Of a stretch of 64,000 bases of DNA, positions 1 to 64,000 are shown piece by piece. Source of the stretch: Corynebacterium afermentans subsp. afermentans. GTDB lineage: Bacteria > Actinomycetota > Actinomycetes > Mycobacteriales > Mycobacteriaceae. Made by a program: the position numbers and the translations under genes. The stretch's first letter is position 1, and the number at the start of each line of letters is the position of its first letter. A model generated the notes under the pieces. That model saw only the letters and a program-made list of their open reading frames with translations. It was not told the origin of the DNA and ran no database searches. The stretch lies in the NCBI RefSeq assembly GCF_030408355.1, contig NZ_CP046606.1:2046001-2110000 (forward strand), given 5' to 3'.

Positions 1-699
1 CACACGGTTCGGACCAACCAACCAATGCGTGTTTGCACCCTGGGTGTCGATGGTGCCGCTCTGTGGAGCCAAGAACCCGGAGTTGTAACTGTAGGTCTGC
101 TGGAAGATCTCGCCGTCCGGGTTCTCCGCCCACACGCGGATTTTCTCGAGTTGCGGACGGTTCGGATCCGCGTCGAATTCGTGCAAACCACCCAGCGCGT
201 CCACGAACGGACGCATCTTGATGGCGTAACGCCCATCCGGTCCAGTAACAGCGGTGTAGACCGGCGAAGTGTAACCACCCTTATCAATCCACTCCGCATA
301 GACACGTACGCCCTCCATCGGAATCGGGCGGTAGTTCTTAGTTCCCGGGTGAACCGACATGTTGCCGTTGCGGTGATTCAGGACAAAGCCCTGGATCGAA
401 TCGGTGTCGTCCTGCGTGGTGCCAGATTCAATCGCATTGTGTTTTGCCGGACCCGGTTCGAAGGTGTAGCGCGGCTCGCCCACAGACGTCTGGTAGATGC
501 CATCGGCGTTTTCGCCGGGGTACTTCACGTCGTTGTTTTTGGCGTTAGCCTGGCCCGCCTCCTCCTTAGTGGATGCGAAAGCGGAGGTTGCCGATCCCGG
601 TACCGCTACCGACTGCGCCATCGGCGCAACTAGAGCAAAAGACAGCGCGGCTGCGGCAACGGAAGTGCCGCGACGGCGCGCGTTGTAGTTCTTCTTCAA
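1..699 (-). CDS. Large secreted surface protein, third paralogue (N-terminal 233 codons, cut by window edge)
   Basis: The frame is open from the window edge up to a TTG codon at 697-699. I chose TTG because its surroundings match the two complete paralogues downstream: a GAAGGGAA ribosome-binding site five bases before the start, then [20 protein letters not shown]. The complete copies begin [10 protein letters not shown] and [10 protein letters not shown]. Residues 1 to about 42 form a Sec signal peptide (KKNY, RRR, an Ala/Leu core, then small residues). The rest carries the same kind of N-terminal region as the neighbours: a segment with YAEWIDKGGYTSPVY, and IRVWAENPDGEIF, equivalent to the IWAEN part of the first complete paralogue. 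The repeat and anchor regions lie outside the window. The role is probably cell-surface or adhesive, inferred from the paralogues. The start codon is an inference from alignment. Confidence 0.75.
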   Translation of the reverse strand, partial: MKKNYNARRRGTSVAAAALSFALVAPMAQSVAVPGSATSAFASTKEEAGQANAKNNDVKYPGENADGIYQTSVGEPRYTFEPGPAKHNAIESGTTQDDTDSIQGFVLNHRNGNMSVHPGTKNYRPIPMEGVRVYAEWIDKGGYTSPVYTAVTGPDGRYAIKMRPFVDALGGLHEFDADPNRPQLEKIRVWAENPDGEIFQQTYSYNSGFLAPQSGTIDTQGANTHWLVGPNRV

Positions 700-1179
700 A
701 ATGGTTCCCTTCAACAAATTGTAGATCATGAAGCCCTGCAGTTGATCCCCGGTTTCGACGGTGGATACACCTCTCCCAGAGCCAACAATGACGACCGTAA
801 GCTAGCGGACACCTGTTCTCAAGGATGTTTAGACCATTTTCGAAACACCGGCTCGAAATATTAGCCACAGGTAATGCGATCCAAACCTGACCCCCACCTG
901 CATCATCACCACTTTAAGTACACCTGTATATCATATTCGTCACGGGCGACTGAGAAAGGTATGAACTATGCCTGTCGACGACCAAAGGTTCACAACATCG
1001 CAGCAAGGCAGTGCAAACCCCTTTTGACAGAAACTCAATGTGTTGACGTGTCACATTATAGTTCTCTAAGAACGTGTCCAACTCCCTACATAAGGGGGTA
1101 AATGGAGGGCCTCGCAAAGGAATAACCCCTGCCCTCCCGCACGGGGAGGACAGGGGCTACGCAGCCGGACTAAGCGGGA
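700..1179. other. Intergenic region between two surface-protein genes
   Basis: This 480-base gap holds the terminator of the gene at 1180-5541 (1121-1156) and the upstream region of the gene that starts at 699. On the minus strand TATAAT at 1058-1063 is a possible -10 box, with a weak TTGGAC 15 bases upstream; this would give a leader of about 350 bases. No ORF with coding character is visible. The promoter call is weak. Confidence 0.4.
1121..1156 (-). terminator. Terminator of the 1180-5541 surface-protein gene
   Basis: CCCCTGCCCTCCC at 1126-1138 pairs with GGGGAGGACAGGGG at 1143-1156 around a four-base loop. On the minus strand it is followed by TTATTCC, a short T-rich run. It lies 24 bases past the stop codon. 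Confidence 0.8.
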
Positions 1180-4100
1180 CTACTTCTTGTCAGCAGCCTT
1201 CTCGCCAGCCTTATCGGCATCCTTCTTATCAGCCTGCTTCTGATCCTTCTTCGAAGAACCAGACTCAGCACCCTTCTCAGACGCCTTGCTACCCTTCTCG
1301 TCCTTCTTCGAAGAACCAGCGTAGGTCTTACCGGAAGAACCCTTCAGCTCCAGATCCTTCACAGAGCTACCGCCCTCCGGGGAGCAGTTGTCGTAGATCA
1401 ACGTGCCAACCAAGATGCCAGCCGCAATCAACGCCAGACCAGCGGCAACGGTGCCAAGATCTGCGCCGAACTGCGCCAGCTGCTTATTCGCAGCATCAAC
1501 CTGCGCGGCAATCTCCGGATTGAACAGACCCAGCTGCTGCTGAATCTGCGTGTTCGCCGCCTGCAGCTGCGCATTCGCATCAGCCACAACGTTGGACAGA
1601 CCCGGAATCTCCATCTGGGTAGCCAGACCCAACGGAATCAGCGCCAGCAACGGCAAACCGAAGCCGAGGGAGGTAGCAACACACTTACCGGTGTCGATAC
1701 CCACCTTGGCGGTGGTCTCATTACCCGCAGCATCAGACACCTTGATGTTCTGACCCGGCTCAAGCTCAACACCAGCCGGCACCTTCACAGACCACTTACC
1801 ATCCTTATCGGTCGTGGCCTCGACCTTCTTGCCGCCCGGCAGCTCAACGATGATCTTCGAGTTCGGACGATCGTCCGTACCGGTAATCGTCTTATCACCC
1901 GGCTTGATCGGCTGAACCGTCGGAGCCTTGTCCTGGACATCGCCCTTTTCCGGGGTCAGCGGATCAGTGCCGTCCTTCTCCTCGTCACCGTCGCTGATGC
2001 CGTCACCGTCGGTGTCCGGGTTATTGGGATCGGTCGGGGCCGGGTTGCCGTCCTTGTCCTTACGGTTGACCTCGTCACCATCGGAGATGCCGTCACCATC
2101 GGTGTCCGGGTTCAGCGGATCGGTCGGCTTACCGTCGAAGTTGTTGCCCTCACCGGAAACCTCGTCACCATCGTTGATGCCGTCACCGTCGGTATCGGCC
2201 TTGTTCGGATCGGTGCCGAGCTCCTTCTCCTTGGCGTCGGTCAAGCCATCGCCATCGGAATCCTTCTCCAGCGGGTTAGTACCGTCCTTCTCCTCGTCAC
2301 CGTCGTTGATGCCGTCACCGTCGGTATCGGCCTTGTTCGGATCGGTCGGAGCCGGGTTGCCGTCCTTGTCCTTACGGTTGACCTCGTCACCATCGGAGAT
2401 GCCGTCACCGTCGGTGTCCGGGTTCAGCGGATCGGTCGGCTTACCGTCGAAGTTGTTGCCCTCACCGGAAACCTCGTCACCATCGTTGATGCCGTCACCG
2501 TCGGTATCGGCCTTGTTCGGATCGGTGCCGAGCTCCTTTTCCTTGGCGTCGGTCAAGCCATCGCCATCGGAATCCTTCTCCAGCGGGTTAGTACCGTCCT
2601 TCTCCTCGTCACCGTCGTTGATGCCGTCACCGTCGGTATCGGCCTTGTTCGGATCGGTCGGAGCCGGGTTGCCGTCCTTGTCCTTACGGTTGACCTCGTC
2701 ACCATCGGAGATGCCGTCACCGTCGGTGTCCGGGTTCAGCGGATCGGTCGGCTTACCGTCGAACTTGTTGCCCTCACCGGAAACCTCGTCACCATCGTTG
2801 ATGCCGTCACCGTCGGTATCGGCCTTGTTCGGATCGGTGCCGAGCTCCTTTTCCTTGGCGTCGGTCAAACCGTCGCCATCGGAATCCTTGTCCTCAGGGT
2901 CCGCCGGAGCCGGAGCTTCAGGCTCCTCAACAGTGACAGTGACGTCAACATTGTCCTTCGAACCATCCGGGTAGGTCACCTCAACCGGAACAGTGATCTT
3001 GTCATCCGGCTTCGCATCCTCCGGCACAGTCACGGTGACCTCACCAGTGTCCGGATCAACCGTCACACCATCCGGAGCATTCTCACCCGGCTTGAACGTG
3101 GTGTCCTCAGGCGCCTCGGCCGGGTTACCATCCTTGTCCTTGAACTCCGGCGCCGGAACCGTCACATCATCGCCCGGCTTACCGTTGCCGTCCTCGTACC
3201 CCGGCTCGAACTTCTCGCTGTCCTTGTCCTCCGGAGTCGGAGCCGGAGCTTCAGGCTCCTCAACAGTGACAGTGACGTCAACATTGTCCTTCGAACCATC
3301 CGGGTAGGTCACCTCAACCGGAACAGTGATCTTGTCATCCGGCTTCGCATCCTCCGGCACAGTCACGGTGACCTCACCAGTGTCCGGATCAACCGTCACA
3401 CCATCCGGAGCATTCTCACCCGGCTTGAACGTGGTGTCCTCAGGCGCCTCGGCCGGGTTACCATCCTTGTCCTTGAACTCCGGCGCCGGAACCGTCACAT
3501 CATCGCCCGGCTTACCGTTGCCGTCCTCGTACCCCGGCTCGAACTTGTCCTTATCTTTCTCAACCGGAGCCAGCACGGTGACCTTGGCCTCGATGGTCTC
3601 GCGGGAACCATCCGGGTAGGTCACCACGACTGGGATGGTGTAGTCGCCAGGCTTCGCATCCTCCGGCGGTTCAACCACGATCGAACCATCTGGATTAACC
3701 GTGATCCACTCGGGCTTGTCGACCTTGTTGCCCTCCGGATCAGTCACCTGACCGGTCGGCTCGAAAGTGGTGCCCTCCGGAATCTCCTTGCCATCTTTGT
3801 CCTTCGGTGCTTCCACGGTGGTCTTCTCACCGGCAGGAGCAGTAGCGTCCTCATACTGCGGCTCAAAGTCACCGTTCTGGCGAACCTTGTCCAACGCGAG
3901 GAAGGAGTCCTGACCAACGACGACGTCGTACGCATTGACCAGCTGCGCGACGTACGTGCCCGGGTTCTTGAAATCTTCGGGAGCCAGAGAGCAGTTAGCA
4001 GCGTCCGCCAGGGTATCGACCGCGCAATCTTCGCCAATCTGCTTTCCATCCGGACCGATCCAACGGATCTTGTTATCACCAGAAAACGGCAGCGCACCCG

Positions 4101-5541
4101 TCAACTTGACCTTCGCCGGCTCAAGATTATTGATACTTTCCGGAAGATCTGCCGGGTTGAGGTAGGAATCGTAATTAACGATATCCAAGTTAGCGATGTC
4201 GGCCTGAACCTCAGCAAAGTTGATGTTGTACCAACGCTGGTTAGTGTAGCTCGGAATACCGACTGCACCGCCCCAGTTCGGGTTCTCACCCGCATTGCCG
4301 TTCACCTTCTGGAAGACCGGCGTCGGGAAGCCACCGAAGGAGTTGAGAACCTTGCCATCATTCTCAGCCCAAATGTAGGTGTAGTTCTTCATGCGGTCGT
4401 CGACATCGTCACCCATACGGATGGTGTATCGGCCTTCCGCATCGGTTTCAGCGCCGACGGTCTTGAGGATCGGCTCCTTGCCGTTCGCCCGCATGTTTTC
4501 AATCATGGCCTTGGTAGCGGCAGCCTGCTCACGGTACGGCATATCACCAATCGCCAAACGATCGTATTCAGCGATACCATCGTCGGAAAGAACCGAGGCA
4601 TAGACCTTCGCACCCTCAATCGGCTGATCGCCGTCCCACTGGTAAAGCGGGCCGGTCTCGTCACGGTCCGGGCCACCTTCCGCATCGGCCCAAACCCTGC
4701 CGAAGTAGGAGTAGCGTGGCGCTTCCTTTCCTTCAGGCTTATGCCAGCCTTTATCATCCATGGAAAACTCCGGGCTCACCATGTAGGAGTTTTCCGAAAC
4801 GCTCGGCGCACGCTCCTCCAAGAACACACCCGTGCGCTGCATGTTGGTGCCCCGCAAGAAGAAAGCACCGTTTGCGGTGCCCTTCAGGGCCGGTACCCAA
4901 GCGCCTGGGACGCCGCCACCAGCCTGGCGAACGTAACCCAGGTCGTTGCCCGTTTCCTCATTCTTCAGCGGGGAATCGACCCAAATGCGGTACTCCTGAC
5001 CGCGCACAGCGCGGAAGACGTGAGGTTTACCGTTAGCATCGACGAAGGAGTACTCGCCGCCCGACACAGGGCTGTCCGGGTGGGAAAGCACATTGCCATC
5101 CTCATCCTTCGCACGAAGATCGAAAACGTACGTACCGGCATCGCCGCCAAGCTGGTGGGACTTCGTGGTGTAGATCGGCGAAATCGTGCCATCAACATCC
5201 TTGAACTGCATGTACACCGTGGCGTCATTGATACCCATGGTTCCATCGAGGGAACTCGACGCACTGGTTTCTTTCAGGCCGACGGAACCAGACAGCGTTG
5301 CGAAAGCGTTCGTCATATCGATTAGCTTCGTGACATAACCGTTGGCGATACCATCCGCTTCAATCAGCTTGGTCGGATCCGTTACCGGAGTAGCAGCAAC
5401 CGTGCCCGAAGTTTGTGCATAAGCTGCCGGACCAACCTGCGGGGCCGCAACCGTCTGGACAGCAGGCGCGACCAACGCAAGCGACAGGGCCGCCGCAGCC
5501 ACGGACGTGCCGCGGCGACGAGCGATGTAGTTCTTCTTCAT
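1180..5541 (-). CDS. Secreted multidomain surface protein with YPDG modules and 12 TSP3-like calcium-binding repeats
   Basis: The 1453-residue protein starts at ATG 5539-5541, preceded by GAAAGGGA; a longer frame upstream lacks a ribosome-binding site. Residues 1-41 are a signal peptide ending near AAYA-QTSG. About 42-555 is an N-terminal region shared with the neighbouring paralogues. About 557-880 holds three YPDG-type beta modules (VTYPDGS...), the last two being 111-residue near-identical copies. About 882-1195 holds 12 DxDGDGxxDxxE repeats, the thrombospondin type 3 calcium-binding pattern. A bacterial Ig-like domain follows (about 1205-1285). The end has [20 protein letters not shown], a Gln-rich segment, a second hydrophobic helix, a Cys, and a Lys/Ser/Asp-rich tail. 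No LPXTG motif is present. It is probably a rod-like adhesin or cell-envelope protein; that function is inferred. Confidence 0.9.
1971..2884. repeat. Three tandem 312-bp units encoding TSP3 repeats
   Basis: The same stretch recurs at an exact 312-base offset (for example TACGGTTGAC at 2061, 2373 and 2685). Each unit encodes 104 residues, four DxDGDG motifs. The third unit in protein order differs by a few codons ([22 protein letters not shown]). Such near-identity points to recent duplication or gene conversion. Confidence 0.9.
2905..3546. repeat. Duplicated YPDG module, two 309-bp copies
   Basis: Bases 2905-3213 and 3238-3546 appear identical by eye at an offset of 333 bases, including synonymous positions. 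The 24-base linker differs. The copies encode the [16 protein letters not shown] to VEEPEAPAP module. Confidence 0.9.
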
Positions 5542-6122
5542 AAAAGTCCCTTTCGAGGAATCTCGGAAACAACAGATCGCTGAGCCCGTGACAGGTGCAC
5601 AGCTAGTCAACCGTCCATAAGGGCCAACAAAGGCAAGCGTACGGACGCCTCAAGGGGGCTGCAATGACCCCCAAATACATATCGACGCACGTCATACAGG
5701 GTCAATCCTTGACTAAAATGACATATGCCACGGTTTACCTGGTCAGATGTTCACAACACCAAGGACGAAAAAGCGGAGCATTGAAGTATGGCAAACTCCC
5801 GGAAAACGCCGTTTTTAACAACTCGCTGAGCGAGCCGGCGAGTGAACATTCCCCCGCCCGCGAGAGCGGTACCGAGGGGTGGCGCAACAAGATTCCCAGC
5901 TAGGAAGTTCACGTCACAAAACTTGCTGGGAACTTGCTGGACAACTCGCACCTAATGAGCTTCAGCCAGGAAGACGCAGGTAGAGAGGACTTAAAATCAA
6001 GTAAGAATGTGACGCAGCGCTGCGTTCTTCACCCTTATGGGGGTGGCCGGAGGGGCGTCGATAGGCAAAGGCCCCCACCCTCCCTTGCGGGAGCGCGGGG
6101 GCCAACCTGGGCTTAGCCGAGG
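5542..6122. other. Intergenic region upstream of the 1180-5541 gene
   Basis: A minus-strand promoter is plausible: -35 TTGACC at 5700-5705 and -10 TATGTA at 5676-5681, 18 bases apart. TTGACCCT also occurs about 80 bases upstream of the next paralogue (12094-12099), so the element may be shared. A terminator for the next paralogue lies at 6070-6103. The rest (5720-6050) shows AT-richer sequence with no supported gene. Confidence 0.5.
6070..6103 (-). terminator. Terminator of the 6123-12014 surface-protein gene
   Basis: GGCCCCC at 6070-6076 pairs with GGGGGCC at 6097-6103, with an inner CTCCC/GGGAG stem. On the minus strand it runs into TTTGCC and then one copy of the iterated 12-mer at 6056-6067. 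Confidence 0.75.
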
Positions 6123-9100
6123 CTACTTCTTCTCAGAAGAGCCCTGCTTCACCGCCTTCTCCTCCTTCTTGGAGGAACCGGCGTAGGTCTTGCCGGAGGA
6201 ACCCTCGAGGCGCAGCTCGTTCACGGAGCTCTGGGAGCCCTCCGGAGCACACGCGTCGTAGATGATCGTGCCGGCGAGAATGCCAGCCGCGATCAGAGCC
6301 AGGGCGCCAGCGACAGTACCGAAATCGGTGCCGTACTGAGCCAGCTGCTTGTTAATCGCATCCACCTGGACTGCAACCTCCGGGTTGAACAGGCCGAGCT
6401 GCTGCTGCATCTGGGTGTTGACGTTCTGCAGCTGCGCGTTGACGTCGCCGACCATGTTGGAAAGACCCGGGAGCTCAACCTGGGTAGCCAGGCCAACCGG
6501 GATCAGTGCTAGCAGCGGCAGACCAAAGCCGAGGGACGTAGCCAGGCACTTCTCGTTTACCTCGCGCGGCTCAGCCGGCTTCGCAGCCTCGGAGATCTTG
6601 AAGGTGACCTCGCGGGTATCGATGACCTTGCCCTCTTCATCCTTCGTGGTGAAGGCAACCTTGAAGGTGCCGGCCTTGGTCGGAGTACCCGTGATCTTGC
6701 CGTCCTTGAAGGTCAGGCCATCCGGCAGCTTGCCGCCGGTCAACTCCGGCTTCACGCCGATAGCCGAGACGGTGATCGGGTCGATCGCCTTGCCGACAGT
6801 GCCGTTGAAGGAGCCGTCGATGCGGATGATGCCGTGGCCGTTCTCGAGCTCCTTCGGGAAGGAGTTCTTGTCCAGCGCGTCGGTGCCCTCGGAGATTTCG
6901 TGGCCGTCGTTGACGCCGTCGCCGTCCGTGTCCGGGTTGTTCGGGTCGGTGCCGCGCTCGATCTCCTGGCCGTCGGTCAGGCCGTCGCCGTCAGAGTCCG
7001 ACTTGTTCGGATCCGTTGGAGCGCCGTTCTCCTCGCCGTCCTTCTTCGGGTTAGAGGTGAACGTGCCGTCCTCGTTCTTGGTCGGCTTGCCCCACGGGTT
7101 AAGGGAGCCGTCCTTCTCCTCCTTGTCGGTCAGGCCATCACGATCGGAGTCCTTGCCGCGGTAGTCGTCCTTATCCAGCGGGTCGGTGCCGTCGATCTTC
7201 TCCTGGCCGTCGTTGACGCCGTCACCATCGGTATCCGGGTTGTTCGGATTGGTCGGAGCCGGGTTGCCGTCCTCATCAACACGATTGACCTCGTCACCGT
7301 CGGAGATGCCGTCGCCGTCGGAGTCAGCCTTCGTCGGATCCGTCGGCTTACCGTCGAACTTGTTGCCCTCACCAGAGACCTCGTCACCATCATTGATGCC
7401 GTCGCCATCAGTGTCAGCCTTGTTCGGATCAGTACCAAGCTCCTTCTCCTCAGCGTCGGTCAGACCATCGCCATCAGAGTCCTTCTCCAGCGGGTTGGTG
7501 CCATCGGCCTTCTCCTCACCGTCAGAGATGCCGTCACCATCGGTATCCGGATTGTTCGGATCCGTGCCGTCAATGATCTCCTGACCATCGTTGACACCGT
7601 CCTTGTCGGAATCAGCGTTGTCCGGGTCGGTCGGAGCACCGTTGTCCTCGCCCTCACCCTTCGGGTTGGACGTCAGCGTGCCGTCCTCGTTCTCGGTCGG
7701 CTCACCCCACGGATTCTTGGAACCGTCCTTCTCCTCATTGTTGGTCAGACCATCGCGATCGTCGTCATCCTTATTCCCGCGGTAGTCATCCGGATCCAGC
7801 GGATCGGTGCCGTCGATCTTCTCCTGGCCGTCATTGACGCCGTCGCCGTCCGTATCCGGGTTGTTCGGATTGGTCGGAGCCGGGTTGCCGTCCTCATCAA
7901 CACGGTTGACCTCATCCCCATCAGAGATGCCGTCACCATCGGAGTCAGCCTTCGTCGGATCCGTCGGCTTACCGTCGAACTTGTTGCCATCACCAGAGAC
8001 CTCGTCACCATCATTGATGCCGTCGCCATCAGTGTCAGCCTTGTTCGGATCAGTACCAAGCTCCTTCTCCTCAGCGTCGGTCAGACCATCGCCATCGGAG
8101 TCCTTCTCCAGCGGGTTGGTGCCGTCCTTCTTCTCGTCACCATCAGAAATGCCGTCACCATCGGTATCCGGGTTGTTCGGATCCGTGCCATCGATGATCT
8201 CCTGACCGTCATCAACGCCATCCTCATCGGAGTCAGCGTTGTCCGGGTCCGTCGGAGCACCGTTGGTCTCACCCTCATCCTTCGGGTTCGAAGTAACGGT
8301 ACCGTCCTCGTTTTCGGTCGGCTCACCCCACGGGTTCTTGGAACCGTCCTTCTCCTCGTTGTTGGTCAGACCGTCGCGATCGTCATCATTCCTGTTACCG
8401 CGGTAGTCATCCTCATCCAACGGGTCGGTGCCGTCGATCTTCTCCTGGCCGTCGGTCACACCGTCGCCGTCGGTATCCGGGTTATTCGGATCCGTCGGAG
8501 CCGGGTTGCCGTCCTCATCAACACGATTGACCTCGTCACCATCGTTGATGCCGTCACCATCGGTGTCAGCCTCGGTCGGATCCGTCGGCTTACCGTCGTA
8601 CTTGTTGCCGTCACCGGAGACCTCATCACCATCGTTGATGCCGTCGCCGTCAGTGTCCTTCTTGGTCGGATCGGTGCCGAGCTCCTTCTCCTCACCATCG
8701 GTCAGGCCATCACCATCGGTGTCCTTGTTCTTCGGATCGGTGCCGTCGTTGACCTCATCACCGTCATTGACACCGTCACCATCGGTATCCGGGTTGTTCG
8801 GGTCGGTGCCGAGCTCCTTCTCCTCACCATCGGTCAGGCCATCGCCATCAGAATCCGGGTTCTTCGGATCAGTGCCGTTATCCTGCTCTTCCTTGTCAGA
8901 GACGCCATCACCATCGGTATCCGGGTTGTTCGGATCAGTGCCGAGCTCCTTCTCCTCACCATCCGTCAGGCCATCGCCATCAGAATCCGAGTTGTTCGGA
9001 TCAGTGCCGTCCTTGGCCTCTTCGCCGTCCTTGACACCGTCACCGTCGGTATCCGGATTGTTCGGATCAGTGCCGAGCTCCTTCTCCTCACCATCCGTCA

Positions 9101-12014
9101 GGCCATCGCCATCAGAATCCGGGTTCTTCGGATCGGTGCCGTCTTCGGCCTCATCGGTGTCCTTGACACCGTCACCATCCATGTCGTCGACATCGGCGGC
9201 AATCACGCGGATGTTGAACTTTTTGGACTCGCTCGACTCACCGTTCGTTGCGGTGACGGTTACTTCGGACTCACCAAGCTGCGTGGGTGTGCCCTCGATG
9301 GTCTGGGTGTCCTCATTGAAGGTCACACCATCCGGCAAGCCGGTAACGGTGACCTCAGCGCCTTCTGCGCCGCGCCCGTCCACCTGAACCTCGATCGGCT
9401 TGAGTGCCTGGCCTTTTGTCACGATCGCATCGACGATCGGGTGGACGTGCACGTCATTCGCAAGCGGGGAGAGGACAAACCTCGCGGAGACCTTATCATC
9501 CACTGAACCATCCGGGTACGTCACCGTAACCGGAACATCAAACTCCTCAACAGTATCGCCAGTCGGCTTCTCCGGAGCGGTAACAGTGATCTCACCGGTG
9601 TCCTCATTAATGTCAACGGTGTAGCCCTCAGGAGCCGTGAAGTCATCAGGAATCTTAAACTTCGAATCCGCCGGAACCTCGACGTCCTTACCGTCCTTGT
9701 CGGTAAAGCTCGGCGAAGACTTCGTCTCCTTACCAGGAACAACGAGCTTGTCCTTGTACTCCGGCTCAACGGTATCCGCCACGGCCGTGGTTACCTTCAG
9801 CGGCACACGATCCGTCACCTCGTACTCTTCACCCTTGGAGTCAACCAGGGTGTAGGTCACGGTGACGTTCGGGTTTTGCTCGTCAGCCGCAACTTCTTCA
9901 GTCGGCGTCCCGGTAACCTTGCCAGTCGCCGCCTCAAAGGTAAGGCCTGCCGGCAGGGTCGCCTGATCGACCGAAAGGGAGTCTTCCTTCACCTTCAGCT
10001 TCAACGGGTGATTCTCAAAACCAGTTGGCTTAACGTCATGCTCATACTCGGCATCAACAAAGCCAGCCTCCATCGGTGTATCGGTGATGGTCGCCACCAG
10101 TGTCACACTGTCCGTGCGGTCTTCCTCAATCTCAACCGACTTCGTCTTGACAACACGCTCATTCTCGGGTGCTTCCGGGTCAACGTAAACCGGGTTACCG
10201 TCCTCGTCAAAGATCGGCTGGTCTACCGTCGTCTTCACCTTGACTGTACGGGTGATAGTCGCCTCAGAGGTGCCTGCCTTCTCCGGAGTACCAGAGATCA
10301 TGCCGGTCTCTGAATCAAACTCCAAGCCCTCCGGAAGCCCCTCAGCCTTGTACGTCGTCTCCGAATTCTTAACCTTGTTGTTAGGTTCCTCTGGCAGATC
10401 CGCAAGCGCGTCAAATTCGTCGTACTCGTCGTACACCGAACCAAAAGGCATCACGACCGGCACAACAACAGTAAACGAGTCTGCAGCCAGCACAGTATCG
10501 TCGCCAGTGACGAACTCGGCAGTGTACAGATCACCATTCGCAGCGTCTTCAGGAACGGTCAGCTCGCAAGCATTTGCCTCAGCCTCGCTATTGATATCGC
10601 ACGTCTTGACGACCTCGCCGTTGTTCTTCTTCCAAACAATCTTGTTCGGCGTCACCGGGAACGGACCGGTGACATTCAGCTCGGCAGTATCACCAATGCG
10701 CGCAGGCATATCCGTCATGTTCAGGTTGGTGATATCCAACGAGACATCATGACGCGGCACCAACGCAAAGTTCACGTTGTACCACATTGGGTTCTGCACC
10801 GGGTTTTCCGCAGCAATCGGCGCTGGGTTACGAGTGCCGTTGTTCTTCGGGGAGTTGAACAAGGGCACACGCCATGCGGAGTAACCACTCGGGATCTCCC
10901 CATCAGCATTTTCCACGTGCGCGTAAAGGTACTGCTTGGTGTCGTCGGTCAGCGTCCCGCCCGGGAACTTCACAGAGTAGTAGCCATCCTCGCCGACTTC
11001 AGAACGCACAGTGGCCGCAATGTACTCCGGGTGCTCCTCCAGCAGCTTCTTTGCAGCAGCAAGCTTCTGCGCTTCAGGGAGCGTATCCACGGTCTCAGCA
11101 TACGCACCGGCGCCTGCCTTGGTCAGCACGCTCATGACCACATACATACCGGAGGCAGGAACATCGCGGGTATCGTTCGGTCCGTTGACGCGAGCATCCG
11201 TCGTCTCGTGCCAGACTTTGCCACCAACATGGCCCGTCATCGCCGGGTTAGTTGCCTGGCGCGGCACCGTCGGCGTCTCGTCGTTGATCCACTCGGACTT
11301 CGGCTTGTGCATGTACGGCACATCACGATCAGCCTGCATCAACACGGCAGTGCGCTGCATATTCGTACCGATCGTGTTCCAAGCGCCCTGCTGATCAGCA
11401 CCCATGGAGTTGCGGAACACACCCGGGAAGAAACCACCAACCTGGCGGAACGGGTACACGGTAAATCCGTTACGCTCATCCTCGAACGGGTTGATCCACA
11501 GCTTGTAGTACTGGTTCGTCGAAGCCGTGTAGGTGTGCGCCTTGCCGTGATGATCGATCCATGGCTTGCGCAGATCAAACGCGTAGGCACCAGGACCAGC
11601 CTGGTTAGCATTGCCGCCGCCCAATTCGCTTGTAGTCTGTGCAACATACACCGGCGAAACAGCACCGTCTTTATCGATCCACTGCATGTAGACCTTCGTG
11701 CCGTCCGGCACGGCCTGCTGGCCACCATCCGTCGGAGAAAATCCGTAGCCATCGTCAATAAATGCACGGCCCGAAAGCGCGGACTTCGCATTGGTCATAC
11801 CCGTTGCAGACCTGATGTAGCCGTTTGCAATGGCGTCGGCGACTATTGCACCGCTTTCATCCAAGGTCTCGGCGTCAGTGCTGACATCAGCAACCGCAGC
11901 AGGAGTCTCCTGAGCGACTGCTACCGACTGCGCGAACGGCGCTACCAGCGCAAACGACAGCGCGGCTGCGGCAACGGAGGTGCCACGGCGGCGAGCGATG
12001 TAGTTCTTCTTCAC
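6123..12014 (-). CDS. Giant secreted surface protein with Ig-like modules and about 28 TSP3-like calcium-binding repeats
   Basis: The 1963-residue protein starts at GTG 12012-12014 ([11 protein letters not shown]), with GAAGGGAA five bases upstream. Residues 1 to about 40 are a signal peptide. About 41-525 is the N-terminal region shared with the paralogues. About 525-940 holds putative Ig modules of the He_PIG type ([37 protein letters not shown]) and one YPDG module. About 941-1718 holds 28 DxDxDG repeats by my count. One more Ig module follows (about 1728-1808), then [20 protein letters not shown], a Gln-rich linker, a second membrane-like helix ([17 protein letters not shown]) and a Lys-rich tail. 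No LPXTG is present. An extracellular, calcium-stiffened adhesin is the likely role, by inference. Confidence 0.9.
6960..8700. repeat. About three 621-bp tandem units in the TSP3 array
   Basis: Blocks recur at 621-base offsets (7186, 7807 and 8428), each encoding 207 residues with seven DxDxDG motifs and a [24 protein letters not shown] insert. The first two are nearly identical, while the third has diverged. Outer borders are approximate. Confidence 0.8.
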
Positions 12015-12557
12015 AAAAATTCCCTTCGAGAGAGGTATTAGAGAGACATGAAGCCTGACCCAGTTCCGCAACAAACACGCACCTGTCGCATAGGGTCAAC
12101 ACGATCATCGTAAGAAACAAGACGCACGTTCACAATGCGGTTTCCAGATAACATTCATCGATCGCCAATTTTTCCGTAAGATCGGCACTTCTTTTACACT
12201 TGTCTCACCTGGTACTTTCCGGATTTGCGCAACATGTGTACATAAAATGATCACACATCATAAGCTAATGGTGTGATATGAAAACAATCCCCATTACGTC
12301 ACATCGCACACCCAACCCTCGACCCCACCCGGGTACGGCAGTCTCAAAACCGGTCGCCACACAGGCTCCCACCTGCATACTTGTTCACGTATCCACAACT
12401 ACACCGTCAACGCCGCGCCACCGAGCATCCAACAAGGCAGGTCAAAACACTGAAATATTGTTAAGATTTTTGCGCTTACCCGAAAACGGGGGCGAAAACG
12501 CCGAAAGGCGCCTGCAAAACAGTCGCCTTTTCACCCCCAAACCCCCTTTGGAACGTG
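12015..12557. other. Intergenic region between purA and the surface-protein gene
   Basis: It contains the purA terminator (12504-12530) and the minus-strand promoter region of the surface gene. TTGACC at 12094-12099 resembles the -35 of the sister gene, but no good -10 is visible. ATCACAC and GTGTGAT around 12250-12280 form a loose inverted repeat. An open frame from 12278 on the plus strand runs antisense into purA and lacks support. Confidence 0.4.
12504..12530. terminator. purA terminator, possibly bidirectional
   Basis: AAAGGCG at 12504-12510 pairs with CGCCTTT at 12524-12530; an inner CTG/CAG stem surrounds a CAAAA loop. T or A runs on both sides make it usable from either strand. It lies 28 bases past the purA stop codon. 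Confidence 0.8.
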
Positions 12558-13847
12558 CTACCGCTCCATCACGTCGTGGCGCACGATGGTCTGGTCGCGT
12601 CCGGGGCCGACGCCGATGCAGGAGATCGGCGCGCCGGAGAGCTCCTCAAGTCGCAGCACGTAATCCTGGGCCTTCTGTGGCAGCTCATCAAACGTACGGC
12701 ACTCGGTGATGTCCTCGTCCCAGGCCGGCATGGTCTCGTAGATCGGCTCGGCGTGGTGGAAGTCGGTTTGGGTGAGCGGCATTTCGTCGAAACGCTTGCC
12801 GTCCACGTCGTAGGCCACACAGATGGGGATCTCCCCGATGCCGGTGAGCACATCCAGCTTGGTCAGGAACAGGTCGGTGAAGCCGTTGACGCGGGAGGCG
12901 TAGCGCGCGATCACGCTGTCGTACCAGCCGGTGCGGCGGACACGCCCGGTGTTCACACCCACCTCGCCGCCGGTGACCTGGAGGAACTCGCCCCACTTAT
13001 CAAACAGTTCCGTCGGGAACGGGCCGGCACCCACGCGGGTGGTGTACGCCTTCACAATGCCCAGCACCCCGGCGATGCGGGTCGGGCCGATTCCGGAGCC
13101 CACGCAGGCGCCGCCTGCTGTGGGGTTGGAGGACGTGACAAACGGGTAGGTGCCGTGGTCCACATCCAGCATCGTGGCCTGGCCGCCTTCCATGAGGACG
13201 TGCTCGCCGCGGTCCAGGGCGTCGTTAAGCACACGCTCCGCGTCGATGACCATGGGCGCGAGACGCTCGCCGTAGCGGCCGAAGTAGTCCATCGTCTCCT
13301 CCACGGAGATCGCGCGGCGGTTGTACATCTTCACCAGCATCTGGTTCTTCACGTCCAGCGCGGACTCGATCTTCTGGCGCAGGATGGACTCGTCGAAAAT
13401 GTCCTGCACGCGCAAGCCCACGCGCGCGACCTTGTCGGCATAGGTGGGGCCAATACCGCGGCCGGTGGTGCCGATGGCGCGCTTGCCCAAGAAGCGCTCC
13501 TGCACGCGGTCCAGCTGCTGGTGGTACGGCGCCACCATGTGCGCGTTGGCCGAGACCTTCAGGCGCGAGGCGTTGGCGCCGCGGTCCTCGAGCCCGTCGA
13601 TCTCCTCGAACAGCGCCTCCAGGTTCACCACCACGCCGTTGCCAAGGATCGGGGTGGCGTTCTCGCTGAGCACGCCGGCGGGCAGGAGCTTCAGCTCGTA
13701 TTTCTCCCCGCCCACCACAACGGTGTGGCCCGCGTTGTTGCCGCCGTTGGGTTTCACTACGTAATCGACCTTGCCGCCGAGGATGTCGGTTGCCTTGCCT
13801 TTGCCCTCGTCGCCCCACTGGGCGCCCACAATGATGATGGCGGACAT
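12558..13847 (-). CDS. purA: Adenylosuccinate synthetase
   Basis: The 429-residue enzyme joins IMP and aspartate using GTP, the first committed step to AMP, in the cytosol. The start [18 protein letters not shown] is the family's N-terminal signature, with the GDEGKGK phosphate loop at residues 12-18; this fixes ATG 13845-13847 even though the frame is open for 64 codons more. Later motifs include NNAGHT, a [10 protein letters not shown] segment and the C-terminal [10 protein letters not shown]. Length is usual. It is divergent from the next gene with a 52-base gap and ends at a hairpin terminator. Confidence 0.98.
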
Positions 13848-13899
13848 CGCACACTCCTTATATATGGCGCAATAACGGCCATATTGTAGCGTGAGCGCC

Positions 13900-14694
13900 A
13901 TGCGGCTCATCCACTGCGCGTGCGGCGACGCGCCCGTCATCCCCGGCGCCCAGCGCTTCGACCTTCCCCAGCACCCCAGCCAGCGGGAACTGAAGTTTCT
14001 GGCGCAGATCGCCCGCGAAGTGTTGCCGGAGGATCCCACCCCATCTTTGGATGAGATTCAGGCAAGCCCGAACGTGTCCCACCTCGGCGAGCCGGCGTTT
14101 GCACCCCAGCGCCCCGCAGAGCCAGTGCGCGTGATTGTTTCCGGCGATGATCGCGCGCTCGGCCTCGTGCTCACCCGCCTCATGCGGGCGGATGTGATGT
14201 GGGTGGAGGTCGGTTACGTGCCCGTCGATAAGCACTCGCCCGCAGCGCTCGTGTGGGGCGCAGGCGATATAGCACTCGCGGTTGAGGGCGCGGTGCGGCC
14301 GATGCCGTGCGTGCGCACGGACTTCGGCGAGGCGGTTGCGGGGTCCGCGGAGCTCTACACCGGCGACGGGTCGGCGCCCTACGTAGGCGAAATTGTCGTG
14401 GATTCGGAGGTGCTCGTCGGCGGCGACGAGTACGGCGCACGGCTGGTGCCCACCGTGGACGCGCCCGGGCTGGTCGCGGTCCCGTTTGTCAGCCCGCTGG
14501 TGCCCACGCGCCGCTTCTTCCGGCGACTACCCGTGCGCCGCACTGACTCCTCCCGGGTGCTCGCGGGCCGCGCGCTGCAATCCGGGGGCGAGGAAATTGC
14601 CGTACTTATCGACGGCATTCTGCGCCCCCGCCCCGTTTCGCGGGTCACCTTTTACCGCCATTTACGCGACATCCAGAGCGTGCGAGAGTCTTAA
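13900..14694 (+). CDS. Conserved hypothetical protein next to purA
   Basis: A 264-residue soluble protein that I cannot assign to a family. It begins [23 protein letters not shown] 13900 is preferred, but GTG 13891 is in frame. Neither has a clear ribosome-binding site. The ATG is preceded by a TATTGTA box at 13883-13889, so a leaderless transcript is possible. No signal peptide or membrane segment is visible. The C-terminal half is rich in V, R and D, with [23 protein letters not shown]. Two copies of the iterated 12-mer (one imperfect, 14603-14614) lie within it. Divergent from purA. Function unknown. Confidence 0.75.
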
Positions 14695-15021
14695 ATCCCT
14701 AAACGTGATTTATCTCACAGTGGGATTTTTGTGGCGTTTGGTTAGCGTTTCGTTACCTCGTCGGTATTTGAAAGTGTTGTAGGTTTTTTCGTTTTCGGTG
14801 CCGTCGATAGGCAAATGCCCACGTCACAGACACATTTAAGGGGCTACCTGAAACTGGGAGGTTTGTCGCTCGAACTTTTGTTCAGTGACCCAAATTTGGA
14901 CGACCGTCCAGACGTAGGGGCGGGGCCTTCCCTACATTCGGATTTGTTCCCGCAAGGACCGCTTCAGACGGGAAACGCGGGGCACGACAAATCTACTAGC
15001 CGAAATCTTTAAGGAGAAATC
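14695..15021. other. Upstream region of the PRC-barrel/DUF2382 gene
   Basis: This 327-base gap contains a T-rich stretch (14781-14800), a 12-mer copy at 14802-14813 and, just before the start codon, the strong ribosome-binding site AAGGAG at 15011-15016. The length suggests a regulated promoter or long leader, but I see no confident promoter or riboswitch fold. Confidence 0.4.
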
Positions 15022-15882
15022 ATGGCTGACTTCAACCGCATCGAGGACCTGGCAAACGCTACCGCTTACGACGTCGACGGCGACAAGGTTGGCGGCGTCA
15101 AGGACGTTTACGTCAACGACACCACCGGCCAGCCGGACTTCGTTTCCGTCAACCACGGCCTCTTCGGCGGCGGCGACTCCATCGTTCCGCTGCGCGGCCA
15201 CACCCTGCGTGATGGCGAGCTGCACCTCGCATTCCAGAAGGACCGCATCGAGGACGCTCCGGATCTGGACGAGAACGGCCACCTCACCACCGAGGACCAG
15301 GACGCGTTCTACCGCCACTACGGCCTGGAGAACACCCAGGACGTGACCACCTACGAGACCGGTAACCGCTTCGCAGAGACCGGCGCCGCAGGTGCTGCTG
15401 GCGCAGGTGCTGGTTACGCAGCTGGCGAGCGCACCGACGTCGACACCGAGCGTCGCGACGTTGTCGACGCTGACCGCCGCGATGTCGCTGACAACGACGA
15501 GATCATCCGCTCCGAGGAGCAGCTGAACGTCTCCAAGGACCGCGTCGAAACCGGCGAGGTTCGCCTGCGCAAGTACGTTGTCAACGAGACCGAGAACGTT
15601 GAGGTTCCGGTTGAGCGCGAAGAGGTCCGCGTTGTCCGCGAGCCGATCACCGACGCTGACCGCGCCAACTACGACGGCAACATCGGCGAGCAGGAAGCCT
15701 CCGTCACCCTCTCCGAGGACCGCGTGAACGTCTCCAAGGAGTCCGTCCCGGTGGAGAAGGTCTCCCTGGAGAAGGACACCGTCCGCGACACCGAGACCGT
15801 CTCCGAGGAGGTCCGCAAGGAGCGCTTCGAGACCGACGGCGTTGTCGAGGGCGACGTCGAGGGCGACATCAACAAGCGCTAA
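15022..15882 (+). CDS. PRC-barrel and DUF2382 (YsnF/AvaK-type) stress protein
   Basis: The 286-residue acidic protein starts at ATG 15022 after AAGGAG. Residues about 8-80 form a PRC-barrel domain (AYDVDGDKVGGVKDVYVND...). A short Ala/Gly linker follows (115-135). Residues about 160-275 form the DUF2382 domain (EEQLNVSKDRVETGEVRLRKYV, with EEVRVVREPI). DUF2382 proteins are linked to stress and photosynthesis-associated responses in bacteria, but the biochemical role is unknown. Codon usage is strongly biased (GAC, CGC, GTC), typical of a highly expressed gene. It stands alone between a long leader and a strong terminator. Confidence 0.9.
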   Translation: MADFNRIEDLANATAYDVDGDKVGGVKDVYVNDTTGQPDFVSVNHGLFGGGDSIVPLRGHTLRDGELHLAFQKDRIEDAPDLDENGHLTTEDQDAFYRHYGLENTQDVTTYETGNRFAETGAAGAAGAGAGYAAGERTDVDTERRDVVDADRRDVADNDEIIRSEEQLNVSKDRVETGEVRLRKYVVNETENVEVPVEREEVRVVREPITDADRANYDGNIGEQEASVTLSEDRVNVSKESVPVEKVSLEKDTVRDTETVSEEVRKERFETDGVVEGDVEGDINKR

Positions 15883-15887
15883 ACACT

Positions 15888-15910
15888 GAGCGCTTGAGCG
15901 CTTGAGCGCT
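15888..15910. repeat. GAGCGCTT tandem repeat, three copies
   Basis: GAGCGCTT is repeated just after the stop codon, ending in a partial third copy. AGCGCT is itself palindromic, so the run can fold. It lies directly before the terminator. Confidence 0.8.
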
Positions 15911-15921
15911 AGACGCCTCAA

Positions 15922-15955
15922 ACCCCGGCTGGGTTTTCCTCCCAGCCGGGGTTTT
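15922..15955 (+). terminator. Strong rho-independent terminator
   Basis: CCCCGGCTGGG at 15923-15933 pairs perfectly with CCCAGCCGGGG at 15941-15951, loop TTTTCCT, followed by TTTT. Confidence 0.95.
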
Positions 15956-16059
15956 CGCTGTGCATGGGGGCGGGGGTGGGCGGCGCGGAAGACGGGGCGC
16001 AACGGTGCCGCGCATCGCGAGCACCGCCGACGAGAGCGAGCGCACCGCCCCCAGGCGCG

Positions 16060-17232
16060 CTAGTCGAAGTCGAAGGCTTCCGGCTCTACCTTCGGTGTCT
16101 TCGAGGTTGGCGCAAGCGCCGCGAGCGCTGACTCGTTGGACATGCCGCACACCATCAGCAGATCCACGATCAAGGACCGCGTCTGCGCCAAGACGGCGTA
16201 CGCGGACAGCACGCCGTCTTCCGGGATGACATCCATGCCAGCCTCCTGAGCAGCCTGACGCAGCTCGTTGACGCACTTCGGGATCACGGTGGCCTGGGTG
16301 ACGCGAGAGTTGACGTCGTAGACCTCGGAAAGTTCCAGGCACACCTGGGAAAGGGTGTCCAGGAGTTGGATTTGGGCGGAGGTAGCGGAATCGTTGTCGT
16401 CGGCAAGCACGCCCGCCCTACGCGCCAACACACGAGTCGTGCGCACCGCATTATCGACGGGCGGGATCACGCGCGCGAGCGAATTGATGTAGCGGCGCGT
16501 ACCCCACAAAAATGGCGAGACTCGCGACGTCTCCTGGCCAGCCTTGATGGCAGCGGCGAGGTCGTCGATGCCGGTCTGAGTGCCGCGGATCAGGTCGAGA
16601 GCTTCGTCGATGCTCGCAGGATCGTTGTCGCGCAATCCGTCCGAGACGTCGTCGAGCACCGACGACATGATGCCCAACACCTTGGACACCTCCGCACGCG
16701 CCGACTGCATCGGCGCCTGAGGGATCAGCGCGATAGTCGCCAACGCGACCAGGCAGCCGATGATCGCGTCCACGGTGCGGTCAATACCCGTGACTTCAGC
16801 GTCCGGCGGCATGATCGTGGCGATCAGGATCGCACCGATCGCGGCCTGGTTGTTCACCAGGATCGAACTGGACAGAAACGACGCAATAAGCAGCGATCCG
16901 GCGACGATGACCGCGATCTGCCAGCCGCCGTCGCCGAGCCGGTAGAAGATGAGGTCGCCCACTAAAACGCCGAGGATGCAGCCGAGCGCCATATCCAGAG
17001 ACTTGGAAACGCGATCTCCGCCCGTCATACCAATAATGATGACCACGCTGATCGGGGCGAAAAACGGGCGCGGGTGGCCGGCAACGTCGCGTGCCAAGAA
17101 ATAGGCCAAGCCGGCCGCGAGACCGATCTGCAGAATCGGGAGCAGACGCTTGCGCACACGCTTCAAGCGCGCCTGCACCGACTTATCCACATGTTGAAGA
17201 CGCTCCCGCGTACCCATCCTCTGCTTCGCCAT
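16060..17232 (-). CDS. FUSC-type (aromatic acid exporter-like) integral membrane protein
   Basis: The 390-residue protein starts at ATG 17230-17232 (MAKQRMGTRERLQHVDKSVQ). A basic N-terminus is followed by several membrane segments between about 35 and 175 (ILQIGLAAGLAYFLARDVAG; FFAPISVVIIIGM; IAVIVAGSLLIASFLSSSIL; IIGCLVALATIALIP), then a helical cytosolic half of about 210 residues. The HPRPFFAPISVVIIIGMT motif fits the FUSC/ArAE_1 family, whose members export aromatic acids or other small organics. Substrate unknown. It lies downstream of fba but is separated by a terminator, so it has its own promoter. Confidence 0.85.
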   Translation of the reverse strand: MAKQRMGTRERLQHVDKSVQARLKRVRKRLLPILQIGLAAGLAYFLARDVAGHPRPFFAPISVVIIIGMTGGDRVSKSLDMALGCILGVLVGDLIFYRLGDGGWQIAVIVAGSLLIASFLSSSILVNNQAAIGAILIATIMPPDAEVTGIDRTVDAIIGCLVALATIALIPQAPMQSARAEVSKVLGIMSSVLDDVSDGLRDNDPASIDEALDLIRGTQTGIDDLAAAIKAGQETSRVSPFLWGTRRYINSLARVIPPVDNAVRTTRVLARRAGVLADDNDSATSAQIQLLDTLSQVCLELSEVYDVNSRVTQATVIPKCVNELRQAAQEAGMDVIPEDGVLSAYAVLAQTRSLIVDLLMVCGMSNESALAALAPTSKTPKVEPEAFDFD

Positions 17233-17277
17233 GGTTAGACAGTCTAGGCGGGAGGGCAACTGGATCCGGGCAAAGGA

Positions 17278-17304
17278 AAAACCTCCGGGGAGGGCCGGAG
17301 GTTT
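17278..17304 (-). terminator. fba terminator
   Basis: ACCTCCGG at 17281-17288 pairs with CCGGAGGT at 17295-17302. On the minus strand it is followed by a TTTTTCC tract, about 20 bases past the fba stop. A 12-mer copy begins at 17305, on the fba side. Confidence 0.9.
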
Positions 17305-17324
17305 CGTCGATAAGCAAAGAGTGC

Positions 17325-18359
17325 TTACTTGGACACGGACTTCCCCACGGAGTGGAGGTCCTGGCACGCCTCGATGACGCGCTCGGACATGGCCTGCTCG
17401 GCCTTCTTCAGGTACGAGCGCGGGTCGTAGGTCTTCTTGTTGCCCACCTCGCCGTCGATCTTGAGCACACCGTCGTAGTTGGAGAACATGTGGGCCGCGA
17501 CCGGGCGGGTGAACGCGTACTGGGTGTCGGTGTCCACGTTCATCTTGATCACGCCGTAGCGCAGGGACTCCTCGATCTTCTCCTTCTCCGAACCGGAGCC
17601 GCCGTGGAAAACGAAGTCGAAGGACTGGGCGCCCTCGTCCAGGCCCAGCTTGCGGGCGGCGACCTTCTGGCCCATGTCCAGCACCTCCGGGCGCAGCTTC
17701 ACGTTGCCCGGCTTGTACACGCCGTGGACGTTGCCGAACGTAGCCGCCAGCAGGTAGCGGCCGTTCTCGCCGGTGCCGAGGGCGTCAACGGTCTTCTCAA
17801 AATCTGCCTCGGTGGTGTACAGGTTCGCGCCGGCCTTCGCCTCAACGCCGTCCTCTTCGCCACCGACGACACCGATCTCCACCTCGAGGATGATGTTCGC
17901 GGCCTTCGCCTTCGCAAGCAGCTCCTGGGCGATCTCCAGGTTCTCGTCGATCGGCACCGCGGAGCCGTCCCACATGTGGGACTGGAACAGCGGCAGCTCG
18001 CCGCGGTCCACGCGCTCCTGGGAAAGGGCGATAAGCGGACGGACGTAGTCGTCCAGCACTTCCTTCTGGCAGTGGTCAGTGTGCAGCGCGATGTTGACGT
18101 CGTAGTGCTGCGCCACCTCGTGCGCGAACGCCGCCAGCGCCTTTGCGCCCGCAACCTTATTCTTCACGCCCAGGCCGGAACCGAACTCAGCGCCGCCGAG
18201 GGAGAACTGGATGATGCCGTCAGACTCCGCCTCAGCGAAACCCTTGATTGCCGCGTTGATGGTCTCCGACGAGGTGCAGTTGATCGCCGGGAACGCGAAG
18301 CCGCCCTTCTTGGCGGTGTCCAGCATCTGGTTGTAGACCTCGGGGGTTGCGATAGGCAT
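17325..18359 (-). CDS. fba: Fructose-bisphosphate aldolase, class II
   Basis: The 344-residue cytosolic zinc enzyme cleaves fructose 1,6-bisphosphate to the two triose phosphates in glycolysis and works in reverse in gluconeogenesis. HTDHC at residues 93-97 carries metal-binding and catalytic residues. FVFHGGSGS near 250 is the phosphate-binding glycine loop, and YGVIKMNVDTDTQYAF follows. Length matches class II enzymes. Start MPIATPEVYNQML is standard. The gene follows the GH76 gene by 48 bases on the same strand and may be cotranscribed. Strongly biased codon usage suggests high expression. Confidence 0.98.
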   Translation of the reverse strand: MPIATPEVYNQMLDTAKKGGFAFPAINCTSSETINAAIKGFAEAESDGIIQFSLGGAEFGSGLGVKNKVAGAKALAAFAHEVAQHYDVNIALHTDHCQKEVLDDYVRPLIALSQERVDRGELPLFQSHMWDGSAVPIDENLEIAQELLAKAKAANIILEVEIGVVGGEEDGVEAKAGANLYTTEADFEKTVDALGTGENGRYLLAATFGNVHGVYKPGNVKLRPEVLDMGQKVAARKLGLDEGAQSFDFVFHGGSGSEKEKIEESLRYGVIKMNVDTDTQYAFTRPVAAHMFSNYDGVLKIDGEVGNKKTYDPRSYLKKAEQAMSERVIEACQDLHSVGKSVSK

Positions 18360-18407
18360 GGAAATCCTCCTGCTAGGGGTTGCAGTTACGTCCCCAGTAT
18401 GCCCGTT

Positions 18408-19604
18408 TTACGCCTGCGCTGCAGCCACCCTCGCCGCCGCCTCCAGCAGCATCCAGCCGGAAAGTTGGACGGACAGGTCGCGCTCGTCGATACGCACAAG
18501 CCCCACCGCCTCGCTTATCGACGAAGGCCCGAGCCCGTAGTTGTGCGGCAACTTCGCATCCTGCGTCCACTCCGCGGCGAACACCGGCAAACCGTCCACC
18601 TCAAGGCGGTGCGACCACAGCGAATCCGCCGACTGCATAACCAGTCGCGCCGCGATCTTGCGGGTGGCGATGTTCTCCTTCGAATCCGCCGGCAGCCGCA
18701 GCGCCACCTCCGCCAGGTAGCGTGCGAGGATGCCCTTGAACAGGCCGCCGTCGCCCTCCCCGGACTCCTCCGGCGGGCTCAGCAACACACCCTGCGGGGT
18801 GGCCAGGTTCAGCGCCACCGACTGCACGATCGCGCGGATGTGGGTGATGTAGAACATCGACGCGTCCGCGCGCTCCGAGTAGACGAAGGAATCGATCTGC
18901 TCGTTGTACGCCAGGCCAACGTCCTCACGCAGCGCGAGTGCGATTTCCAGGCTCGCACCAAGTGCGGTGCCCTGGTTGTACGTGTAAATCTTATCCACGA
19001 CCTCCGGTCCGCTCATGCGCATCCGAATGCCATCGTCGAGCAGGCCGTCCTCGCGCACCAGATTGTCAAAGATCCAGTCCACAATCTCACGCGCCTTATC
19101 CAGCCTGCCCGTGCGGGCGAACAGCAAAGCCGCAGTGGCATTCGACGGCACGTTGTAGAACGTCTCGCCGCTGCGCCAGGGCAGCACGCCGGTGACCGGG
19201 TCGATGCCCGCGAGCAGGTCAAACTCCAGATCATCCAAGTGGCGGTTGCGCTTGATGCCGCCGATGCGGGTCGCGCGGTTCCACGCCAGTGCCAACCACG
19301 CCTTGTCGTCGTAGTGGACGTTGGTGAGCAGCTTGCCCCGGTTGCGGCGCTGCACCCCGCGCAACGTGTCCGCGATCCGGCGGCGGCGGGTCTTGGTTTC
19401 CCGGCGGGTAGCGGCGTCGACCTGACAATCCAGGTACTGCGCCTGCCACCAGTAGTGCCAGTGCCAAAACAAACGGTCTTTGGGGCCCGGCGGCCACGTC
19501 ACCACCGCCAGATTCGTTTTGGGCAAGCCCCAGAGCTTTTGCGCGTGGCGTTCATTTACGGCAGATTCAGCCAGGTCAGCGCGGTGCGCCCACGTTTCCG
19601 GCAC
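18408..19604 (-). CDS. Glycoside hydrolase family 76-like protein (alpha-1,6-mannanase family)
   Basis: With GTG 19602-19604 as start the protein has 398 residues (VPETWAHRADLAESAVNERH...). I prefer this start because GAGGAG lies six bases upstream. A further GTG at 19667 adds 21 residues but has no ribosome-binding site. WAHRADLAESAVNERHAQKLWGLP, NVHYDDKAWLALAW, FYNVPSNATAALLFAR and LLDDGIRMR resemble GH76 proteins, which cleave alpha-1,6-mannose chains; the paired aspartates are candidate catalytic residues. There is no signal peptide, so any role in mannan, lipomannan or other glycan turnover would be cytosolic or via an unusual route. It precedes fba. Confidence 0.8.
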   Translation of the reverse strand: MPETWAHRADLAESAVNERHAQKLWGLPKTNLAVVTWPPGPKDRLFWHWHYWWQAQYLDCQVDAATRRETKTRRRRIADTLRGVQRRNRGKLLTNVHYDDKAWLALAWNRATRIGGIKRNRHLDDLEFDLLAGIDPVTGVLPWRSGETFYNVPSNATAALLFARTGRLDKAREIVDWIFDNLVREDGLLDDGIRMRMSGPEVVDKIYTYNQGTALGASLEIALALREDVGLAYNEQIDSFVYSERADASMFYITHIRAIVQSVALNLATPQGVLLSPPEESGEGDGGLFKGILARYLAEVALRLPADSKENIATRKIAARLVMQSADSLWSHRLEVDGLPVFAAEWTQDAKLPHNYGLGPSSISEAVGLVRIDERDLSVQLSGWMLLEAAARVAAAQA

Positions 19605-19778
19605 AGGGGACTCCTCAAGTTCAAACGGTTCGTACCTATATTGCCAGAGGCACCGGTTTCGTTTCACCGGTTCTGGCGGGTTTTAGGGGTTCTGGCCGCC
19701 CAGCTAAACGAAACGCGTAAAAGTTGACATCCGAGACGGTTGTCCAACTTTAAACGGAAGGGGCCGCCAGCGAGATCC

Positions 19779-20459
19779 CTACCAGGCTTGGGAGAGGTCC
19801 GCGTGCTGGCGGACCCAGGCGTGCATGGCGATGCCGGCGGCCACCCCCGCGTTGATGGAGCGGGTGGAGCCGAACTGAGCGATCGAGCAGGTCATCACCG
19901 ACGCCTGCTGGGCGGCTTCGGTCACACCCGGGCCTTCCTGGCCGAACAGCAGGACGCACTCGCGGGGAAGCTCGGCGGTCTCCAGCGGCATGGAGCCGGG
20001 AGTGTTGTCGATAGCGACCACCGGTATGGCCTCCGCGGCGGCCCATTCCATGAGGTCGGCGACGGTTTCGTGGTGGCGGATGTGCTGGTAGCGGTCCGTG
20101 ACCATGGCGCCGCGCCGGTTCCACCGCTTGCGCCCGACAATGTGCACCTCGCGGGCCAAAAAGGCGTTGGCGGTGCGCACAACGGTGCCGATGTTCATGT
20201 CGTTTTCGAAGTTCTCGATGGCCACGTGGAAGGGGTGGCGGCGCTGGTCAAGGTCCTCCACGACCGCGTCCAGCGACCAGTAGCGGTACGCGTCGACGAC
20301 GTTGCGGCGGTCGCCGTCGCGGAGAAACTCCGGGTCGTAGCGGGGGCCTTCGGGCCACTGCCCCTCCCAGGGGCCGACGCCGTGGCGGCCTTCGTTCCAC
20401 TCGGTGGGGCCGCGGAGCTCCTCGTTGGACGAGTTGGACACGTCAGGCAAGTTAGGCAA
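19779..20459 (-). CDS. SpoU/TrmH-family RNA 2'-O-methyltransferase
   Basis: About 226 residues. The SpoU motifs are visible: ENFENDMNIGTVVRTANAF (motif 1), LLFGQEGPGV (motif 2) and SIAQFGSTRSINAGVAAGIAMHAW (motif 3), forming the knotted SAM-binding fold. It should methylate a ribose in rRNA or tRNA; the target is unknown. The first possible start is TTG 20457-20459, overlapping the end of pyrE by 8 bases; GTG 20441 is an alternative. Neither has a strong ribosome-binding site, so translational coupling to pyrE is likely. Confidence 0.9.
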   Translation of the reverse strand: MPNLPDVSNSSNEELRGPTEWNEGRHGVGPWEGQWPEGPRYDPEFLRDGDRRNVVDAYRYWSLDAVVEDLDQRRHPFHVAIENFENDMNIGTVVRTANAFLAREVHIVGRKRWNRRGAMVTDRYQHIRHHETVADLMEWAAAEAIPVVAIDNTPGSMPLETAELPRECVLLFGQEGPGVTEAAQQASVMTCSIAQFGSTRSINAGVAAGIAMHAWVRQHADLSQAW

Positions 20460-20979
20460 GGCCCAGGTCTTCGAGTCCGAGGAGGAAACGGTACTCCAGG
20501 CCGGCGTCGCGGAGCACCTGGTCGGCGCCGGTCGCCCGGTCGACGACGGTGGCCACCGCGACCACCTCGGCGCCCTCCTCGCGGCAGGCCTCGACGGCGG
20601 TCAGCGGCGAGTTGCCGGTGGTGGTGGTGTCCTCGACCACCAGCACGCGCTTGCCCTTGATGGACGGGCCCTCGATACGGCGCTGCATGCCGTGCTTCTT
20701 CGCCTCCTTGCGCACCACAAAAGAGTCGATCGGGCGGCCGGGGGCGTGCATGACGGCGGTGGCCACCGGGTCGGCGCCCAGGGTGAGGCCGCCGACGGCG
20801 TCGAAGTCCAGGTCGTCGGTGAGCTCGCGCAGCAGCTGGCCAATCAGCGGGCTGGCCTCGTGATGCAGCGTCGCGCGGCGCAGATCCACGTAGTAGTCCG
20901 CCTCCTTGCCCGAAGACAGGGTCACCTTGCCGTGCACCACTGCCAGCTCTTTGACCAGATCAGCGAGTTTTTCCTTCAT
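20452..20979 (-). CDS. pyrE: Orotate phosphoribosyltransferase
   Basis: A 175-residue cytosolic enzyme that makes OMP from orotate and PRPP in pyrimidine synthesis. The PRPP loop VLVVEDTTTTGNSPL is near residues 112-126, and SSGKEADYYVDLRR near the N-terminus matches the family's orotate-site region. Start ATG 20977-20979. It sits four bases downstream of a membrane-protein gene and overlaps the methyltransferase gene, suggesting one transcript. Confidence 0.97.
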   Translation of the reverse strand: MKEKLADLVKELAVVHGKVTLSSGKEADYYVDLRRATLHHEASPLIGQLLRELTDDLDFDAVGGLTLGADPVATAVMHAPGRPIDSFVVRKEAKKHGMQRRIEGPSIKGKRVLVVEDTTTTGNSPLTAVEACREEGAEVVAVATVVDRATGADQVLRDAGLEYRFLLGLEDLGLA

Positions 20980-20983
20980 CGTT

Positions 20984-21883
20984 CTACTCCTTATCGTCGA
21001 AAATTGAGCTCGGGCCCTGCATGCGGCGCACCCGGGTCAGGTCCACCACGCGGCGCTCGTCGCCGGCGATAGCTTCCACGTCGTCGCCGCCGATGGTGTG
21101 GTCGGCCACCTCGCCGCGCTCGCCGCCGGTGGTGCGCGTCGGCAGCTCCACGGGGTCCTCCGGGCGCTGCATCACCGGCTCGTTCTCCGCCTCTTGCGCC
21201 GCCGCGGGGGCCTGTCCTGGGATTTCGCGGGTGGGGAATGGCAGGTTCAGCGGGGTGTCGTCGATAGGCGGCAGCGTCCGGGCCGCATCCGCGAGCAGCG
21301 CCAGGGGCGCCAGCGTCGCGTCCCAATCTTGCGGGGTGGCGTCGCGGCCCAGCTGGGCAATCGCCCACGCGCCCTCGAACCAGACGGCCTGCACAGCGGC
21401 GGGAAGTTGTTCGAGCGCAGTGAGCACTCGCCTATCGACGAACCTCCGGCCCGCCCCCGCCTGCGTCGCAAAACACGTGAACCCATGGTGCGTGTCCAGT
21501 TCCACCAGGTCGTCGGAGCCTTCCGCCGCGAAATCCGTGCGGCGGAAATCCACCACCGCGCTGGTCTCGGCGCCGGTGCCCATGGCGATGACGGTGGCAT
21601 CACCCAGGTCCGCCACGTGCGCGTCGTGCCCGTAGGCGGCGCCGGTGGCAACGTTTCGGGCGGGCGCTCCCCCGGCGGCGGCGCCGCGCGACCACTCGCT
21701 GGCCAGCATGTCGTCGCTGGACGCAAACGCGTAGCCGTGTTCACGCGCCCAGGCGCGGCGGGCACGCTTGCTGGGCTTGGCGGGTTTGGCGGGGTGCGTG
21801 CTGCGCTCACGGGAGTCCGACGCGAACAGCGCCACGGCGGCGAGCAGCGCCACGAGTGCGAGAACGAACAGCAGGATGACCAT
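20984..21883 (-). CDS. Conserved hypothetical membrane-anchored protein
   Basis: A 299-residue protein with one N-terminal membrane helix (MVILLFVLALVALLAAVALFA) followed by a basic patch and a long soluble part. The C-terminal third is rich in Pro, Glu and Thr and looks disordered. I recognise no enzyme motif. It sits four bases upstream of pyrE on the same strand. Topology is probably an N-terminal anchor with a cytosolic body, by the positive-inside rule. Function unknown. Confidence 0.8.
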   Translation of the reverse strand: MVILLFVLALVALLAAVALFASDSRERSTHPAKPAKPSKRARRAWAREHGYAFASSDDMLASEWSRGAAAGGAPARNVATGAAYGHDAHVADLGDATVIAMGTGAETSAVVDFRRTDFAAEGSDDLVELDTHHGFTCFATQAGAGRRFVDRRVLTALEQLPAAVQAVWFEGAWAIAQLGRDATPQDWDATLAPLALLADAARTLPPIDDTPLNLPFPTREIPGQAPAAAQEAENEPVMQRPEDPVELPTRTTGGERGEVADHTIGGDDVEAIAGDERRVVDLTRVRRMQGPSSIFDDKE

Positions 21884-21912
21884 CGCGGCCTATGCTACCG
21901 CGCGGCCCGACA

Positions 21913-22755
21913 CTAAATGTCCGTCGCCACCGGGTTGTCGCGGTTCGCGCTCCACTGGGACCAGCCGCCCACGTAATGGGTGAGCAGCGGCAGGCCGGCG
22001 TGCTCCATCGCGGCCAGCAGCAGGGCGGAGTGGTTGCCGGAGCCGGAGTAGGTGATCACGCCGGCCGGGTCCGTGTTCTGGGTAACGCCCAGCTGGGAGA
22101 AACGGTCGCGGATCGTGTCGGTGTCCTTCACCTTGTGGCTCTCCGGATCGAACAGGTCGTTGACCGGCAAGTTCCGTGCACCCGGGATGTGCCCGGCGCG
22201 CAGGTCCAGGATTTCGCGGAGGCCCTGAAAACGGCGGGCACCTCTGGCGTCGATAAGCAATCCCTCAAATGCCCTGACGTCCTCCATAGTTGCGGACGGC
22301 AAGTTGCCCTCGGTGAGCTCGACGCCGCGCGGGACGACGATGCCTCCCGGGCCCGCGACCGTGGGGAAACCTTCGCCGTCCCAGGCGGCGAAGCCGCCGT
22401 CGAGAATGTGCACGTCCGTCACGCCCGCCCAGCGCAGAATCCACCATGCGCGGGCGGCGAACAGGCCGTTGCCACCGTCGTAGATGTACACCGGGCGGCC
22501 GTCCTCGATGCCCCAGCCCGCGGCCGCTTTCCTGACAACGTCAATGCTGGGCAGCGGGTTGCGGCCCACCGCACGGCCGGGCAAGCCGGCAAGCTGCACC
22601 GAAGGGTCGCAGTACAGCGCCGTCGGGATGTGCTCCGATTGGAATTTGGACCACGCTTTGCCGTCTTTCGGCTCCCACAGCGCGGCGATAATGGTCTGTT
22701 TTTGGCCAGTCTGGATGCGTTCGTTGAGTTCAGCGGCGGAGACAAACACGCTCAT
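21913..22755 (-). CDS. Rhodanese-type sulfurtransferase homologue lacking the catalytic cysteine
   Basis: A 280-residue two-domain rhodanese-like protein similar to thiosulfate/3-mercaptopyruvate sulfurtransferases (SseA). It shows domain one with YIYDGGNGLFAARAWWILRWAG and HILDGGFAAWDGEG, and domain two with LIDARGARRFQG and AGHIPGARNLP. The active-site loop, normally CGSGV(T/S)A, reads YSGSGNHSA at residues 236-244, with Ser237 (TCC) at the position of the persulfide-forming cysteine. A true sulfurtransferase reaction is therefore doubtful; a binding or other role is possible. Located 29 bases from the hypothetical membrane-protein gene on the same strand. Confidence 0.88.
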   Translation of the reverse strand: MSVFVSAAELNERIQTGQKQTIIAALWEPKDGKAWSKFQSEHIPTALYCDPSVQLAGLPGRAVGRNPLPSIDVVRKAAAGWGIEDGRPVYIYDGGNGLFAARAWWILRWAGVTDVHILDGGFAAWDGEGFPTVAGPGGIVVPRGVELTEGNLPSATMEDVRAFEGLLIDARGARRFQGLREILDLRAGHIPGARNLPVNDLFDPESHKVKDTDTIRDRFSQLGVTQNTDPAGVITYSGSGNHSALLLAAMEHAGLPLLTHYVGGWSQWSANRDNPVATDI

Positions 22756-22776
22756 GGCCGCAAGTGTAACGGTGTT

Positions 22777-23199
22777 CTACGCCATGTACCCAGGAGCGAG
22801 CTGGATTGTGCCCTGCTCCTCCAGACCGCTGAGCCACTCGGTGATCCCCTCACGCGGACAGTCCGCGCCGATGCTGGCCGCAAGCATGCCGCCCGGGCCG
22901 AGCTCCACCCGGCAACCGAACGCCAGCAAGGTTCCGGCGATCTCATCAGGGTCCAGGCCCTCCGGATCCTCCGGCAGCACACGCACCGTCGATGCGCCGC
23001 CACGCACCACCACCCGATCCACATGGAACGCCCCACCCACCGTCACGCACTCAACGATGTCGCCCATCGCGAGCGTCGTATCCACGAACGGAACGCTCGC
23101 CACCACAAAATGATTCTGCCCAATCTGGTGCGCCTGCAGCTGCTCGCTCTCAACGCCCGGGATTGCAACGCGGGTGAGGATGGTGGTGGTTGCCTGCAT
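22777..23199 (-). CDS. Conserved hypothetical protein
   Basis: A 140-residue soluble acidic protein, MQATTTILTRVAIPGVESEQLQ..., with a beta-rich centre (FHVDRVVVRGGASTVRVL). It has no signal peptide or membrane helix. It lies 21 bases upstream of the rhodanese-like gene on the same strand, so the two are probably cotranscribed. The layout loosely resembles DUF4265 proteins, but this is a weak impression. It is divergent from panB (70-base gap). Function unknown. Confidence 0.75.
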   Translation of the reverse strand: MQATTTILTRVAIPGVESEQLQAHQIGQNHFVVASVPFVDTTLAMGDIVECVTVGGAFHVDRVVVRGGASTVRVLPEDPEGLDPDEIAGTLLAFGCRVELGPGGMLAASIGADCPREGITEWLSGLEEQGTIQLAPGYMA

Positions 23200-23269
23200 G
23201 CAGGGCAGTCTAAACCCTTCCGGTGCTGATTTGGGATTTTGCCGATTGCCGCTGGCCTAGACTGCATGC

Positions 23270-24088
23270 GTGACTGGATACCTAGCCCCCACCAAGAAAG
23301 TGCGCGTCGCGGACTTCGCGCGCAAGAAAGCCGACGGCGAGAAGTGGGCGATGCTCACCGCGTACGACTACGCCACCGCGAGGGTGTTTTCCCAGGCCGG
23401 CATCGAGTGCCTCCTGGTCGGCGACTCCGCAGCCAACGTGGTCTACGGCTACGACACCACAAACCAGGTCTCCGTGGACGAGATGGCGTTCCTCGGCGCG
23501 GCCGTCGTGCGCGGCGTGGGCCATGCGCTGGTGATCATGGACCTGCCGTTCGGGAGCTACGAGGCCAGCGACGAGCAATGCGTCCGCACCGCCACCAGCC
23601 TGATCAGCCGCACCGGCGCCCACATGGTGAAGCTGGAGGGAGGCGTGCGGATCGCCCCGCGCATCCGTGCGCTGAAAAACGCCGGTCTGGCGGTGTGCGC
23701 CCACGTCGGCTTCACCCCGCAGTCCGTGGACAACCTGAGCGGGTTCAAGGTCCAGGGCCGCGACGCCGGGGCCGATCAGCTGCGTGACGACGTCAACGCG
23801 GTCGTCCAAGCCGGCGCCGACATGGTGGTCTTCGAAATGGTCCCCGCGGACTTAGCGGCGGAACTGACCGCCTCGTGCCCCGTCCCGACCGTCGGCATCG
23901 GCGCAGGTGCAGGCACTGATGCCCAAGTGCTGGTCTGGCACGACATGGCGGACATCCCCGCCGGCGACCACCGCGCGAAATTCGTGCGGAAGTTCGGCTC
24001 GGTGGGCACGGATCTGGCCGCCGCGGCCGCCGACTACAAGCGCGCAGTGCACACCGGGGAGTTCCCAGGGCCGGAGCACGCGTTCTAG
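23270..24088 (+). CDS. panB: 3-methyl-2-oxobutanoate hydroxymethyltransferase
   Basis: A 272-residue enzyme that makes ketopantoate from 2-oxoisovalerate and methylenetetrahydrofolate, the first step of pantothenate synthesis. LLVGDSAANVVYGYDTT, DLPFGSY, VKLEGG and VPTVGIGAG are family motifs. Translation starts at GTG 23270 (MTGYLAPTKKVRV), fitting the family N-terminus. Unlike C. glutamicum, where panB and panC are adjacent and same-strand, panC here is convergent. Confidence 0.97.
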   Translation: MTGYLAPTKKVRVADFARKKADGEKWAMLTAYDYATARVFSQAGIECLLVGDSAANVVYGYDTTNQVSVDEMAFLGAAVVRGVGHALVIMDLPFGSYEASDEQCVRTATSLISRTGAHMVKLEGGVRIAPRIRALKNAGLAVCAHVGFTPQSVDNLSGFKVQGRDAGADQLRDDVNAVVQAGADMVVFEMVPADLAAELTASCPVPTVGIGAGAGTDAQVLVWHDMADIPAGDHRAKFVRKFGSVGTDLAAAAADYKRAVHTGEFPGPEHAF

Positions 24089-24123
24089 GCGGGCGCGGGG
24101 GCGGTCGGCGCTACTTTGCACAG

Positions 24124-24188
24124 ACCCTGGGAGGCTTACCCTGGGTTCGCGCAAAAATCTGCCGCTCCCAGGCTGAGGATCCCAGGGT
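24124..24188. terminator. Long imperfect hairpin between convergent panB and panC
   Basis: ACCCTGGGA at 24124-24132 pairs with TCCCAGGGT at 24180-24188. Inside, CCTGGG at 24140-24145 pairs with CCCAGG at 24167-24172. No T tract follows either arm, but the position between converging genes suggests transcript-end stabilisation or termination. Confidence 0.5.
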
Positions 24189-24258
24189 TTGCGGATCGAG
24201 GCGGGCGGAAGTGGCGTGGCGTGATGCAGCGGTGATGCAGCGGGAGCGCGCCGCCGCG

Positions 24259-25053
24259 TTAGAGCTCGATCGGGGCGTTGTCCAGCAGCCTCGTCGATCC
24301 GACCTTCGCCGCCACGAGCAGGCGCGCCGACCCCGTGTATCCGTCGGGCAGCGCGGACATGTCCTCGGCGGTGGCAACGAGGTAGTCGAGGTGGAGTCCT
24401 TCGGTGGCGTCGAGAAGCGAGCGCGCTTCGGCGAAGCTGCCGGTGGCCAGCGCCCGCGGGATAGCGAGGGCAACTGTGCGCTCCTCGGCGGAGAGGTATC
24501 GGTTGCGCGAGGATAGCGCGAGGCCGTCGGTGTCGCGCACGATCGGGCAGCCGTGGATTCGCACGGGAAGGTGCAGGTCATCGACCATCTGCCGGATCAG
24601 CGCGAGCTGCTGGTAGTCCTTCTCGCCGAAAAGCGCGTCCGAGGCGCCGGTCAGCGCGAACAGCTTCGCCACCACCGTGAGCACGCCCGCGAAGTGCGTC
24701 GGCCGGGTCGCGCCCTCCAACACCCCGCCGAGCGGACCGGGTTGGATCGTCGTGCGCGGGCCGTGCGGGTACATCGTCTCGGCGGAAGGCGCGAAGACAG
24801 CGTCGACGCCGAGGGCCTCAAGCTTGGCGACGTCCTCAGCCAACGTCCGCGGATACTTCTCCAAATCCTCGCCCGGCGCGAACTGCAGCGGGTTGACAAA
24901 GATGCTCACCACCACGGGATTGCCCAGCGCTTTGGCGGCGCGGACGAGGGCGAGGTGGCCGCTATGCAGCGCACCCATGGTGGGAACGAGGGAGATGGGG
25001 CCGGCCGGAAGCGCCGTAGCCAGCGCTTCCGGGGTATGCACGAGTTGGGTCAT
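24259..25053 (-). CDS. panC: Pantothenate synthetase
   Basis: A 264-residue ligase joining pantoate and beta-alanine with ATP to give pantothenate. SLVPTMGALHSGHLALV at about 21-37 carries the HxGH-type nucleotide motif. VSIFVNPLQF, KDYQQLALIRQMVDDL, and SSRNRYLS (KMSKS-like region) are all typical. Start ATG 25051-25053. It faces panB, so pantothenate genes are expressed from two promoters here. Confidence 0.97.
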   Translation of the reverse strand: MTQLVHTPEALATALPAGPISLVPTMGALHSGHLALVRAAKALGNPVVVSIFVNPLQFAPGEDLEKYPRTLAEDVAKLEALGVDAVFAPSAETMYPHGPRTTIQPGPLGGVLEGATRPTHFAGVLTVVAKLFALTGASDALFGEKDYQQLALIRQMVDDLHLPVRIHGCPIVRDTDGLALSSRNRYLSAEERTVALAIPRALATGSFAEARSLLDATEGLHLDYLVATAEDMSALPDGYTGSARLLVAAKVGSTRLLDNAPIEL

Positions 25054-25064
25054 ACGCCCATTAT

Positions 25065-27611
<2,547 letters not shown>

Positions 27612-27657
27612 GATCCCATGGTCCTTTCTTGCCTAATGTTTGTTTCGCACTAGGTGT

Positions 27658-27683
27658 AACGCACAAGAAGTTGAGTCTGTTCC
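27658..27683 (-). promoter_or_regulatory. SigH-type promoter of clpB
   Basis: On the minus strand GGAAC (27679-27683) and GTT (27658-27660) are 18 bases apart, matching the corynebacterial SigH pattern GGAAT-N18-GTT with one change. It overlaps the HAIR-like operator and lies about 50 bases upstream of the start codon. Confidence 0.6.
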
Positions 27684-27690
27684 TGTCAAC
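27670..27690. promoter_or_regulatory. HAIR-like HspR operator upstream of clpB
   Basis: GTTGAGT, seven bases, TGTCAAC: an imperfect inverted repeat matching the HspR box CTTGAGT-N7-ACTCAAG in spacing and most positions. It lies 59 bases upstream of clpB. HspR is encoded in this window. Confidence 0.65.
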
Positions 27691-27812
27691 GGCAAAAAAG
27701 TTGCGCGGGGTTAGCTCAAATGGGGCAGGACTATAAGAGTCCAGTGGAGGGTGTCTCAGAGGTCGAGGCGCAAAGACCGGGTACCGGTCAGGGTGGGTTA
27801 AGGGTTAAAAAG

Positions 27813-29198
27813 GGGTTAAACGACAAAAAGTGTGTCTGGAATCGACGATTTTCAGGGTTTGACCTGTAGGTTTCAGGGAAATATATGCTTCGGGGGCATA
27901 TATTTAGGTCTCGAGCGTTCAATCCTCGGTGTGGCTGCCGTGATGTGCTATGTGCGGCGTGGTGTGGTGTCGCAATGTCAAAGAACCAACCACGCTGCCA
28001 CTGCGGCGGAGAAATGAAACGAAACGGCACCACTAGCAAAGGCACCACCAGGTGGCGCTGCAAACGATGCGGCGCCTCCAGCGTGAAACGCAGAAGCGAC
28101 ATCACCAACGCGGCGGCGTTCACCGTCTTCATCGACCACCTCACCACCGGCGCCAGCCTCGATACCGTTGCCCGCCGTGTGGGGTGCTCACCGCGCACGA
28201 TGCAACGTCGATTCGAACCGTTCTGGTTCGTTGATGTGCCTGACCCCACCGCCGGCCACGACAAGCGGGTCTACGACCAGATCTTCCTTGACGGCACCTA
28301 CACCGCTGGCGGCTGCTTGATCGTCGCGGCGACGATCGACCACGTGATTGCCTGGCACTGGTGCAAACACGAAACCACCCGCGACTACCAACTGCTGCTT
28401 GAGCGCATCGAAGCCCCACTCATCGCCGTCATCGACGGCGGCCAAGGCGCATACAGCGCGATCAAAAAGTGCTGGCCGACTACGAAAATTCAACGCTGCC
28501 TCGTCCACGCCCAACGCGTGGTACGCCGCTACACCACCAGTAACCCACGCACCGATGCCGGGCGCACCATCTACCGACTTGCGCTGAAGCTGACCCGGAT
28601 CACCACGCTGGATGAAGCCGCTGCATGGGGTGCGCAGCTGCACGAGTTCTCCACGCTCTACCGGTCATGGATGGACGAGAAAACCCTGGTCAAAGATCCC
28701 AAAACCGGTGCATGGACCCGCGTGTGGACGCATCACAACGTGCGCAAGGCATACAACAGCCTCAACCATCTTTGGCGGTCCGAGATGCTGTTTGTCTACC
28801 TCAACCCGCCAAAAGCAGTACTTCAACCAGAGTGGATCAAATCCACCACCAACAGCCTGGAAGGCGGCATCAACGCCCAGCTCAAACTGCTCGCCAGAAC
28901 ACACCGCGGCAGATCAGGTGAACGACAACGCCGCATGCTGGATTGGTGGCTCTATTTGAAAACGGAACTGCCTGACGATCCAGTACGAATCGCCAGTCAG
29001 TCCGACTGGGGCCAGGGCCAACTCGCCAAAGTATCCACCCTGACCCGAAACGAGAACGAAGCCGACCACGAAACCGGACGACCAGCCCTCTACGACAACG
29101 CTATCGACACCAACTACACACACTCAATCGGCATCCAAAAAGGCCAAATCTAACCCCCACGACACGCTGAATCAGACACACTTTTTGTCGTTTAACCC
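27813..29198 (+). mobile_element. Complete IS1249-like insertion sequence (IS256 family-type)
   Basis: The element is 1386 bp, bounded by 26-bp perfect inverted repeats: left 27813-27838 (GGGTTAAACGACAAAAAG...) and right 29173-29198. Directly outside both ends is TTAAAAAG (27805-27812 and 29199-29206), an 8-bp target duplication. It holds one transposase gene. Perfect ends and an intact duplication imply a recent insertion. The duplication lies next to a hairpin (about 29210-29232), so it landed beside a terminator. Confidence 0.93.
27975..29153 (+). CDS. IS1249-family transposase
   Basis: A 392-residue transposase beginning MSKNQPRCHCGGEMKRNGT. A zinc-ribbon-like N-terminus (CHCGG...CKRCG) is followed by a helix-turn-helix-like part (VARRVGCSPRTMQRRF). 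A DDE catalytic core follows: QIFLDGTYTAGGCLIVAATID, LIAVIDGGQGAYSAIKKCWP with RCLVHAQR, and later STTNSLEGGINAQLK. The candidate acidic triad is D in FLDGTY, D in VIDGGQ and E in NSLEG. The frame is open further upstream to 27885, but ATG 27975 starts the conserved part. Intact, so the element may be active. Confidence 0.92.
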   Translation: MSKNQPRCHCGGEMKRNGTTSKGTTRWRCKRCGASSVKRRSDITNAAAFTVFIDHLTTGASLDTVARRVGCSPRTMQRRFEPFWFVDVPDPTAGHDKRVYDQIFLDGTYTAGGCLIVAATIDHVIAWHWCKHETTRDYQLLLERIEAPLIAVIDGGQGAYSAIKKCWPTTKIQRCLVHAQRVVRRYTTSNPRTDAGRTIYRLALKLTRITTLDEAAAWGAQLHEFSTLYRSWMDEKTLVKDPKTGAWTRVWTHHNVRKAYNSLNHLWRSEMLFVYLNPPKAVLQPEWIKSTTNSLEGGINAQLKLLARTHRGRSGERQRRMLDWWLYLKTELPDDPVRIASQSDWGQGQLAKVSTLTRNENEADHETGRPALYDNAIDTNYTHSIGIQKGQI

Positions 29199-29209
29199 TT
29201 AAAAAGAAA

Positions 29210-29240
29210 CCCGCTGGGCGTGATGCCCAGCGGGGATTCT
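29210..29240. terminator. Hairpin beside the IS insertion point
   Basis: CCGCTGGGC and GCCCAGCGG pair around GTGAT, followed by ATTCTTATT on the plus strand and preceded by AAAAAG, giving a T-run on the minus strand. The IS inserted immediately next to this structure, whose original gene is not clear. Confidence 0.7.
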
Positions 29241-29293
29241 TATTGATACCGGATTTTAACCCGTCTTGTACCTGAAAGTGTATACATGGCACC

Positions 29294-30037
29294 GTGCAGG
29301 CGCAAACTATCTCAGCAATCACCAATGCCTTGTCCGATGCACGGTTCGACACCTACCGGGCTGCTGCAGGAGGATCCGAAGCAAAGGCGCTGAAGCTGTA
29401 CTTATGGAACATTACGATGGCCGGTGCCGTCACTGCCACAACCGGAATTGTTGAAGTGCAGCTGCGAAACAGCATCGACACGAGGCTCCAAAGCTGGAAC
29501 GAAACTGAGCCTGTACACGAGCCAGGTAGGTCAAGCTCCTATTCACGAGATTGGTTGATAGACCCCGCACCCAAACTCAAGCAAATTATCTCGCCAACCA
29601 ACAGGCAACCTTTATGGAAGAAAGCTGCGCCTGCATTACTCGGAGAGGATGGCTCCGCCAGGAAAACTAACCCCACGCATGACGATCTTGTAGCAGCGCT
29701 TCCCTTCGGGGCATGGCTCTTCTTACTCCCTCAGCCTCAAGTGTCGTCCCCCAACAACCCAAGGATGAGGCTCTGGAATGAGGCGCTGAGCAACGCTTTT
29801 AATGCGAGGGCAGGTTCTCCATTCCGATACGCAAATCATTCAGTCATCTATCGGTGGGCAAACACAGTGCGATTCGCTCGAAACCGGGCGAGCCACTTGG
29901 AACCGCTACTCGATTCCAGGGAGCTCTTGCGGTACCACAGGGTCTGCCTCCGATTGATGAATTCGCTAAACCCTGCAGCAGCTTCCTGGCTTGCAGGGCA
30001 GCAGTACATTCCTACCGCGCTACGTAACCGCCCGTGA
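29294..30037 (+). CDS. Abi-like protein with HEPN RNase motif
   Basis: A 247-residue soluble protein resembling Abi-like (AbiD/AbiF-type) abortive-infection proteins. An N-terminal helical region (ISAITNALSDARFDTYRAAAGGSEAKALKLYLWNI) precedes IVEVQLRNSIDTRL, and RFARNRASHLEPL near the C-terminus contains R-N-R-A-S-H at 196-201, the HEPN catalytic RX4H pattern. It may cut RNA during phage infection. The start GTG 29294 follows TATACAT at 29281-29287 by six bases and lacks a ribosome-binding site, so a leaderless transcript is likely. GC content and codon use look lower than neighbours, and it lies beside an IS, suggesting transfer. Convergent with gltS (13-base gap). Confidence 0.75.
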   Translation: MQAQTISAITNALSDARFDTYRAAAGGSEAKALKLYLWNITMAGAVTATTGIVEVQLRNSIDTRLQSWNETEPVHEPGRSSSYSRDWLIDPAPKLKQIISPTNRQPLWKKAAPALLGEDGSARKTNPTHDDLVAALPFGAWLFLLPQPQVSSPNNPRMRLWNEALSNAFNARAGSPFRYANHSVIYRWANTVRFARNRASHLEPLLDSRELLRYHRVCLRLMNSLNPAAASWLAGQQYIPTALRNRP

Positions 30038-30050
30038 TAAGCATCAAGCT

Positions 30051-31379
30051 TTACGACGATCTCTTGGCCGGTATCCACTTCATCACGTAAGCCAGCACGA
30101 CCACCCCGACCGCGATCGCGAACGCGATCCAGCCGAAGATCGCGGTAAAGCCGGCGATCACCGCGATCGGCGCAATGATGGTCGTGCCGATCTCGAACGG
30201 GGCGAAACCGACGTAGGCCACGCCGTACTCGTTGAGCGTGCCGGACTTCAGCTTCGGGTCCACCATCTTCAGCAGCGCGATGCCGGTGGCCACGGCGGCG
30301 GTGGCCCAGCCCCAGCCGAACAGGCCGCGCTCGAGCCACTTCTCGCCGAAGAAAGTCGGGCCGGCCCAGAACATCCACACCACGCAGAACAGGGTGCCCA
30401 GCACGAAGATGAGCACGAGCGCCTGCCAGTAGCCCGCCAGTGCTGCGGGCACGATGGAGGCGATGCCGAAGGCGATCATGTAGTCCGTGGCGGCGCCGGA
30501 AACGGAGCTGATGGTGGAGCTGTCCAGGTAGTTCGGGCGCCCGACGAGCTTGAGCACCAGGCGGCCGATGAGCCCGATAACGAATGCCATGGCGAACAGC
30601 GGGATGGACACGTTCGACCACTGGTCCTTGATCAAACTGTTGACCATGTACGCGATGAGCACGGTGAACGCGATGAAGCCGGCGTGCAGCGCCAGCGGCT
30701 CGATGGACGAGGGGTTAGTGGTGGCCTTGCCGATGGAGGGGCGCTCGTCTTCGTTGTGAATGTAGCCGGTGCGCAGGTCGTCAGGCAGCGTGCCGGCGAG
30801 CTGGGACGACTTGCCCTTGCGGATGCCCCAGTTGGCCATGATCACACCGCCGACGATGGCAACCAGGGTGCCCACGGTGGCCGAGGTGAAGCCGATGGAG
30901 GAGGCCCCTTCCACGCCGATTTCCTCGAGTGCGGAGCCCACGGCCGCCGCGGTGCCGAAGCCGCCGATGAAGCCGACCGGCAGCATCATGCCGAACCACG
31001 GCTCGGTGCCGAACACCGGCGCAAAGACATACAGGCCGAGCAGGATGAACAGGCCCCACTGGCCCATGAACATGGCGGTGGAATAGCCCCACATGTTGCG
31101 GGCACCGGAGGCGACGGAGCCGCCGAGCTCCATCGAGTACGCCATGGAGGCGAACACCACTGCGATCAACAGCGTGGTGTACGTGCCCACTTGGTCAGAC
31201 CAATGGATCACGCCCAGCACCTCGTCGCCCAGCAGCAGGCCGAGCAGACCTGCGGTGATCGGGGCGGGCAGCAGCAGCGCCTGCAGCACCTTCAGCCGGT
31301 TGCGCAGAATATTGCCGACGATGAGCAGGACCGAGATCCAGCCGATGTCCGTGAGCAGCGTATACGGGGTGAATTCCAC
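30051..31379 (-). CDS. gltS: Sodium/glutamate symporter
   Basis: A 442-residue membrane protein of the GltS family with about ten to twelve membrane segments, importing glutamate with sodium. Two homologous halves are visible, each with a glycine-rich re-entrant-like stretch (MLPVGFIGGFGTAAAVGSALEEIG; LNEYGVAYVGFAPFEIGTTI). Start is GTG 31377-31379, with GAGGT seven bases upstream. The usual GltS length is about 400; the extra lies in a loop near 205-235. Confidence 0.9.
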   Translation of the reverse strand: MEFTPYTLLTDIGWISVLLIVGNILRNRLKVLQALLLPAPITAGLLGLLLGDEVLGVIHWSDQVGTYTTLLIAVVFASMAYSMELGGSVASGARNMWGYSTAMFMGQWGLFILLGLYVFAPVFGTEPWFGMMLPVGFIGGFGTAAAVGSALEEIGVEGASSIGFTSATVGTLVAIVGGVIMANWGIRKGKSSQLAGTLPDDLRTGYIHNEDERPSIGKATTNPSSIEPLALHAGFIAFTVLIAYMVNSLIKDQWSNVSIPLFAMAFVIGLIGRLVLKLVGRPNYLDSSTISSVSGAATDYMIAFGIASIVPAALAGYWQALVLIFVLGTLFCVVWMFWAGPTFFGEKWLERGLFGWGWATAAVATGIALLKMVDPKLKSGTLNEYGVAYVGFAPFEIGTTIIAPIAVIAGFTAIFGWIAFAIAVGVVVLAYVMKWIPAKRSS

Positions 31380-31459
31380 CGCAGCACCTCTTTTCTATCC
31401 ACTTATCACATTTAAACCGGGTGCAACTTTAGCCCACAGCCGCTAGGTAGCCTGTTTTC

Positions 31460-32482
31460 ATGCCTTCCGTCCCCTTTTCGCAGACGTTGCGCACCCACGG
31501 CCCGCAGGTCAGCCGCGCGTGGCGCGCCCGCTTCTCCCAGGCGTACCCGCAGGCGGAAATGATGCTGCCACCTGGAGACGAGATGCCGCCGCTGCTTTTA
31601 CGCGCCGCCCTCGCCGTGCTCGAACGCCCCGCCGAGGAAGTCCGCGACGAGCTCAAAGCGCTGGCGCTGGATCTGCGCCGCACAGGGTTTCCGGCTGAGG
31701 AGTACCCCAACGCTGTGCAGATGCTTATCGACGAAGGCGCGGACGCCGAAGCCGACCGCACCGCCCTATCCGACGCGGCCGAGCTCATGCGCGATGCCGC
31801 CTCCCAGGCCGACTACGCCGGCGTACCCGCCGCCACCGCCGCCCAGGTCACCAGCGTGGCGGACCACGGCGAGGTGCAGGTGGTGCGCCTGGAGGCCGGC
31901 ACGCCGGTGCCGTACTCCCCCGGCCAGGTCATCCCCGTGATGTCGCCGAAGCGTCCCGGCGAGTGGACCGGCTTAGTCCCGGCGCTGCCGTCCAATCCGC
32001 TCGGGCAGCTGGAGTTCCACGTACCCGGCGGCATTCCGTTGGAGCCGGGCGACTGGTTGACGTTGGGGGCGGCGCGCGGTGGGCTGCGGGAGGTTGTGGA
32101 CAAGCAACTGCTCCTGGTTGCCGCCGAGGGCGGTATCGCTGCGGCGAAGGCGCTGGTGTTCCACTGCCTAGAGCAGCCCGATCCGCCGGAGGTGCACCTG
32201 GTCGTCGGCGCGCGAGAGCCCGGCGAGTGGTACGACACTGCTGCGCTGGATGCGCTGGCCAAGGCCCAAAACTGGCTGGATATTACGTGGGTTGCAGAGT
32301 CGCGTGTGGGGGCATCGCTGGAGCAGGTGGCCTCTGGCGTCGGCATGTGGTGGGGCCGCGAGGTGATCGTGTGTGCGCAGCAGGAGCGGGCGGTGAGCCT
32401 GGCCGCTGCACTGGAGGTCGCCGGGGCGCAAGACGTGCAGACCGTCGCCCCCGATGCGGTGCCGGAGTGGTTCAGCGAATAG
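31460..32482 (+). CDS. Flavohaemoprotein-like FAD/NAD-binding protein, degenerate
   Basis: A 340-residue protein with a helical N-terminal part (about 1-130) that may be a remnant globin fold and a C-terminal reductase-like part. The reductase part has YSPGQVIPVMSP near 155, LLLVAAEGGIAAAKALVFHCLEQ (NAD-binding glycine stretch) and VIVCAQQERAVSLAAALEVAG. The usual FAD motif RxYS is not visible; GEWTG stands in its place. I see no clear haem-ligand histidine. Ends overlap by 11 bases with the convergent nitrilase gene. Its redox activity is uncertain; a paralogue position in C. glutamicum is annotated flavohaemoprotein-like, from memory. Confidence 0.7.
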   Translation: MPSVPFSQTLRTHGPQVSRAWRARFSQAYPQAEMMLPPGDEMPPLLLRAALAVLERPAEEVRDELKALALDLRRTGFPAEEYPNAVQMLIDEGADAEADRTALSDAAELMRDAASQADYAGVPAATAAQVTSVADHGEVQVVRLEAGTPVPYSPGQVIPVMSPKRPGEWTGLVPALPSNPLGQLEFHVPGGIPLEPGDWLTLGAARGGLREVVDKQLLLVAAEGGIAAAKALVFHCLEQPDPPEVHLVVGAREPGEWYDTAALDALAKAQNWLDITWVAESRVGASLEQVASGVGMWWGREVIVCAQQERAVSLAAALEVAGAQDVQTVAPDAVPEWFSE

Positions 32483-33302
32483 CGCTGTGCTCCCGAATCT
32501 CCGCCAGCGGCAGCTCCTTGCGCGCCTCGGTGGCGTCCGCCGGGTCGATTTCCACCACTAGCGTTTCTGGCCCGTAGCCGGCCTCCGCAAGCCGCTGGCC
32601 CGTCGGCCCCACCACCACAGAGTGGCCCGCGCCAGTGGGCCCTGAAGGCTCCCCGGCCTTGGTCTCGAAGTCCGGGCGAGCCTGGCCAGCGGCCGCGACG
32701 AACACCCCGGCATCCAGCGCACGCGCGACGGTGAGGATGCGCCACTGCTCCACCTTGCCCGGCCCATCCGCCCAGCTCGTGGGCACCACAACCACTTTCG
32801 CGCCCCGTTGAGCGAGCGCCTGGAACTGCTCTGGGAAGCGGATGTCGAAGCAGGTTGCCACTCCCACGGTCACGCCGTCGTGTTCAAACGTGACCAGCTT
32901 GTCGCCGGGGCGCACCGTGTCCGATTCCTTGTAGTTGAAGGCGTCGTACGTGTGGATCTTGTCGTATCCCTTATGCGCCCCGCCGCCGGTGATCAGCGTG
33001 GTGTTGTAGACGCGGTTGTACTGCTTGCCGTCCACGGTGTTCGTGTCTGCGGGGCGGAACATGCCGGCGACGATGGTGACGCGGAGCTCGTCGCTAAGCT
33101 TTTTCAGCCCTGTGGCGAACGGACCGTCCAGTTCCTCTGCCTGCGTATCCAGCCGCCCCTGCCCGAACGCCTGGCTGGTGGCCTCGGGCAAAACGATCAG
33201 CGTGGCGCCTTGGGCGGCGGCGTCGCGGATACGCGGTTCGATGGCGGACAAATTTTCCATCTTGTCGCCGCCGGCGGCAATTTGCAATAGCGCGATCTTC
33301 AT
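32472..33302 (-). CDS. Carbon-nitrogen hydrolase (nitrilase superfamily)
   Basis: A 276-residue cytosolic amidase-like enzyme. The Glu-Lys-Cys triad is seen in LIVLPEAT (Glu near 41), YDKIHTYD (Lys near 115) and VGVATCFDIRFP (Cys near 149). It resembles the Nit1/omega-amidase-like deaminated-glutathione amidase group, but I cannot fix the substrate. Start ATG 33300-33302 overlaps a perfect DnaA box. Divergent from the small-protein gene at 33394. Confidence 0.92.
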   Translation of the reverse strand: MKIALLQIAAGGDKMENLSAIEPRIRDAAAQGATLIVLPEATSQAFGQGRLDTQAEELDGPFATGLKKLSDELRVTIVAGMFRPADTNTVDGKQYNRVYNTTLITGGGAHKGYDKIHTYDAFNYKESDTVRPGDKLVTFEHDGVTVGVATCFDIRFPEQFQALAQRGAKVVVVPTSWADGPGKVEQWRILTVARALDAGVFVAAAGQARPDFETKAGEPSGPTGAGHSVVVGPTGQRLAEAGYGPETLVVEIDPADATEARKELPLAEIREHSAIR

Positions 33303-33341
33303 GTGGATAACTCTAGGTGCGTCTCGGGGGAGTTATCCACA
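33302..33341. promoter_or_regulatory. Two perfect DnaA boxes in a 12-bp inverted repeat
   Basis: TGTGGATAACTC at 33302-33313 and GAGTTATCCACA at 33330-33341 form a perfect 12-bp inverted repeat, 16 bases apart. Each contains the consensus DnaA box TTATCCACA (minus strand 33302-33310; plus strand 33333-33341). The left box overlaps the nitrilase start codon, and the pair sits between divergent genes. Confidence 0.8.
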
Positions 33342-33393
33342 GATTTGGATTGGGGTATTGCGTCGACTGTTGCGTTCGCGGATGGTTCGTTGC

Positions 33394-33645
33394 ATGACAT
33401 TTCTTCAACTGACCACAGACACCGCACCCGCCGCCCGCAGCTGCATCCGCAGCTTCACCGCCCTTCCCGCCGCCCACTTAAATCCCTCGCGCTCCGCGTC
33501 CGCGCTCACATCGTTGCAGGACGTTGAGCATTTGCTTGTCGACGATGTCACGTCCCGCCTGGACACCCACCTCCACGACGTCGCCGCATTTGCGTCCAAA
33601 GTGGAGCAGACGGACACCCGCTTGGGCAAGGAGCTCACGCCGTGA
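33394..33645 (+). CDS. Small helical hypothetical protein (83 residues)
   Basis: MTFLQLTTDTAPAARSC... starts at ATG 33394. The length and predicted helical character (SLQDVEHLLVDDVTSRLDTHLHDVAAFASKVEQTDTRLGKEL) recall small WXG100-like partner proteins, but there is no WxG motif. The stop codon overlaps the GTG start of the next gene (GTGA), showing translational coupling. It is likely a partner or chaperone of the downstream hydrolase, by inference. Contains one copy of the iterated 12-mer (33533-33544). Confidence 0.75.
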   Translation: MTFLQLTTDTAPAARSCIRSFTALPAAHLNPSRSASALTSLQDVEHLLVDDVTSRLDTHLHDVAAFASKVEQTDTRLGKELTP

Positions 33646-34787
33646 CGTACAAACCAGCACTGTCCACATCCGAATTGTTCGCCGCGGCAGCCGCCACCAA
33701 ATTGGCAGCAGCCGGTGCGCGGGAGCGCGCGGAACACGCGCCGTATTCAGCCGCCGTCATTGCGGATTCAGGGTTCCGCGGACCCGCGTTCGAAGCGTCT
33801 GCTGCAAGGCTAGCCAGCTACAACGCGGCGCTTGCCGCCAGTGCTGTGCGGCTGGAGCAGGCGTCGGTGGCCTTGCTCGCCGCCGCCGGTTTGCAGCAGC
33901 AGTTGGACGAGGCCGCCGAGTTCATCGGCGTCACCGCCCATTCACGCGTCGTGCTGTGGCTCAACGGCATGTCCATGATGCTGGATCTGAGGCTGTCACG
34001 GACCCTGTTGGGTGCAGCCGGCAAGGAGCAGGACTACGACCCGCTGTTCGATCACCCGGACGAGTCCTTCGAATCGTTGCACGCCCGGCACGCACAGACG
34101 GTGCCAGCGTCCACGATGGCAGCGGTGGAAGACGCTGGCGGCGTGATCCTCGAGGCCGGTCCGACTGCGACCACGGTCCTGGTCGGCGACGCGGTGGACC
34201 CCTCACGCGTGATCACCATGGTCGCGGGTGCAACCACCGGCACACCCTCGAAGCTGCCGGGCGAGCTGGAGAAAGCCCAGATGTTGTCAGAAAAGACCGG
34301 GGCCGCCGTGGTGGTGTGGCAGGGCTACGCCCCTCCCCCGCTGCTCACGGACGCAGCCTCGCCCCACCGCGCCCACGCCGGCGCGGACGACCTTGCAATG
34401 TTCCAGGCCGCGTTGGAGGAGCGCTTCCCCGACGCACAGAAGACCGTGGTCTCCCACAGCTACGGCTCGCTCTTAGCCACGAAGGCGGCGCACCAGCACG
34501 GGTTGCTTGCAGACGACCTGTGGATCCTGGGCAGCGCAGGCGTCTCGGGCGAGCACGTCTCGAAGCTGACCCTGGCTGGGCCCGAAGCGACGGTGCACGT
34601 GGTGGATTCCCCCGAAGACCCGATCCTGTTGTTGCGCTCCGGTCCGACGGCGGCGATCGGCTCGTCGCCGTCGTACATCGGGTGGGGCGGCGAGCGTGTG
34701 CTGGGAGTCAGGGGCGGGCACACCGACTACTTCACAGACCCCACATTTCTGTCGGCTTTACAACAGCGCTCGGACCCAGCTGCGTAA
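33642..34787 (+). CDS. Alpha/beta hydrolase with N-terminal helical domain (Abhydrolase_8/DUF1023-like)
   Basis: A 381-residue protein starting at GTG 33642. Residues 1 to about 90 are Ala-rich helices (SELFAAAAATKLAAAGARERAEHAPY...), followed by the hydrolase. The nucleophile elbow SHSYGSL (Ser near 273), an aspartate in VVDSPEDPIL and a histidine in GGHTDYF form a plausible triad. Such Abhydrolase_8 proteins are common in mycolic-acid actinobacteria and are of unknown substrate. There is no signal peptide. A helical leader plus a coupled small helical partner resembles type VII secretion substrates, which is speculative. Confidence 0.85.
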   Translation: MTYKPALSTSELFAAAAATKLAAAGARERAEHAPYSAAVIADSGFRGPAFEASAARLASYNAALAASAVRLEQASVALLAAAGLQQQLDEAAEFIGVTAHSRVVLWLNGMSMMLDLRLSRTLLGAAGKEQDYDPLFDHPDESFESLHARHAQTVPASTMAAVEDAGGVILEAGPTATTVLVGDAVDPSRVITMVAGATTGTPSKLPGELEKAQMLSEKTGAAVVVWQGYAPPPLLTDAASPHRAHAGADDLAMFQAALEERFPDAQKTVVSHSYGSLLATKAAHQHGLLADDLWILGSAGVSGEHVSKLTLAGPEATVHVVDSPEDPILLLRSGPTAAIGSSPSYIGWGGERVLGVRGGHTDYFTDPTFLSALQQRSDPAA

Positions 34788-34845
34788 AAGTCGTTACCAT
34801 GGCGCACGTTGAATGAAACGACTAAACAGGAGATGTAGGTAGGCA

Positions 34846-36612
34846 ATGCCCAATTTCGCAGAGCAAGTAGTCAAGCGCCTAGAGGACCTAGGCGTCAAGC
34901 GTATTTACGGCCTGGTGGGCGACTCGCTCAACCCGCTGTCCGACGCCGTGCGCCAGAGCGACATCGAATGGGTGCACGTACGCAATGAGGAGGCAGCCGC
35001 GTTCGCCGCCGGTGCCGATTCCCTGGCCGCCGACGAGCTCGCCGTCTGTGGCGCATCCTGCGGCCCGGGCAACACCCACTTCGTCCAGGGCCTGTTCGAG
35101 GCGCACCGCAACGGCGCGAAGCTGCTGGCCGTTGCGTCGCACATCCCCACCATGGAGATCGGCTCCTCCTTCTTCCAGGAGACCCACCCGGAGCTTCTGT
35201 TCCAGGAGTGCTCCTCCTACTGCGAGTTAGTCCACGAGGCGGACCAGGGCATGCGCGTGCTGCACAACGCCTTGCAGAACACCTTGGCAGGCAACGGCGT
35301 GTCCGTGATGGTCGTGCCTGGCGACATCTTCGCCGCCGACACCGCCGAGGGCCCGCACACCGCGGACTCCGTCTACGCCACCGGCAAAAACAAGCGCGTC
35401 TACCCGGACCCGCACGAGGCCGCCCGCCTGGTGGAGGCGATTAACAAGGCCGACAAGGTCACCCTGTTCTGCGGCTACGGCGCACGCGACGCCCGCGACG
35501 AGGTCTTCGCCCTGGCGGAGAAGATCAAGTCCCCGATCGGCCACTCCTTCCGCGGCAAGATGTACTTCGAGTACGACAACCCGTACGACGTAGGCATGTC
35601 CGGCCTGCTCGGCTACGGCGCTTGCGTGGACGCGATGGAAGAGTCCGACCTATTCATCATGGTCGGCACCGACTTCCCGTACACCGACTGGCTGCCCGAC
35701 GAGAACGTCGCGCAGATCGACATCGACGGCACCCACATCGGCCGCCGCACCACTGTGGACTACCCGGTCGTCGGCGACGTGAAAAGCGTCATCGAGAACA
35801 TCCTCCCGCACATCGAGGAGAAGACCGACCGCGGGTTCTTGGACAAGATGCTCAAGCGCCACTACCAGCTGCTGGACCACGTGGTGAAGAGCTACACCTC
35901 CAAGGCCTTCGAGTCCAAGAAGCCGATCCACCCGGAGCTCGCCGCATCCGTGCTGGACGAGCTCGCGGACGACGACGCGTACTTCACCGTCGACACCGGC
36001 ATGTGCAACGTGTGGTCCTCGCGCTACCTCACCCCGAACGGCAAGCGCGACGAGGCCGCATCGTTCCTTCACGGCACCATGGCCAACGCCCTGCCGATGG
36101 CAATCGGCGTGCAAGCGGCATACCCCGACCGCCAGGTCATCTCCTGGTCCGGCGACGGCGGGTTGGGCATGCTCATGGGTGAGCTGCTCACCATCAAGCT
36201 GCACCAGCTGCCGGTGAAGGTGATCTGCTTCAACAACTCCTCGCTGGGCATGGTGAAGCTGGAGATGCTGGTGGCTGGCATGCCGTACTTCGGCACCGAC
36301 CACGAGCAGGCCAACTACGCCGAGATTGCCAAGGGTGTGGGCATCAAGTCCTTCCGCATCGAGGACCCGGACGACCTCGAGCCCGTGCTCAAGGAGGCCC
36401 TGGCCTACGACGGCCCGGTGCTCGTGGACATCGTCACCGACCCGGAGGCGCTGTCGCTGCCGCCGGGAATCACCTGGGACATGATGAAGGGCTTCACCAA
36501 GTCCGGCGCCCGCACCGCTTTCCTCGAAGGTGGCGTTGGCCGCCTGTTCAACCTGGCTAAGTCCAACCTCCGCCACATCGGCGGCGCCGCGGCCATCGAG
36601 TTCGGCGGCTAA
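34846..36612 (+). CDS. pqo: Pyruvate:quinone oxidoreductase
   Basis: A 588-residue thiamine-diphosphate and FAD enzyme of the PoxB/Pqo family that converts pyruvate to acetate and CO2, passing electrons to quinone at the membrane. N-terminal TPP-binding part has VRNEEAAAFAAG; the GDGG motif (WSGDGGLGMLMGELL) with FNNSS downstream binds TPP and Mg2+. The C-terminal tail (GRLFNLAKSNLRH) fits the lipid-binding end of PoxB. Start ATG 34846. Upstream, AGTCGTT (34789-34795) and AACGACT (34817-34823) form an inverted repeat that could be an operator or the previous gene's terminator. Confidence 0.92.
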   Translation: MPNFAEQVVKRLEDLGVKRIYGLVGDSLNPLSDAVRQSDIEWVHVRNEEAAAFAAGADSLAADELAVCGASCGPGNTHFVQGLFEAHRNGAKLLAVASHIPTMEIGSSFFQETHPELLFQECSSYCELVHEADQGMRVLHNALQNTLAGNGVSVMVVPGDIFAADTAEGPHTADSVYATGKNKRVYPDPHEAARLVEAINKADKVTLFCGYGARDARDEVFALAEKIKSPIGHSFRGKMYFEYDNPYDVGMSGLLGYGACVDAMEESDLFIMVGTDFPYTDWLPDENVAQIDIDGTHIGRRTTVDYPVVGDVKSVIENILPHIEEKTDRGFLDKMLKRHYQLLDHVVKSYTSKAFESKKPIHPELAASVLDELADDDAYFTVDTGMCNVWSSRYLTPNGKRDEAASFLHGTMANALPMAIGVQAAYPDRQVISWSGDGGLGMLMGELLTIKLHQLPVKVICFNNSSLGMVKLEMLVAGMPYFGTDHEQANYAEIAKGVGIKSFRIEDPDDLEPVLKEALAYDGPVLVDIVTDPEALSLPPGITWDMMKGFTKSGARTAFLEGGVGRLFNLAKSNLRHIGGAAAIEFGG

Positions 36613-36684
36613 GTTCGGCTCGGTAGCCTCCTCAATGCGAAAACACATCGGCGTATGTAGTGTTGTGGAGGCTTTCAAAAGGCC

Positions 36685-36704
36685 CCTAGCCTTCCATGGC
36701 TAGG
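36685..36704 (+). terminator. Hairpin downstream of pqo
   Basis: CCTAGCC at 36685-36691 pairs with GGCTAGG at 36698-36704; loop TTCCAT. A T-rich stretch follows about 5 to 15 bases later. It lies 73 bases after the pqo stop. Confidence 0.55.
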
Positions 36705-36728
36705 AAGCGTTTCGAATTTTCTAAGCAC

Positions 36729-36764
36729 AAACGCCCGCGCTCAAGTGTTCACTGCGCGGGCGTT
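36729..36764. terminator. Bidirectional terminator between pqo and the small membrane gene
   Basis: AACGCCCGCGC and GCGCGGGCGTT pair around a 13-base loop, followed by TTTTGTC on the plus strand. The minus-strand gene ends only four bases beyond it. Confidence 0.85.
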
Positions 36765-36767
36765 TTG

Positions 36768-37172
36768 TCATTCCGCATTCGATTTCCACTGCCGATACCC
36801 CAGCGCCCGCCGAATCAGCGCCGACCACCCGACGATCTGCAGCACAATGGACGCCGCACCCAGTGTGGCGTTGAGCCAAAACTGATCCTCGTACGGAAAC
36901 CCGGTCAGCCTCAGCACGAGACCAATAACGTACGCGACACCCAGGTAGCCAGCGTCAACAATAAAATCGTTTACCCGGCGATTCTGCAGCGGAAGCCCGA
37001 TGAGCAGCGCCGCGGCGAGCATCCCCAGCACGGGGATGACAACGTAGCCGCCGAATACCGCCACGCCTGGAAACGCAACGCACAGAATCGCGACCAGTAA
37101 AAACTCGGGGATGCGAAAACCCCACGGTCGCGTGTCTTTGAGCAGCGGCGGTTCGCTGACACCTGCCATCAT
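36768..37172 (-). CDS. Small membrane protein, paralogue A
   Basis: A 134-residue protein with three or four membrane helices (FLLVAILCVAFPGVAVFGGY, PVLGMLAAALLIGLPLQN, LGVAYVIGLVLRL, ASIVLQIVGWSALI). The start MMAGVSEPPLLKDTRPWGFRIPE aligns with TTKAGAPPLLKETGPWRFRFPE in the adjacent gene, so the two are a duplicated pair. Start at ATG 37170-37172 (second ATG at 37169). No ribosome-binding site is strong. Function unknown. Confidence 0.75.
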   Translation of the reverse strand: MMAGVSEPPLLKDTRPWGFRIPEFLLVAILCVAFPGVAVFGGYVVIPVLGMLAAALLIGLPLQNRRVNDFIVDAGYLGVAYVIGLVLRLTGFPYEDQFWLNATLGAASIVLQIVGWSALIRRALGYRQWKSNAE

Positions 37173-37197
37173 GCTGCCGAGTATACGAGCCTCTGCG

Positions 37198-37617
37198 TCA
37201 TTTCCTCTTCCACGCCAGGAGCGCAATTGCGCGCCGCAGCGCCGCGGAGACCCCGGTCAGAATTATGGCTGCGGCGACGTACGGCATGATGGCCGGCAGC
37301 GCACCGTACGGATTGTCACTTTTAGCCAAAATTACTGCGACGAGAACGCCCACCACGATGTAGGCGGCATCTCCCCAAAACTTGTTCACCGGCTGGCGCT
37401 GCAGCGGGATGCCCAGCACCATGCACATCAGCAAAACACCAAGCAACATCGGAGCGACGAATACCAGCGCAAATCCAAAGCCAGCGCTGATTTCACTGTT
37501 CGCGTCCTCAACCACCATCCACACGAACGCCGCAACCAACAGGATGACTTCCGGGAAACGGAACCGCCACGGACCGGTCTCTTTGAGCAACGGCGGAGCG
37601 CCAGCCTTAGTCGTCAT
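37198..37617 (-). CDS. Small membrane protein, paralogue B
   Basis: A 139-residue protein with four hydrophobic segments (VILLVAAFVWMVV, FALVFVAPMLLGVLLMCMVLGIPLQ, AAYIVVGVLVAVILA, YVAAAIILTGVSAALRRAIALLAW). The PPLLKETGPWRFRFPE start and the IPLQRQPVNKFWGDAAYI segment are shared with the downstream paralogue, 25 bases away. The start ATG 37615-37617 lies 25 bases after the hspR stop, so it may be read through from the heat-shock operon. Function unknown. Confidence 0.75.
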   Translation of the reverse strand: MTTKAGAPPLLKETGPWRFRFPEVILLVAAFVWMVVEDANSEISAGFGFALVFVAPMLLGVLLMCMVLGIPLQRQPVNKFWGDAAYIVVGVLVAVILAKSDNPYGALPAIMPYVAAAIILTGVSAALRRAIALLAWKRK

Positions 37618-37642
37618 GCGGCCGAGTTTAAAACTCCGATCG

Positions 37643-38053
37643 CTACCGCGTGGAGCGCCGGCGGCGTCGAGAAGCAGCTGGCTCCCACGTGACCACCGCG
37701 GTGGAGCGCGGCACGTGCACCAGCTCACCGCCGCGGCGAGTACCGGTCTGCAACTTCTGGCGCAGCTCCTCGTTATGTCCGCGTTGGGTTTCCAGTTCGT
37801 CCTGGAGGTCCTCGATCTGCTGGGAGAGCTCGATGATCGTCTTAATGCCGGCGAGGTTGACGCCCTCCTCCTGGGAGAGGTACTGGATGCGGCGCAGCAT
37901 GGAGATGTCGCGCCGCGAGTAGCGGCGGCCGCCACCCTTGGTGCGCATCGGCGTGACCAGGCCAAGCCGGTCGTAGGTGCGCAGCGTCTGCGCGTGCATG
38001 CCGGTCAGTTCAGCGGCGACGGAGATGACAAAATACTCCTGTTTCTCATCCAT
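37643..38053 (-). CDS. hspR: Heat-shock repressor HspR (MerR family)
   Basis: A 136-residue DNA-binding protein. The MerR-type winged helix is at about 8-75: ISVAAELTGMHAQTLRTYDRLGLVTP and GGGRRYSRRDISMLRRIQYLSQEEGVNLAGIK, followed by a coiled-coil and a basic tail. HspR represses dnaK and clpB in actinobacteria, with DnaK as co-repressor, and binds HAIR boxes, of which two or three candidates exist here. It is the last gene of the dnaK-grpE-dnaJ-hspR group. Start ATG 38051-38053. Confidence 0.95.
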   Translation of the reverse strand: MDEKQEYFVISVAAELTGMHAQTLRTYDRLGLVTPMRTKGGGRRYSRRDISMLRRIQYLSQEEGVNLAGIKTIIELSQQIEDLQDELETQRGHNEELRQKLQTGTRRGGELVHVPRSTAVVTWEPAASRRRRRSTR

Positions 38054-38074
38054 CGTCTACACCTCCTTCCTGGG

Positions 38075-39259
38075 CTAGAGCCCGGCCCACCCGGCGCGCG
38101 GGTCGAAGCCGGAGTCCTTCTCAGCCTGGGCGTAGGCGCGCAGCGCGGAGGTGGCGGACGGATCCAGGTCCTTGGGCACCTTCACCTCCACGGTGACCAT
38201 CAGGTCGCCGGCGGCGCCGGAGCGCTTCGGGATGCCGCGGCCCTTCACGCGCAGGGTGCGCCCGTTCGGGGTGCCAGCCGGAACCTTCACCTTCACCGGG
38301 TTGTCCAGGGTGGGCACCGCGATGGTTGCGCCGAGGGCGACCTCGGAGAACGCGACCGGGACGGTGACCTCAAGGTCGTCGCCGGAGCGGGTGAACACCT
38401 CGTCGTTGCGCACATGCACGGTGACGAACAGGTCGCCAGCGGGCGTGCCGTTCGGGCCCGCCTCGCCTTGGCCTGCCAGGCGCACCTTCTGCCCGTCGAC
38501 CACGCCTGCGGGGATACGCACGGTGATCGAGCGGGTGCGCCGCACGGTGCCGGTGCCGCCGCAGGTGTCGCACGGGTCCTCGATGATCTCGCCGGTGCCG
38601 CCGCAGTTCGTGCAGGGACGTGCCATGCCGAAGGCGCCGGAATTCTCGCGGATGTAGCCGGAGCCAGAACACATCTGGCAGGTGTGCGTCTTGCCGTCCT
38701 TGGAACCGGAGCCGTGGCAAGTGGTGCACGGAGCTTCGCCGGTGAGCTCGACCGGGATGGTCGTGCCCTTGGCGGCCTCACGGAAATCGAGGGTTATTTC
38801 CGTTTCGACGTCGGCCCCCCGCGACGGCCGAGCGTTCCTGCCAGCACCGCCGCGGCCGCCAAAGAAGCCACCGAAGATATCACCAAGGCCGCTGTCTCCA
38901 GCTTGTCCACCAGCGGCTGATCCGAAGATGTCGGAGAGGTCGAATTCCGTTTCCGTGCCGCGAAACCCGCCCGGAAAGCCGGATCCTCCTCCCCGCCCGA
39001 ACCGGCCGAAGCCGCCCGAGCTGATCATGGATTTCAGCTGGTCGTATTCCTTACGCTTCTGCTCGTCGCCGACAACGTCGTACGCCTCGGCCACCCGCTT
39101 AAACTTCTCCTCCGCCTTTTTGTTGCCGGGGTTGGAGTCGGGGTGGTTTTCGCGTGCGAGCTTGCGGTATGCCTTCTTGATGTCTGCAGCGCTTGCCGAC
39201 GAGCTCACGCCCAAGTCGCCGTAATAGTCCTTATCGGCCCATTCTTGTTGCATAGCCAT
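38075..39259 (-). CDS. dnaJ: Co-chaperone DnaJ
   Basis: A 394-residue J-protein. J domain with HPD (ENHPDSN) near residue 40, a Gly/Phe-rich part ([20 protein letters not shown]), then four CxxCxGxG-type zinc motifs: [32 protein letters not shown]. The C-terminal substrate-binding domain follows. Start ATG 39257-39259 with GGAGG seven bases upstream; a second ATG is two codons on. It stimulates DnaK ATPase. A hairpin and half-site operator separate it from grpE, so it may have its own promoter in addition to readthrough. Confidence 0.97.
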
Positions 39260-39288
39260 CTCGCACCCTCCTTTCCTCTACAAAGAGT

Positions 39289-39309
39289 GTTGAGTCTGTC
39301 TCGCTAAAG
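39289..39309. promoter_or_regulatory. Possible HspR half-site upstream of dnaJ
   Basis: GTTGAGT-N7-GCTAAAG: the left half matches HAIR-like sites at clpB and dnaK, while the right half is poor. It lies about 30 bases upstream of dnaJ. Confidence 0.35.
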
Positions 39310-39337
39310 TTTGTTCACTAATTTATCTAAGTACAAA

Positions 39338-39384
39338 GGCCGGGGACGAGGCCGCGTGGGTCCGCGCTGCCTCATTCCCCGGCC
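39338..39384 (-). terminator. Hairpin between grpE and dnaJ
   Basis: GGCCGGGGA at 39338-39346 pairs with TCCCCGGCC at 39376-39384, with an inner GAGGC/GCCTC stem. The minus strand continues with TTTGTAC. It could attenuate readthrough from dnaK-grpE into dnaJ-hspR. Confidence 0.7.
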
Positions 39385-39404
39385 CTTCCATCCGAGCGAT
39401 TTAC

Positions 39405-40100
39405 CTACTCGGTTGTGTCGGCTTCTGGCTCGCCGGCCGGCTCAGCAGGCTCGGCGGGATCAGCGATGATCACCATGGCGTTGCGCACCAGGCGGTCGCC
39501 GATCATGTAGCCCTTGCGCAGCACCGTGCCCACGGCCTTGGTGTCGCCCTGGGAGAGGTCCTGCACCGCCTCATGGATCTCCGGGTTGAACGCGTCGCCC
39601 TCAGCACCGAACTCCTTGATGCCCTGGCCGGCAACGATCGAGCGGAACTTGTCGGCAAAGGCCTTGAGCGGCCCCTCGGCCAAGTCGCCGTGCTGCTCGG
39701 CCAGATCCAGGTCGTCCAAAAGCGGCAGCAGCGGTGTGGCGAACTTCGCCTTGGCAGTGTTGGCCAGCTCACCACGCTCGCGTTCGGTGCGGCGGCGGTA
39801 GTTCGCGTACTCGGCGCTGACCCGCTGGAGCGACTCAGTACGCTCCGCCAGCTGCAGCTCGATGTCGCTGACTGCGCCGTCGCCGTCTGCGTCCGGGTCG
39901 ATCGCGTTCTCCGCGATCTTCGCGGCGTCCTCGAGCTCGGCGTCCGCGGCTAAGAGAGGGTCTTCGTCCGTCGCAAGCGCCTCGGACTCAGCAGCCTCGT
40001 CGGCGAGGGTTTCCGCCTGGTCGGGGGACACGTACTCGGGGTCCGTGGCCTCCGGAGCGCCCGGGTTGTCGGGCATCTGCTCGTCGTGCGGATTCGTCAT
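39405..40100 (-). CDS. grpE: Nucleotide exchange factor GrpE
   Basis: A 231-residue dimeric cofactor that releases ADP from DnaK. A long acidic N-terminus (about 1-70) precedes the coiled-coil ([31 protein letters not shown]) and the beta domain ending with [19 protein letters not shown], the GrpE signature. Start ATG 40098-40100. It follows dnaK by 14 bases. Confidence 0.96.
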
Positions 40101-40114
40101 CAGACGTCGCCTCC

Positions 40115-41956
40115 TTACTTGTTATCGGAATCGGTTGCGTCGTCGTCCTCGACAACCTCAGCGTCGACCACGTTGTCGTCGCCGTCGGCAGCGTCGGCCT
40201 GGGTTGCACCCTCGTTCGCCTGAGCCTCGTAGAGCGCGGTGCCCATTGCCTGGGACTCGGTGTTGAGCTTCTCCACTGCGGACTTGATGGCATCCAGGTC
40301 CTCGCCCTTAAGCGCCTCATCGACAGCGTCGGCAGCCTCGGTCACGCGGCCCTTGATGTCCTCCGGCAGCTTCTCGCCGTTTTCATCCATGAACTTGCGG
40401 GTCTGGTACGCCATGGTCTCCGCGTTATTGCGGGTCTCCTGCTCCTCGCGGCGCTTCTTGTCCTCGTCGGCGTGAGCCTCGGCGTCCTTGATCATGCGAT
40501 CGATCTCGTCGTCGGACAGACCGGAGCCGTCCTGGATCTTGATCGTGTTCTCCTTGCCGGTGGCCTTGTCCTTCGCGGACACGGACACGATGCCGTTAGC
40601 GTCGATGTCGAAGGTGACCTCGATCTGCGGCACACCACGCGGAGCCGGTGCGATGCCTGCCAGCTCGAAGGAGCCGAGCAGCTTGTTCGCGGACGCGATC
40701 TCGCGCTCGCCCTGGAAGACCTGGATCTGCACGGACGGCTGGTTGTCCTCAGCCGTGGTGAAGGTCTCCGAACGCTTCGTCGGGATGGTGGTGTTGCGCT
40801 CGATGAGCTTGGTCATCACGCCGCCCTTGGTCTCGATGCCGAGGGAAAGCGGAGTGACGTCGAGAAGCAGCACGTCCTTGACGTCGCCGCGCAGCACGCC
40901 AGCCTGCAGCGCAGCACCCAGTGCCACGACCTCGTCCGGGTTGACGGACTTGTTCGGCTCCTTGCCGGTCAGTTCCTTCACCAGCTCGGACACGGCCGGC
41001 ATACGGGTGGAGCCGCCGACCAGAACCACGTGGTCGATGTCGCCGACGGACATGCCGGCGTCCTTGACCACCTGGTTGAACGGGCTCTTGGTGCGGTCCA
41101 GCAGATCGGAGGTGATCTTCTGGAACTCGGTGCGGGTCAGCGTCTCGTCCAGGAACAGCGGGTTCTTCTCGGAGTCCACCGTGATGTACGGCAGGTTGAT
41201 GGAGGCCTGCTGTGCGGAAGACAGCTCGATCTTGGCCTTCTCCGCGGCCTCGCGCAGACGCTGCATCGCCATCTTGTCCTTGGACAGGTCAACGCCGTTC
41301 TGGGACTTGAACTTGTCCACGAGCCACTCAACTACGCGGTTGTCCCAATCGTCGCCGCCGAGCTCGTTGTCGCCGGCGGTAGCCAGCACCTCGACGACAC
41401 CGTCGCCGATCTCCAGCAGGGACACGTCGAAGGTGCCGCCGCCAAGGTCGAAGACCAGGATGGTCTCTTCCTTCTCGTTCTTGTCCAGGCCGTACGCCAG
41501 GGCGGCCGCGGTCGGCTCGTTAACAATGCGCAGCACATCGAGGCCCGCGATCTGGCCGGCCTCCTTGGTGGCCTGACGCTGAGCGTCCTCGAAGTACGCC
41601 GGGACGGTAATAACAGCCTCGGTGACTTCCTCACCGAGGTACGCCTCAGCGTCGCGCTTCAGCTTCTGCAGGGTACGGGCGGAGATCTCCTGCGGGGTGT
41701 ACTTCTTGTCGTCGATCTCCACGGTCCAGTCCTCGCCCATGTGGCGCTTGACGGAGCGGATGGTGCGGTCGACGTTGGTTACCGCCTGGTTCTTCGCGGA
41801 CTGGCCAACCAGGACCTCGCCGTTCTTCGCGAAAGCGACGACGGACGGGGTGGTGCGGGAGCCCTCCGCGTTAGCGATCACAACCGGCTCGCCGCCCTCA
41901 AGGACGGAGACGACCGAGTTCGTGGTGCCAAGGTCAATACCAACTGCACGTGCCAT
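40115..41956 (-). CDS. dnaK: Chaperone DnaK (Hsp70)
   Basis: A 613-residue ATP-driven chaperone. Hsp70 signatures are [10 protein letters not shown] near 7-16, [20 protein letters not shown] and [13 protein letters not shown] in the ATPase domain. The substrate-binding domain ([20 protein letters not shown]) and acidic C-terminal lid ([21 protein letters not shown]) follow. Start ATG 41954-41956, the family's normal start; the longer frame upstream overlaps operator sequence. The first gene of the heat-shock operon. Confidence 0.98.
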
Positions 41957-41995
41957 AAGAGTTATTCCTCCTGTTGAGAAGTGGTTTATCAGTAA

Positions 41996-42016
41996 GTTGA
42001 TGTGCTCCGACTCAAC
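41996..42016. promoter_or_regulatory. HAIR-like element 2 upstream of dnaK
   Basis: GTTGATG-N7-ACTCAAC; the right half matches the HspR box at six of seven positions. AAGTTGA and TCAACTT in the same stretch also form a perfect 7-bp inverted repeat. It lies 40-60 bases upstream of dnaK. Confidence 0.55.
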
Positions 42017-42028
42017 TTGACGGCCACC

Positions 42029-42072
42029 ACTATAACACTGGCGGCGACGTTCTTGAGTCTGTCGCACTCATA
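42029..42072 (-). promoter_or_regulatory. dnaK promoter with overlapping HspR operator (HAIR 1)
   Basis: On the minus strand TATAGT (42029-42034) is a good -10; 17 bases upstream is CTCAAG (42052-42057), in the -35 position and within the operator. The operator is CTTGAGT (42052-42058), seven bases, ACTCATA (42066-42072), near-consensus HAIR. Repressor binding would block sigma contact. Confidence 0.75.
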
Positions 42073-42149
42073 GGTAACAACGGCACGTACAACAAAGTTG
42101 TTCCCACCCAGCGCAACTTTCTTTGTTTCCGCAGGCAAACGCATAGAAA

Positions 42150-42179
42150 AACCTCCGGTTACGTGGGTAACCGGAGGTT
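42150..42179 (-). terminator. ald terminator
   Basis: AACCTCCGGTTA (42150-42161) pairs perfectly with TAACCGGAGGTT (42168-42179), followed on the minus strand by TTTTTC. A 12-mer copy begins at 42184, between the stem and the ald stop codon. Confidence 0.9.
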
Positions 42180-42200
42180 GAATCGTCGACAAGCAACTGC

Positions 42201-43721
42201 TTAGAACAAGCCAGTCTCCTGCTCGGAGTAGGACACCAGGAGGTTCTTAGTCTGCTGGTAGTGGTCCAGCATCATCAGGTGCGTCTCGCGGCCGATACCG
42301 GACTGCTTGTAGCCGCCAAACGCCGCGTGGGCGGGGTAGGTGTGGTACTGGTTCACCCACACGCGACCAGCCTGAATGGCGAGGCCGGCCTTGTACGCCG
42401 TGGTGCCCGAGCGCGCCCACACGCCCGCGCCCAGGCCGTAAATGGTGTCGTTGGCAATCGAGATGGCCTCATCGAAATCCTTGAACGTAGTCACGGACAT
42501 CACCGGACCGAAGATCTCCTCCTGGAAAATGCGCATGTCGTTGGTGCCCTTAAACACGGTCGGCTCGATATAGAGGCCGTTTTCCAGGCCGTCGATCGTG
42601 TTCACGCCGCCTCCAGTGAGCACTTCCGCACCCTCCTGGGGCCCAAGCTCCAGGTAGGACTGGATCTTGTTCATCTGCTCGGTGGAGGCTTGCGCGCCCA
42701 TCATGGTGTCAGTGTCCAGCGGGTTGCCGGTCTTGATCTTCTTGACGCGCTGCACGCCAAGCTCCAAAAACTCGTCCGCGATGGACTCGTGCACCAGCGC
42801 ACGCGACGGGCAGGTGCACACCTCACCCTGGTTCAGCGCGAACATGGCGAAGCCCTCGACCGCCTTCCTCTTGAAGTCGTCGTCCTTTTCAAAGATGTCC
42901 TCGAAGAACAACGCCGGGGACTTGCCACCGAGCTCCAGAGTGACCGGAATGATCTTGTCCGCCGCGGCCTTGTTGATGATCTTGCCCACCTCGGTGGAGC
43001 CGGTGAAGGCGATCTTGGCAATACGGTCGGAGCCGGACAGCGCCGCACCCGCCTCGTCGCCCATGCCGTTGACGATGTTCAGCACGCCCGCCGGGATGAG
43101 GTCGCCGACCAGATCCATCAGGTACAGGATCGACGCCGGGGTCTGCTCCGCCGGCTTGAGCACGATCGCGTTGCCCGCCGCCAGCGCCGGTGCCAGCTTC
43201 CAGGAGGCCATGAGTAGCGGGAAGTTCCACGGGATGATCTGGCCGACCACGCCGAGCGGCTCGTTGAAGTGGTAGGCGACAGTGTCCTCGTCGATCTGGC
43301 TCAGGCGGCCTTCCTGCGCGCGCAGCGCACCCGCGTAGTAGCGGAAGTGGTCGATGGCAAGCGGGATGTCGGCGGCGAGCGTCTCGCGCACGGCCTTGCC
43401 GTTTTCCCAAGTCTCCGCCACCGCGAGCTCCTCGAGGTGCTCTTCCATGCGGTCAGCGATCTTCAGCAGCACCATCGCGCGCTCCGCCGGGGAGGTCTTG
43501 CCCCAGGCGGGCGCGGCCTTGTGCGCGGCGTCGAGCGCCAAGTTGATGTCGGGCTCTTTACCGCGCGCGACCTGGCAGAACACCTCGCCAGTGACGGGGG
43601 TGATGTTGTCGAAGTACTCGCCGTCCACTGGGGCGACCCAGTCGCCGCCGATGTAGTTGTCGTAGCGCTCGCGGTACTTGACGTTTGAGCCTTCGGTTCC
43701 GGGGTTCGGGTAGACAGCCAT
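42201..43721 (-). CDS. ald: Aldehyde dehydrogenase (acetaldehyde-type)
   Basis: A 506-residue NAD-dependent enzyme that oxidises aldehydes such as acetaldehyde to acids. Motifs: [47 protein letters not shown] (Glu general base), and [16 protein letters not shown] (catalytic Cys). The last is typical of ExaC/AldB-type enzymes. Start: ATG 43719-43721 has AAAGG seven bases upstream; ATG 43727 is in frame but too close to it. Divergent from the permease gene. Confidence 0.95.
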
Positions 43722-43863
43722 TTCCATGCCTTTCTTACATTAGGGTCAGGTTGTGTCCCACGCTACACTTGTATCCACGTGTGGTCTAGGGCATTGTTCT
43801 TGACGACGGCCCTCCAGCTCCCACGTCATATGCATTAACCAGCATCTCTGGCACAATGAGCGC

Positions 43864-45267
43864 GTGACTAAACACGAAAACAACGACTACGTCGGCGCGC
43901 TCGACACCGCAGTCGACGATGTCCGGATGCTGCCCACCCCGGCAGACGCGGCCCAGGAGCTTTCCAAAGAGCCCGTAGACCGCGGCGACATCATCGCCTC
44001 TGACGGCCGCACCGCCGCCGCCTGGGCGCTGCGCTTCATCATCATTGTCGCCGCCACCGCGATCCTGCTCTACCTGCTCAAATGGGTGTGGATGGGCCTT
44101 TTGCCCATCCTGCTTGCACTGATCCTTGCCACGGTGCTGTGGCCGCCGGTGCGCTGGATGCGGGGCCACAAGATCCCCGCCGCCCTCGCGGTGTTCATCA
44201 CGCTAATCGCCACCTTCGGCATCCTCGGCGGCATCATCGCCGCGATGGCGCCGACCGTGAAGTCGCAGGGCACCGAGCTCGGCCACCAGGCCGAGCAGGG
44301 CATCAACCAGATCATCGCCTGGCTCAAGGAGCAGAACTTCACCTTCCTCGAGCCGGAACGTATCCAGCAGGCCGTGGACCAGGCCACCGCGTTTGTGAAG
44401 GGTCAGGCGTCGAACATCGCCTCCGGGGTGTTCTCCGGCATCGGCGCGATTACGTCGGTAGGCACCACGCTCGCGTTGACGCTCGTGCTGCTGTTCTTCT
44501 TCCTCAAAGACGGCGACCGCTTCCTGCCGTGGGTACGCAAGTACACGGGCGTGCGCGCCGGCTGGCACCTCACCGAGGTGTGCATGCGCTCCTGGAACAC
44601 CCTGTCCGGCTTCATCCGCACCCAGGCCATCGTGTCCATGGTGGACGCCATCTTCATCGGTTTGGGCCTGCTCTTCCTCGGCGTGCCGCTGTGGCCGGTG
44701 CTGGCTGTGGTGACCTTCTTCGCCGGCTTCATCCCGATCGTGGGTGCGATCTCCGCCGGCGCCTTGGCCGTGATCATCGCGTTGGTGTCCAACGGGTTCA
44801 TGAACGCTGTGTTCGTGCTCCTGCTCATCATCGCCGTGCAGCAGCTGGAGGGCAACGTCCTCTCCCCGATCCTGCAGTCCCAGGCCATGGGCCTGCACGC
44901 CGCCGTGGTCCTGCTCGCCGTCGCTGTGGGCGGCACCCTGTTCGGCATCGTCGGCGCGTTCCTGGCTGTGCCGGTCGCCGCCGTTGCCGCGGTATGGCTG
45001 CGTTACTGGGCCGAGATGGTCTCGCTGCGCTCCGGTGAAATCACCGCCGATGAGATAGCCATGGCCACCCAGCAAACCCAAACCATGGATTCGAAGACGT
45101 CGTTCCTCGCCGTGCGCGACCACATGATGCGCATGGCCAAGCGAGAAAAGTCCAACACCAAGGTCCCCGTCAAGGAAGGCCTCGGCTCCACCCGCGTCCC
45201 CTTGGGAGAGGTCGAGGGCGACACTGAGGTTCCGGGCCGCACCCACGCCATCAAGGACGAAGAATAG
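43864..45267 (+). CDS. AI-2E family permease-like membrane protein
   Basis: A 467-residue protein of the AI-2E transporter family (PF01594, TqsA/PerM-like). About eight membrane segments are visible: FIIIVAATAILLYLL, MGLLPILLALILATVLW, ALAVFITLIATFGILGGIIA, then FSGIGAITSVGTTLALTLVLLFFFL, and a cluster between 255 and 365 with the conserved LEGNVLSPILQSQAMGLHAAVVLLAV. A charged N-terminus and a 100-residue C-terminal tail are cytosolic. Substrate unknown; members move diverse ions or organics. Start GTG 43864. Confidence 0.88.
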   Translation: MTKHENNDYVGALDTAVDDVRMLPTPADAAQELSKEPVDRGDIIASDGRTAAAWALRFIIIVAATAILLYLLKWVWMGLLPILLALILATVLWPPVRWMRGHKIPAALAVFITLIATFGILGGIIAAMAPTVKSQGTELGHQAEQGINQIIAWLKEQNFTFLEPERIQQAVDQATAFVKGQASNIASGVFSGIGAITSVGTTLALTLVLLFFFLKDGDRFLPWVRKYTGVRAGWHLTEVCMRSWNTLSGFIRTQAIVSMVDAIFIGLGLLFLGVPLWPVLAVVTFFAGFIPIVGAISAGALAVIIALVSNGFMNAVFVLLLIIAVQQLEGNVLSPILQSQAMGLHAAVVLLAVAVGGTLFGIVGAFLAVPVAAVAAVWLRYWAEMVSLRSGEITADEIAMATQQTQTMDSKTSFLAVRDHMMRMAKREKSNTKVPVKEGLGSTRVPLGEVEGDTEVPGRTHAIKDEE

Positions 45268-45311
45268 GTACGGTGGGCGCCGTACTTACTCATCGACGAA
45301 AGGACGAAACC

Positions 45312-45836
45312 ATGGCTGACCTCAACGGCAAGAGCGTCGCAATTATCGCCACCAACGGCTTCGAGGATTCGGAGCTGACCTCCCCGAAGGAAGCCGTGGA
45401 GTCCGCCGGCGCGACCACCAAGGTCATCTCCACCGAAACCGGTGAGATCGAAGGCAAGAAGGGCGCGAAGGTGGCTGTCGACGCCAAAACGGCCGACGCC
45501 TCCGCCGACGAGTTCGACGCCCTTATCCTGCCCGGCGGCACCGTTAACGCTGACACCATCCGCACCGACGCCGACGCCGTAGCACTGGTTAAGACGTTCA
45601 AGGACGCCGGCAAGCCGATCGGCGTGATCTGCCACGGCGGCTGGATCCTCGCCGAAGCCGACGTGCTCAAGGGCGTGACGCTCACCTCCGTGGCCAACGT
45701 CAAGACCGACCTGGCCAACGCCGGCGCCAACTGGGTCGACGAGGAGGTTGTGGTCGACTCCGGCTTCATCTCTTCCCGCACCCCGGACGACCTGCCGGCG
45801 TTCAACGCCACGCTCGTGGAGGAGTTCGCGAAGTAG
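45312..45836 (+). CDS. DJ-1/PfpI family protein (class I amidotransferase-like)
   Basis: A 174-residue protein starting MADLNGKSVAIIATNGFEDSE at ATG 45312 with AAAGGA upstream. The nucleophile elbow GVICHGGWILAEA (Cys near 110) and the Glu near residue 17 (FEDSEL) are hallmarks of PfpI/YhbO-type proteins, which act as stress-response glyoxalases, deglycases or proteases. It follows the permease by 44 bases on the same strand. A degenerate 12-mer lies in the gap. Confidence 0.93.
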   Translation: MADLNGKSVAIIATNGFEDSELTSPKEAVESAGATTKVISTETGEIEGKKGAKVAVDAKTADASADEFDALILPGGTVNADTIRTDADAVALVKTFKDAGKPIGVICHGGWILAEADVLKGVTLTSVANVKTDLANAGANWVDEEVVVDSGFISSRTPDDLPAFNATLVEEFAK

Positions 45837-45865
45837 GACTCTGCTCTCGCCGCCAGATCCCCAGT

Positions 45866-45912
45866 ACGAAACCCCTATTAAGCGCCATTTTCGCGCTTAA
45901 TAGGGGTTTCGT
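45866..45912. terminator. Perfect 19-bp hairpin terminator between convergent genes
   Basis: ACGAAACCCCTATTAAGCG (45866-45884) pairs with its exact complement at 45894-45912, loop CCATTTTCG. It serves the DJ-1 gene and the convergent mtn gene. T-rich and A-rich parts on both arms fit bidirectional use. The stem is unusually long and AT-rich at its heart. Confidence 0.85.
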
Positions 45913-45946
45913 GCTCTGGGTTTGTGGTGCCTCCGCATCGCTGCGG

Positions 45947-46079
45947 GCTCATCTGCTAGTTGCCCAAAAACGCTCCTAGCAGATGAGCTCCTTACTGGCA
46001 CCTGGTTCCAACATCACCTGGAACAACAGAAAGTTGGACACTTGATCTGCTAGTTGGGCGTGCGGGGCAACTAGCAGAT
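45947..46079. repeat. Paired ATCTGCTAGTT hairpins, element 1
   Basis: Hairpin a: GCTCATCTGCTAG (45947-45959) and CTAGCAGATGAGC (45976-45988), 13 bp perfect. Hairpin b: ATCTGCTAGTTG (46045-46056) and CAACTAGCAGAT (46068-46079), 12 bp perfect. Between them GTTCCA/TGGAAC forms a third, smaller stem. Loops differ in sequence. A second such pair occurs at 63645-63795, 17.6 kb away. Confidence 0.85.
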
Positions 46080-46132
46080 TCGCAAGATGGGGCGCAGGGA
46101 GCGGTCGCCGGGAGCGCAGCGGCCCCAGGCGA

Positions 46133-46699
46133 TTACCGCAGGTGCTCGCGCAGCGCCTGCCCCAGCTCGACGCGGGCGCGCTCGAGGGCGGCCTCCCACA
46201 CCGCGGAGGCGGACTCGTCGGCGGAATCGGACACCTGCTTGAGCAGGGTCAGCGGCACGCCGAAGGTGGAACACACCGCGGCCAGGGCGTAGCCCTCCAT
46301 GTCCACGAGCTGGCACTCGCGGGCGAGCTCCTCGCGCAGATCGGAGCGGTTCACAAACGCATCCCCGGTAGCGAGTTTGGCCTTGGGCAGCTCGGTCAGC
46401 GGGTCGAACGAGAACCAGCGCGGGTAGACAAAGTCGGTGATCTCGGAGGTGCCACCGACTTTGAAGTCGTGTTTGACGGCGTCGGAAACCTCGTAGACGC
46501 CAGGCTCCAAGTCCACCAGGGCGCCGGCCGTGCCGACGTTGATCACGCGCGACGGCAGCGGCCCGGAAGACAGGCGGCGGGTCAGCGCGATCGCGGCGGG
46601 CAGGGTGCCGATGCCGGTGATCAGCACCTCGTGGTCGCCGCCGGACATGATGTCCGCGGCCTCTTCTTTCATCGCTGCGGCGATAAGCAAGTCAGACAT
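46133..46699 (-). CDS. mtn: 5'-methylthioadenosine/S-adenosylhomocysteine nucleosidase-like protein
   Basis: A 188-residue nucleosidase of the PNP/UDP fold: KEEAADIMSGG start, VINVGTAGAL, and QLVDMEGYALAAVCSTFGVPLTLLKQVSDSADE, which holds the catalytic region (DMEGYA). It should release adenine from methylthioadenosine or S-adenosylhomocysteine, linked to methionine recycling. Start ATG 46697-46699. It sits six bases downstream of the sulfate-assimilation operon end, so it may be its last gene; sulfur metabolism fits. Confidence 0.88.
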   Translation of the reverse strand: MSDLLIAAAMKEEAADIMSGGDHEVLITGIGTLPAAIALTRRLSSGPLPSRVINVGTAGALVDLEPGVYEVSDAVKHDFKVGGTSEITDFVYPRWFSFDPLTELPKAKLATGDAFVNRSDLREELARECQLVDMEGYALAAVCSTFGVPLTLLKQVSDSADESASAVWEAALERARVELGQALREHLR

Positions 46700-46705
46700 G
46701 GTTGC

Positions 46706-47638
46706 TTATCGTAGGCGGGCTGGCTCCGCGTCGACCACTGTCGCTCCCTCGCGCTCCCCCGCGGCCCGCGAGTTCTGGCGCGCCTTGAGCACGCCGCGCA
46801 CGGACAGCGCCGCACCGAGCACCAAAACCAGCACGCGCACGACCCACAGGCCGGAGTCCACGCCGAGGAACTTCAGCACCACCGGCAGGTTCAGAAACAC
46901 GATCAAGGTGCCCACGACTCCGCCGAGCGCGATGGGGTTCATGCGGGTGACCACCCACGCTCCGATAGGCGCGGCGACGACTCCGCCCGCCAGCAGCGCG
47001 AGCACCCCAGCGAGGTTGGCCACAAGGTCGTTCCACATTCCCACCGCGAACCCGAGGGTGGCGGCCGTGGTGACCAGGAACTCGGCGGTGGTGACGGTGC
47101 CGACGATGCGTCGCGGCTCAGCGCGCCCGGCGGACAGCAGCGTCGAGGTGGTCACGGGCCCCCAGCCACCGCCGCCGGTGGCGTCCACAAACCCGCCGAA
47201 CATGCCTAGCCCGGCTAAAAACCCGCGGGAATGAGGTTTTTCCACCAGCTTGCGCTGGGTCAGCCCGCGCGCGAAACGCAGCATCAGGTTCAGCCCGATC
47301 AGGGCCAGGATCAGCGACATCACCGGCCGAGCGGCTTCGGTGGAGAGGCGCACCAGCACTGTCGCGCCGAGGAACGCGCCGATCGCGCCGGGGATGCCGA
47401 TGGCGAACGCGGTGCGCCAGTCCACGTTGCCGAAGCGGGTGTGCGCGACGCCGGAGGCCAGCGTGGTGCCCAGCTCCGCGGTGTGCACGACGGCGGACGC
47501 GGCCGCGGGGGTCAGCCCGGCCAGTGCGATGAGCATGGTGGACGAGGTGGCGCCGAAGCCCATGCCGAGGCCGCCGTCGACAAGTTGGGCGGCCAGGCCG
47601 GCCACGGCGATGAGCAGCAGCGTCTCAATCTTGTACAT
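46706..47638 (-). CDS. cysZ: TSUP/TauE-type sulfate permease of the cys operon
   Basis: A 310-residue membrane protein with about eight helices: ETLLLIAVAGLAAQLVDGGLGMGFGATSSTMLIA (DGGLGMGFG is the TauE/SafE motif), VMSLILALIGLNLMLR, GFVDATGGGGWGPVTTSTLL (second-half motif), NLAGVLALLAGGVVAAPIGAW and others. In C. glutamicum the gene at this operon position, cysZ, is implicated in sulfate uptake. Start ATG 47636-47638 lies one base after the cysY stop; the frame extends further but without a ribosome-binding site. Last of the cys genes. Confidence 0.9.
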   Translation of the reverse strand: MYKIETLLLIAVAGLAAQLVDGGLGMGFGATSSTMLIALAGLTPAAASAVVHTAELGTTLASGVAHTRFGNVDWRTAFAIGIPGAIGAFLGATVLVRLSTEAARPVMSLILALIGLNLMLRFARGLTQRKLVEKPHSRGFLAGLGMFGGFVDATGGGGWGPVTTSTLLSAGRAEPRRIVGTVTTAEFLVTTAATLGFAVGMWNDLVANLAGVLALLAGGVVAAPIGAWVVTRMNPIALGGVVGTLIVFLNLPVVLKFLGVDSGLWVVRVLVLVLGAALSVRGVLKARQNSRAAGEREGATVVDAEPARLR

Positions 47639-47639
47639 C

Positions 47640-48278
47640 TCAGGCGTCCTTTTCGGCAGTGCGGTATCGGTTGGCAACAACATCCGCGAGGTCTGTGGTC
47701 AGCGGCCCAGAAGCTGACAGGTGCGGTGGGATCCGGTCCAGGAGTGTTCCGTGGGTGACAAACAGCGGCAGCACGTGTGTGTGCCTATCGACGAACCTCC
47801 GGTCGCCCCTCGTCGCCTGCACCACCGACACATCGATCCCGGCCAAACGCGCCAGGTTGTCCGCCAGGCGGGCGTAGTTCGCGGCCTGTTCGGCATCCGA
47901 TGTGCCGACGGGAAATAGGGTGGCGTGGGACGCCGAAGGTGCGTCGATACGCAAGCGCTTGTGCAGGGTCTCGGCGATGTCGGGGCCGGTGCCGAACGGC
48001 TCAGCGAGGGTGAGGTCGCAGTGCTCGCGCGCCTCGGTGAGGTGGGCCGGCACGTCCACCTTCGCGTGGAACGCGCGGGTGAACAGCAGCGGCACGACGA
48101 TGGCGCGCGGCGAAGACAACGCGGCGGCCGCCTCGGCAAGGGTGGGGCGATCGAACTCGAGGTGCGCGTCCGCCCACTCCACACCGAGCTTTTCGGCGGC
48201 CGCTTCGGTGAGCGCGCGGATGCCCTCCTTGGCCCGCGGGTGGCGCGAGCCGTGGGAGAGGGTGATCAGCGCGGTCAT
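47640..48278 (-). CDS. cysY: Sirohydrochlorin chelatase-like protein
   Basis: A 212-residue CbiX/SirB-type protein: MTALITLSHGSRHPRAKEGI and VVPLLFTRAFHAKVDVPAHL hold the metal- and tetrapyrrole-binding His residues. It should insert iron in sirohydrochlorin for sirohaem, the CysI cofactor. Operon position between cysN and cysZ supports this. Two copies of the iterated 12-mer are in its coding sequence. Start ATG 48276-48278, eleven bases after cysN. Confidence 0.9.
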   Translation of the reverse strand: MTALITLSHGSRHPRAKEGIRALTEAAAEKLGVEWADAHLEFDRPTLAEAAAALSSPRAIVVPLLFTRAFHAKVDVPAHLTEAREHCDLTLAEPFGTGPDIAETLHKRLRIDAPSASHATLFPVGTSDAEQAANYARLADNLARLAGIDVSVVQATRGDRRFVDRHTHVLPLFVTHGTLLDRIPPHLSASGPLTTDLADVVANRYRTAEKDA

Positions 48279-48289
48279 GGTGGGTGCTC

Positions 48290-49579
48290 CTAGCGCAGGC
48301 GCTTTCCCACGAGACCCGCGGCCAGCGTGTTGCCGGAAGACTGGTCCACGAGCAGGAAGTTGCCCACCGCGCCGCGGGCCGCGTAGGGCTCGACCGGCAA
48401 CTCGTCGGCGGTCTGGATGGTCACGTGCGCGATCTCGTTGAGCGCGACGGCCTCGGGCGAGGTGTTGTCGCCGGCAGCACCGTCGATGTCGAGGACGCGG
48501 TCCACGCTGGCCACGCGGGCGCGCACGAACGCGGTGCCGATGCGCAGCTTCACAGCCTGCCCGGCGCGCAACTCCTTCTCGGTGAGCCCCACAACGGTGG
48601 CGGCGAACTCCCTTGTGTCTTCTGGCCGGGTTCCAGAGGCCAGGAGGTCACCGCGGGTCAGGTCAATTTCGTCGGCAAGGCGCAGGGCCACCGAGTCGCC
48701 GGCGTGGGCGGCCTCCACCGGGCCGTCGGTGGAATCGATGCCGGCCACGGTGGTTTTCCGGCCGTACGGGGCGAGGACCTCATCGCCGACGGAGATGGAA
48801 CCGGCGTTGACGCGGCCGGCGTAGGCGCGGTAGTCGGTGGCGTGCTCGCGAAGCACGTACTGGATGTTGAAGCGGAAGTCCAGGTCGTCGGCGCGGCCGT
48901 GGTTAACCGGGATGGTCTCCAGCAGCTCCAGCACGGTCGGGCCGGTGTACCAGGGCGTTTCCGCGGACAGTTCAGCGACGTTGTCGCCCTTGAGCGCGGA
49001 AATCGGCACCACGTGCGGGTCCTCGATGCCGAGCTCGGCGGCCTTGGCGTCGAAGGTGGTCTTGATCTCGTTGAAGGTCTCCTCCGAGTAGCCGACCAGG
49101 TCGATCTTGTTCACCGCCAGGATCACGGTGCGCACGCCCAGCAGCTTGGCCACGGTGAGGTGGCGGACGGTCTGTTCCACCACGCCGCTGCGGGCGTCCA
49201 CCAGCAGCACGACCACCTGGGAGGTGGACATGCCGGTCACGGTGTTGCGCGTGTACTGCACGTGCCCCGGGGTGTCGGCGAGGATGAAGGTGCGCTTATC
49301 GGTGGCGAAGTAGCGGTAGGCCACGTCGATGGTGATGCCCTGTTCGCGTTCGGCGCGGAGCCCGTCGACAAGCAAGGAAAGGTCGAGGCCCTCAAAGCCC
49401 CTGTCGGCCGAGGTGCGCTCGACGGAGGCAAGCTGGTCCGCGAGCACGGACTTCGTGTCGTGCAAAAGGCGGCCGACGAAGGTGGACTTGCCGTCGTCGA
49501 CGGAGCCGGCGGTGCACAGGCGCAGGGTTTCGCGGTCCGCCAACGCGGCTGCGGCGGAAGTGGTGGTCGGGGCAGTCAT
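48290..49579 (-). CDS. cysN: Sulfate adenylyltransferase subunit 1 (GTPase)
   Basis: A 429-residue EF-Tu-like GTPase that drives APS formation with CysD. GTP-binding motifs: GSVDDGKSTFVGRLLHD near 20 (P-loop), DTPGH near 100, NKIDLV near 155. Two beta-barrel domains follow. It is not fused to an APS kinase domain, in line with APS-reductase-type sulfate assimilation. Start ATG 49577-49579 overlaps the cysD stop codon by one base. Confidence 0.96.
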   Translation of the reverse strand: MTAPTTTSAAAALADRETLRLCTAGSVDDGKSTFVGRLLHDTKSVLADQLASVERTSADRGFEGLDLSLLVDGLRAEREQGITIDVAYRYFATDKRTFILADTPGHVQYTRNTVTGMSTSQVVVLLVDARSGVVEQTVRHLTVAKLLGVRTVILAVNKIDLVGYSEETFNEIKTTFDAKAAELGIEDPHVVPISALKGDNVAELSAETPWYTGPTVLELLETIPVNHGRADDLDFRFNIQYVLREHATDYRAYAGRVNAGSISVGDEVLAPYGRKTTVAGIDSTDGPVEAAHAGDSVALRLADEIDLTRGDLLASGTRPEDTREFAATVVGLTEKELRAGQAVKLRIGTAFVRARVASVDRVLDIDGAAGDNTSPEAVALNEIAHVTIQTADELPVEPYAARGAVGNFLLVDQSSGNTLAAGLVGKRLR

Positions 49580-50493
49580 CAGAAGTAGCCTTCCTTCTTG
49601 CGGTCTTCCATGGCGGATTCGCTCAGGCGGTCATCGGCGCGCGTCGCGCCGCGCTCGGTCAGGGTGGAGTTGGCGATCTCGACGAGCACCTCGTCGATCG
49701 TGGACGCGTCCGAATCAACCGCGCCCGTGCAGGACATGTCGCCCACGGTGCGGTAGCGCACGCGGCGGGTCTCAAGCTGCTCGCCGTCGCGCGGGCCACC
49801 CCACTCGCCCGGGGTCAGCCACATGCCGTCGCGGCCGAACACCTCGCGGTCGTGCGCGAAGTAGATCGACGGCAGGGCAATCCCGCGGGCGCCGATGTAC
49901 TCCCACACGTCCGCCTCGGTCCAGTTGGAGATGGGGAACACGCGCACGTTCTCGCCCGGCAGCGTCGCGCCGTTGTACAGGTCCCACAGCTCGGGGCGCT
50001 GGCGGCGCGGGTCCCAGCCGCCGAAGGAGTCGCGCACGGAGAACACACGCTCCTTGGCGCGGGCGCGTTCCTCATCGCGGCGCGCGCCTCCGAGCACGGC
50101 GTTGTAGCCGACCTCCGCGATGGTCTCCACCAGCGGCACGGTCTGCAGCGGGTTGCGGGTGCCGTCGGGGCGTTCCTGCAGGTCGCCGCGATCAATCCAG
50201 TCCTGCACCTCGGCCACACGCAGTCGCAGCCCGTGCTTTTTTACCAGCTCGTCGCGGAACTGGATCACCTCCGGGAAGTTGTGCCCGGTGTCCACGTGCA
50301 GCAGCTCAATCGGCATGGCCGCCGGCGCGAAGGCCCGGCGCGCCAGCTCGAGGACCACGCAGGAGTCCTTGCCGCCGGAAAACAGCAGGCCGATCTTGTC
50401 GAACTGCCCGGCCACCTCGCGGATGATGTGGATGGACTCGTTTTCCAAGTCCTTCAGGTGCGGCGACAGCTCAGGTGTCGTTGCTTGCGTCAT
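49579..50493 (-). CDS. cysD: Sulfate adenylyltransferase subunit 2
   Basis: A 304-residue PAPS-reductase-fold ATP pyrophosphatase; with CysN it makes APS from sulfate and ATP. LLFSGGKDSCVVLELARRAF is the SGGKDS pyrophosphate motif near residue 37. LLHVDTGHNFPEVIQFRDEL and RRDEERARAKERVFSVRD are typical CysD motifs. Start ATG 50491-50493, eighteen bases after the cysH stop. Confidence 0.97.
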   Translation of the reverse strand: MTQATTPELSPHLKDLENESIHIIREVAGQFDKIGLLFSGGKDSCVVLELARRAFAPAAMPIELLHVDTGHNFPEVIQFRDELVKKHGLRLRVAEVQDWIDRGDLQERPDGTRNPLQTVPLVETIAEVGYNAVLGGARRDEERARAKERVFSVRDSFGGWDPRRQRPELWDLYNGATLPGENVRVFPISNWTEADVWEYIGARGIALPSIYFAHDREVFGRDGMWLTPGEWGGPRDGEQLETRRVRYRTVGDMSCTGAVDSDASTIDEVLVEIANSTLTERGATRADDRLSESAMEDRKKEGYF

Positions 50494-50510
50494 CTTGTCT
50501 AAAGCTCCTT

Positions 50511-51290
50511 TTATTCGTGCAGGCCGCACTCGGTTTTGGATGCGAACGCCCAGCGCCCGGCGCGCGGGTCCTCCCCCTCGGCCACGGGCATGGTGCAGGT
50601 GGCGCAGCCGATGGAGGGGTAGCCCTGACGGGTCAGCGGGTGGATGATCAGGTCGTTATCCTCCTCGAATGCCTCCGTGTCCTCCAGCGACCAGGTCACC
50701 AGCGGGGAGATCTTCAGCCGCCCGGTGTTATCCAGGCTCAGCGCGGGCGCCTCGGCTCGGGTGGGGCCGTCGGCGCGGCGCAGGCCGGTGATCCAGCCGG
50801 CGTACGGGCTCATGTGCACCGCCAGCGGCTCAACCTTGCGCATGCGGCAGCACGCGCCGGGGTTGCGCAGGTACAAATTCGGACCGTACACCTTGTCCTG
50901 CTCCGGGCGGGTGAGCTGGGCGGTTGCGCGCACCAGCGTGTGCGAGGGGTAGCGGGCCTCAACTGCGTCGGCCACCTCGAGGGTCTCCGGGAAGTGGTAC
51001 TCGGTGTCTAAAAAGAGGAAGTCCGCGTCGGGCAGGTGGCGCTCGGCCAACTCCGCCAGCACTGTGTTCTCCATGGAGAGGGTCACCGCGAGCTTGCCGG
51101 GCGCGTGCTCGTGGGCCCAGCCGAGGATGTCGGCGGCGGAGGCGTCGTAAAGCTTGGGTGCCCACTGGTCTACGAGCTGGGCGTTTTGCTTGGCGACGTC
51201 CTCCGGCAACGCCGCCGTCTCCCTCGGCCCTGCCGGGCTGATCTCGGGGTCGCGGAAGTTTCCTCCCGGCTGGTTGAGCAGGTTGGTCAT
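50511..51290 (-). CDS. cysH: Adenylylsulfate (APS) reductase
   Basis: A 259-residue enzyme reducing APS to sulfite. It has the paired cysteines of the [4Fe-4S]-type APS reductase: ACCRMRKVEPL near 145 and GCATCTMPV near 232, with the catalytic C-terminal ECGLHE at the very end. The 4Fe-4S ligands imply APS, rather than PAPS, as substrate. FLDTEYHFPETL is the usual substrate-binding part. Start ATG 51288-51290 overlaps cysX by four bases. Confidence 0.95.
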   Translation of the reverse strand: MTNLLNQPGGNFRDPEISPAGPRETAALPEDVAKQNAQLVDQWAPKLYDASAADILGWAHEHAPGKLAVTLSMENTVLAELAERHLPDADFLFLDTEYHFPETLEVADAVEARYPSHTLVRATAQLTRPEQDKVYGPNLYLRNPGACCRMRKVEPLAVHMSPYAGWITGLRRADGPTRAEAPALSLDNTGRLKISPLVTWSLEDTEAFEEDNDLIIHPLTRQGYPSIGCATCTMPVAEGEDPRAGRWAFASKTECGLHE

Positions 51291-51547
51291 CGCTTCTCTT
51301 CCTTCACTACTGCGGTATGCCCGTGCCGCGCCAGGGAGGCCTGCAGCGCCTCCTCCGTCGACGGCGCGGGCGCGTGCGGGGTGTCCGGATCGTCCTGGCC
51401 GTGGTACTTCACCTCGAAAACACGCAGGCACTCCCCGCATTTCCAGGCAAAGTCCGTCTCCTCGTTCGGCCAAAGGTCCTCCCCGCCACAATAGGGGCAA
51501 AACGAGGGGAAATTGCGGTTCGGATTCGGGGCTCGGCGAAAGCTCAT
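51287..51547 (-). CDS. cysX: CysX, small zinc/iron-binding protein
   Basis: An 86-residue protein with two CxxC pairs, FCPYCGG and KCGECLRVFEVKYH, in the first 45 residues. In C. glutamicum cysX lies between cysI and cysH and is proposed to act as a small ferredoxin-like electron carrier for CysI or CysH. A zinc ribbon is an alternative. The C-terminus is polar and probably disordered. Overlaps cysI and cysH by four bases each, showing tight coupling. Confidence 0.9.
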   Translation of the reverse strand: MSFRRAPNPNRNFPSFCPYCGGEDLWPNEETDFAWKCGECLRVFEVKYHGQDDPDTPHAPAPSTEEALQASLARHGHTAVVKEEKR

Positions 51548-53208
51548 CGCAAATCATCCTCGTCCGCGCGGGCGACCCATTGACGAAATGTTTCGCCGTC
51601 CTCGCGCTTGTCCACGTAATGCTGCACCACGCGCGTGACGTAATCCGTCAGCTCGGTGGACAGCACCTTGTGGCCGCGCAGCTTGCGGCCGAAGTTCGCG
51701 CCCTCGCCGATAGTGCCGCCGAGGTGCACCTGGAACCCCTCGACTTTCTTGCCGTCCTCGTTCGCCACCATCTGGCCCTTGAGCCCGATGTCGGAGACCT
51801 GGTGGCGCGCGCACGCATTCGGGCAGCCGTTGAGCGAGATGGTGATGGGCGAATCCAGGTCGCCGAAGCGCTCCTCCAGCTCATCCGCCAGCTCGATCGC
51901 GCGGGACTTCGTGGTCACGTGCGCGAGCTTGCAGTACTCCAGGCCGGTGCAGCTGAGCAGGCCGCGGCGGAACTCGGAGGGCTTCGAGTACAGCCCCATC
52001 TGTTCCAAATCGCTTTGCAGCTTCTCGACGTCCTCCGGTTCCACCCCGAGCAACAGCACCTCCTTAAACGGAGTAAAGCGCAGGTCGGTCACGCCGTATT
52101 GCTCCGCCAGGTCCGCGAGCGCGATGAGCTGCTCGCCGGACATGTGGCCCAGCGTGGGCTTCACGCCGATGTAGACGTTGCCGTCATTTTGTTCGTGCAC
52201 GCCGATGTGGTCGCGGTCGACCAGGTTGTTGGGGGCCTTTGGGCCGTCGGCAAGCGCATAGCCCAAGTAATCCTCCTCGAGGATGCGGCGGAACTTCTCC
52301 ACGCCCCACTCCTTGACCAGGAACTTCAGGCGCGCGCGGTTGCGCAGGCGGCGGTAGCCGTAGTCGCGGAAGATGCGCACCACGTTCGCCCACACGTCGG
52401 GGACCTGCTCGAGGGTGACAAATGCACCGAGGGACTGCGCGAGCATCGGGTTGGTGGACAGCCCGCCGCCGACGTAGCACTCGAAGCCGGGGCCGAGCTC
52501 GGGGTGCTCAACGCCGATGAAGGCAAGGTCGTTGATCTCGTGGACCACGTCCTGGCGGGCGTTGCCGGAAATAGCGGTCTTGAACTTGCGTGGCAGGTTC
52601 TGGAATTCCTCGTCGGTGACGATCTGCTGGATTTTGCGGATCGCGGGGGTGGCGTCGATGATCTCGTCCTTGGCAATGCCGGCGACCGGGGAGCCTAAGA
52701 TCACGCGCGGCACGTCGCCGCACGCGTCCCAGGTGTTCAGGCCGTGCTCCTCGAGCTTCTCCCAGATCGCGGGGACGTTCTCGATGCGCACCCAGTGGAA
52801 CTGCATGTTCTGGCGGTCGGTGAGGTCCACGGTGGAGCGCGCGTAGTCGCGGGAAAGCTCGCCGACGGCGCGGGCCTGCGCGGTGGAGCAGATACCGCCG
52901 TCGAAGCGAATGCGCATCATGAAGTACTTGTCTTCCAGGACGCTGTTGTCCTCGCCGGTGAACTCGCCACCCAGGTTCTGCTTGCGTTGGGTGTACAGGC
53001 CGAGCCACTTAAAGCGCGGGTAGAGGTCCTCGCGGTCGATCGAATCGAAGCCGCCCTTGGAGTAGACGTCGATTACGCGCTGCTTGACGTCTAGGACTGG
53101 GGATTCCTGCTTGATCTCCTCGTCGTGGTTCAGCGGCGCGGAGCCGTCTATTAGCCACTGCCCCTCCGACTTCTTCGGGCGTGTCCTGGGCTTAATGGGT
53201 GCGCTCAT
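51544..53208 (-). CDS. cysI: Sulfite reductase (ferredoxin-type)
   Basis: A 554-residue sirohaem/[4Fe-4S] enzyme that reduces sulfite to sulfide by six electrons. The cluster ligands are CTGLEYC (CX5C) and NGCPNAC (CX3C) in the second half. ARSTVDLTDRQNMQFHW and NARQDVVHEINDLAF are typical of the NirA/CysI family. It likely draws electrons from ferredoxin reduced by the divergent FprA. Start ATG 53206-53208 with AGGGAG upstream. First gene of the operon. Confidence 0.95.
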   Translation of the reverse strand: MSAPIKPRTRPKKSEGQWLIDGSAPLNHDEEIKQESPVLDVKQRVIDVYSKGGFDSIDREDLYPRFKWLGLYTQRKQNLGGEFTGEDNSVLEDKYFMMRIRFDGGICSTAQARAVGELSRDYARSTVDLTDRQNMQFHWVRIENVPAIWEKLEEHGLNTWDACGDVPRVILGSPVAGIAKDEIIDATPAIRKIQQIVTDEEFQNLPRKFKTAISGNARQDVVHEINDLAFIGVEHPELGPGFECYVGGGLSTNPMLAQSLGAFVTLEQVPDVWANVVRIFRDYGYRRLRNRARLKFLVKEWGVEKFRRILEEDYLGYALADGPKAPNNLVDRDHIGVHEQNDGNVYIGVKPTLGHMSGEQLIALADLAEQYGVTDLRFTPFKEVLLLGVEPEDVEKLQSDLEQMGLYSKPSEFRRGLLSCTGLEYCKLAHVTTKSRAIELADELEERFGDLDSPITISLNGCPNACARHQVSDIGLKGQMVANEDGKKVEGFQVHLGGTIGEGANFGRKLRGHKVLSTELTDYVTRVVQHYVDKREDGETFRQWVARADEDDLR

Positions 53209-53222
53209 CTGCTCTCCCTAAA

Positions 53223-53238
53223 TAGACAACTCTGTACG
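53223..53238. promoter_or_regulatory. McbR-like half-site in the cysI leader
   Basis: TAGAC, six bases, GTACG: the left half of the McbR pattern TAGAC-N6-GTCTA is perfect and the right half keeps GT only. It lies 15 bases upstream of cysI. Confidence 0.4.
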
Positions 53239-53377
53239 CATCCGGGCGGCCCGGAGCTATTGCTGGCCAATAGTGCCGTACTACTCGGTCTAAAACAACT
53301 GGACCGGAGAAAGTGCCGGTTAAGGCAGTGAATGTAAACGTTTTACGGGGGTTGAGAATGAAATTATTTGCGGGTTT

Positions 53378-53393
53378 AAGACCACTCGGTCTA
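53378..53393. promoter_or_regulatory. McbR-like operator at the fprA promoter
   Basis: AAGAC-N6-GTCTA matches the methionine/cysteine repressor pattern TAGAC-N6-GTCTA with one mismatch. A -10-like TATAGT follows at 53399-53404, so the site covers the -35 area of fprA. A further GTCTA half-site lies at 53288-53292 nearer cysI. McbR control of cys genes is established in C. glutamicum; the match here is by eye. Confidence 0.65.
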
Positions 53394-53446
53394 TACGCTA
53401 TAGTGTCCAACATCAACACACCCTTTTGCGAAAGGACAACGAACAT

Positions 53447-54817
53447 ATGAGCCTGCGCGTCGCCGTAGTTGGAGCCGGCCCAGCCGGCATTTACGCCTCC
53501 GACCTGCTAATCCGCAACGAAGAGCACGACGTCCACGTCGACCTCTTCGAGCAGATGCCCGCCCCCTTCGGCCTGATCCGTTACGGCGTGGCACCCGACC
53601 ACCCGCGAATTAAGGGCATTGTGAAGTCCCTGCACAACGTGCTGGACAAGGACAAGCTGCGCCTGATCGCTAACGTCACCGTCGGCCGCGACATCACTAT
53701 CGACGACCTGCGCGACTACTACGACGCCGTCGTCATCTCCACCGGTGCCGTGCGCGACCGCGAGCTGCTTATCCCGGGCGGCGACAAGTCCATCGGCGCC
53801 GGCGAGTTCGTCGGCTTCTACGACGGCAACCCGCGCTTCGAGCGCAACTGGAACCTCGAGGCCAAGGAAGTCGCCGTCGTCGGCGTGGGCAACGTGGCAC
53901 TCGATATCTCCCGCATCCTGGCCAAGACCGGCGACGAGCTCACCGTCACCGAAATTCCGGACAACGTCTACGAATCCCTGAAGAACAACAAAGCGGAGAC
54001 GGTGCACATGTTCGGCCGCCGCGGCCCCGCCCAGGCGAAGTTCACGCCGAAGGAGCTGCGCGAGCTCGACGAGTCCGACACCATCCAGGTGCTCGTGGAC
54101 CCCGAGGACATCGACTACGACGAGCTGTCGGAGCAGGTCCGCCGCTCCGACAAGTCCGTCGATCTGAACTGCCAGGTGCTGGAGCAGTACGCCATGCGCG
54201 AGCCGGACGACGCGCCGCACAAGATCCACATCCACTTCTTCGAAGAGCCGGTGGAGGTGCTCACCGACGACTCCGGTGCCGTGACCGGCATCCGCACCGA
54301 GCGCCAGGAGCTCGACGGCAACGGCGGCATCCGCGGCACCGAGAAGTTCACCGACTGGCCGGTCCAGCAGGTCTACCACGCCGTGGGCTACCGCTCCGAG
54401 CCGGTCGAGGGCGTGCCCTTCGACCTGGAGCGCCACGTCATCCCCAACGATGGCGGCCGCGTGTTGGTCACCGCCGAAGAGGGTGCCGCACCGGAGGACA
54501 AGCTCTACGTCACCGGCTGGATCAAGCGCGGACCCGTGGGCCTGATCGGCAACACCAAGTCCGACGCCAAGGAAACCACCGACATGCTCATCGCCGACGC
54601 GGACGCCGGCAAGCTTGCCGCGCCGACCCACACCGGCGCCGACGACATCTTTGACCTGCTGCGCGAACGCGGCGTGGACTACGCCACCTGGGACGGCTGG
54701 TACAAACTCGACGAGGCCGAGCGCGCCCTCGGCGCCGCCGACGCCAACTTCCCGCGCGAGCGCAAGAAGATCGTGGAGTGGGAGGACATGCTCGGCCACT
54801 CCCGCGCCGGCCAGTAA
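53447..54817 (+). CDS. fprA: Ferredoxin-NADP+ reductase, FprA type
   Basis: A 456-residue flavoprotein of the adrenodoxin-reductase-like family. FAD motif VAVVGAGPAGIYASDLL near 4-20, the FGLIRYGVAPDHPRIKGI signature, NADP motif VAVVGVGNVALDISRILAK near 150, and a C-terminal VTGWIKRGPVGLIGNTKSDA. It would supply reduced ferredoxin to CysI, explaining its divergent position with a shared McbR-like operator region. Start ATG 53447 with AAAGGA upstream. Confidence 0.96.
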   Translation: MSLRVAVVGAGPAGIYASDLLIRNEEHDVHVDLFEQMPAPFGLIRYGVAPDHPRIKGIVKSLHNVLDKDKLRLIANVTVGRDITIDDLRDYYDAVVISTGAVRDRELLIPGGDKSIGAGEFVGFYDGNPRFERNWNLEAKEVAVVGVGNVALDISRILAKTGDELTVTEIPDNVYESLKNNKAETVHMFGRRGPAQAKFTPKELRELDESDTIQVLVDPEDIDYDELSEQVRRSDKSVDLNCQVLEQYAMREPDDAPHKIHIHFFEEPVEVLTDDSGAVTGIRTERQELDGNGGIRGTEKFTDWPVQQVYHAVGYRSEPVEGVPFDLERHVIPNDGGRVLVTAEEGAAPEDKLYVTGWIKRGPVGLIGNTKSDAKETTDMLIADADAGKLAAPTHTGADDIFDLLRERGVDYATWDGWYKLDEAERALGAADANFPRERKKIVEWEDMLGHSRAGQ

Positions 54818-54854
54818 GCGTTTCGGCGGGCACACCCGCCGCCGCCCCAGCCGC

Positions 54855-54944
54855 AAACGCCGATATCGGCATTTAGCCTGAGCGCCGAGCCGCGACCTGG
54901 GCTTTTACAGCAGCTGGCGCCGTAAACGCCGATATCGGCGTTTA
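54855..54944. repeat. Two copies of an AACGCCGATATCGGCGTT-type palindrome upstream of the ABC exporter
   Basis: Copy 1 is at 54855-54874 (right arm has one change, CATTT). Copy 2 is at 54923-54944 and is a perfect 22-bp palindrome centred on GATATC. The copies are 69 bases apart, between the fprA stop and the exporter start. They could be operator sites or a dispersed repeat. Confidence 0.8.
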
Positions 54945-55015
54945 GGCAGCAGCAGTATCGCAGCAGCGCGGCCCCACCGGTCTAGGATTACCCCGGAGAA
55001 AAGAGAGGGGCACTC

Positions 55016-56722
55016 ATGGATCTCATCCGCCTCACCGCGCGTTTTGGCAAGCGGTACAGCGGCAAGATCGCGCTGGTTATCGTGCTGCAGCTGGTCACGA
55101 CCCTGGCCACGCTGTACTTGCCGGACTTGAACGCGGACATCATCAACAACGGCGTCGCCCAGGCGGACGTGCCGTATATCTGGCGCACCGGCCGCACGAT
55201 GCTGGCAGTCGCGCTGGTGCAGATCGCAGCGGCGATCGCGGCAGTGTGGTTCGCCTCCCAGGTGGCCATGGACACCGGCCGGGACATCAGGGCCTCCGTG
55301 TACAACCGGGTGTCCGATTTCGATAGCGAGGAGATGGCGCATTTCGGCGCCGCCACACTGGTCACGCGCGGCACGAATGACGTCCAGCAGGTGCAAATGA
55401 CGTTCCTGTTGTTCATGAACTTCATGGTCGCAGCACCCATCATGGCCATCGGCGGCATCATCATGGCGCTGCGCCAGGACGCTGGTATGTCGTGGCTGGT
55501 GGTCACGGCGGTGCTCGTCCTGGCCGTCGTGGTGGGCGTCACCGCGGCGATCCTGATGCCGCTGTTCAAGCGCATGCAGACAAAGCTTGACGCGATCAAC
55601 GGCCTGTTGCGCGAGCAGATCGCGGGCATCCGGGTGGTGCGCGCGTTCGGCCGCGAGGACTACGAGGCCGAGCGGTTCACGGACGCGAACCACGACATCA
55701 CCAGGCTAAGTCTGAACATCGGCCGCGTGTTCGTCACAATGTTCCCGGTGATCATGCTCATCCTCAACCTCGCCACCGCGGCCGTGCTGTGGTTCGGCGG
55801 CCACCGCGTGGACGACGGCCTGGTGGAGGTCGGTTCACTCACCGCGTTCATGCAGTACCTGATGCAGATCCTCATGGCGGTGATGATGGGCGTGTTCATG
55901 CTGATGATGCTGCCGCGCGCGATTGTCTGCGCGGATCGCATCGAGGAGGTGCTCGGGCATGAGGTGAAGGCGTCGGTGGCCGAAGGGGCGTCGATAGGCG
56001 AAGGCTCCGTGCGCTTCGAGGACGTCTCCTACACCTACCCGGGCGCGGAGAAGCCGGTGCTTGAGGGCATTTCGTTCGAGGCCCGCCCGGGGACCACGAC
56101 TGCGATCATCGGCTCGACGGGCAGCGGCAAGACCACACTCGCGGGGCTGTTGCCCCGGCTGTACTCGCCGACTTCGGGGCGCGTGCTTATCGACGGCCAT
56201 CCGGTCACCCACATCCCGCGCCAAGACCTGGTCAAGGCGGTCGCGATGGTGCCGCAGAAGCCGTGGCTGTTCTCCGGCACGGTGGCGTCGAACCTGCGCA
56301 TGGGCAACCCGAACGCCACAGACGAGCAGCTTTGGGCGGCGCTGCGGACCGCGCAGGCCGGGTTCGTGGACGATTTGGACATGCCGATTTCCCAGGGCGG
56401 CACCAACGTCTCGGGCGGGCAGCGCCAGCGCCTGTGCATCGCGCGGATGTTTGTGGCGGATCCGAAGGTGTACGTCTTCGACGATTCGTTCAGCGCGCTG
56501 GACGCGACCACCGAGGCGAACCTGAACGCGGCGATGCGCGAGATCGTGCAGGAGCGCACCGTGATCGTGGTGGCGCAGAAAGTGTCCTCGATAAGGCACG
56601 CGGACCAGATTCTGGTGATGGAGGCTGGGCGCATCGTCGCGCGCGACACCCACGACGAGCTGCTGCAAACCAGCGAGACGTACCGGGAGATCGCGGCGAG
56701 CCAGGCGGAGGTGGACGCATGA
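55016..56722 (+). CDS. ABC exporter half-transporter with degenerate ATPase site
   Basis: A 568-residue protein with an N-terminal six-helix exporter domain (1-320) and a C-terminal ATPase domain. Walker A STGSGKTT near 372 and signature VSGGQRQR are intact. The Walker B end is YVFDDS (486-491), with Asp490 in place of the catalytic Glu, and the switch His is replaced by Gln521 (VVAQKVSS). This is the pattern of the non-catalytic half in heterodimeric exporters such as BmrCD or TM287/288. Its stop overlaps the next gene (ATGA). Substrate unknown, likely drugs or lipids. Confidence 0.93.
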   Translation: MDLIRLTARFGKRYSGKIALVIVLQLVTTLATLYLPDLNADIINNGVAQADVPYIWRTGRTMLAVALVQIAAAIAAVWFASQVAMDTGRDIRASVYNRVSDFDSEEMAHFGAATLVTRGTNDVQQVQMTFLLFMNFMVAAPIMAIGGIIMALRQDAGMSWLVVTAVLVLAVVVGVTAAILMPLFKRMQTKLDAINGLLREQIAGIRVVRAFGREDYEAERFTDANHDITRLSLNIGRVFVTMFPVIMLILNLATAAVLWFGGHRVDDGLVEVGSLTAFMQYLMQILMAVMMGVFMLMMLPRAIVCADRIEEVLGHEVKASVAEGASIGEGSVRFEDVSYTYPGAEKPVLEGISFEARPGTTTAIIGSTGSGKTTLAGLLPRLYSPTSGRVLIDGHPVTHIPRQDLVKAVAMVPQKPWLFSGTVASNLRMGNPNATDEQLWAALRTAQAGFVDDLDMPISQGGTNVSGGQRQRLCIARMFVADPKVYVFDDSFSALDATTEANLNAAMREIVQERTVIVVAQKVSSIRHADQILVMEAGRIVARDTHDELLQTSETYREIAASQAEVDA

Positions 56723-58671
56723 GCAACCAGCACGGATCCGAGCTGACAGACGACCAGCTCGCCGAGTACGAAGAGAAGATGGCCGGCGACGACTACTCCA
56801 ACAAGGCGCCGCGCAAGGCCAAGCAGTTCTGGCCGTCCGCGAAACGCCTGCTGGGGTTGCTTGCCCCGTACAAGCTGGCGCTGACTGCGGTGTTCGCCAT
56901 GAACGCCGTGTCCGTGGTGCTGGCCGTGTACGCCCCGCGCGTGATGGGCCGGGCCATGGACGTGATCTTCTCCGGCGTGATGTCCAAGCACATGCCGCCG
57001 GGCACTACCAAGGAGCAGGCGGTCGAGGGCTTGCGCGCCGCGGGCCAGAACCGCTTCGCTGACATGGCCTCGGCGATGGATCTCACGCCCGGCACCGGCA
57101 TCGACTTCGACCGGCTTGGCCAGCTCATCGTTGCGGTCCTAGTGCTCTACGTCGCTGCGTCGCTGCTGATGTGGGCGCAGGGCGCGATTTTGAATAGGCT
57201 GACCATGCGCGCGGTGTTCAACCTGCGCGAGCGGGTGGAGGCGAAGATCAACACCCTGCCTCTGCGCTACTTTGACACCCGCCAGCGCGGCGACGTGATG
57301 AGCCGCACCACCAACGACGTGGACAACGTGCAGCAAGCCCTGCAGCAGTCCCTGTCCTCGCTGTTCAACGCGATCCTGACGGTGGTGGGCATCCTGGTGA
57401 TGATGTTCGCCATCTCCTGGCAGCTGGCCCTGGTGGCGCTGCTGGCCATCCCGCTAACCGGCCTGGTCATGGGTTTGGTGGGCACGCGCTCGCAGCAACA
57501 GTTCACCACCCAGTGGAAGGCCACGGGCGACGTCAACGGGCACGTGGAGGAATCCTTTTCCGGCCACGACGTCGCCGTCATATTCGGGCGCACCGAGGAG
57601 CTGCGCCGCACCTTCGACGAGCGCAACAACGAGCTCGCGGGCGCGGCACAAAAGGCGCAGTTTTTGGCCAACTCAATGCACCCGACCATGCAATTCATCT
57701 CGTACCTGTCGTATGTGGCCATCGCGGTGCTCGGCGGGGTGAAGGTCGCTTCGGGCAAGCTCACGCTCGGCGACGCCACCGCGTTTATCCAGTACTCCCG
57801 CCAGTTCAACCAGCCGCTCGGCGAGATCGCCGGCATGATGCAGATGCTCCAATCCGGTGTCGCTTCCGCGGAGCGAGTCTTCGAGCTTCTCGACGCTGAA
57901 GTAGAACCCGCAGACAGCACCACGGCCCGCATGGACGGCCGCGCCGAGGGCCTGGTGGAGTTCCGCGACGTGTCCTTCTCCTACACCGACGAGCCTTTGA
58001 TTCAGGACCTGAACCTGCGGGTGGAGCCGGGCCAGACCGCCGCGATCGTCGGCCCCACCGGCGCCGGCAAGACCACGCTGGTGAACCTGATCATGCGCTT
58101 CTACGACGTCGATTCCGGCGCGATAACCCTCGACGGCACCGACATCCGGGAGTACTCCCGCGAGGACCTGCGCGGCCAGATCGGCATGGTGCTGCAAGAC
58201 GCGGTGCTGTTCAAGGGCACGATCATGGACAACATCCGCTACGGGCGTTTGGACGCCACCGACGAGGAGGTCATCGAGGCGGCGAAGGCCACCTACGTGG
58301 ACCGCTTCGTACGCTCGCTGCCGGAGGGTTACGACACGGTAGTCGACCAGGACGGCGGGTCCGTCTCCGCCGGCGAGCGCCAACTGATCACGATTGCGCG
58401 CGCGTTCCTGTCGCAGCCGGCGCTGTTGATCCTGGACGAGGCGACCTCGTCGGTGGACACCCGCACCGAGGTCATGGTGCAGCAGGCCATGCACGCGCTG
58501 CGATCCAACCGCACCTCGTTTGTCATCGCGCACCGCCTGTCCACCATCCGCGATGCGGACGTGATCGTGGTGATGGAAGACGGACGCATAGTGGAGCAAG
58601 GTTCGCATGCGGAGCTCGTCGCAAAGCAAGGTGCGTACTGGCGCCTGCACCAATCCCAGTTCAGCGCCTAA
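56719..58671 (+). CDS. ABC exporter half-transporter with canonical ATPase site
   Basis: A 650-residue partner beginning MSNQHGSELTDDQLAEYEE at ATG 56719, overlapping the previous gene. The charged N-terminal 35 residues precede six membrane helices (with a larger loop between the first two, about 75-130). ATPase motifs: GPTGAGKTTLVNLIMRFYD, VSAGERQLITIARAF, LLILDEATSSVD and FVIAHRLSTIRDAD, all canonical, with Glu and His present. With the preceding protein it should form an asymmetric exporter. Confidence 0.95.
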   Translation: MSNQHGSELTDDQLAEYEEKMAGDDYSNKAPRKAKQFWPSAKRLLGLLAPYKLALTAVFAMNAVSVVLAVYAPRVMGRAMDVIFSGVMSKHMPPGTTKEQAVEGLRAAGQNRFADMASAMDLTPGTGIDFDRLGQLIVAVLVLYVAASLLMWAQGAILNRLTMRAVFNLRERVEAKINTLPLRYFDTRQRGDVMSRTTNDVDNVQQALQQSLSSLFNAILTVVGILVMMFAISWQLALVALLAIPLTGLVMGLVGTRSQQQFTTQWKATGDVNGHVEESFSGHDVAVIFGRTEELRRTFDERNNELAGAAQKAQFLANSMHPTMQFISYLSYVAIAVLGGVKVASGKLTLGDATAFIQYSRQFNQPLGEIAGMMQMLQSGVASAERVFELLDAEVEPADSTTARMDGRAEGLVEFRDVSFSYTDEPLIQDLNLRVEPGQTAAIVGPTGAGKTTLVNLIMRFYDVDSGAITLDGTDIREYSREDLRGQIGMVLQDAVLFKGTIMDNIRYGRLDATDEEVIEAAKATYVDRFVRSLPEGYDTVVDQDGGSVSAGERQLITIARAFLSQPALLILDEATSSVDTRTEVMVQQAMHALRSNRTSFVIAHRLSTIRDADVIVVMEDGRIVEQGSHAELVAKQGAYWRLHQSQFSA

Positions 58672-58689
58672 CTGACAGCAAATTCACAC

Positions 58690-58733
58690 GTTTCCCAAAT
58701 GTTCACCTTGCGGACACCGTTCCATTAACGCGG
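58690..58733. promoter_or_regulatory. Possible PHO-box-like direct repeats upstream of the Na/Pi symporter
   Basis: Successive 11-base units GTTTCCCAAAT, GTTCACCTTGC and GGACACCGTTC (58690-58722) resemble actinobacterial PhoP boxes built on GTTCACC. The location ahead of phosphate genes is suggestive, but the match is loose. Confidence 0.35.
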
Positions 58734-58783
58734 CGGCCATACGCTGGCGGGCGAGCCTATGTCAGCTGACTGATTGGGAAACC

Positions 58784-60067
58784 ATGAAACGTGAAGAAAC
58801 CGGCGGATCTACCGTCGCCACGGCCGACAACACCGGCCGCACCGAAAAAGACGAAAACAAAAACCTCGAGGACCTCGACGTCGACGACGACAGCGAGCGC
58901 AAAGACCCGCTCGGCTTCCTCCCGCTCGACGGCAAAGCCAAGGAGATCGCCAACTGGATCGCCGTGATCATCGGCATCTGGATCCTGCTCAACGGCGTGG
59001 GCATGATCGGTGACGGCTTCAAGGGCATCGCCGGCGACCGCGCGGAGGAGCTGTTCTCCTTCGCCGAGAACCCGTTCGTGGGTCTGGCCATCGGCATCGT
59101 GGCCACCTCGATCATTCAGTCTTCCTCCACCACCACCTCGATCGTGGTGGGCATGATCGCCGGCGGCCTGCCGCTGAACATCGCGATTCCGATGCTCTTC
59201 GGCGCGAACATGGGCACCTCCGTGACCTCCACCCTGGTGGCGCTTGGTCTGGCCGGTAACAAGAAGCAGTTCCAGCAGGGCTTCTCCATGGCCACCGTGC
59301 ACGACTTCTTCAACCTGATTGCCATCCTGATCTTCTTCACGCTGGAAATGTTCACCGGCTTTTTGGGCAAGACCGCAACGGCGATTGCGCCGTCGCTGTC
59401 CGGCTCCGGTGACGGTGTACTGGCGGGCATCTTCGAATCCATCGGCGACTTCATCGACATGATCACCGAGCCGCTGGTGGGCCTCGCCGGCAGCCTGGTC
59501 GAGCCGCTGGGCGACGTCTGGGGCGGCGTGGTCCTGGCCGTGCTGGGCATCGTGCTGATCCTGTTTTCCATCCAGTTCATCGGCAACATCCTCAACGCGC
59601 TGCTGGTGGGCAAGGCCCAGGACATCCTCTACGCGGCCCTGGGCAAGAACGCCTTTGTGGGTGTGCTCTCCGGTGCCGCCATCACCACCCTGGTGCAGTC
59701 CTCCTCCACCACCACCGCACTGACCGTGCCGCTGGCCGCCTCCGGCAAATTCAAGGTGCGCACCCTGTTCCCGTTCGTGGTCGGCGCCAACATCGGCACC
59801 ACCGTCACCGGCCTGATCGCCGCGTTCTCCGCCTCCGGTGCCGAAGCCGAAGCCGCGATGGCAGGTGCGCTGGTGCACACCCTGTTCAACACCTTCGCCG
59901 CGATCCTGATCCTGGGCGTGCCGTTCTTGCGCAAGCTCCCGCCGGCCGGCTCCGACTGGCTCGCAGCCATGGCAACGAAGAACAAGCTCTACGTCTTCGC
60001 GTGGATCGGCGGCGTGTTCTTCCTCATCCCGATTCTGGCCGTGTTCATCTCCAACGCACTCTCCTAA
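58784..60067 (+). CDS. Na+/phosphate symporter family protein
   Basis: A 427-residue membrane protein of the Na/Pi-cotransporter family (NptA, PF02690). Two inverted repeats each have the QSSSTTT motif: ATSIIQSSSTTTSIVVGM and TTLVQSSSTTTALTVPL, with GANMGTSVTSTLVAL and GANIGTTVTGLIA. A charged N-terminus of about 50 residues is cytosolic. Likely imports or exports phosphate with sodium. It heads a group with a coil protein, a PstS-like lipoprotein and a small acidic protein on the same strand. Confidence 0.93.
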   Translation: MKREETGGSTVATADNTGRTEKDENKNLEDLDVDDDSERKDPLGFLPLDGKAKEIANWIAVIIGIWILLNGVGMIGDGFKGIAGDRAEELFSFAENPFVGLAIGIVATSIIQSSSTTTSIVVGMIAGGLPLNIAIPMLFGANMGTSVTSTLVALGLAGNKKQFQQGFSMATVHDFFNLIAILIFFTLEMFTGFLGKTATAIAPSLSGSGDGVLAGIFESIGDFIDMITEPLVGLAGSLVEPLGDVWGGVVLAVLGIVLILFSIQFIGNILNALLVGKAQDILYAALGKNAFVGVLSGAAITTLVQSSSTTTALTVPLAASGKFKVRTLFPFVVGANIGTTVTGLIAAFSASGAEAEAAMAGALVHTLFNTFAAILILGVPFLRKLPPAGSDWLAAMATKNKLYVFAWIGGVFFLIPILAVFISNALS

Positions 60068-60079
60068 GGAGCCCCCAAA

Positions 60080-60451
60080 ATGACTACTCCCGAGAACCCG
60101 ACCAACACTGGAAACACCCCGGGCGAGACCCCCGACCTGACCCCGCTGGCGCAGGACCTGATTAACCGCGAAGCCCCCGATGCCGAGCTGCACGCGCTGC
60201 TGCACGAGCTGGAGGAGACCGCAGACGAGCTTCGCGGCGAGCTGCAGGCCCGCATGGGCAACCGCGACAAGCTGGAAGGCGAACAGGCCCGCGCCCACCG
60301 CAAGATCAACCCGAACGTCACCCCGGAGCAGGAAGAAGAGCTGAAGAACTTCCCCGAGTACTGGGCAAACTCCAAGGGCTCCTGGAGCAACCTGTTCAAG
60401 CTGCTGCGCGAACTGCGCAACGAGGTGCGGGAAGGCAAGGGTAATGCGTAA
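60080..60451 (+). CDS. Hypothetical helical protein (123 residues)
   Basis: MTTPENPTNTGNTPGETPDLT... starts at ATG 60080 after AAGGAG. The first 25 residues are low complexity (Pro, Thr, Asn) and the rest helical (ELHALLHELEETADELRGELQARMGNRDKLEGEQARAHRK). It has no signal peptide. Its stop overlaps the start of the PstS-like gene by 8 bases, so the two are coupled. Function unknown. Confidence 0.75.
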   Translation: MTTPENPTNTGNTPGETPDLTPLAQDLINREAPDAELHALLHELEETADELRGELQARMGNRDKLEGEQARAHRKINPNVTPEQEEELKNFPEYWANSKGSWSNLFKLLRELRNEVREGKGNA

Positions 60452-61382
60452 ACGACTCACCGCGACTGTCGCTGTGGCCGCCGTCGCTGCGCTGGCCGTC
60501 GGCTGCGGCAACGACACCACCCCGGGCGAGGACGCCATCAAGGTCACCGGCTCCTCCACCGTCGAACCGATCACCAGCTACATGGCCAACCGCTACGACT
60601 TCGACGTGGACATCGACGCGGTCGGCTCCACCGACGGCTTCGAGGTGTTTTGCGCCGGCGACGCCGACATCAACGACGCCTCCGTGGCCATCCCCGGCTC
60701 GAGCGCGGACGTGGACTACCAGAAGCAGTGCGCCGATGCCGGCGTGAACTTCATCGAGCTGCCCATCGCTTTGGACGCCATCACGCTGGTCAAGCACCGC
60801 GACAACGACTGGGCCCAGGACCTGTCCATCCAGCAGCTGCACGACATCTGGGCGAAGGACTCTTCCGTGACCAAGTGGTCGGACATCGACCCGTCCTGGC
60901 CGGACGAGGAAATCACCCTCTACGGCCGCCCGGACGGCTCCGGCACCCTCGGCGTGTTCGAGCAGCTCGTGCTGGGCGGCGACGAGATCCGCGACGACTA
61001 CCAGGCCACCGACGACATCCAGGAGCTGTCCAAGTGGGTCTCCGAGGACGTCAACGGTCTGAGCTTCATGGGCATCGGCAACTACCTGGCCACCGAGGAC
61101 CCGACGCGCAACCGCATCGACAACGTACTTGTCGACGGCGTGGCACCGAGCGTCGATGAAGCAAAGAGCGGCAACTACCCGCTGGCGCGCCCGCTGTTCA
61201 TCTACGTCAACGAGGACTCCGCAAAGCGCGAGGACGTCAACGAGTTCGTCACCACCTACCTGGACAAGGTCGAGGCCGTGCTGCCGCGCGTGTACTTCTA
61301 CCAGCTGCCGGAAGAAGAGTACGACAAGGCGAAGAAGCGCTACGAGGACCGCGAAACCGGCGCTGACGAGCGCTGGCAGTAA
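60444..61382 (+). CDS. PstS-like phosphate-binding lipoprotein
   Basis: A 312-residue secreted protein. The signal peptide MRKRLTATVAVAAVAALAVGC ends in a lipobox (AVGC). The mature part has VTGSSTVEPITSYMANRY, VGSTDGFEVFCAGDADINDAS, YGRPDGSGT and ITLVKHRDNDW, all typical of PstS-type binding proteins. No pstCAB genes follow; instead it sits beside a Na/Pi symporter. Its role may be phosphate capture or sensing, or binding of another oxyanion. Confidence 0.9.
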   Translation: MRKRLTATVAVAAVAALAVGCGNDTTPGEDAIKVTGSSTVEPITSYMANRYDFDVDIDAVGSTDGFEVFCAGDADINDASVAIPGSSADVDYQKQCADAGVNFIELPIALDAITLVKHRDNDWAQDLSIQQLHDIWAKDSSVTKWSDIDPSWPDEEITLYGRPDGSGTLGVFEQLVLGGDEIRDDYQATDDIQELSKWVSEDVNGLSFMGIGNYLATEDPTRNRIDNVLVDGVAPSVDEAKSGNYPLARPLFIYVNEDSAKREDVNEFVTTYLDKVEAVLPRVYFYQLPEEEYDKAKKRYEDRETGADERWQ

Positions 61383-61396
61383 GTAGGATCAGGCGC

Positions 61397-61618
61397 ATGA
61401 CTACCGAAAACGAAGGCCTGTACACCAACATCGAGACCGGGAAGACCGCTGCCGGCCAGGACGCCGCGGGCGGCGCGAACCAGAACATGGACACCCTGCC
61501 GCTCGGCGAGGGCGTGCGCACCGTCGAGGAAGCCGAGAACCACGAGGACAACGCTCGCTGGAACGACGGCAACCTGCCGCGCGAAGAGGTCCGCGACGGC
61601 TCCCGCGAGGACAGCTAA
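61397..61618 (+). CDS. Small acidic hypothetical protein (73 residues)
   Basis: MTTENEGLYTNIETGKTAAGQ... is rich in Glu, Asp, Gly and Asn, soluble and probably disordered. Start ATG 61397, fourteen bases after the PstS-like gene. Codon usage fits the neighbours (GAG, AAC, GAC). A terminator hairpin follows. No family recognised. Confidence 0.6.
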   Translation: MTTENEGLYTNIETGKTAAGQDAAGGANQNMDTLPLGEGVRTVEEAENHEDNARWNDGNLPREEVRDGSREDS

Positions 61619-61634
61619 CCGCACGCGCAACCAC

Positions 61635-61667
61635 CGCCCCGGACGTGCACGACAGCCGTCCGGGGCG
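61635..61667 (+). terminator. Terminator after the phosphate gene group
   Basis: CGCCCCGGAC (61635-61644) pairs with GTCCGGGGCG (61658-61667), loop of 13. A short TTACT follows. It lies 16 bases past the small acidic gene. Confidence 0.75.
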
Positions 61668-61681
61668 TTACTATATGCGGC

Positions 61682-62290
61682 GTGAGCACCCCATACGGCA
61701 ACTTCAGAATCGGCGACCAGGAGCGCATGGACGCCATGGACACCCTCGGCCGCGCACTTGGCGAGGGCCGACTCAACATGGGCGAATTCGATGACCGCTG
61801 CCGACAGGTCGCCGAAGCACAGGTCCACTCCGACCTGGAACCGATTCTCGGGGATTTGCCGCCGCAGCAGCAGGCCGGGGGTGCCGTCGATAGGCAAGAA
61901 GTGCACCCGGGCGACGTGTTTTACAGCGGCCGCGAGATCATGCAGGCGCGGCGCTCCGGCAAGCGCATGCGCGCGGGCATGTTTTGGCTGGGCACGGTAG
62001 GCGCGTTCGGGCTCACCGCGCTGCACCCGGTGTTCCTGCTACTCATCCCTACCCTGTTCATCCTGCTGTACGTAATGAAGGTCGGCCCGGACTCCTGGTA
62101 CACCCCCACCCTGCGGCAGCTGGAGCAGCAGCGCCGCCAGGAAATCAAACGCCGCCAGCTGGAAATCGAATCTGCCAAGGCGCACCAGCATGCCATGATG
62201 CGGGTGCAGCGTAGGGACCAGTTCAACCAGCTGACCTCGGACGCGCTCGATGTTGCACAAAACACGATAAACCGCTTCCGCAAACAGTAA
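61682..62290 (+). CDS. DUF1707 domain membrane protein
   Basis: A 202-residue protein starting at GTG 61682. Residues about 8-60 form the DUF1707 domain (FRIGDQERMDAMDTLGRALGEGRLNMGEFDDRCRQVAEAQVHSDLEPILGDLP), common in actinobacteria. A membrane hairpin follows (GMFWLGTVGAFGLTALHPVFLLLIPTLFILLYVM), then a charged coiled-coil C-terminus (LRQLEQQRRQEIKRRQLEIESAKAHQH). Start may be leaderless: TACTATAT precedes it closely. Function unknown. A 12-mer copy is inside (61885-61896). Confidence 0.88.
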   Translation: MSTPYGNFRIGDQERMDAMDTLGRALGEGRLNMGEFDDRCRQVAEAQVHSDLEPILGDLPPQQQAGGAVDRQEVHPGDVFYSGREIMQARRSGKRMRAGMFWLGTVGAFGLTALHPVFLLLIPTLFILLYVMKVGPDSWYTPTLRQLEQQRRQEIKRRQLEIESAKAHQHAMMRVQRRDQFNQLTSDALDVAQNTINRFRKQ

Positions 62291-62309
62291 ACAGGCCTAC
62301 AGTGGTGCC

Positions 62310-63551
62310 ATGAGTGAGCCACTGAAGAAGCACCGCCATTTCGACCAGGCGGACAAACTGAAAAACGTCTCCTACGACATCCGCGGGCCGGTGAGCGCCA
62401 CCGCCGAGAAGATGGAGCGCGACGGCCACACCATCTTGAAGCTCAACACCGGCAACCCGGCCGTGTTCGGCTTCGAGGCGCCGGACGTGATCATGCGCGA
62501 CATGATTGCCAACCTACCCACCTCACAGGGCTACACCACCTCCAAGGGCATCACGTCCGCACGCCGCGCGGTGGTTACGCGCTACGAGATGATCGACGGC
62601 TTCCCGCCCTTCGACATCGACGACGTTTACCTGGGCAACGGCGTGTCCGAGCTGATCAGCATGACCACCCAGGCGCTGCTCAACGACGGCGACGAAATCC
62701 TCATCCCCGCCCCCGACTACCCACTGTGGACCGCCGCGTCCACGCTCGCCGGCGGCAAAGTCGTGCACTACATGTGCGACGAAGAGGACGATTGGAACCC
62801 CTCGCTCGAGGACATCAGGGAGAAAGTCACCGACCGCACCAAGGCGATCGTGGTGATCAACCCGAACAACCCCACCGGCGCCGTGTACTCGCGCGAGGTG
62901 CTCGAAGGCATCGCCGACATCGCCCGCGAGCACGAGCTCATGGTGCTTTCCGACGAAATCTACGATCGCGTACTTTACGACGGAGCTTCGCACATCTCCA
63001 TGGCAGAAATCGCCCCGGATCTCGTGTGCATCACCTTCAACGGCCTGTCCAAGGCGTACCGGGTGTGCGGCTACCGCGCCGGCTGGATGGTTATCACGGG
63101 CCCAAAGCGCCGCGCCGCCGGCTTCATCGAAGGCCTCGACCTGCTTTCGGGGACCAGGTTGTGCGCGAACGTGCCCGGACAGCACGCCATCCAGGTGGCT
63201 CTTGGCGGCCGGCAGTCCATCTACGAACTCACCGCCGAAGGCGGGCGCCTGCACAAGCAACGCAACGTCGCAGTGCGAAAGCTCCGCGAAATCCCCGGTG
63301 TGTCCGTGGTGGAGCCGAAGGGTGCGCTGTACTGCTTCCCCAAGATCGACGCGGAGATGTACAACATCCACGACGACGAGAGGTTCATGCTGGACCTGCT
63401 CAAATCCGAAAAGATCCTCATGGTCCAGGGCACCGGCTTCAACTACCCCACCCCGGACCACTTCCGCGTGGTCACGCTGCCGTGGGCGTCGCAGTTGGAA
63501 AACGCCATCGAACGCCTGGGCAACTTCCTGGTGGACTACCACCAGCACTAG
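62310..63551 (+). CDS. alaT: Alanine/valine aminotransferase AlaT
   Basis: A 413-residue PLP enzyme of aminotransferase class I. Motifs: KLNTGNPAVFGFEAPD, SQGYTTSKGITSARRAV, INPNNPTGAVYSREVLE, VLSDEIYDRVLYDGASH, and FNGLSKAYRVCGYRAGW with the PLP-binding Lys. It moves amino groups among alanine, pyruvate, valine and glutamate. Start ATG 62310. The gene alaT is near alaT-flanking DUF1707-type genes in C. glutamicum, from memory. Confidence 0.93.
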   Translation: MSEPLKKHRHFDQADKLKNVSYDIRGPVSATAEKMERDGHTILKLNTGNPAVFGFEAPDVIMRDMIANLPTSQGYTTSKGITSARRAVVTRYEMIDGFPPFDIDDVYLGNGVSELISMTTQALLNDGDEILIPAPDYPLWTAASTLAGGKVVHYMCDEEDDWNPSLEDIREKVTDRTKAIVVINPNNPTGAVYSREVLEGIADIAREHELMVLSDEIYDRVLYDGASHISMAEIAPDLVCITFNGLSKAYRVCGYRAGWMVITGPKRRAAGFIEGLDLLSGTRLCANVPGQHAIQVALGGRQSIYELTAEGGRLHKQRNVAVRKLREIPGVSVVEPKGALYCFPKIDAEMYNIHDDERFMLDLLKSEKILMVQGTGFNYPTPDHFRVVTLPWASQLENAIERLGNFLVDYHQH

Positions 63552-63644
63552 GGGTTCCAGCGCGCGGGGTTCCAGCGGCGACCGTGGCGAGGCATCCTGC
63601 GCCTATGACTTCTGCGCCCGTGCCCGGGGAGACGTTCCGACACA

Positions 63645-63795
63645 GATCTGCTAGTTCGTTCGGAATACCTCCTGAGCGAACTAGCAGATCAAGCGTTCAA
63701 CTTCGCGTTTCCCCAGGTGTTATTGAAACGCGGCGCCAATAACAAGCTGATCTGCTAGTTCGCCTGCAAACCCTTAAATGGCGAACTAGCAGATC
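63645..63795. repeat. Paired ATCTGCTAGTT hairpins, element 2
   Basis: Hairpin a: GATCTGCTAGTTCG (63645-63658) and CGAACTAGCAGATC (63677-63690), 14 bp perfect. Hairpin b: GATCTGCTAGTTCGC (63749-63763) and GCGAACTAGCAGATC (63781-63795), 15 bp perfect. The 58-base middle has further stems (CGTTTC/GAAACG and GTTATTG/CAATAAC). Located between the alaT stop and a convergent partial gene. Same layout as the element at 45947-46079. Confidence 0.9.
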
Positions 63796-63820
63796 GGTGG
63801 GCTGGGAGTTGGGCTGGGAG

Positions 63821-64000
63821 CTACGCCACCGGGCGGAAGGTGTCCGGGGAGGCGGCTTTCCAGTCGGGGGCCCAGATCGAGGGGGCGTCTTCAAGCAGTT
63901 GCCCCGGGCGCAGCCACTCGTAGATGGATGCGTAGGAGCGCGACTCGGTCGGCGAGACGCTGCGGCGCAGCATGTGCGGGGTGAGCTCGGACGGGTCGGC
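63821..64000 (-). CDS. Unidentified protein, C-terminal 59 residues (continues past window)
   Basis: The minus frame is open from the window edge to TAG at 63821-63823: ADPSELTPHMLRRSVSPTES, continuing to a C-terminal APDWKAASPDTFRPVA. Codon use is typical of this genome. The start lies outside the window. I recognise no family. It converges with alaT across the paired hairpin element. Confidence 0.55.
   Translation of the reverse strand, partial: ADPSELTPHMLRRSVSPTESRSYASIYEWLRPGQLLEDAPSIWAPDWKAASPDTFRPVA

Follow-up and report, generated by a model that had tools for sequence, protein, structure and literature searches.

The 64-kb stretch of Corynebacterium afermentans DNA analysed here (the window) carries 19 exact matches to the 12-mer CGTCGAYAVGCR, 12 on the plus strand and 7 on the minus strand. 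The original prediction had the plus-strand count right but gave 6 minus-strand sites and a total of 18, missing the site at 969–980. The chance expectation from 100 dinucleotide shuffles was 0.36 with a maximum of 2, higher than the value of about 0.1 first proposed. When up to one mismatch was allowed, 37 window sites were found, leaving 18 near-matches where at least five had been claimed.

Four of the strict sites were annotated as intergenic: CGTCGACAGGCA at 969–980 (minus), CGTCGATAGGCA at 6056–6067 (plus, the upstream 40 nt containing 17 G and 10 C) and at 14802–14813 (plus), and CGTCGACAAGCA at 42184–42195 (plus). Sites read in the sense direction of a gene were CGTCGATAAGCG at 18512–18523 (minus, S-I-S), CGTCGATAGGCG at 21429–21440 (minus, V-D-R) and CGTCGATAGGCA at 47782–47793 (minus, V-D-R) and 61885–61896 (plus, V-D-R). 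Antisense sites were CGTCGATACGCA at 18485–18496 (plus, in the ORF at 18408–19667 and converging with the site at 18512) and 47942–47953 (plus), CGTCGATAGGCG at 21259–21270 (plus), CGTCGATAAGCA at 22248–22259 (plus, L-I-D) and 31722–31733 (minus, L-I-D), and CGTCGACAAGCA at 49363–49374 (plus, L-V-D). The motif is thus read in different frames, as had been predicted. The other strict sites were CGTCGATAAGCA at 14223–14234 (plus, upstream G20 and C6), 17305–17316 (plus) and 56184–56195 (minus), CGTCGACAAGCA at 33533–33544 (minus) and CGTCGATAGGCG at 55989–56000 (plus, upstream G21 and C7). Two gene models were used, and a few sites were assigned differently between them.

The relaxed core CGTCGNNARGC occurred 37 times between 970 and 62955 (23 plus, 14 minus), 17 of these within strict sites. 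Outside strict sites, relaxed cores started at 4321, 13220, 16398, 24408, 25580, 27302, 33089, 37665, 40858, 44453, 51143, 52245 and 58617 on the plus strand and at 24822, 30048, 39191, 51188, 52020, 57885 and 62945 on the minus strand. The window ORFs at 1180–5610 and 6123–12074 encode Rib/TSP3 repeat proteins. The predicted absence of the motif from surface-protein genes held for the exact 12-mer in these two ORFs but not for relaxed sites, one of which starts at 4321 and seven of which lie in a third giant Rib-domain gene outside the window (L078:238–8982).

Over the whole genome, 489 strict sites were counted (255 forward, 234 reverse) against 8 for the reversed-pattern control (2 and 6), and CRTCGNNAAGC was found 1225 times against 108 for its control. 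In a 464-kb sample consisting of the window and 20 stretches of 20 kb, 105 sites were observed, while 20 shuffles of synonymous codons averaged 6.5 and never exceeded 12. A genome-wide count and a codon-shuffled control had been suggested with the original prediction, and both came out in its favor; the over-representation goes beyond codon constraint on both strands, as it does in uptake sequences of the DUS/USS class. ATA, said to be rare in this DNA, was indeed scarce: only two codons were rarer in the sample, where 9 of 144 ATA codons and 8 of 341 AGG codons were located inside the motif.

Site architecture and dialects

The core forms one end of a site of about 50 bp, in which a G-rich and C-poor tract of about 40 nt lies 5' of the core with preferred G at positions -11, -14 and -17. 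An iterative weight-matrix search without constraints was abandoned after it had converged on codon periodicity; flanks were then analysed per site class against matched background. The one-sided G tract was present in all four site classes tested (z of 5.8 to 9.0), and the tract with G at the three positions was common to eight sampled genomes of five dialects. The G tract also accompanies the relaxed window cores on average. A 3-nt periodicity of the upstream G was set aside as a feature of the site, being partly due to wobble positions and less regular outside genes.

Within the family, the site was confined to Corynebacterium among the sampled genomes. An enrichment of at least 3-fold was found in 153 of the 201 Corynebacterium genomes sampled, and copy numbers in many genomes of the genus range from hundreds to about two thousand. 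The dialects CGTCG, CATCG, GGCGTCGA and GGCGTCA all keep the G tract. They cluster on a TadA tree of 47 rows, requiring 11 changes against 17.0 when shuffled (0 of 200 shuffles as low), the tree leaving out 10 of 57 loci whose TadA was not recovered by the text pattern. Dialects of the DUS/USS class likewise follow phylogeny. For G149, G137 and G099, the observed-to-shuffled ratios run high because their stretches were sampled near listed hits, and their whole genomes were counted separately.

Two further words were rejected as dialects: CGTCGAGC in G152 (32 versus 5.6, lacking the G at -11) and CGGCGTCC in G147 (139 versus 57). The dialect word search produced a poly-A artefact in two of our own stretches, where runs of N were read as A. 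It found no clear word in G014, G030 and G163, nor in six pooled Tad regions from motif-poor genomes.

Turnover and placement of sites

At aligned places, CGTCG..AAGC was exactly kept in 55 of 65 cases compared with 215 of 445 permuted cores (p = 2e-8), and in a second comparison 52 of 106 sites were kept compared with 191 of 974 controls. Most orthologous places differ by substitutions; the 11 places not kept in the alignment comprised 7 with substitutions and 4 in gapped alignment. Because codon shuffling abolishes the signal and the core is preferentially retained, the selection proposed at the DNA level is supported, as selection or drive, while the copying proposed as its alternative is unsupported because of these substitutions. 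Gain and decay by point mutation with retention by selection or drive is the pattern of the DUS/USS class.

Between the window and the relative G159, 35 sites were located in 49.7 kb of shared DNA and 2 in 14.3 kb of unaligned DNA (p = 0.006). For four stretches with fetched counterparts, the numbers were 80 in 107 kb and 3 in 17 kb (p = 0.0025), in a comparison that covers one relative and stretches chosen afterwards. Adding our own stretches L023, L025 and L027 gave, for the seven pooled, 88 in 123 kb shared and 33 in 61 kb unaligned, which differ little, though much of the unaligned DNA in the three added stretches may have a counterpart that was not fetched. No sites were found in four insertion-sequence copies. 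Inverted uptake-sequence pairs act as terminators in Neisseria; this role was rejected here, as only 2 head-to-head pairs were found in 464 kb.

Competence genes and interpretation of the site

The C. afermentans genome encodes ComEC, ComEA, DprA, a prepilin peptidase and a Tad/Flp-type pilus cluster, and thus the competence machinery that goes with the DUS/USS class. Among the 201 genomes sampled in the genus, comEC was present in 200 and TadA in 195. Since both are near-universal and also occur in G014, G030 and G163, where the search found no motif, the distribution of these genes does not follow that of the motif, and their presence was rejected as its cause. In Micrococcus luteus, another actinobacterium, natural transformation requires Flp/Tad pili, according to excerpts of PMC6370729 and PMC6667448.

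We put at roughly 0.65 the probability that this 12-mer marks the core of a DNA uptake sequence in Corynebacterium, which of the three styles originally named (HIP1, DNA uptake and segregation) fits best. In this proposal, a surface receptor of the competence machine (ComEA/ComEC and the Tad/Flp-type pilus) would preferentially bind double-stranded DNA in which CRTCGNNAAGC follows the G-rich, C-poor tract of about 40 bp, so that DNA with an identical or related dialect would be taken up and recombined more often. This bias, a molecular drive, would build up sites every 1 to 2 kb via point mutation where coding allows. We infer that Corynebacterium takes up DNA with a preference for the site; uptake experiments in Corynebacterium were absent among the papers listed.

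The main rival is a Chi-like recombination signal, in which the core would modify how AdnAB, or a related helicase-nuclease, acts at DNA ends, and RecA would be loaded on the 5' G-rich tract; RecA prefers GT-rich DNA, and this logic of Chi is drawn in part from an excerpt of PMC1193525. The site resembles Chi in being oriented, over-represented and lineage-specific, its G-rich tract lies where the recombinogenic single strand would form, and the same density and selection would be expected. We still consider this reading unlikely. In the C. afermentans genome, to which the count was confined, 139 sites lay on the leading and 155 on the lagging strand (p = 0.38, no bias), whereas E. coli Chi favors the leading strand. 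The site is also far longer than the 5 to 8 nt of known Chi sites, and sister clades differ in dialect. A Chi-like signal would produce many of the same patterns as an uptake sequence. The lack of strand bias also speaks against the segregation style of the original prediction, as KOPS and AIMS words are biased toward the terminus. Such a segregation signal or a dispersed mobile repeat, favored by high copy number only, is the least probable explanation and very doubtful, since for the latter orthologous places show substitution rather than insertion and intergenic preference was not significant (22 of 105 sites, p = 0.24).

A target bound by a chromosome-organising or nucleoid protein at many places along the chromosome would agree with the presence of sites in all 21 sampled stretches, with a single architecture across several dialects and with a mildly denser origin half (191 sites in 264 kb versus 103 in 200 kb, p = 0.006). 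This origin-side excess is unpredicted by the uptake-sequence explanation. A nucleoid-protein site is somewhat less probable than a Chi-like signal, as sites are rare in window DNA absent from the relative, spacing is near-random (median 1065 bp) without an exclusion zone, dialects change rapidly, and known sites of chromosome-organising proteins are mostly palindromic. A word kept by a methylase, by repair or mutation bias, or by another unspecified DNA-level process would, like HIP1, be abundant in coding and non-coding DNA. HIP1, however, is the palindromic GCGATCGC, while the core here is interrupted and non-palindromic and is flanked on one side by about 40 nt that are under selection at fixed positions; the HIP1 style originally suggested thus fits poorly, and we regard this explanation as improbable, more so than a nucleoid-protein site.

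As an uptake sequence, the site resembles the Pasteurellaceae USS, which is also oriented and interrupted, combines a short core with a biased flank of up to 32 nt on one side (excerpt of PMC12616744), has two dialects, is less dense in non-shared segments, as seen here in the window, and, in H. influenzae, is spaced by about 1000 bp (excerpt of PMC7811141), close to the median here. The sequences are unrelated, Corynebacterium belongs to the actinobacteria, and the flank here is G-rich and upstream whereas that of the USS is AT-rich and downstream; uptake and receptor in Corynebacterium are putative. The Neisseriaceae DUS is likewise a short word, with copy numbers from about a thousand to several thousand, a conserved inner core and several dialects tracking phylogeny (excerpt of PMC3630211), but it is continuous, up to about 13 nt, and without a long flank. 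Its receptor is ComP, a minor pilin of type IVa, whereas here a Tad/Flp-type pilus cluster is present and the receptor is putative. Micrococcus luteus shares ComEA/ComEC and Flp/Tad pili, and the excerpts of PMC6370729 and PMC6667448 mention no uptake sequence there.

By analogy with ComP, candidate readers of the site are ComEA and the minor pilins resembling TadE or Rv3654c. Tad-cluster proteins of a CATCG clade (G006, KPL1814, C. macginleyi and MSK130) and a CGTCG clade (BWA136, C. tuberculostearicum and C. kefirresidentii) included no receptor outlier among those compared, with mean identities between the clades of 0.84 for TadE-like, 0.74 for Rv3654c-like, 0.86 for TadA, 0.74 for CpaE-like and 0.73 for TadC-like proteins. 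If the site is an uptake sequence, the difference in dialect between sister clades should make its receptor findable by comparison.

Whether or not it has an uptake role, an oriented and selected site of about 50 bp that can occur about 2000 times in one genome calls for explanation. The chances seem evenly balanced that Corynebacterium has a self-DNA uptake code of its own, the third to have evolved independently. A receptor of the Tad/Flp-type pilus would then read it across the mycomembrane, recognising about 50 bp in which Gs precede the CRTCGNNAAGC core by about one helical turn, and the dialects would act like mating types that shape gene exchange in most of the genus, including skin and nose commensals. 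To our knowledge, Corynebacterium would be the first case of such a code outside Proteobacteria. If so, most Corynebacterium species would be, or would recently have been, naturally transformable, sorting DNA by a species-group code; this would account for gene-exchange barriers inside the genus, provide a third independent case bearing on why uptake specificity evolves, and aid the genetics of hard-to-transform species.

Abundance and anatomy of the site

The window contains 19 copies of the 12-mer CGTCGAYAVGCR (12 plus, 7 minus) against 0.36 expected from dinucleotide shuffles, so that the original prediction had the excess right and, with 18 exact matches, the number one too low. The relaxed core CGTCGNNARGC was found there 37 times against 3.15 expected. 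The whole source genome, a single contig of 2,375,453 bp with the window at 2,046,001-2,110,000, carries 255 + 234 copies of CGTCGAYAVGCR and 2 + 6 of the reversed pattern. The prediction depended on a count above that in codon-shuffled controls; in a 464-kb sample, comprising the window and 20 stretches of 20 kb, 105 exact (strict) sites were counted, while 20 synonymous-codon shuffles averaged 6.5 and reached 12 at most, and the excess therefore stands. For CGTCGNNAAGC the sample gave 231 copies, and the shuffles averaged 27.4 and never exceeded 35.

When the 105 strict sites were aligned and analysed by class, a longer, one-sided site emerged, with the 12-mer as its core. About 40 nt upstream of the core are rich in G and poor in C on the core strand, with G in 80% of the aligned sites at -14 and in 74% at -11, while on the 3' side the base right after the core is often A, and GC is common three to five positions further. 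Relative to a background matched by class, the G-minus-C excess upstream scored z 7.6 for sites not within ORFs (n=26), 9.0 for antisense phase 1 (n=43), 8.7 for sense phase 2 (n=20) and 5.8 for sense phase 1 (n=12). Since the excess holds in every class, including that outside ORFs, the G tract is not a by-product of codons; inside genes it is strongest at wobble positions. None of the 105 strict sites in the sample lies in sense phase 0, as expected from a frame that mostly yields TAA or TAG.

Spread and dialects in Corynebacterium

Across 201 Corynebacterium genomes, the strict 12-mer ranged from 1 to 814 copies per genome. The core CRTCGNNAAGC exceeded the reversed pattern at least 3-fold in 153 of them, 2- to 3-fold in 6 and less than 2-fold in 42, with a top count of 2032; none of 140 genomes from 30 other genera of the family was enriched more than 2.7-fold. 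A count in named genomes used 36 of 80 named TadA loci, which were best TadA matches, so that motif-poor Corynebacterium are under-represented in its result of 32 out of 32 Corynebacterium genomes enriched at least 2.98-fold. Examples are C. striatum (1262 versus 84 in the control), C. pseudodiphtheriticum (1004 versus 60), C. tuberculostearicum (1009 versus 63) and C. pilosum (1969 versus 112); the four outgroups (Millisia, Mycolicibacterium, Amycolatopsis and Rhodococcus) were all at 1.3-fold or less. The closest named relative by TadA among the 80 loci was C. haemomassiliense (98%).

When gapped words in sampled stretches were set against codon-shuffled counterparts, CGTCGATAAGC stood out in the source genome (G000) and the sampled genomes G149 and G137, CGTCGNNAAGC, its middle left free, in G099 (89 versus 7.8 shuffled), CATCGNNAAGC in G006 (47 versus 3.9) and G144 (62 versus 9.1), GGCGTCGA with an A-rich 3' side in G148 (35 versus 7.8), and GGCGTCANNAA in G054 (GGCGTC..AAA, 16 versus 0.8); the same search found no dialect word in G014, G030 and G163. 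All eight dialect genomes share the upstream tract (G-minus-C values between 0.08 and 0.19 across 40 nt) and G at -11, -14 and -17 counted from CRTC. The tract was missing from matches in the motif-free genomes G163 (only 13) and G014, and G030 offered only 3 matches for this comparison. Excesses of CGTCGAGC in a stretch of G152 (32 versus 5.6) and of CGGCGTCC in one of G147 (139 versus 57) are possible further dialects.

When the labels CG, CA and none, taken from counts in one 20-kb locus per genome, were placed on a 47-row TadA tree, 11 changes sufficed; shuffled labels took 17.0 on average, and 0 of 200 shuffles were as low. Sister clades differ in dialect: CATCG in KPL1814, MSK130 and G006, and CGTCG in C. 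tuberculostearicum, C. kefirresidentii and BWA136. C. macginleyi, in the CATCG clade, has CATCG weakly (3 versus 1) and was labelled none.

Placement and turnover

Among the 105 strict sites, 81 lie in ORFs, 2 at gene edges and 22 in intergenic DNA, which makes up 17% of the sequence, and no intergenic preference was found (p 0.24). The dnaA gene lies at coordinate 1, and GC skew in the sampled stretches changes from mostly positive in the first half of the chromosome to mostly negative in the second. Relaxed sites in these stretches divide into 61 on the plus and 65 on the minus strand for the first half, and 90 and 78, respectively, for the second; this makes 139 leading and 155 lagging, without detectable replication-strand bias. 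Spacing is near-exponential (median 1065 bp), and the origin half is mildly denser (191 in 264 kb versus 103 in 200 kb, p 0.006).

A comparison with 12 relatives over the 20-kb Tad region showed orthologous places differing by substitutions. In alignments with 11 relatives, CGTCG..AAGC was preserved exactly at 52 of 106 places, and 400 permuted cores at 191 of 974. In G159, a genome with 91% identity in the window, the corresponding figures were 55 of 65 and, with 300 permuted cores, 215 of 445. Of 11 relaxed sites not retained in the G159 comparison, 7 differ by substitutions and 4 fall in gapped alignment. The window holds 35 sites in 49.7 kb of G159-aligned DNA and 2 in the remaining 14.3 kb (p 0.006); with the sampled stretches L022, L024 and L026 added, the counts were 80 in 107 kb aligned versus 3 in 16.8 kb unaligned (p 0.0025). 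Pooling all seven stretches gave 88 in 123 kb versus 33 in 61 kb; for much of what L023, L025 and L027 add to the unaligned part, the counterpart may simply not have been fetched.

Two giant surface-type proteins, whose repeats are of the Rib, long Rib, TSP3 and Ig-like kinds, are encoded at 1180-5610 and 6123-12074 (both minus strand); their ORFs may hold most of the motif-poor window DNA unaligned to the nearest relative. The motif had been described as absent from surface-protein genes; this does not extend to the gene of a 2914-aa Rib-repeat protein in another stretch (L078:238-8982), which has 7 relaxed sites. That gene adjoins comEA/comEC. At 27824-29190 lies an insertion sequence about 1.37 kb long, with ACACACTTTTTGTCGTTTAACCC ends and an ORF (27885-29153) for a Mutator-family transposase. 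The 464-kb sample includes four complete copies of it and one end on its own; no complete copy carries a motif site.

A candidate DNA uptake sequence

Over-representation on both strands without replication bias, spacing of about a kilobase, dialects, an interrupted site with a one-sided flank, and a turnover led by substitution in which sites are retained to excess match uptake bias combined with recombination, to which passages of PMC3630211, PMC12616744 and PMC7811141 attribute such patterns in Pasteurellaceae and Neisseriaceae. The scarcity of sites in some of the DNA not shared with a relative would also fit. The best rival is a Chi-like recombination signal, because the G tract sits where RecA would load, but two features argue against it: the site shows no strand bias, and it is long. 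Among the matches listed from titles and abstract openings in open-licence PubMed Central, we found no report of an uptake sequence or natural transformation in Corynebacterium; the 11-mer CGTCGATAAGC appeared there in three papers, all on other subjects.

The source genome encodes ComEC (TIGR00360), ComEA (TIGR00426), a CpaE-like protein (TIGR03815), TadA (TIGR03819), an Rv3654c-like protein (TIGR03816), the DEAH-box helicase of the Tad neighbourhood (TIGR03817), a TadE-like protein (NF041390, score below cut-off) and a 73-aa protein classed by eye as Flp-like, and has DprA and prepilin peptidase genes. That DNA can enter an actinobacterium by means of ComEA/ComEC and Flp/Tad pili is shown by Micrococcus luteus, as described in parts of PMC6370729 and PMC6667448. 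The comEC product of the source genome (525 aa) matches the ComEC core only; by rough open-frame lengths, comEC exceeds 700 aa in many motif-poor genomes. Because comEC (200/201) and TadA (195/201) are nearly universal in Corynebacterium genomes, the machinery does not separate motif-rich from motif-poor species, and the split could lie only in its specificity or use.

On the uptake reading, a receptor would bind the site, the Tad pilus would draw the DNA in, ComEC would pass it, and DprA and RecA would recombine it, leading to the accumulation of sites that is seen as a pattern in these genomes.
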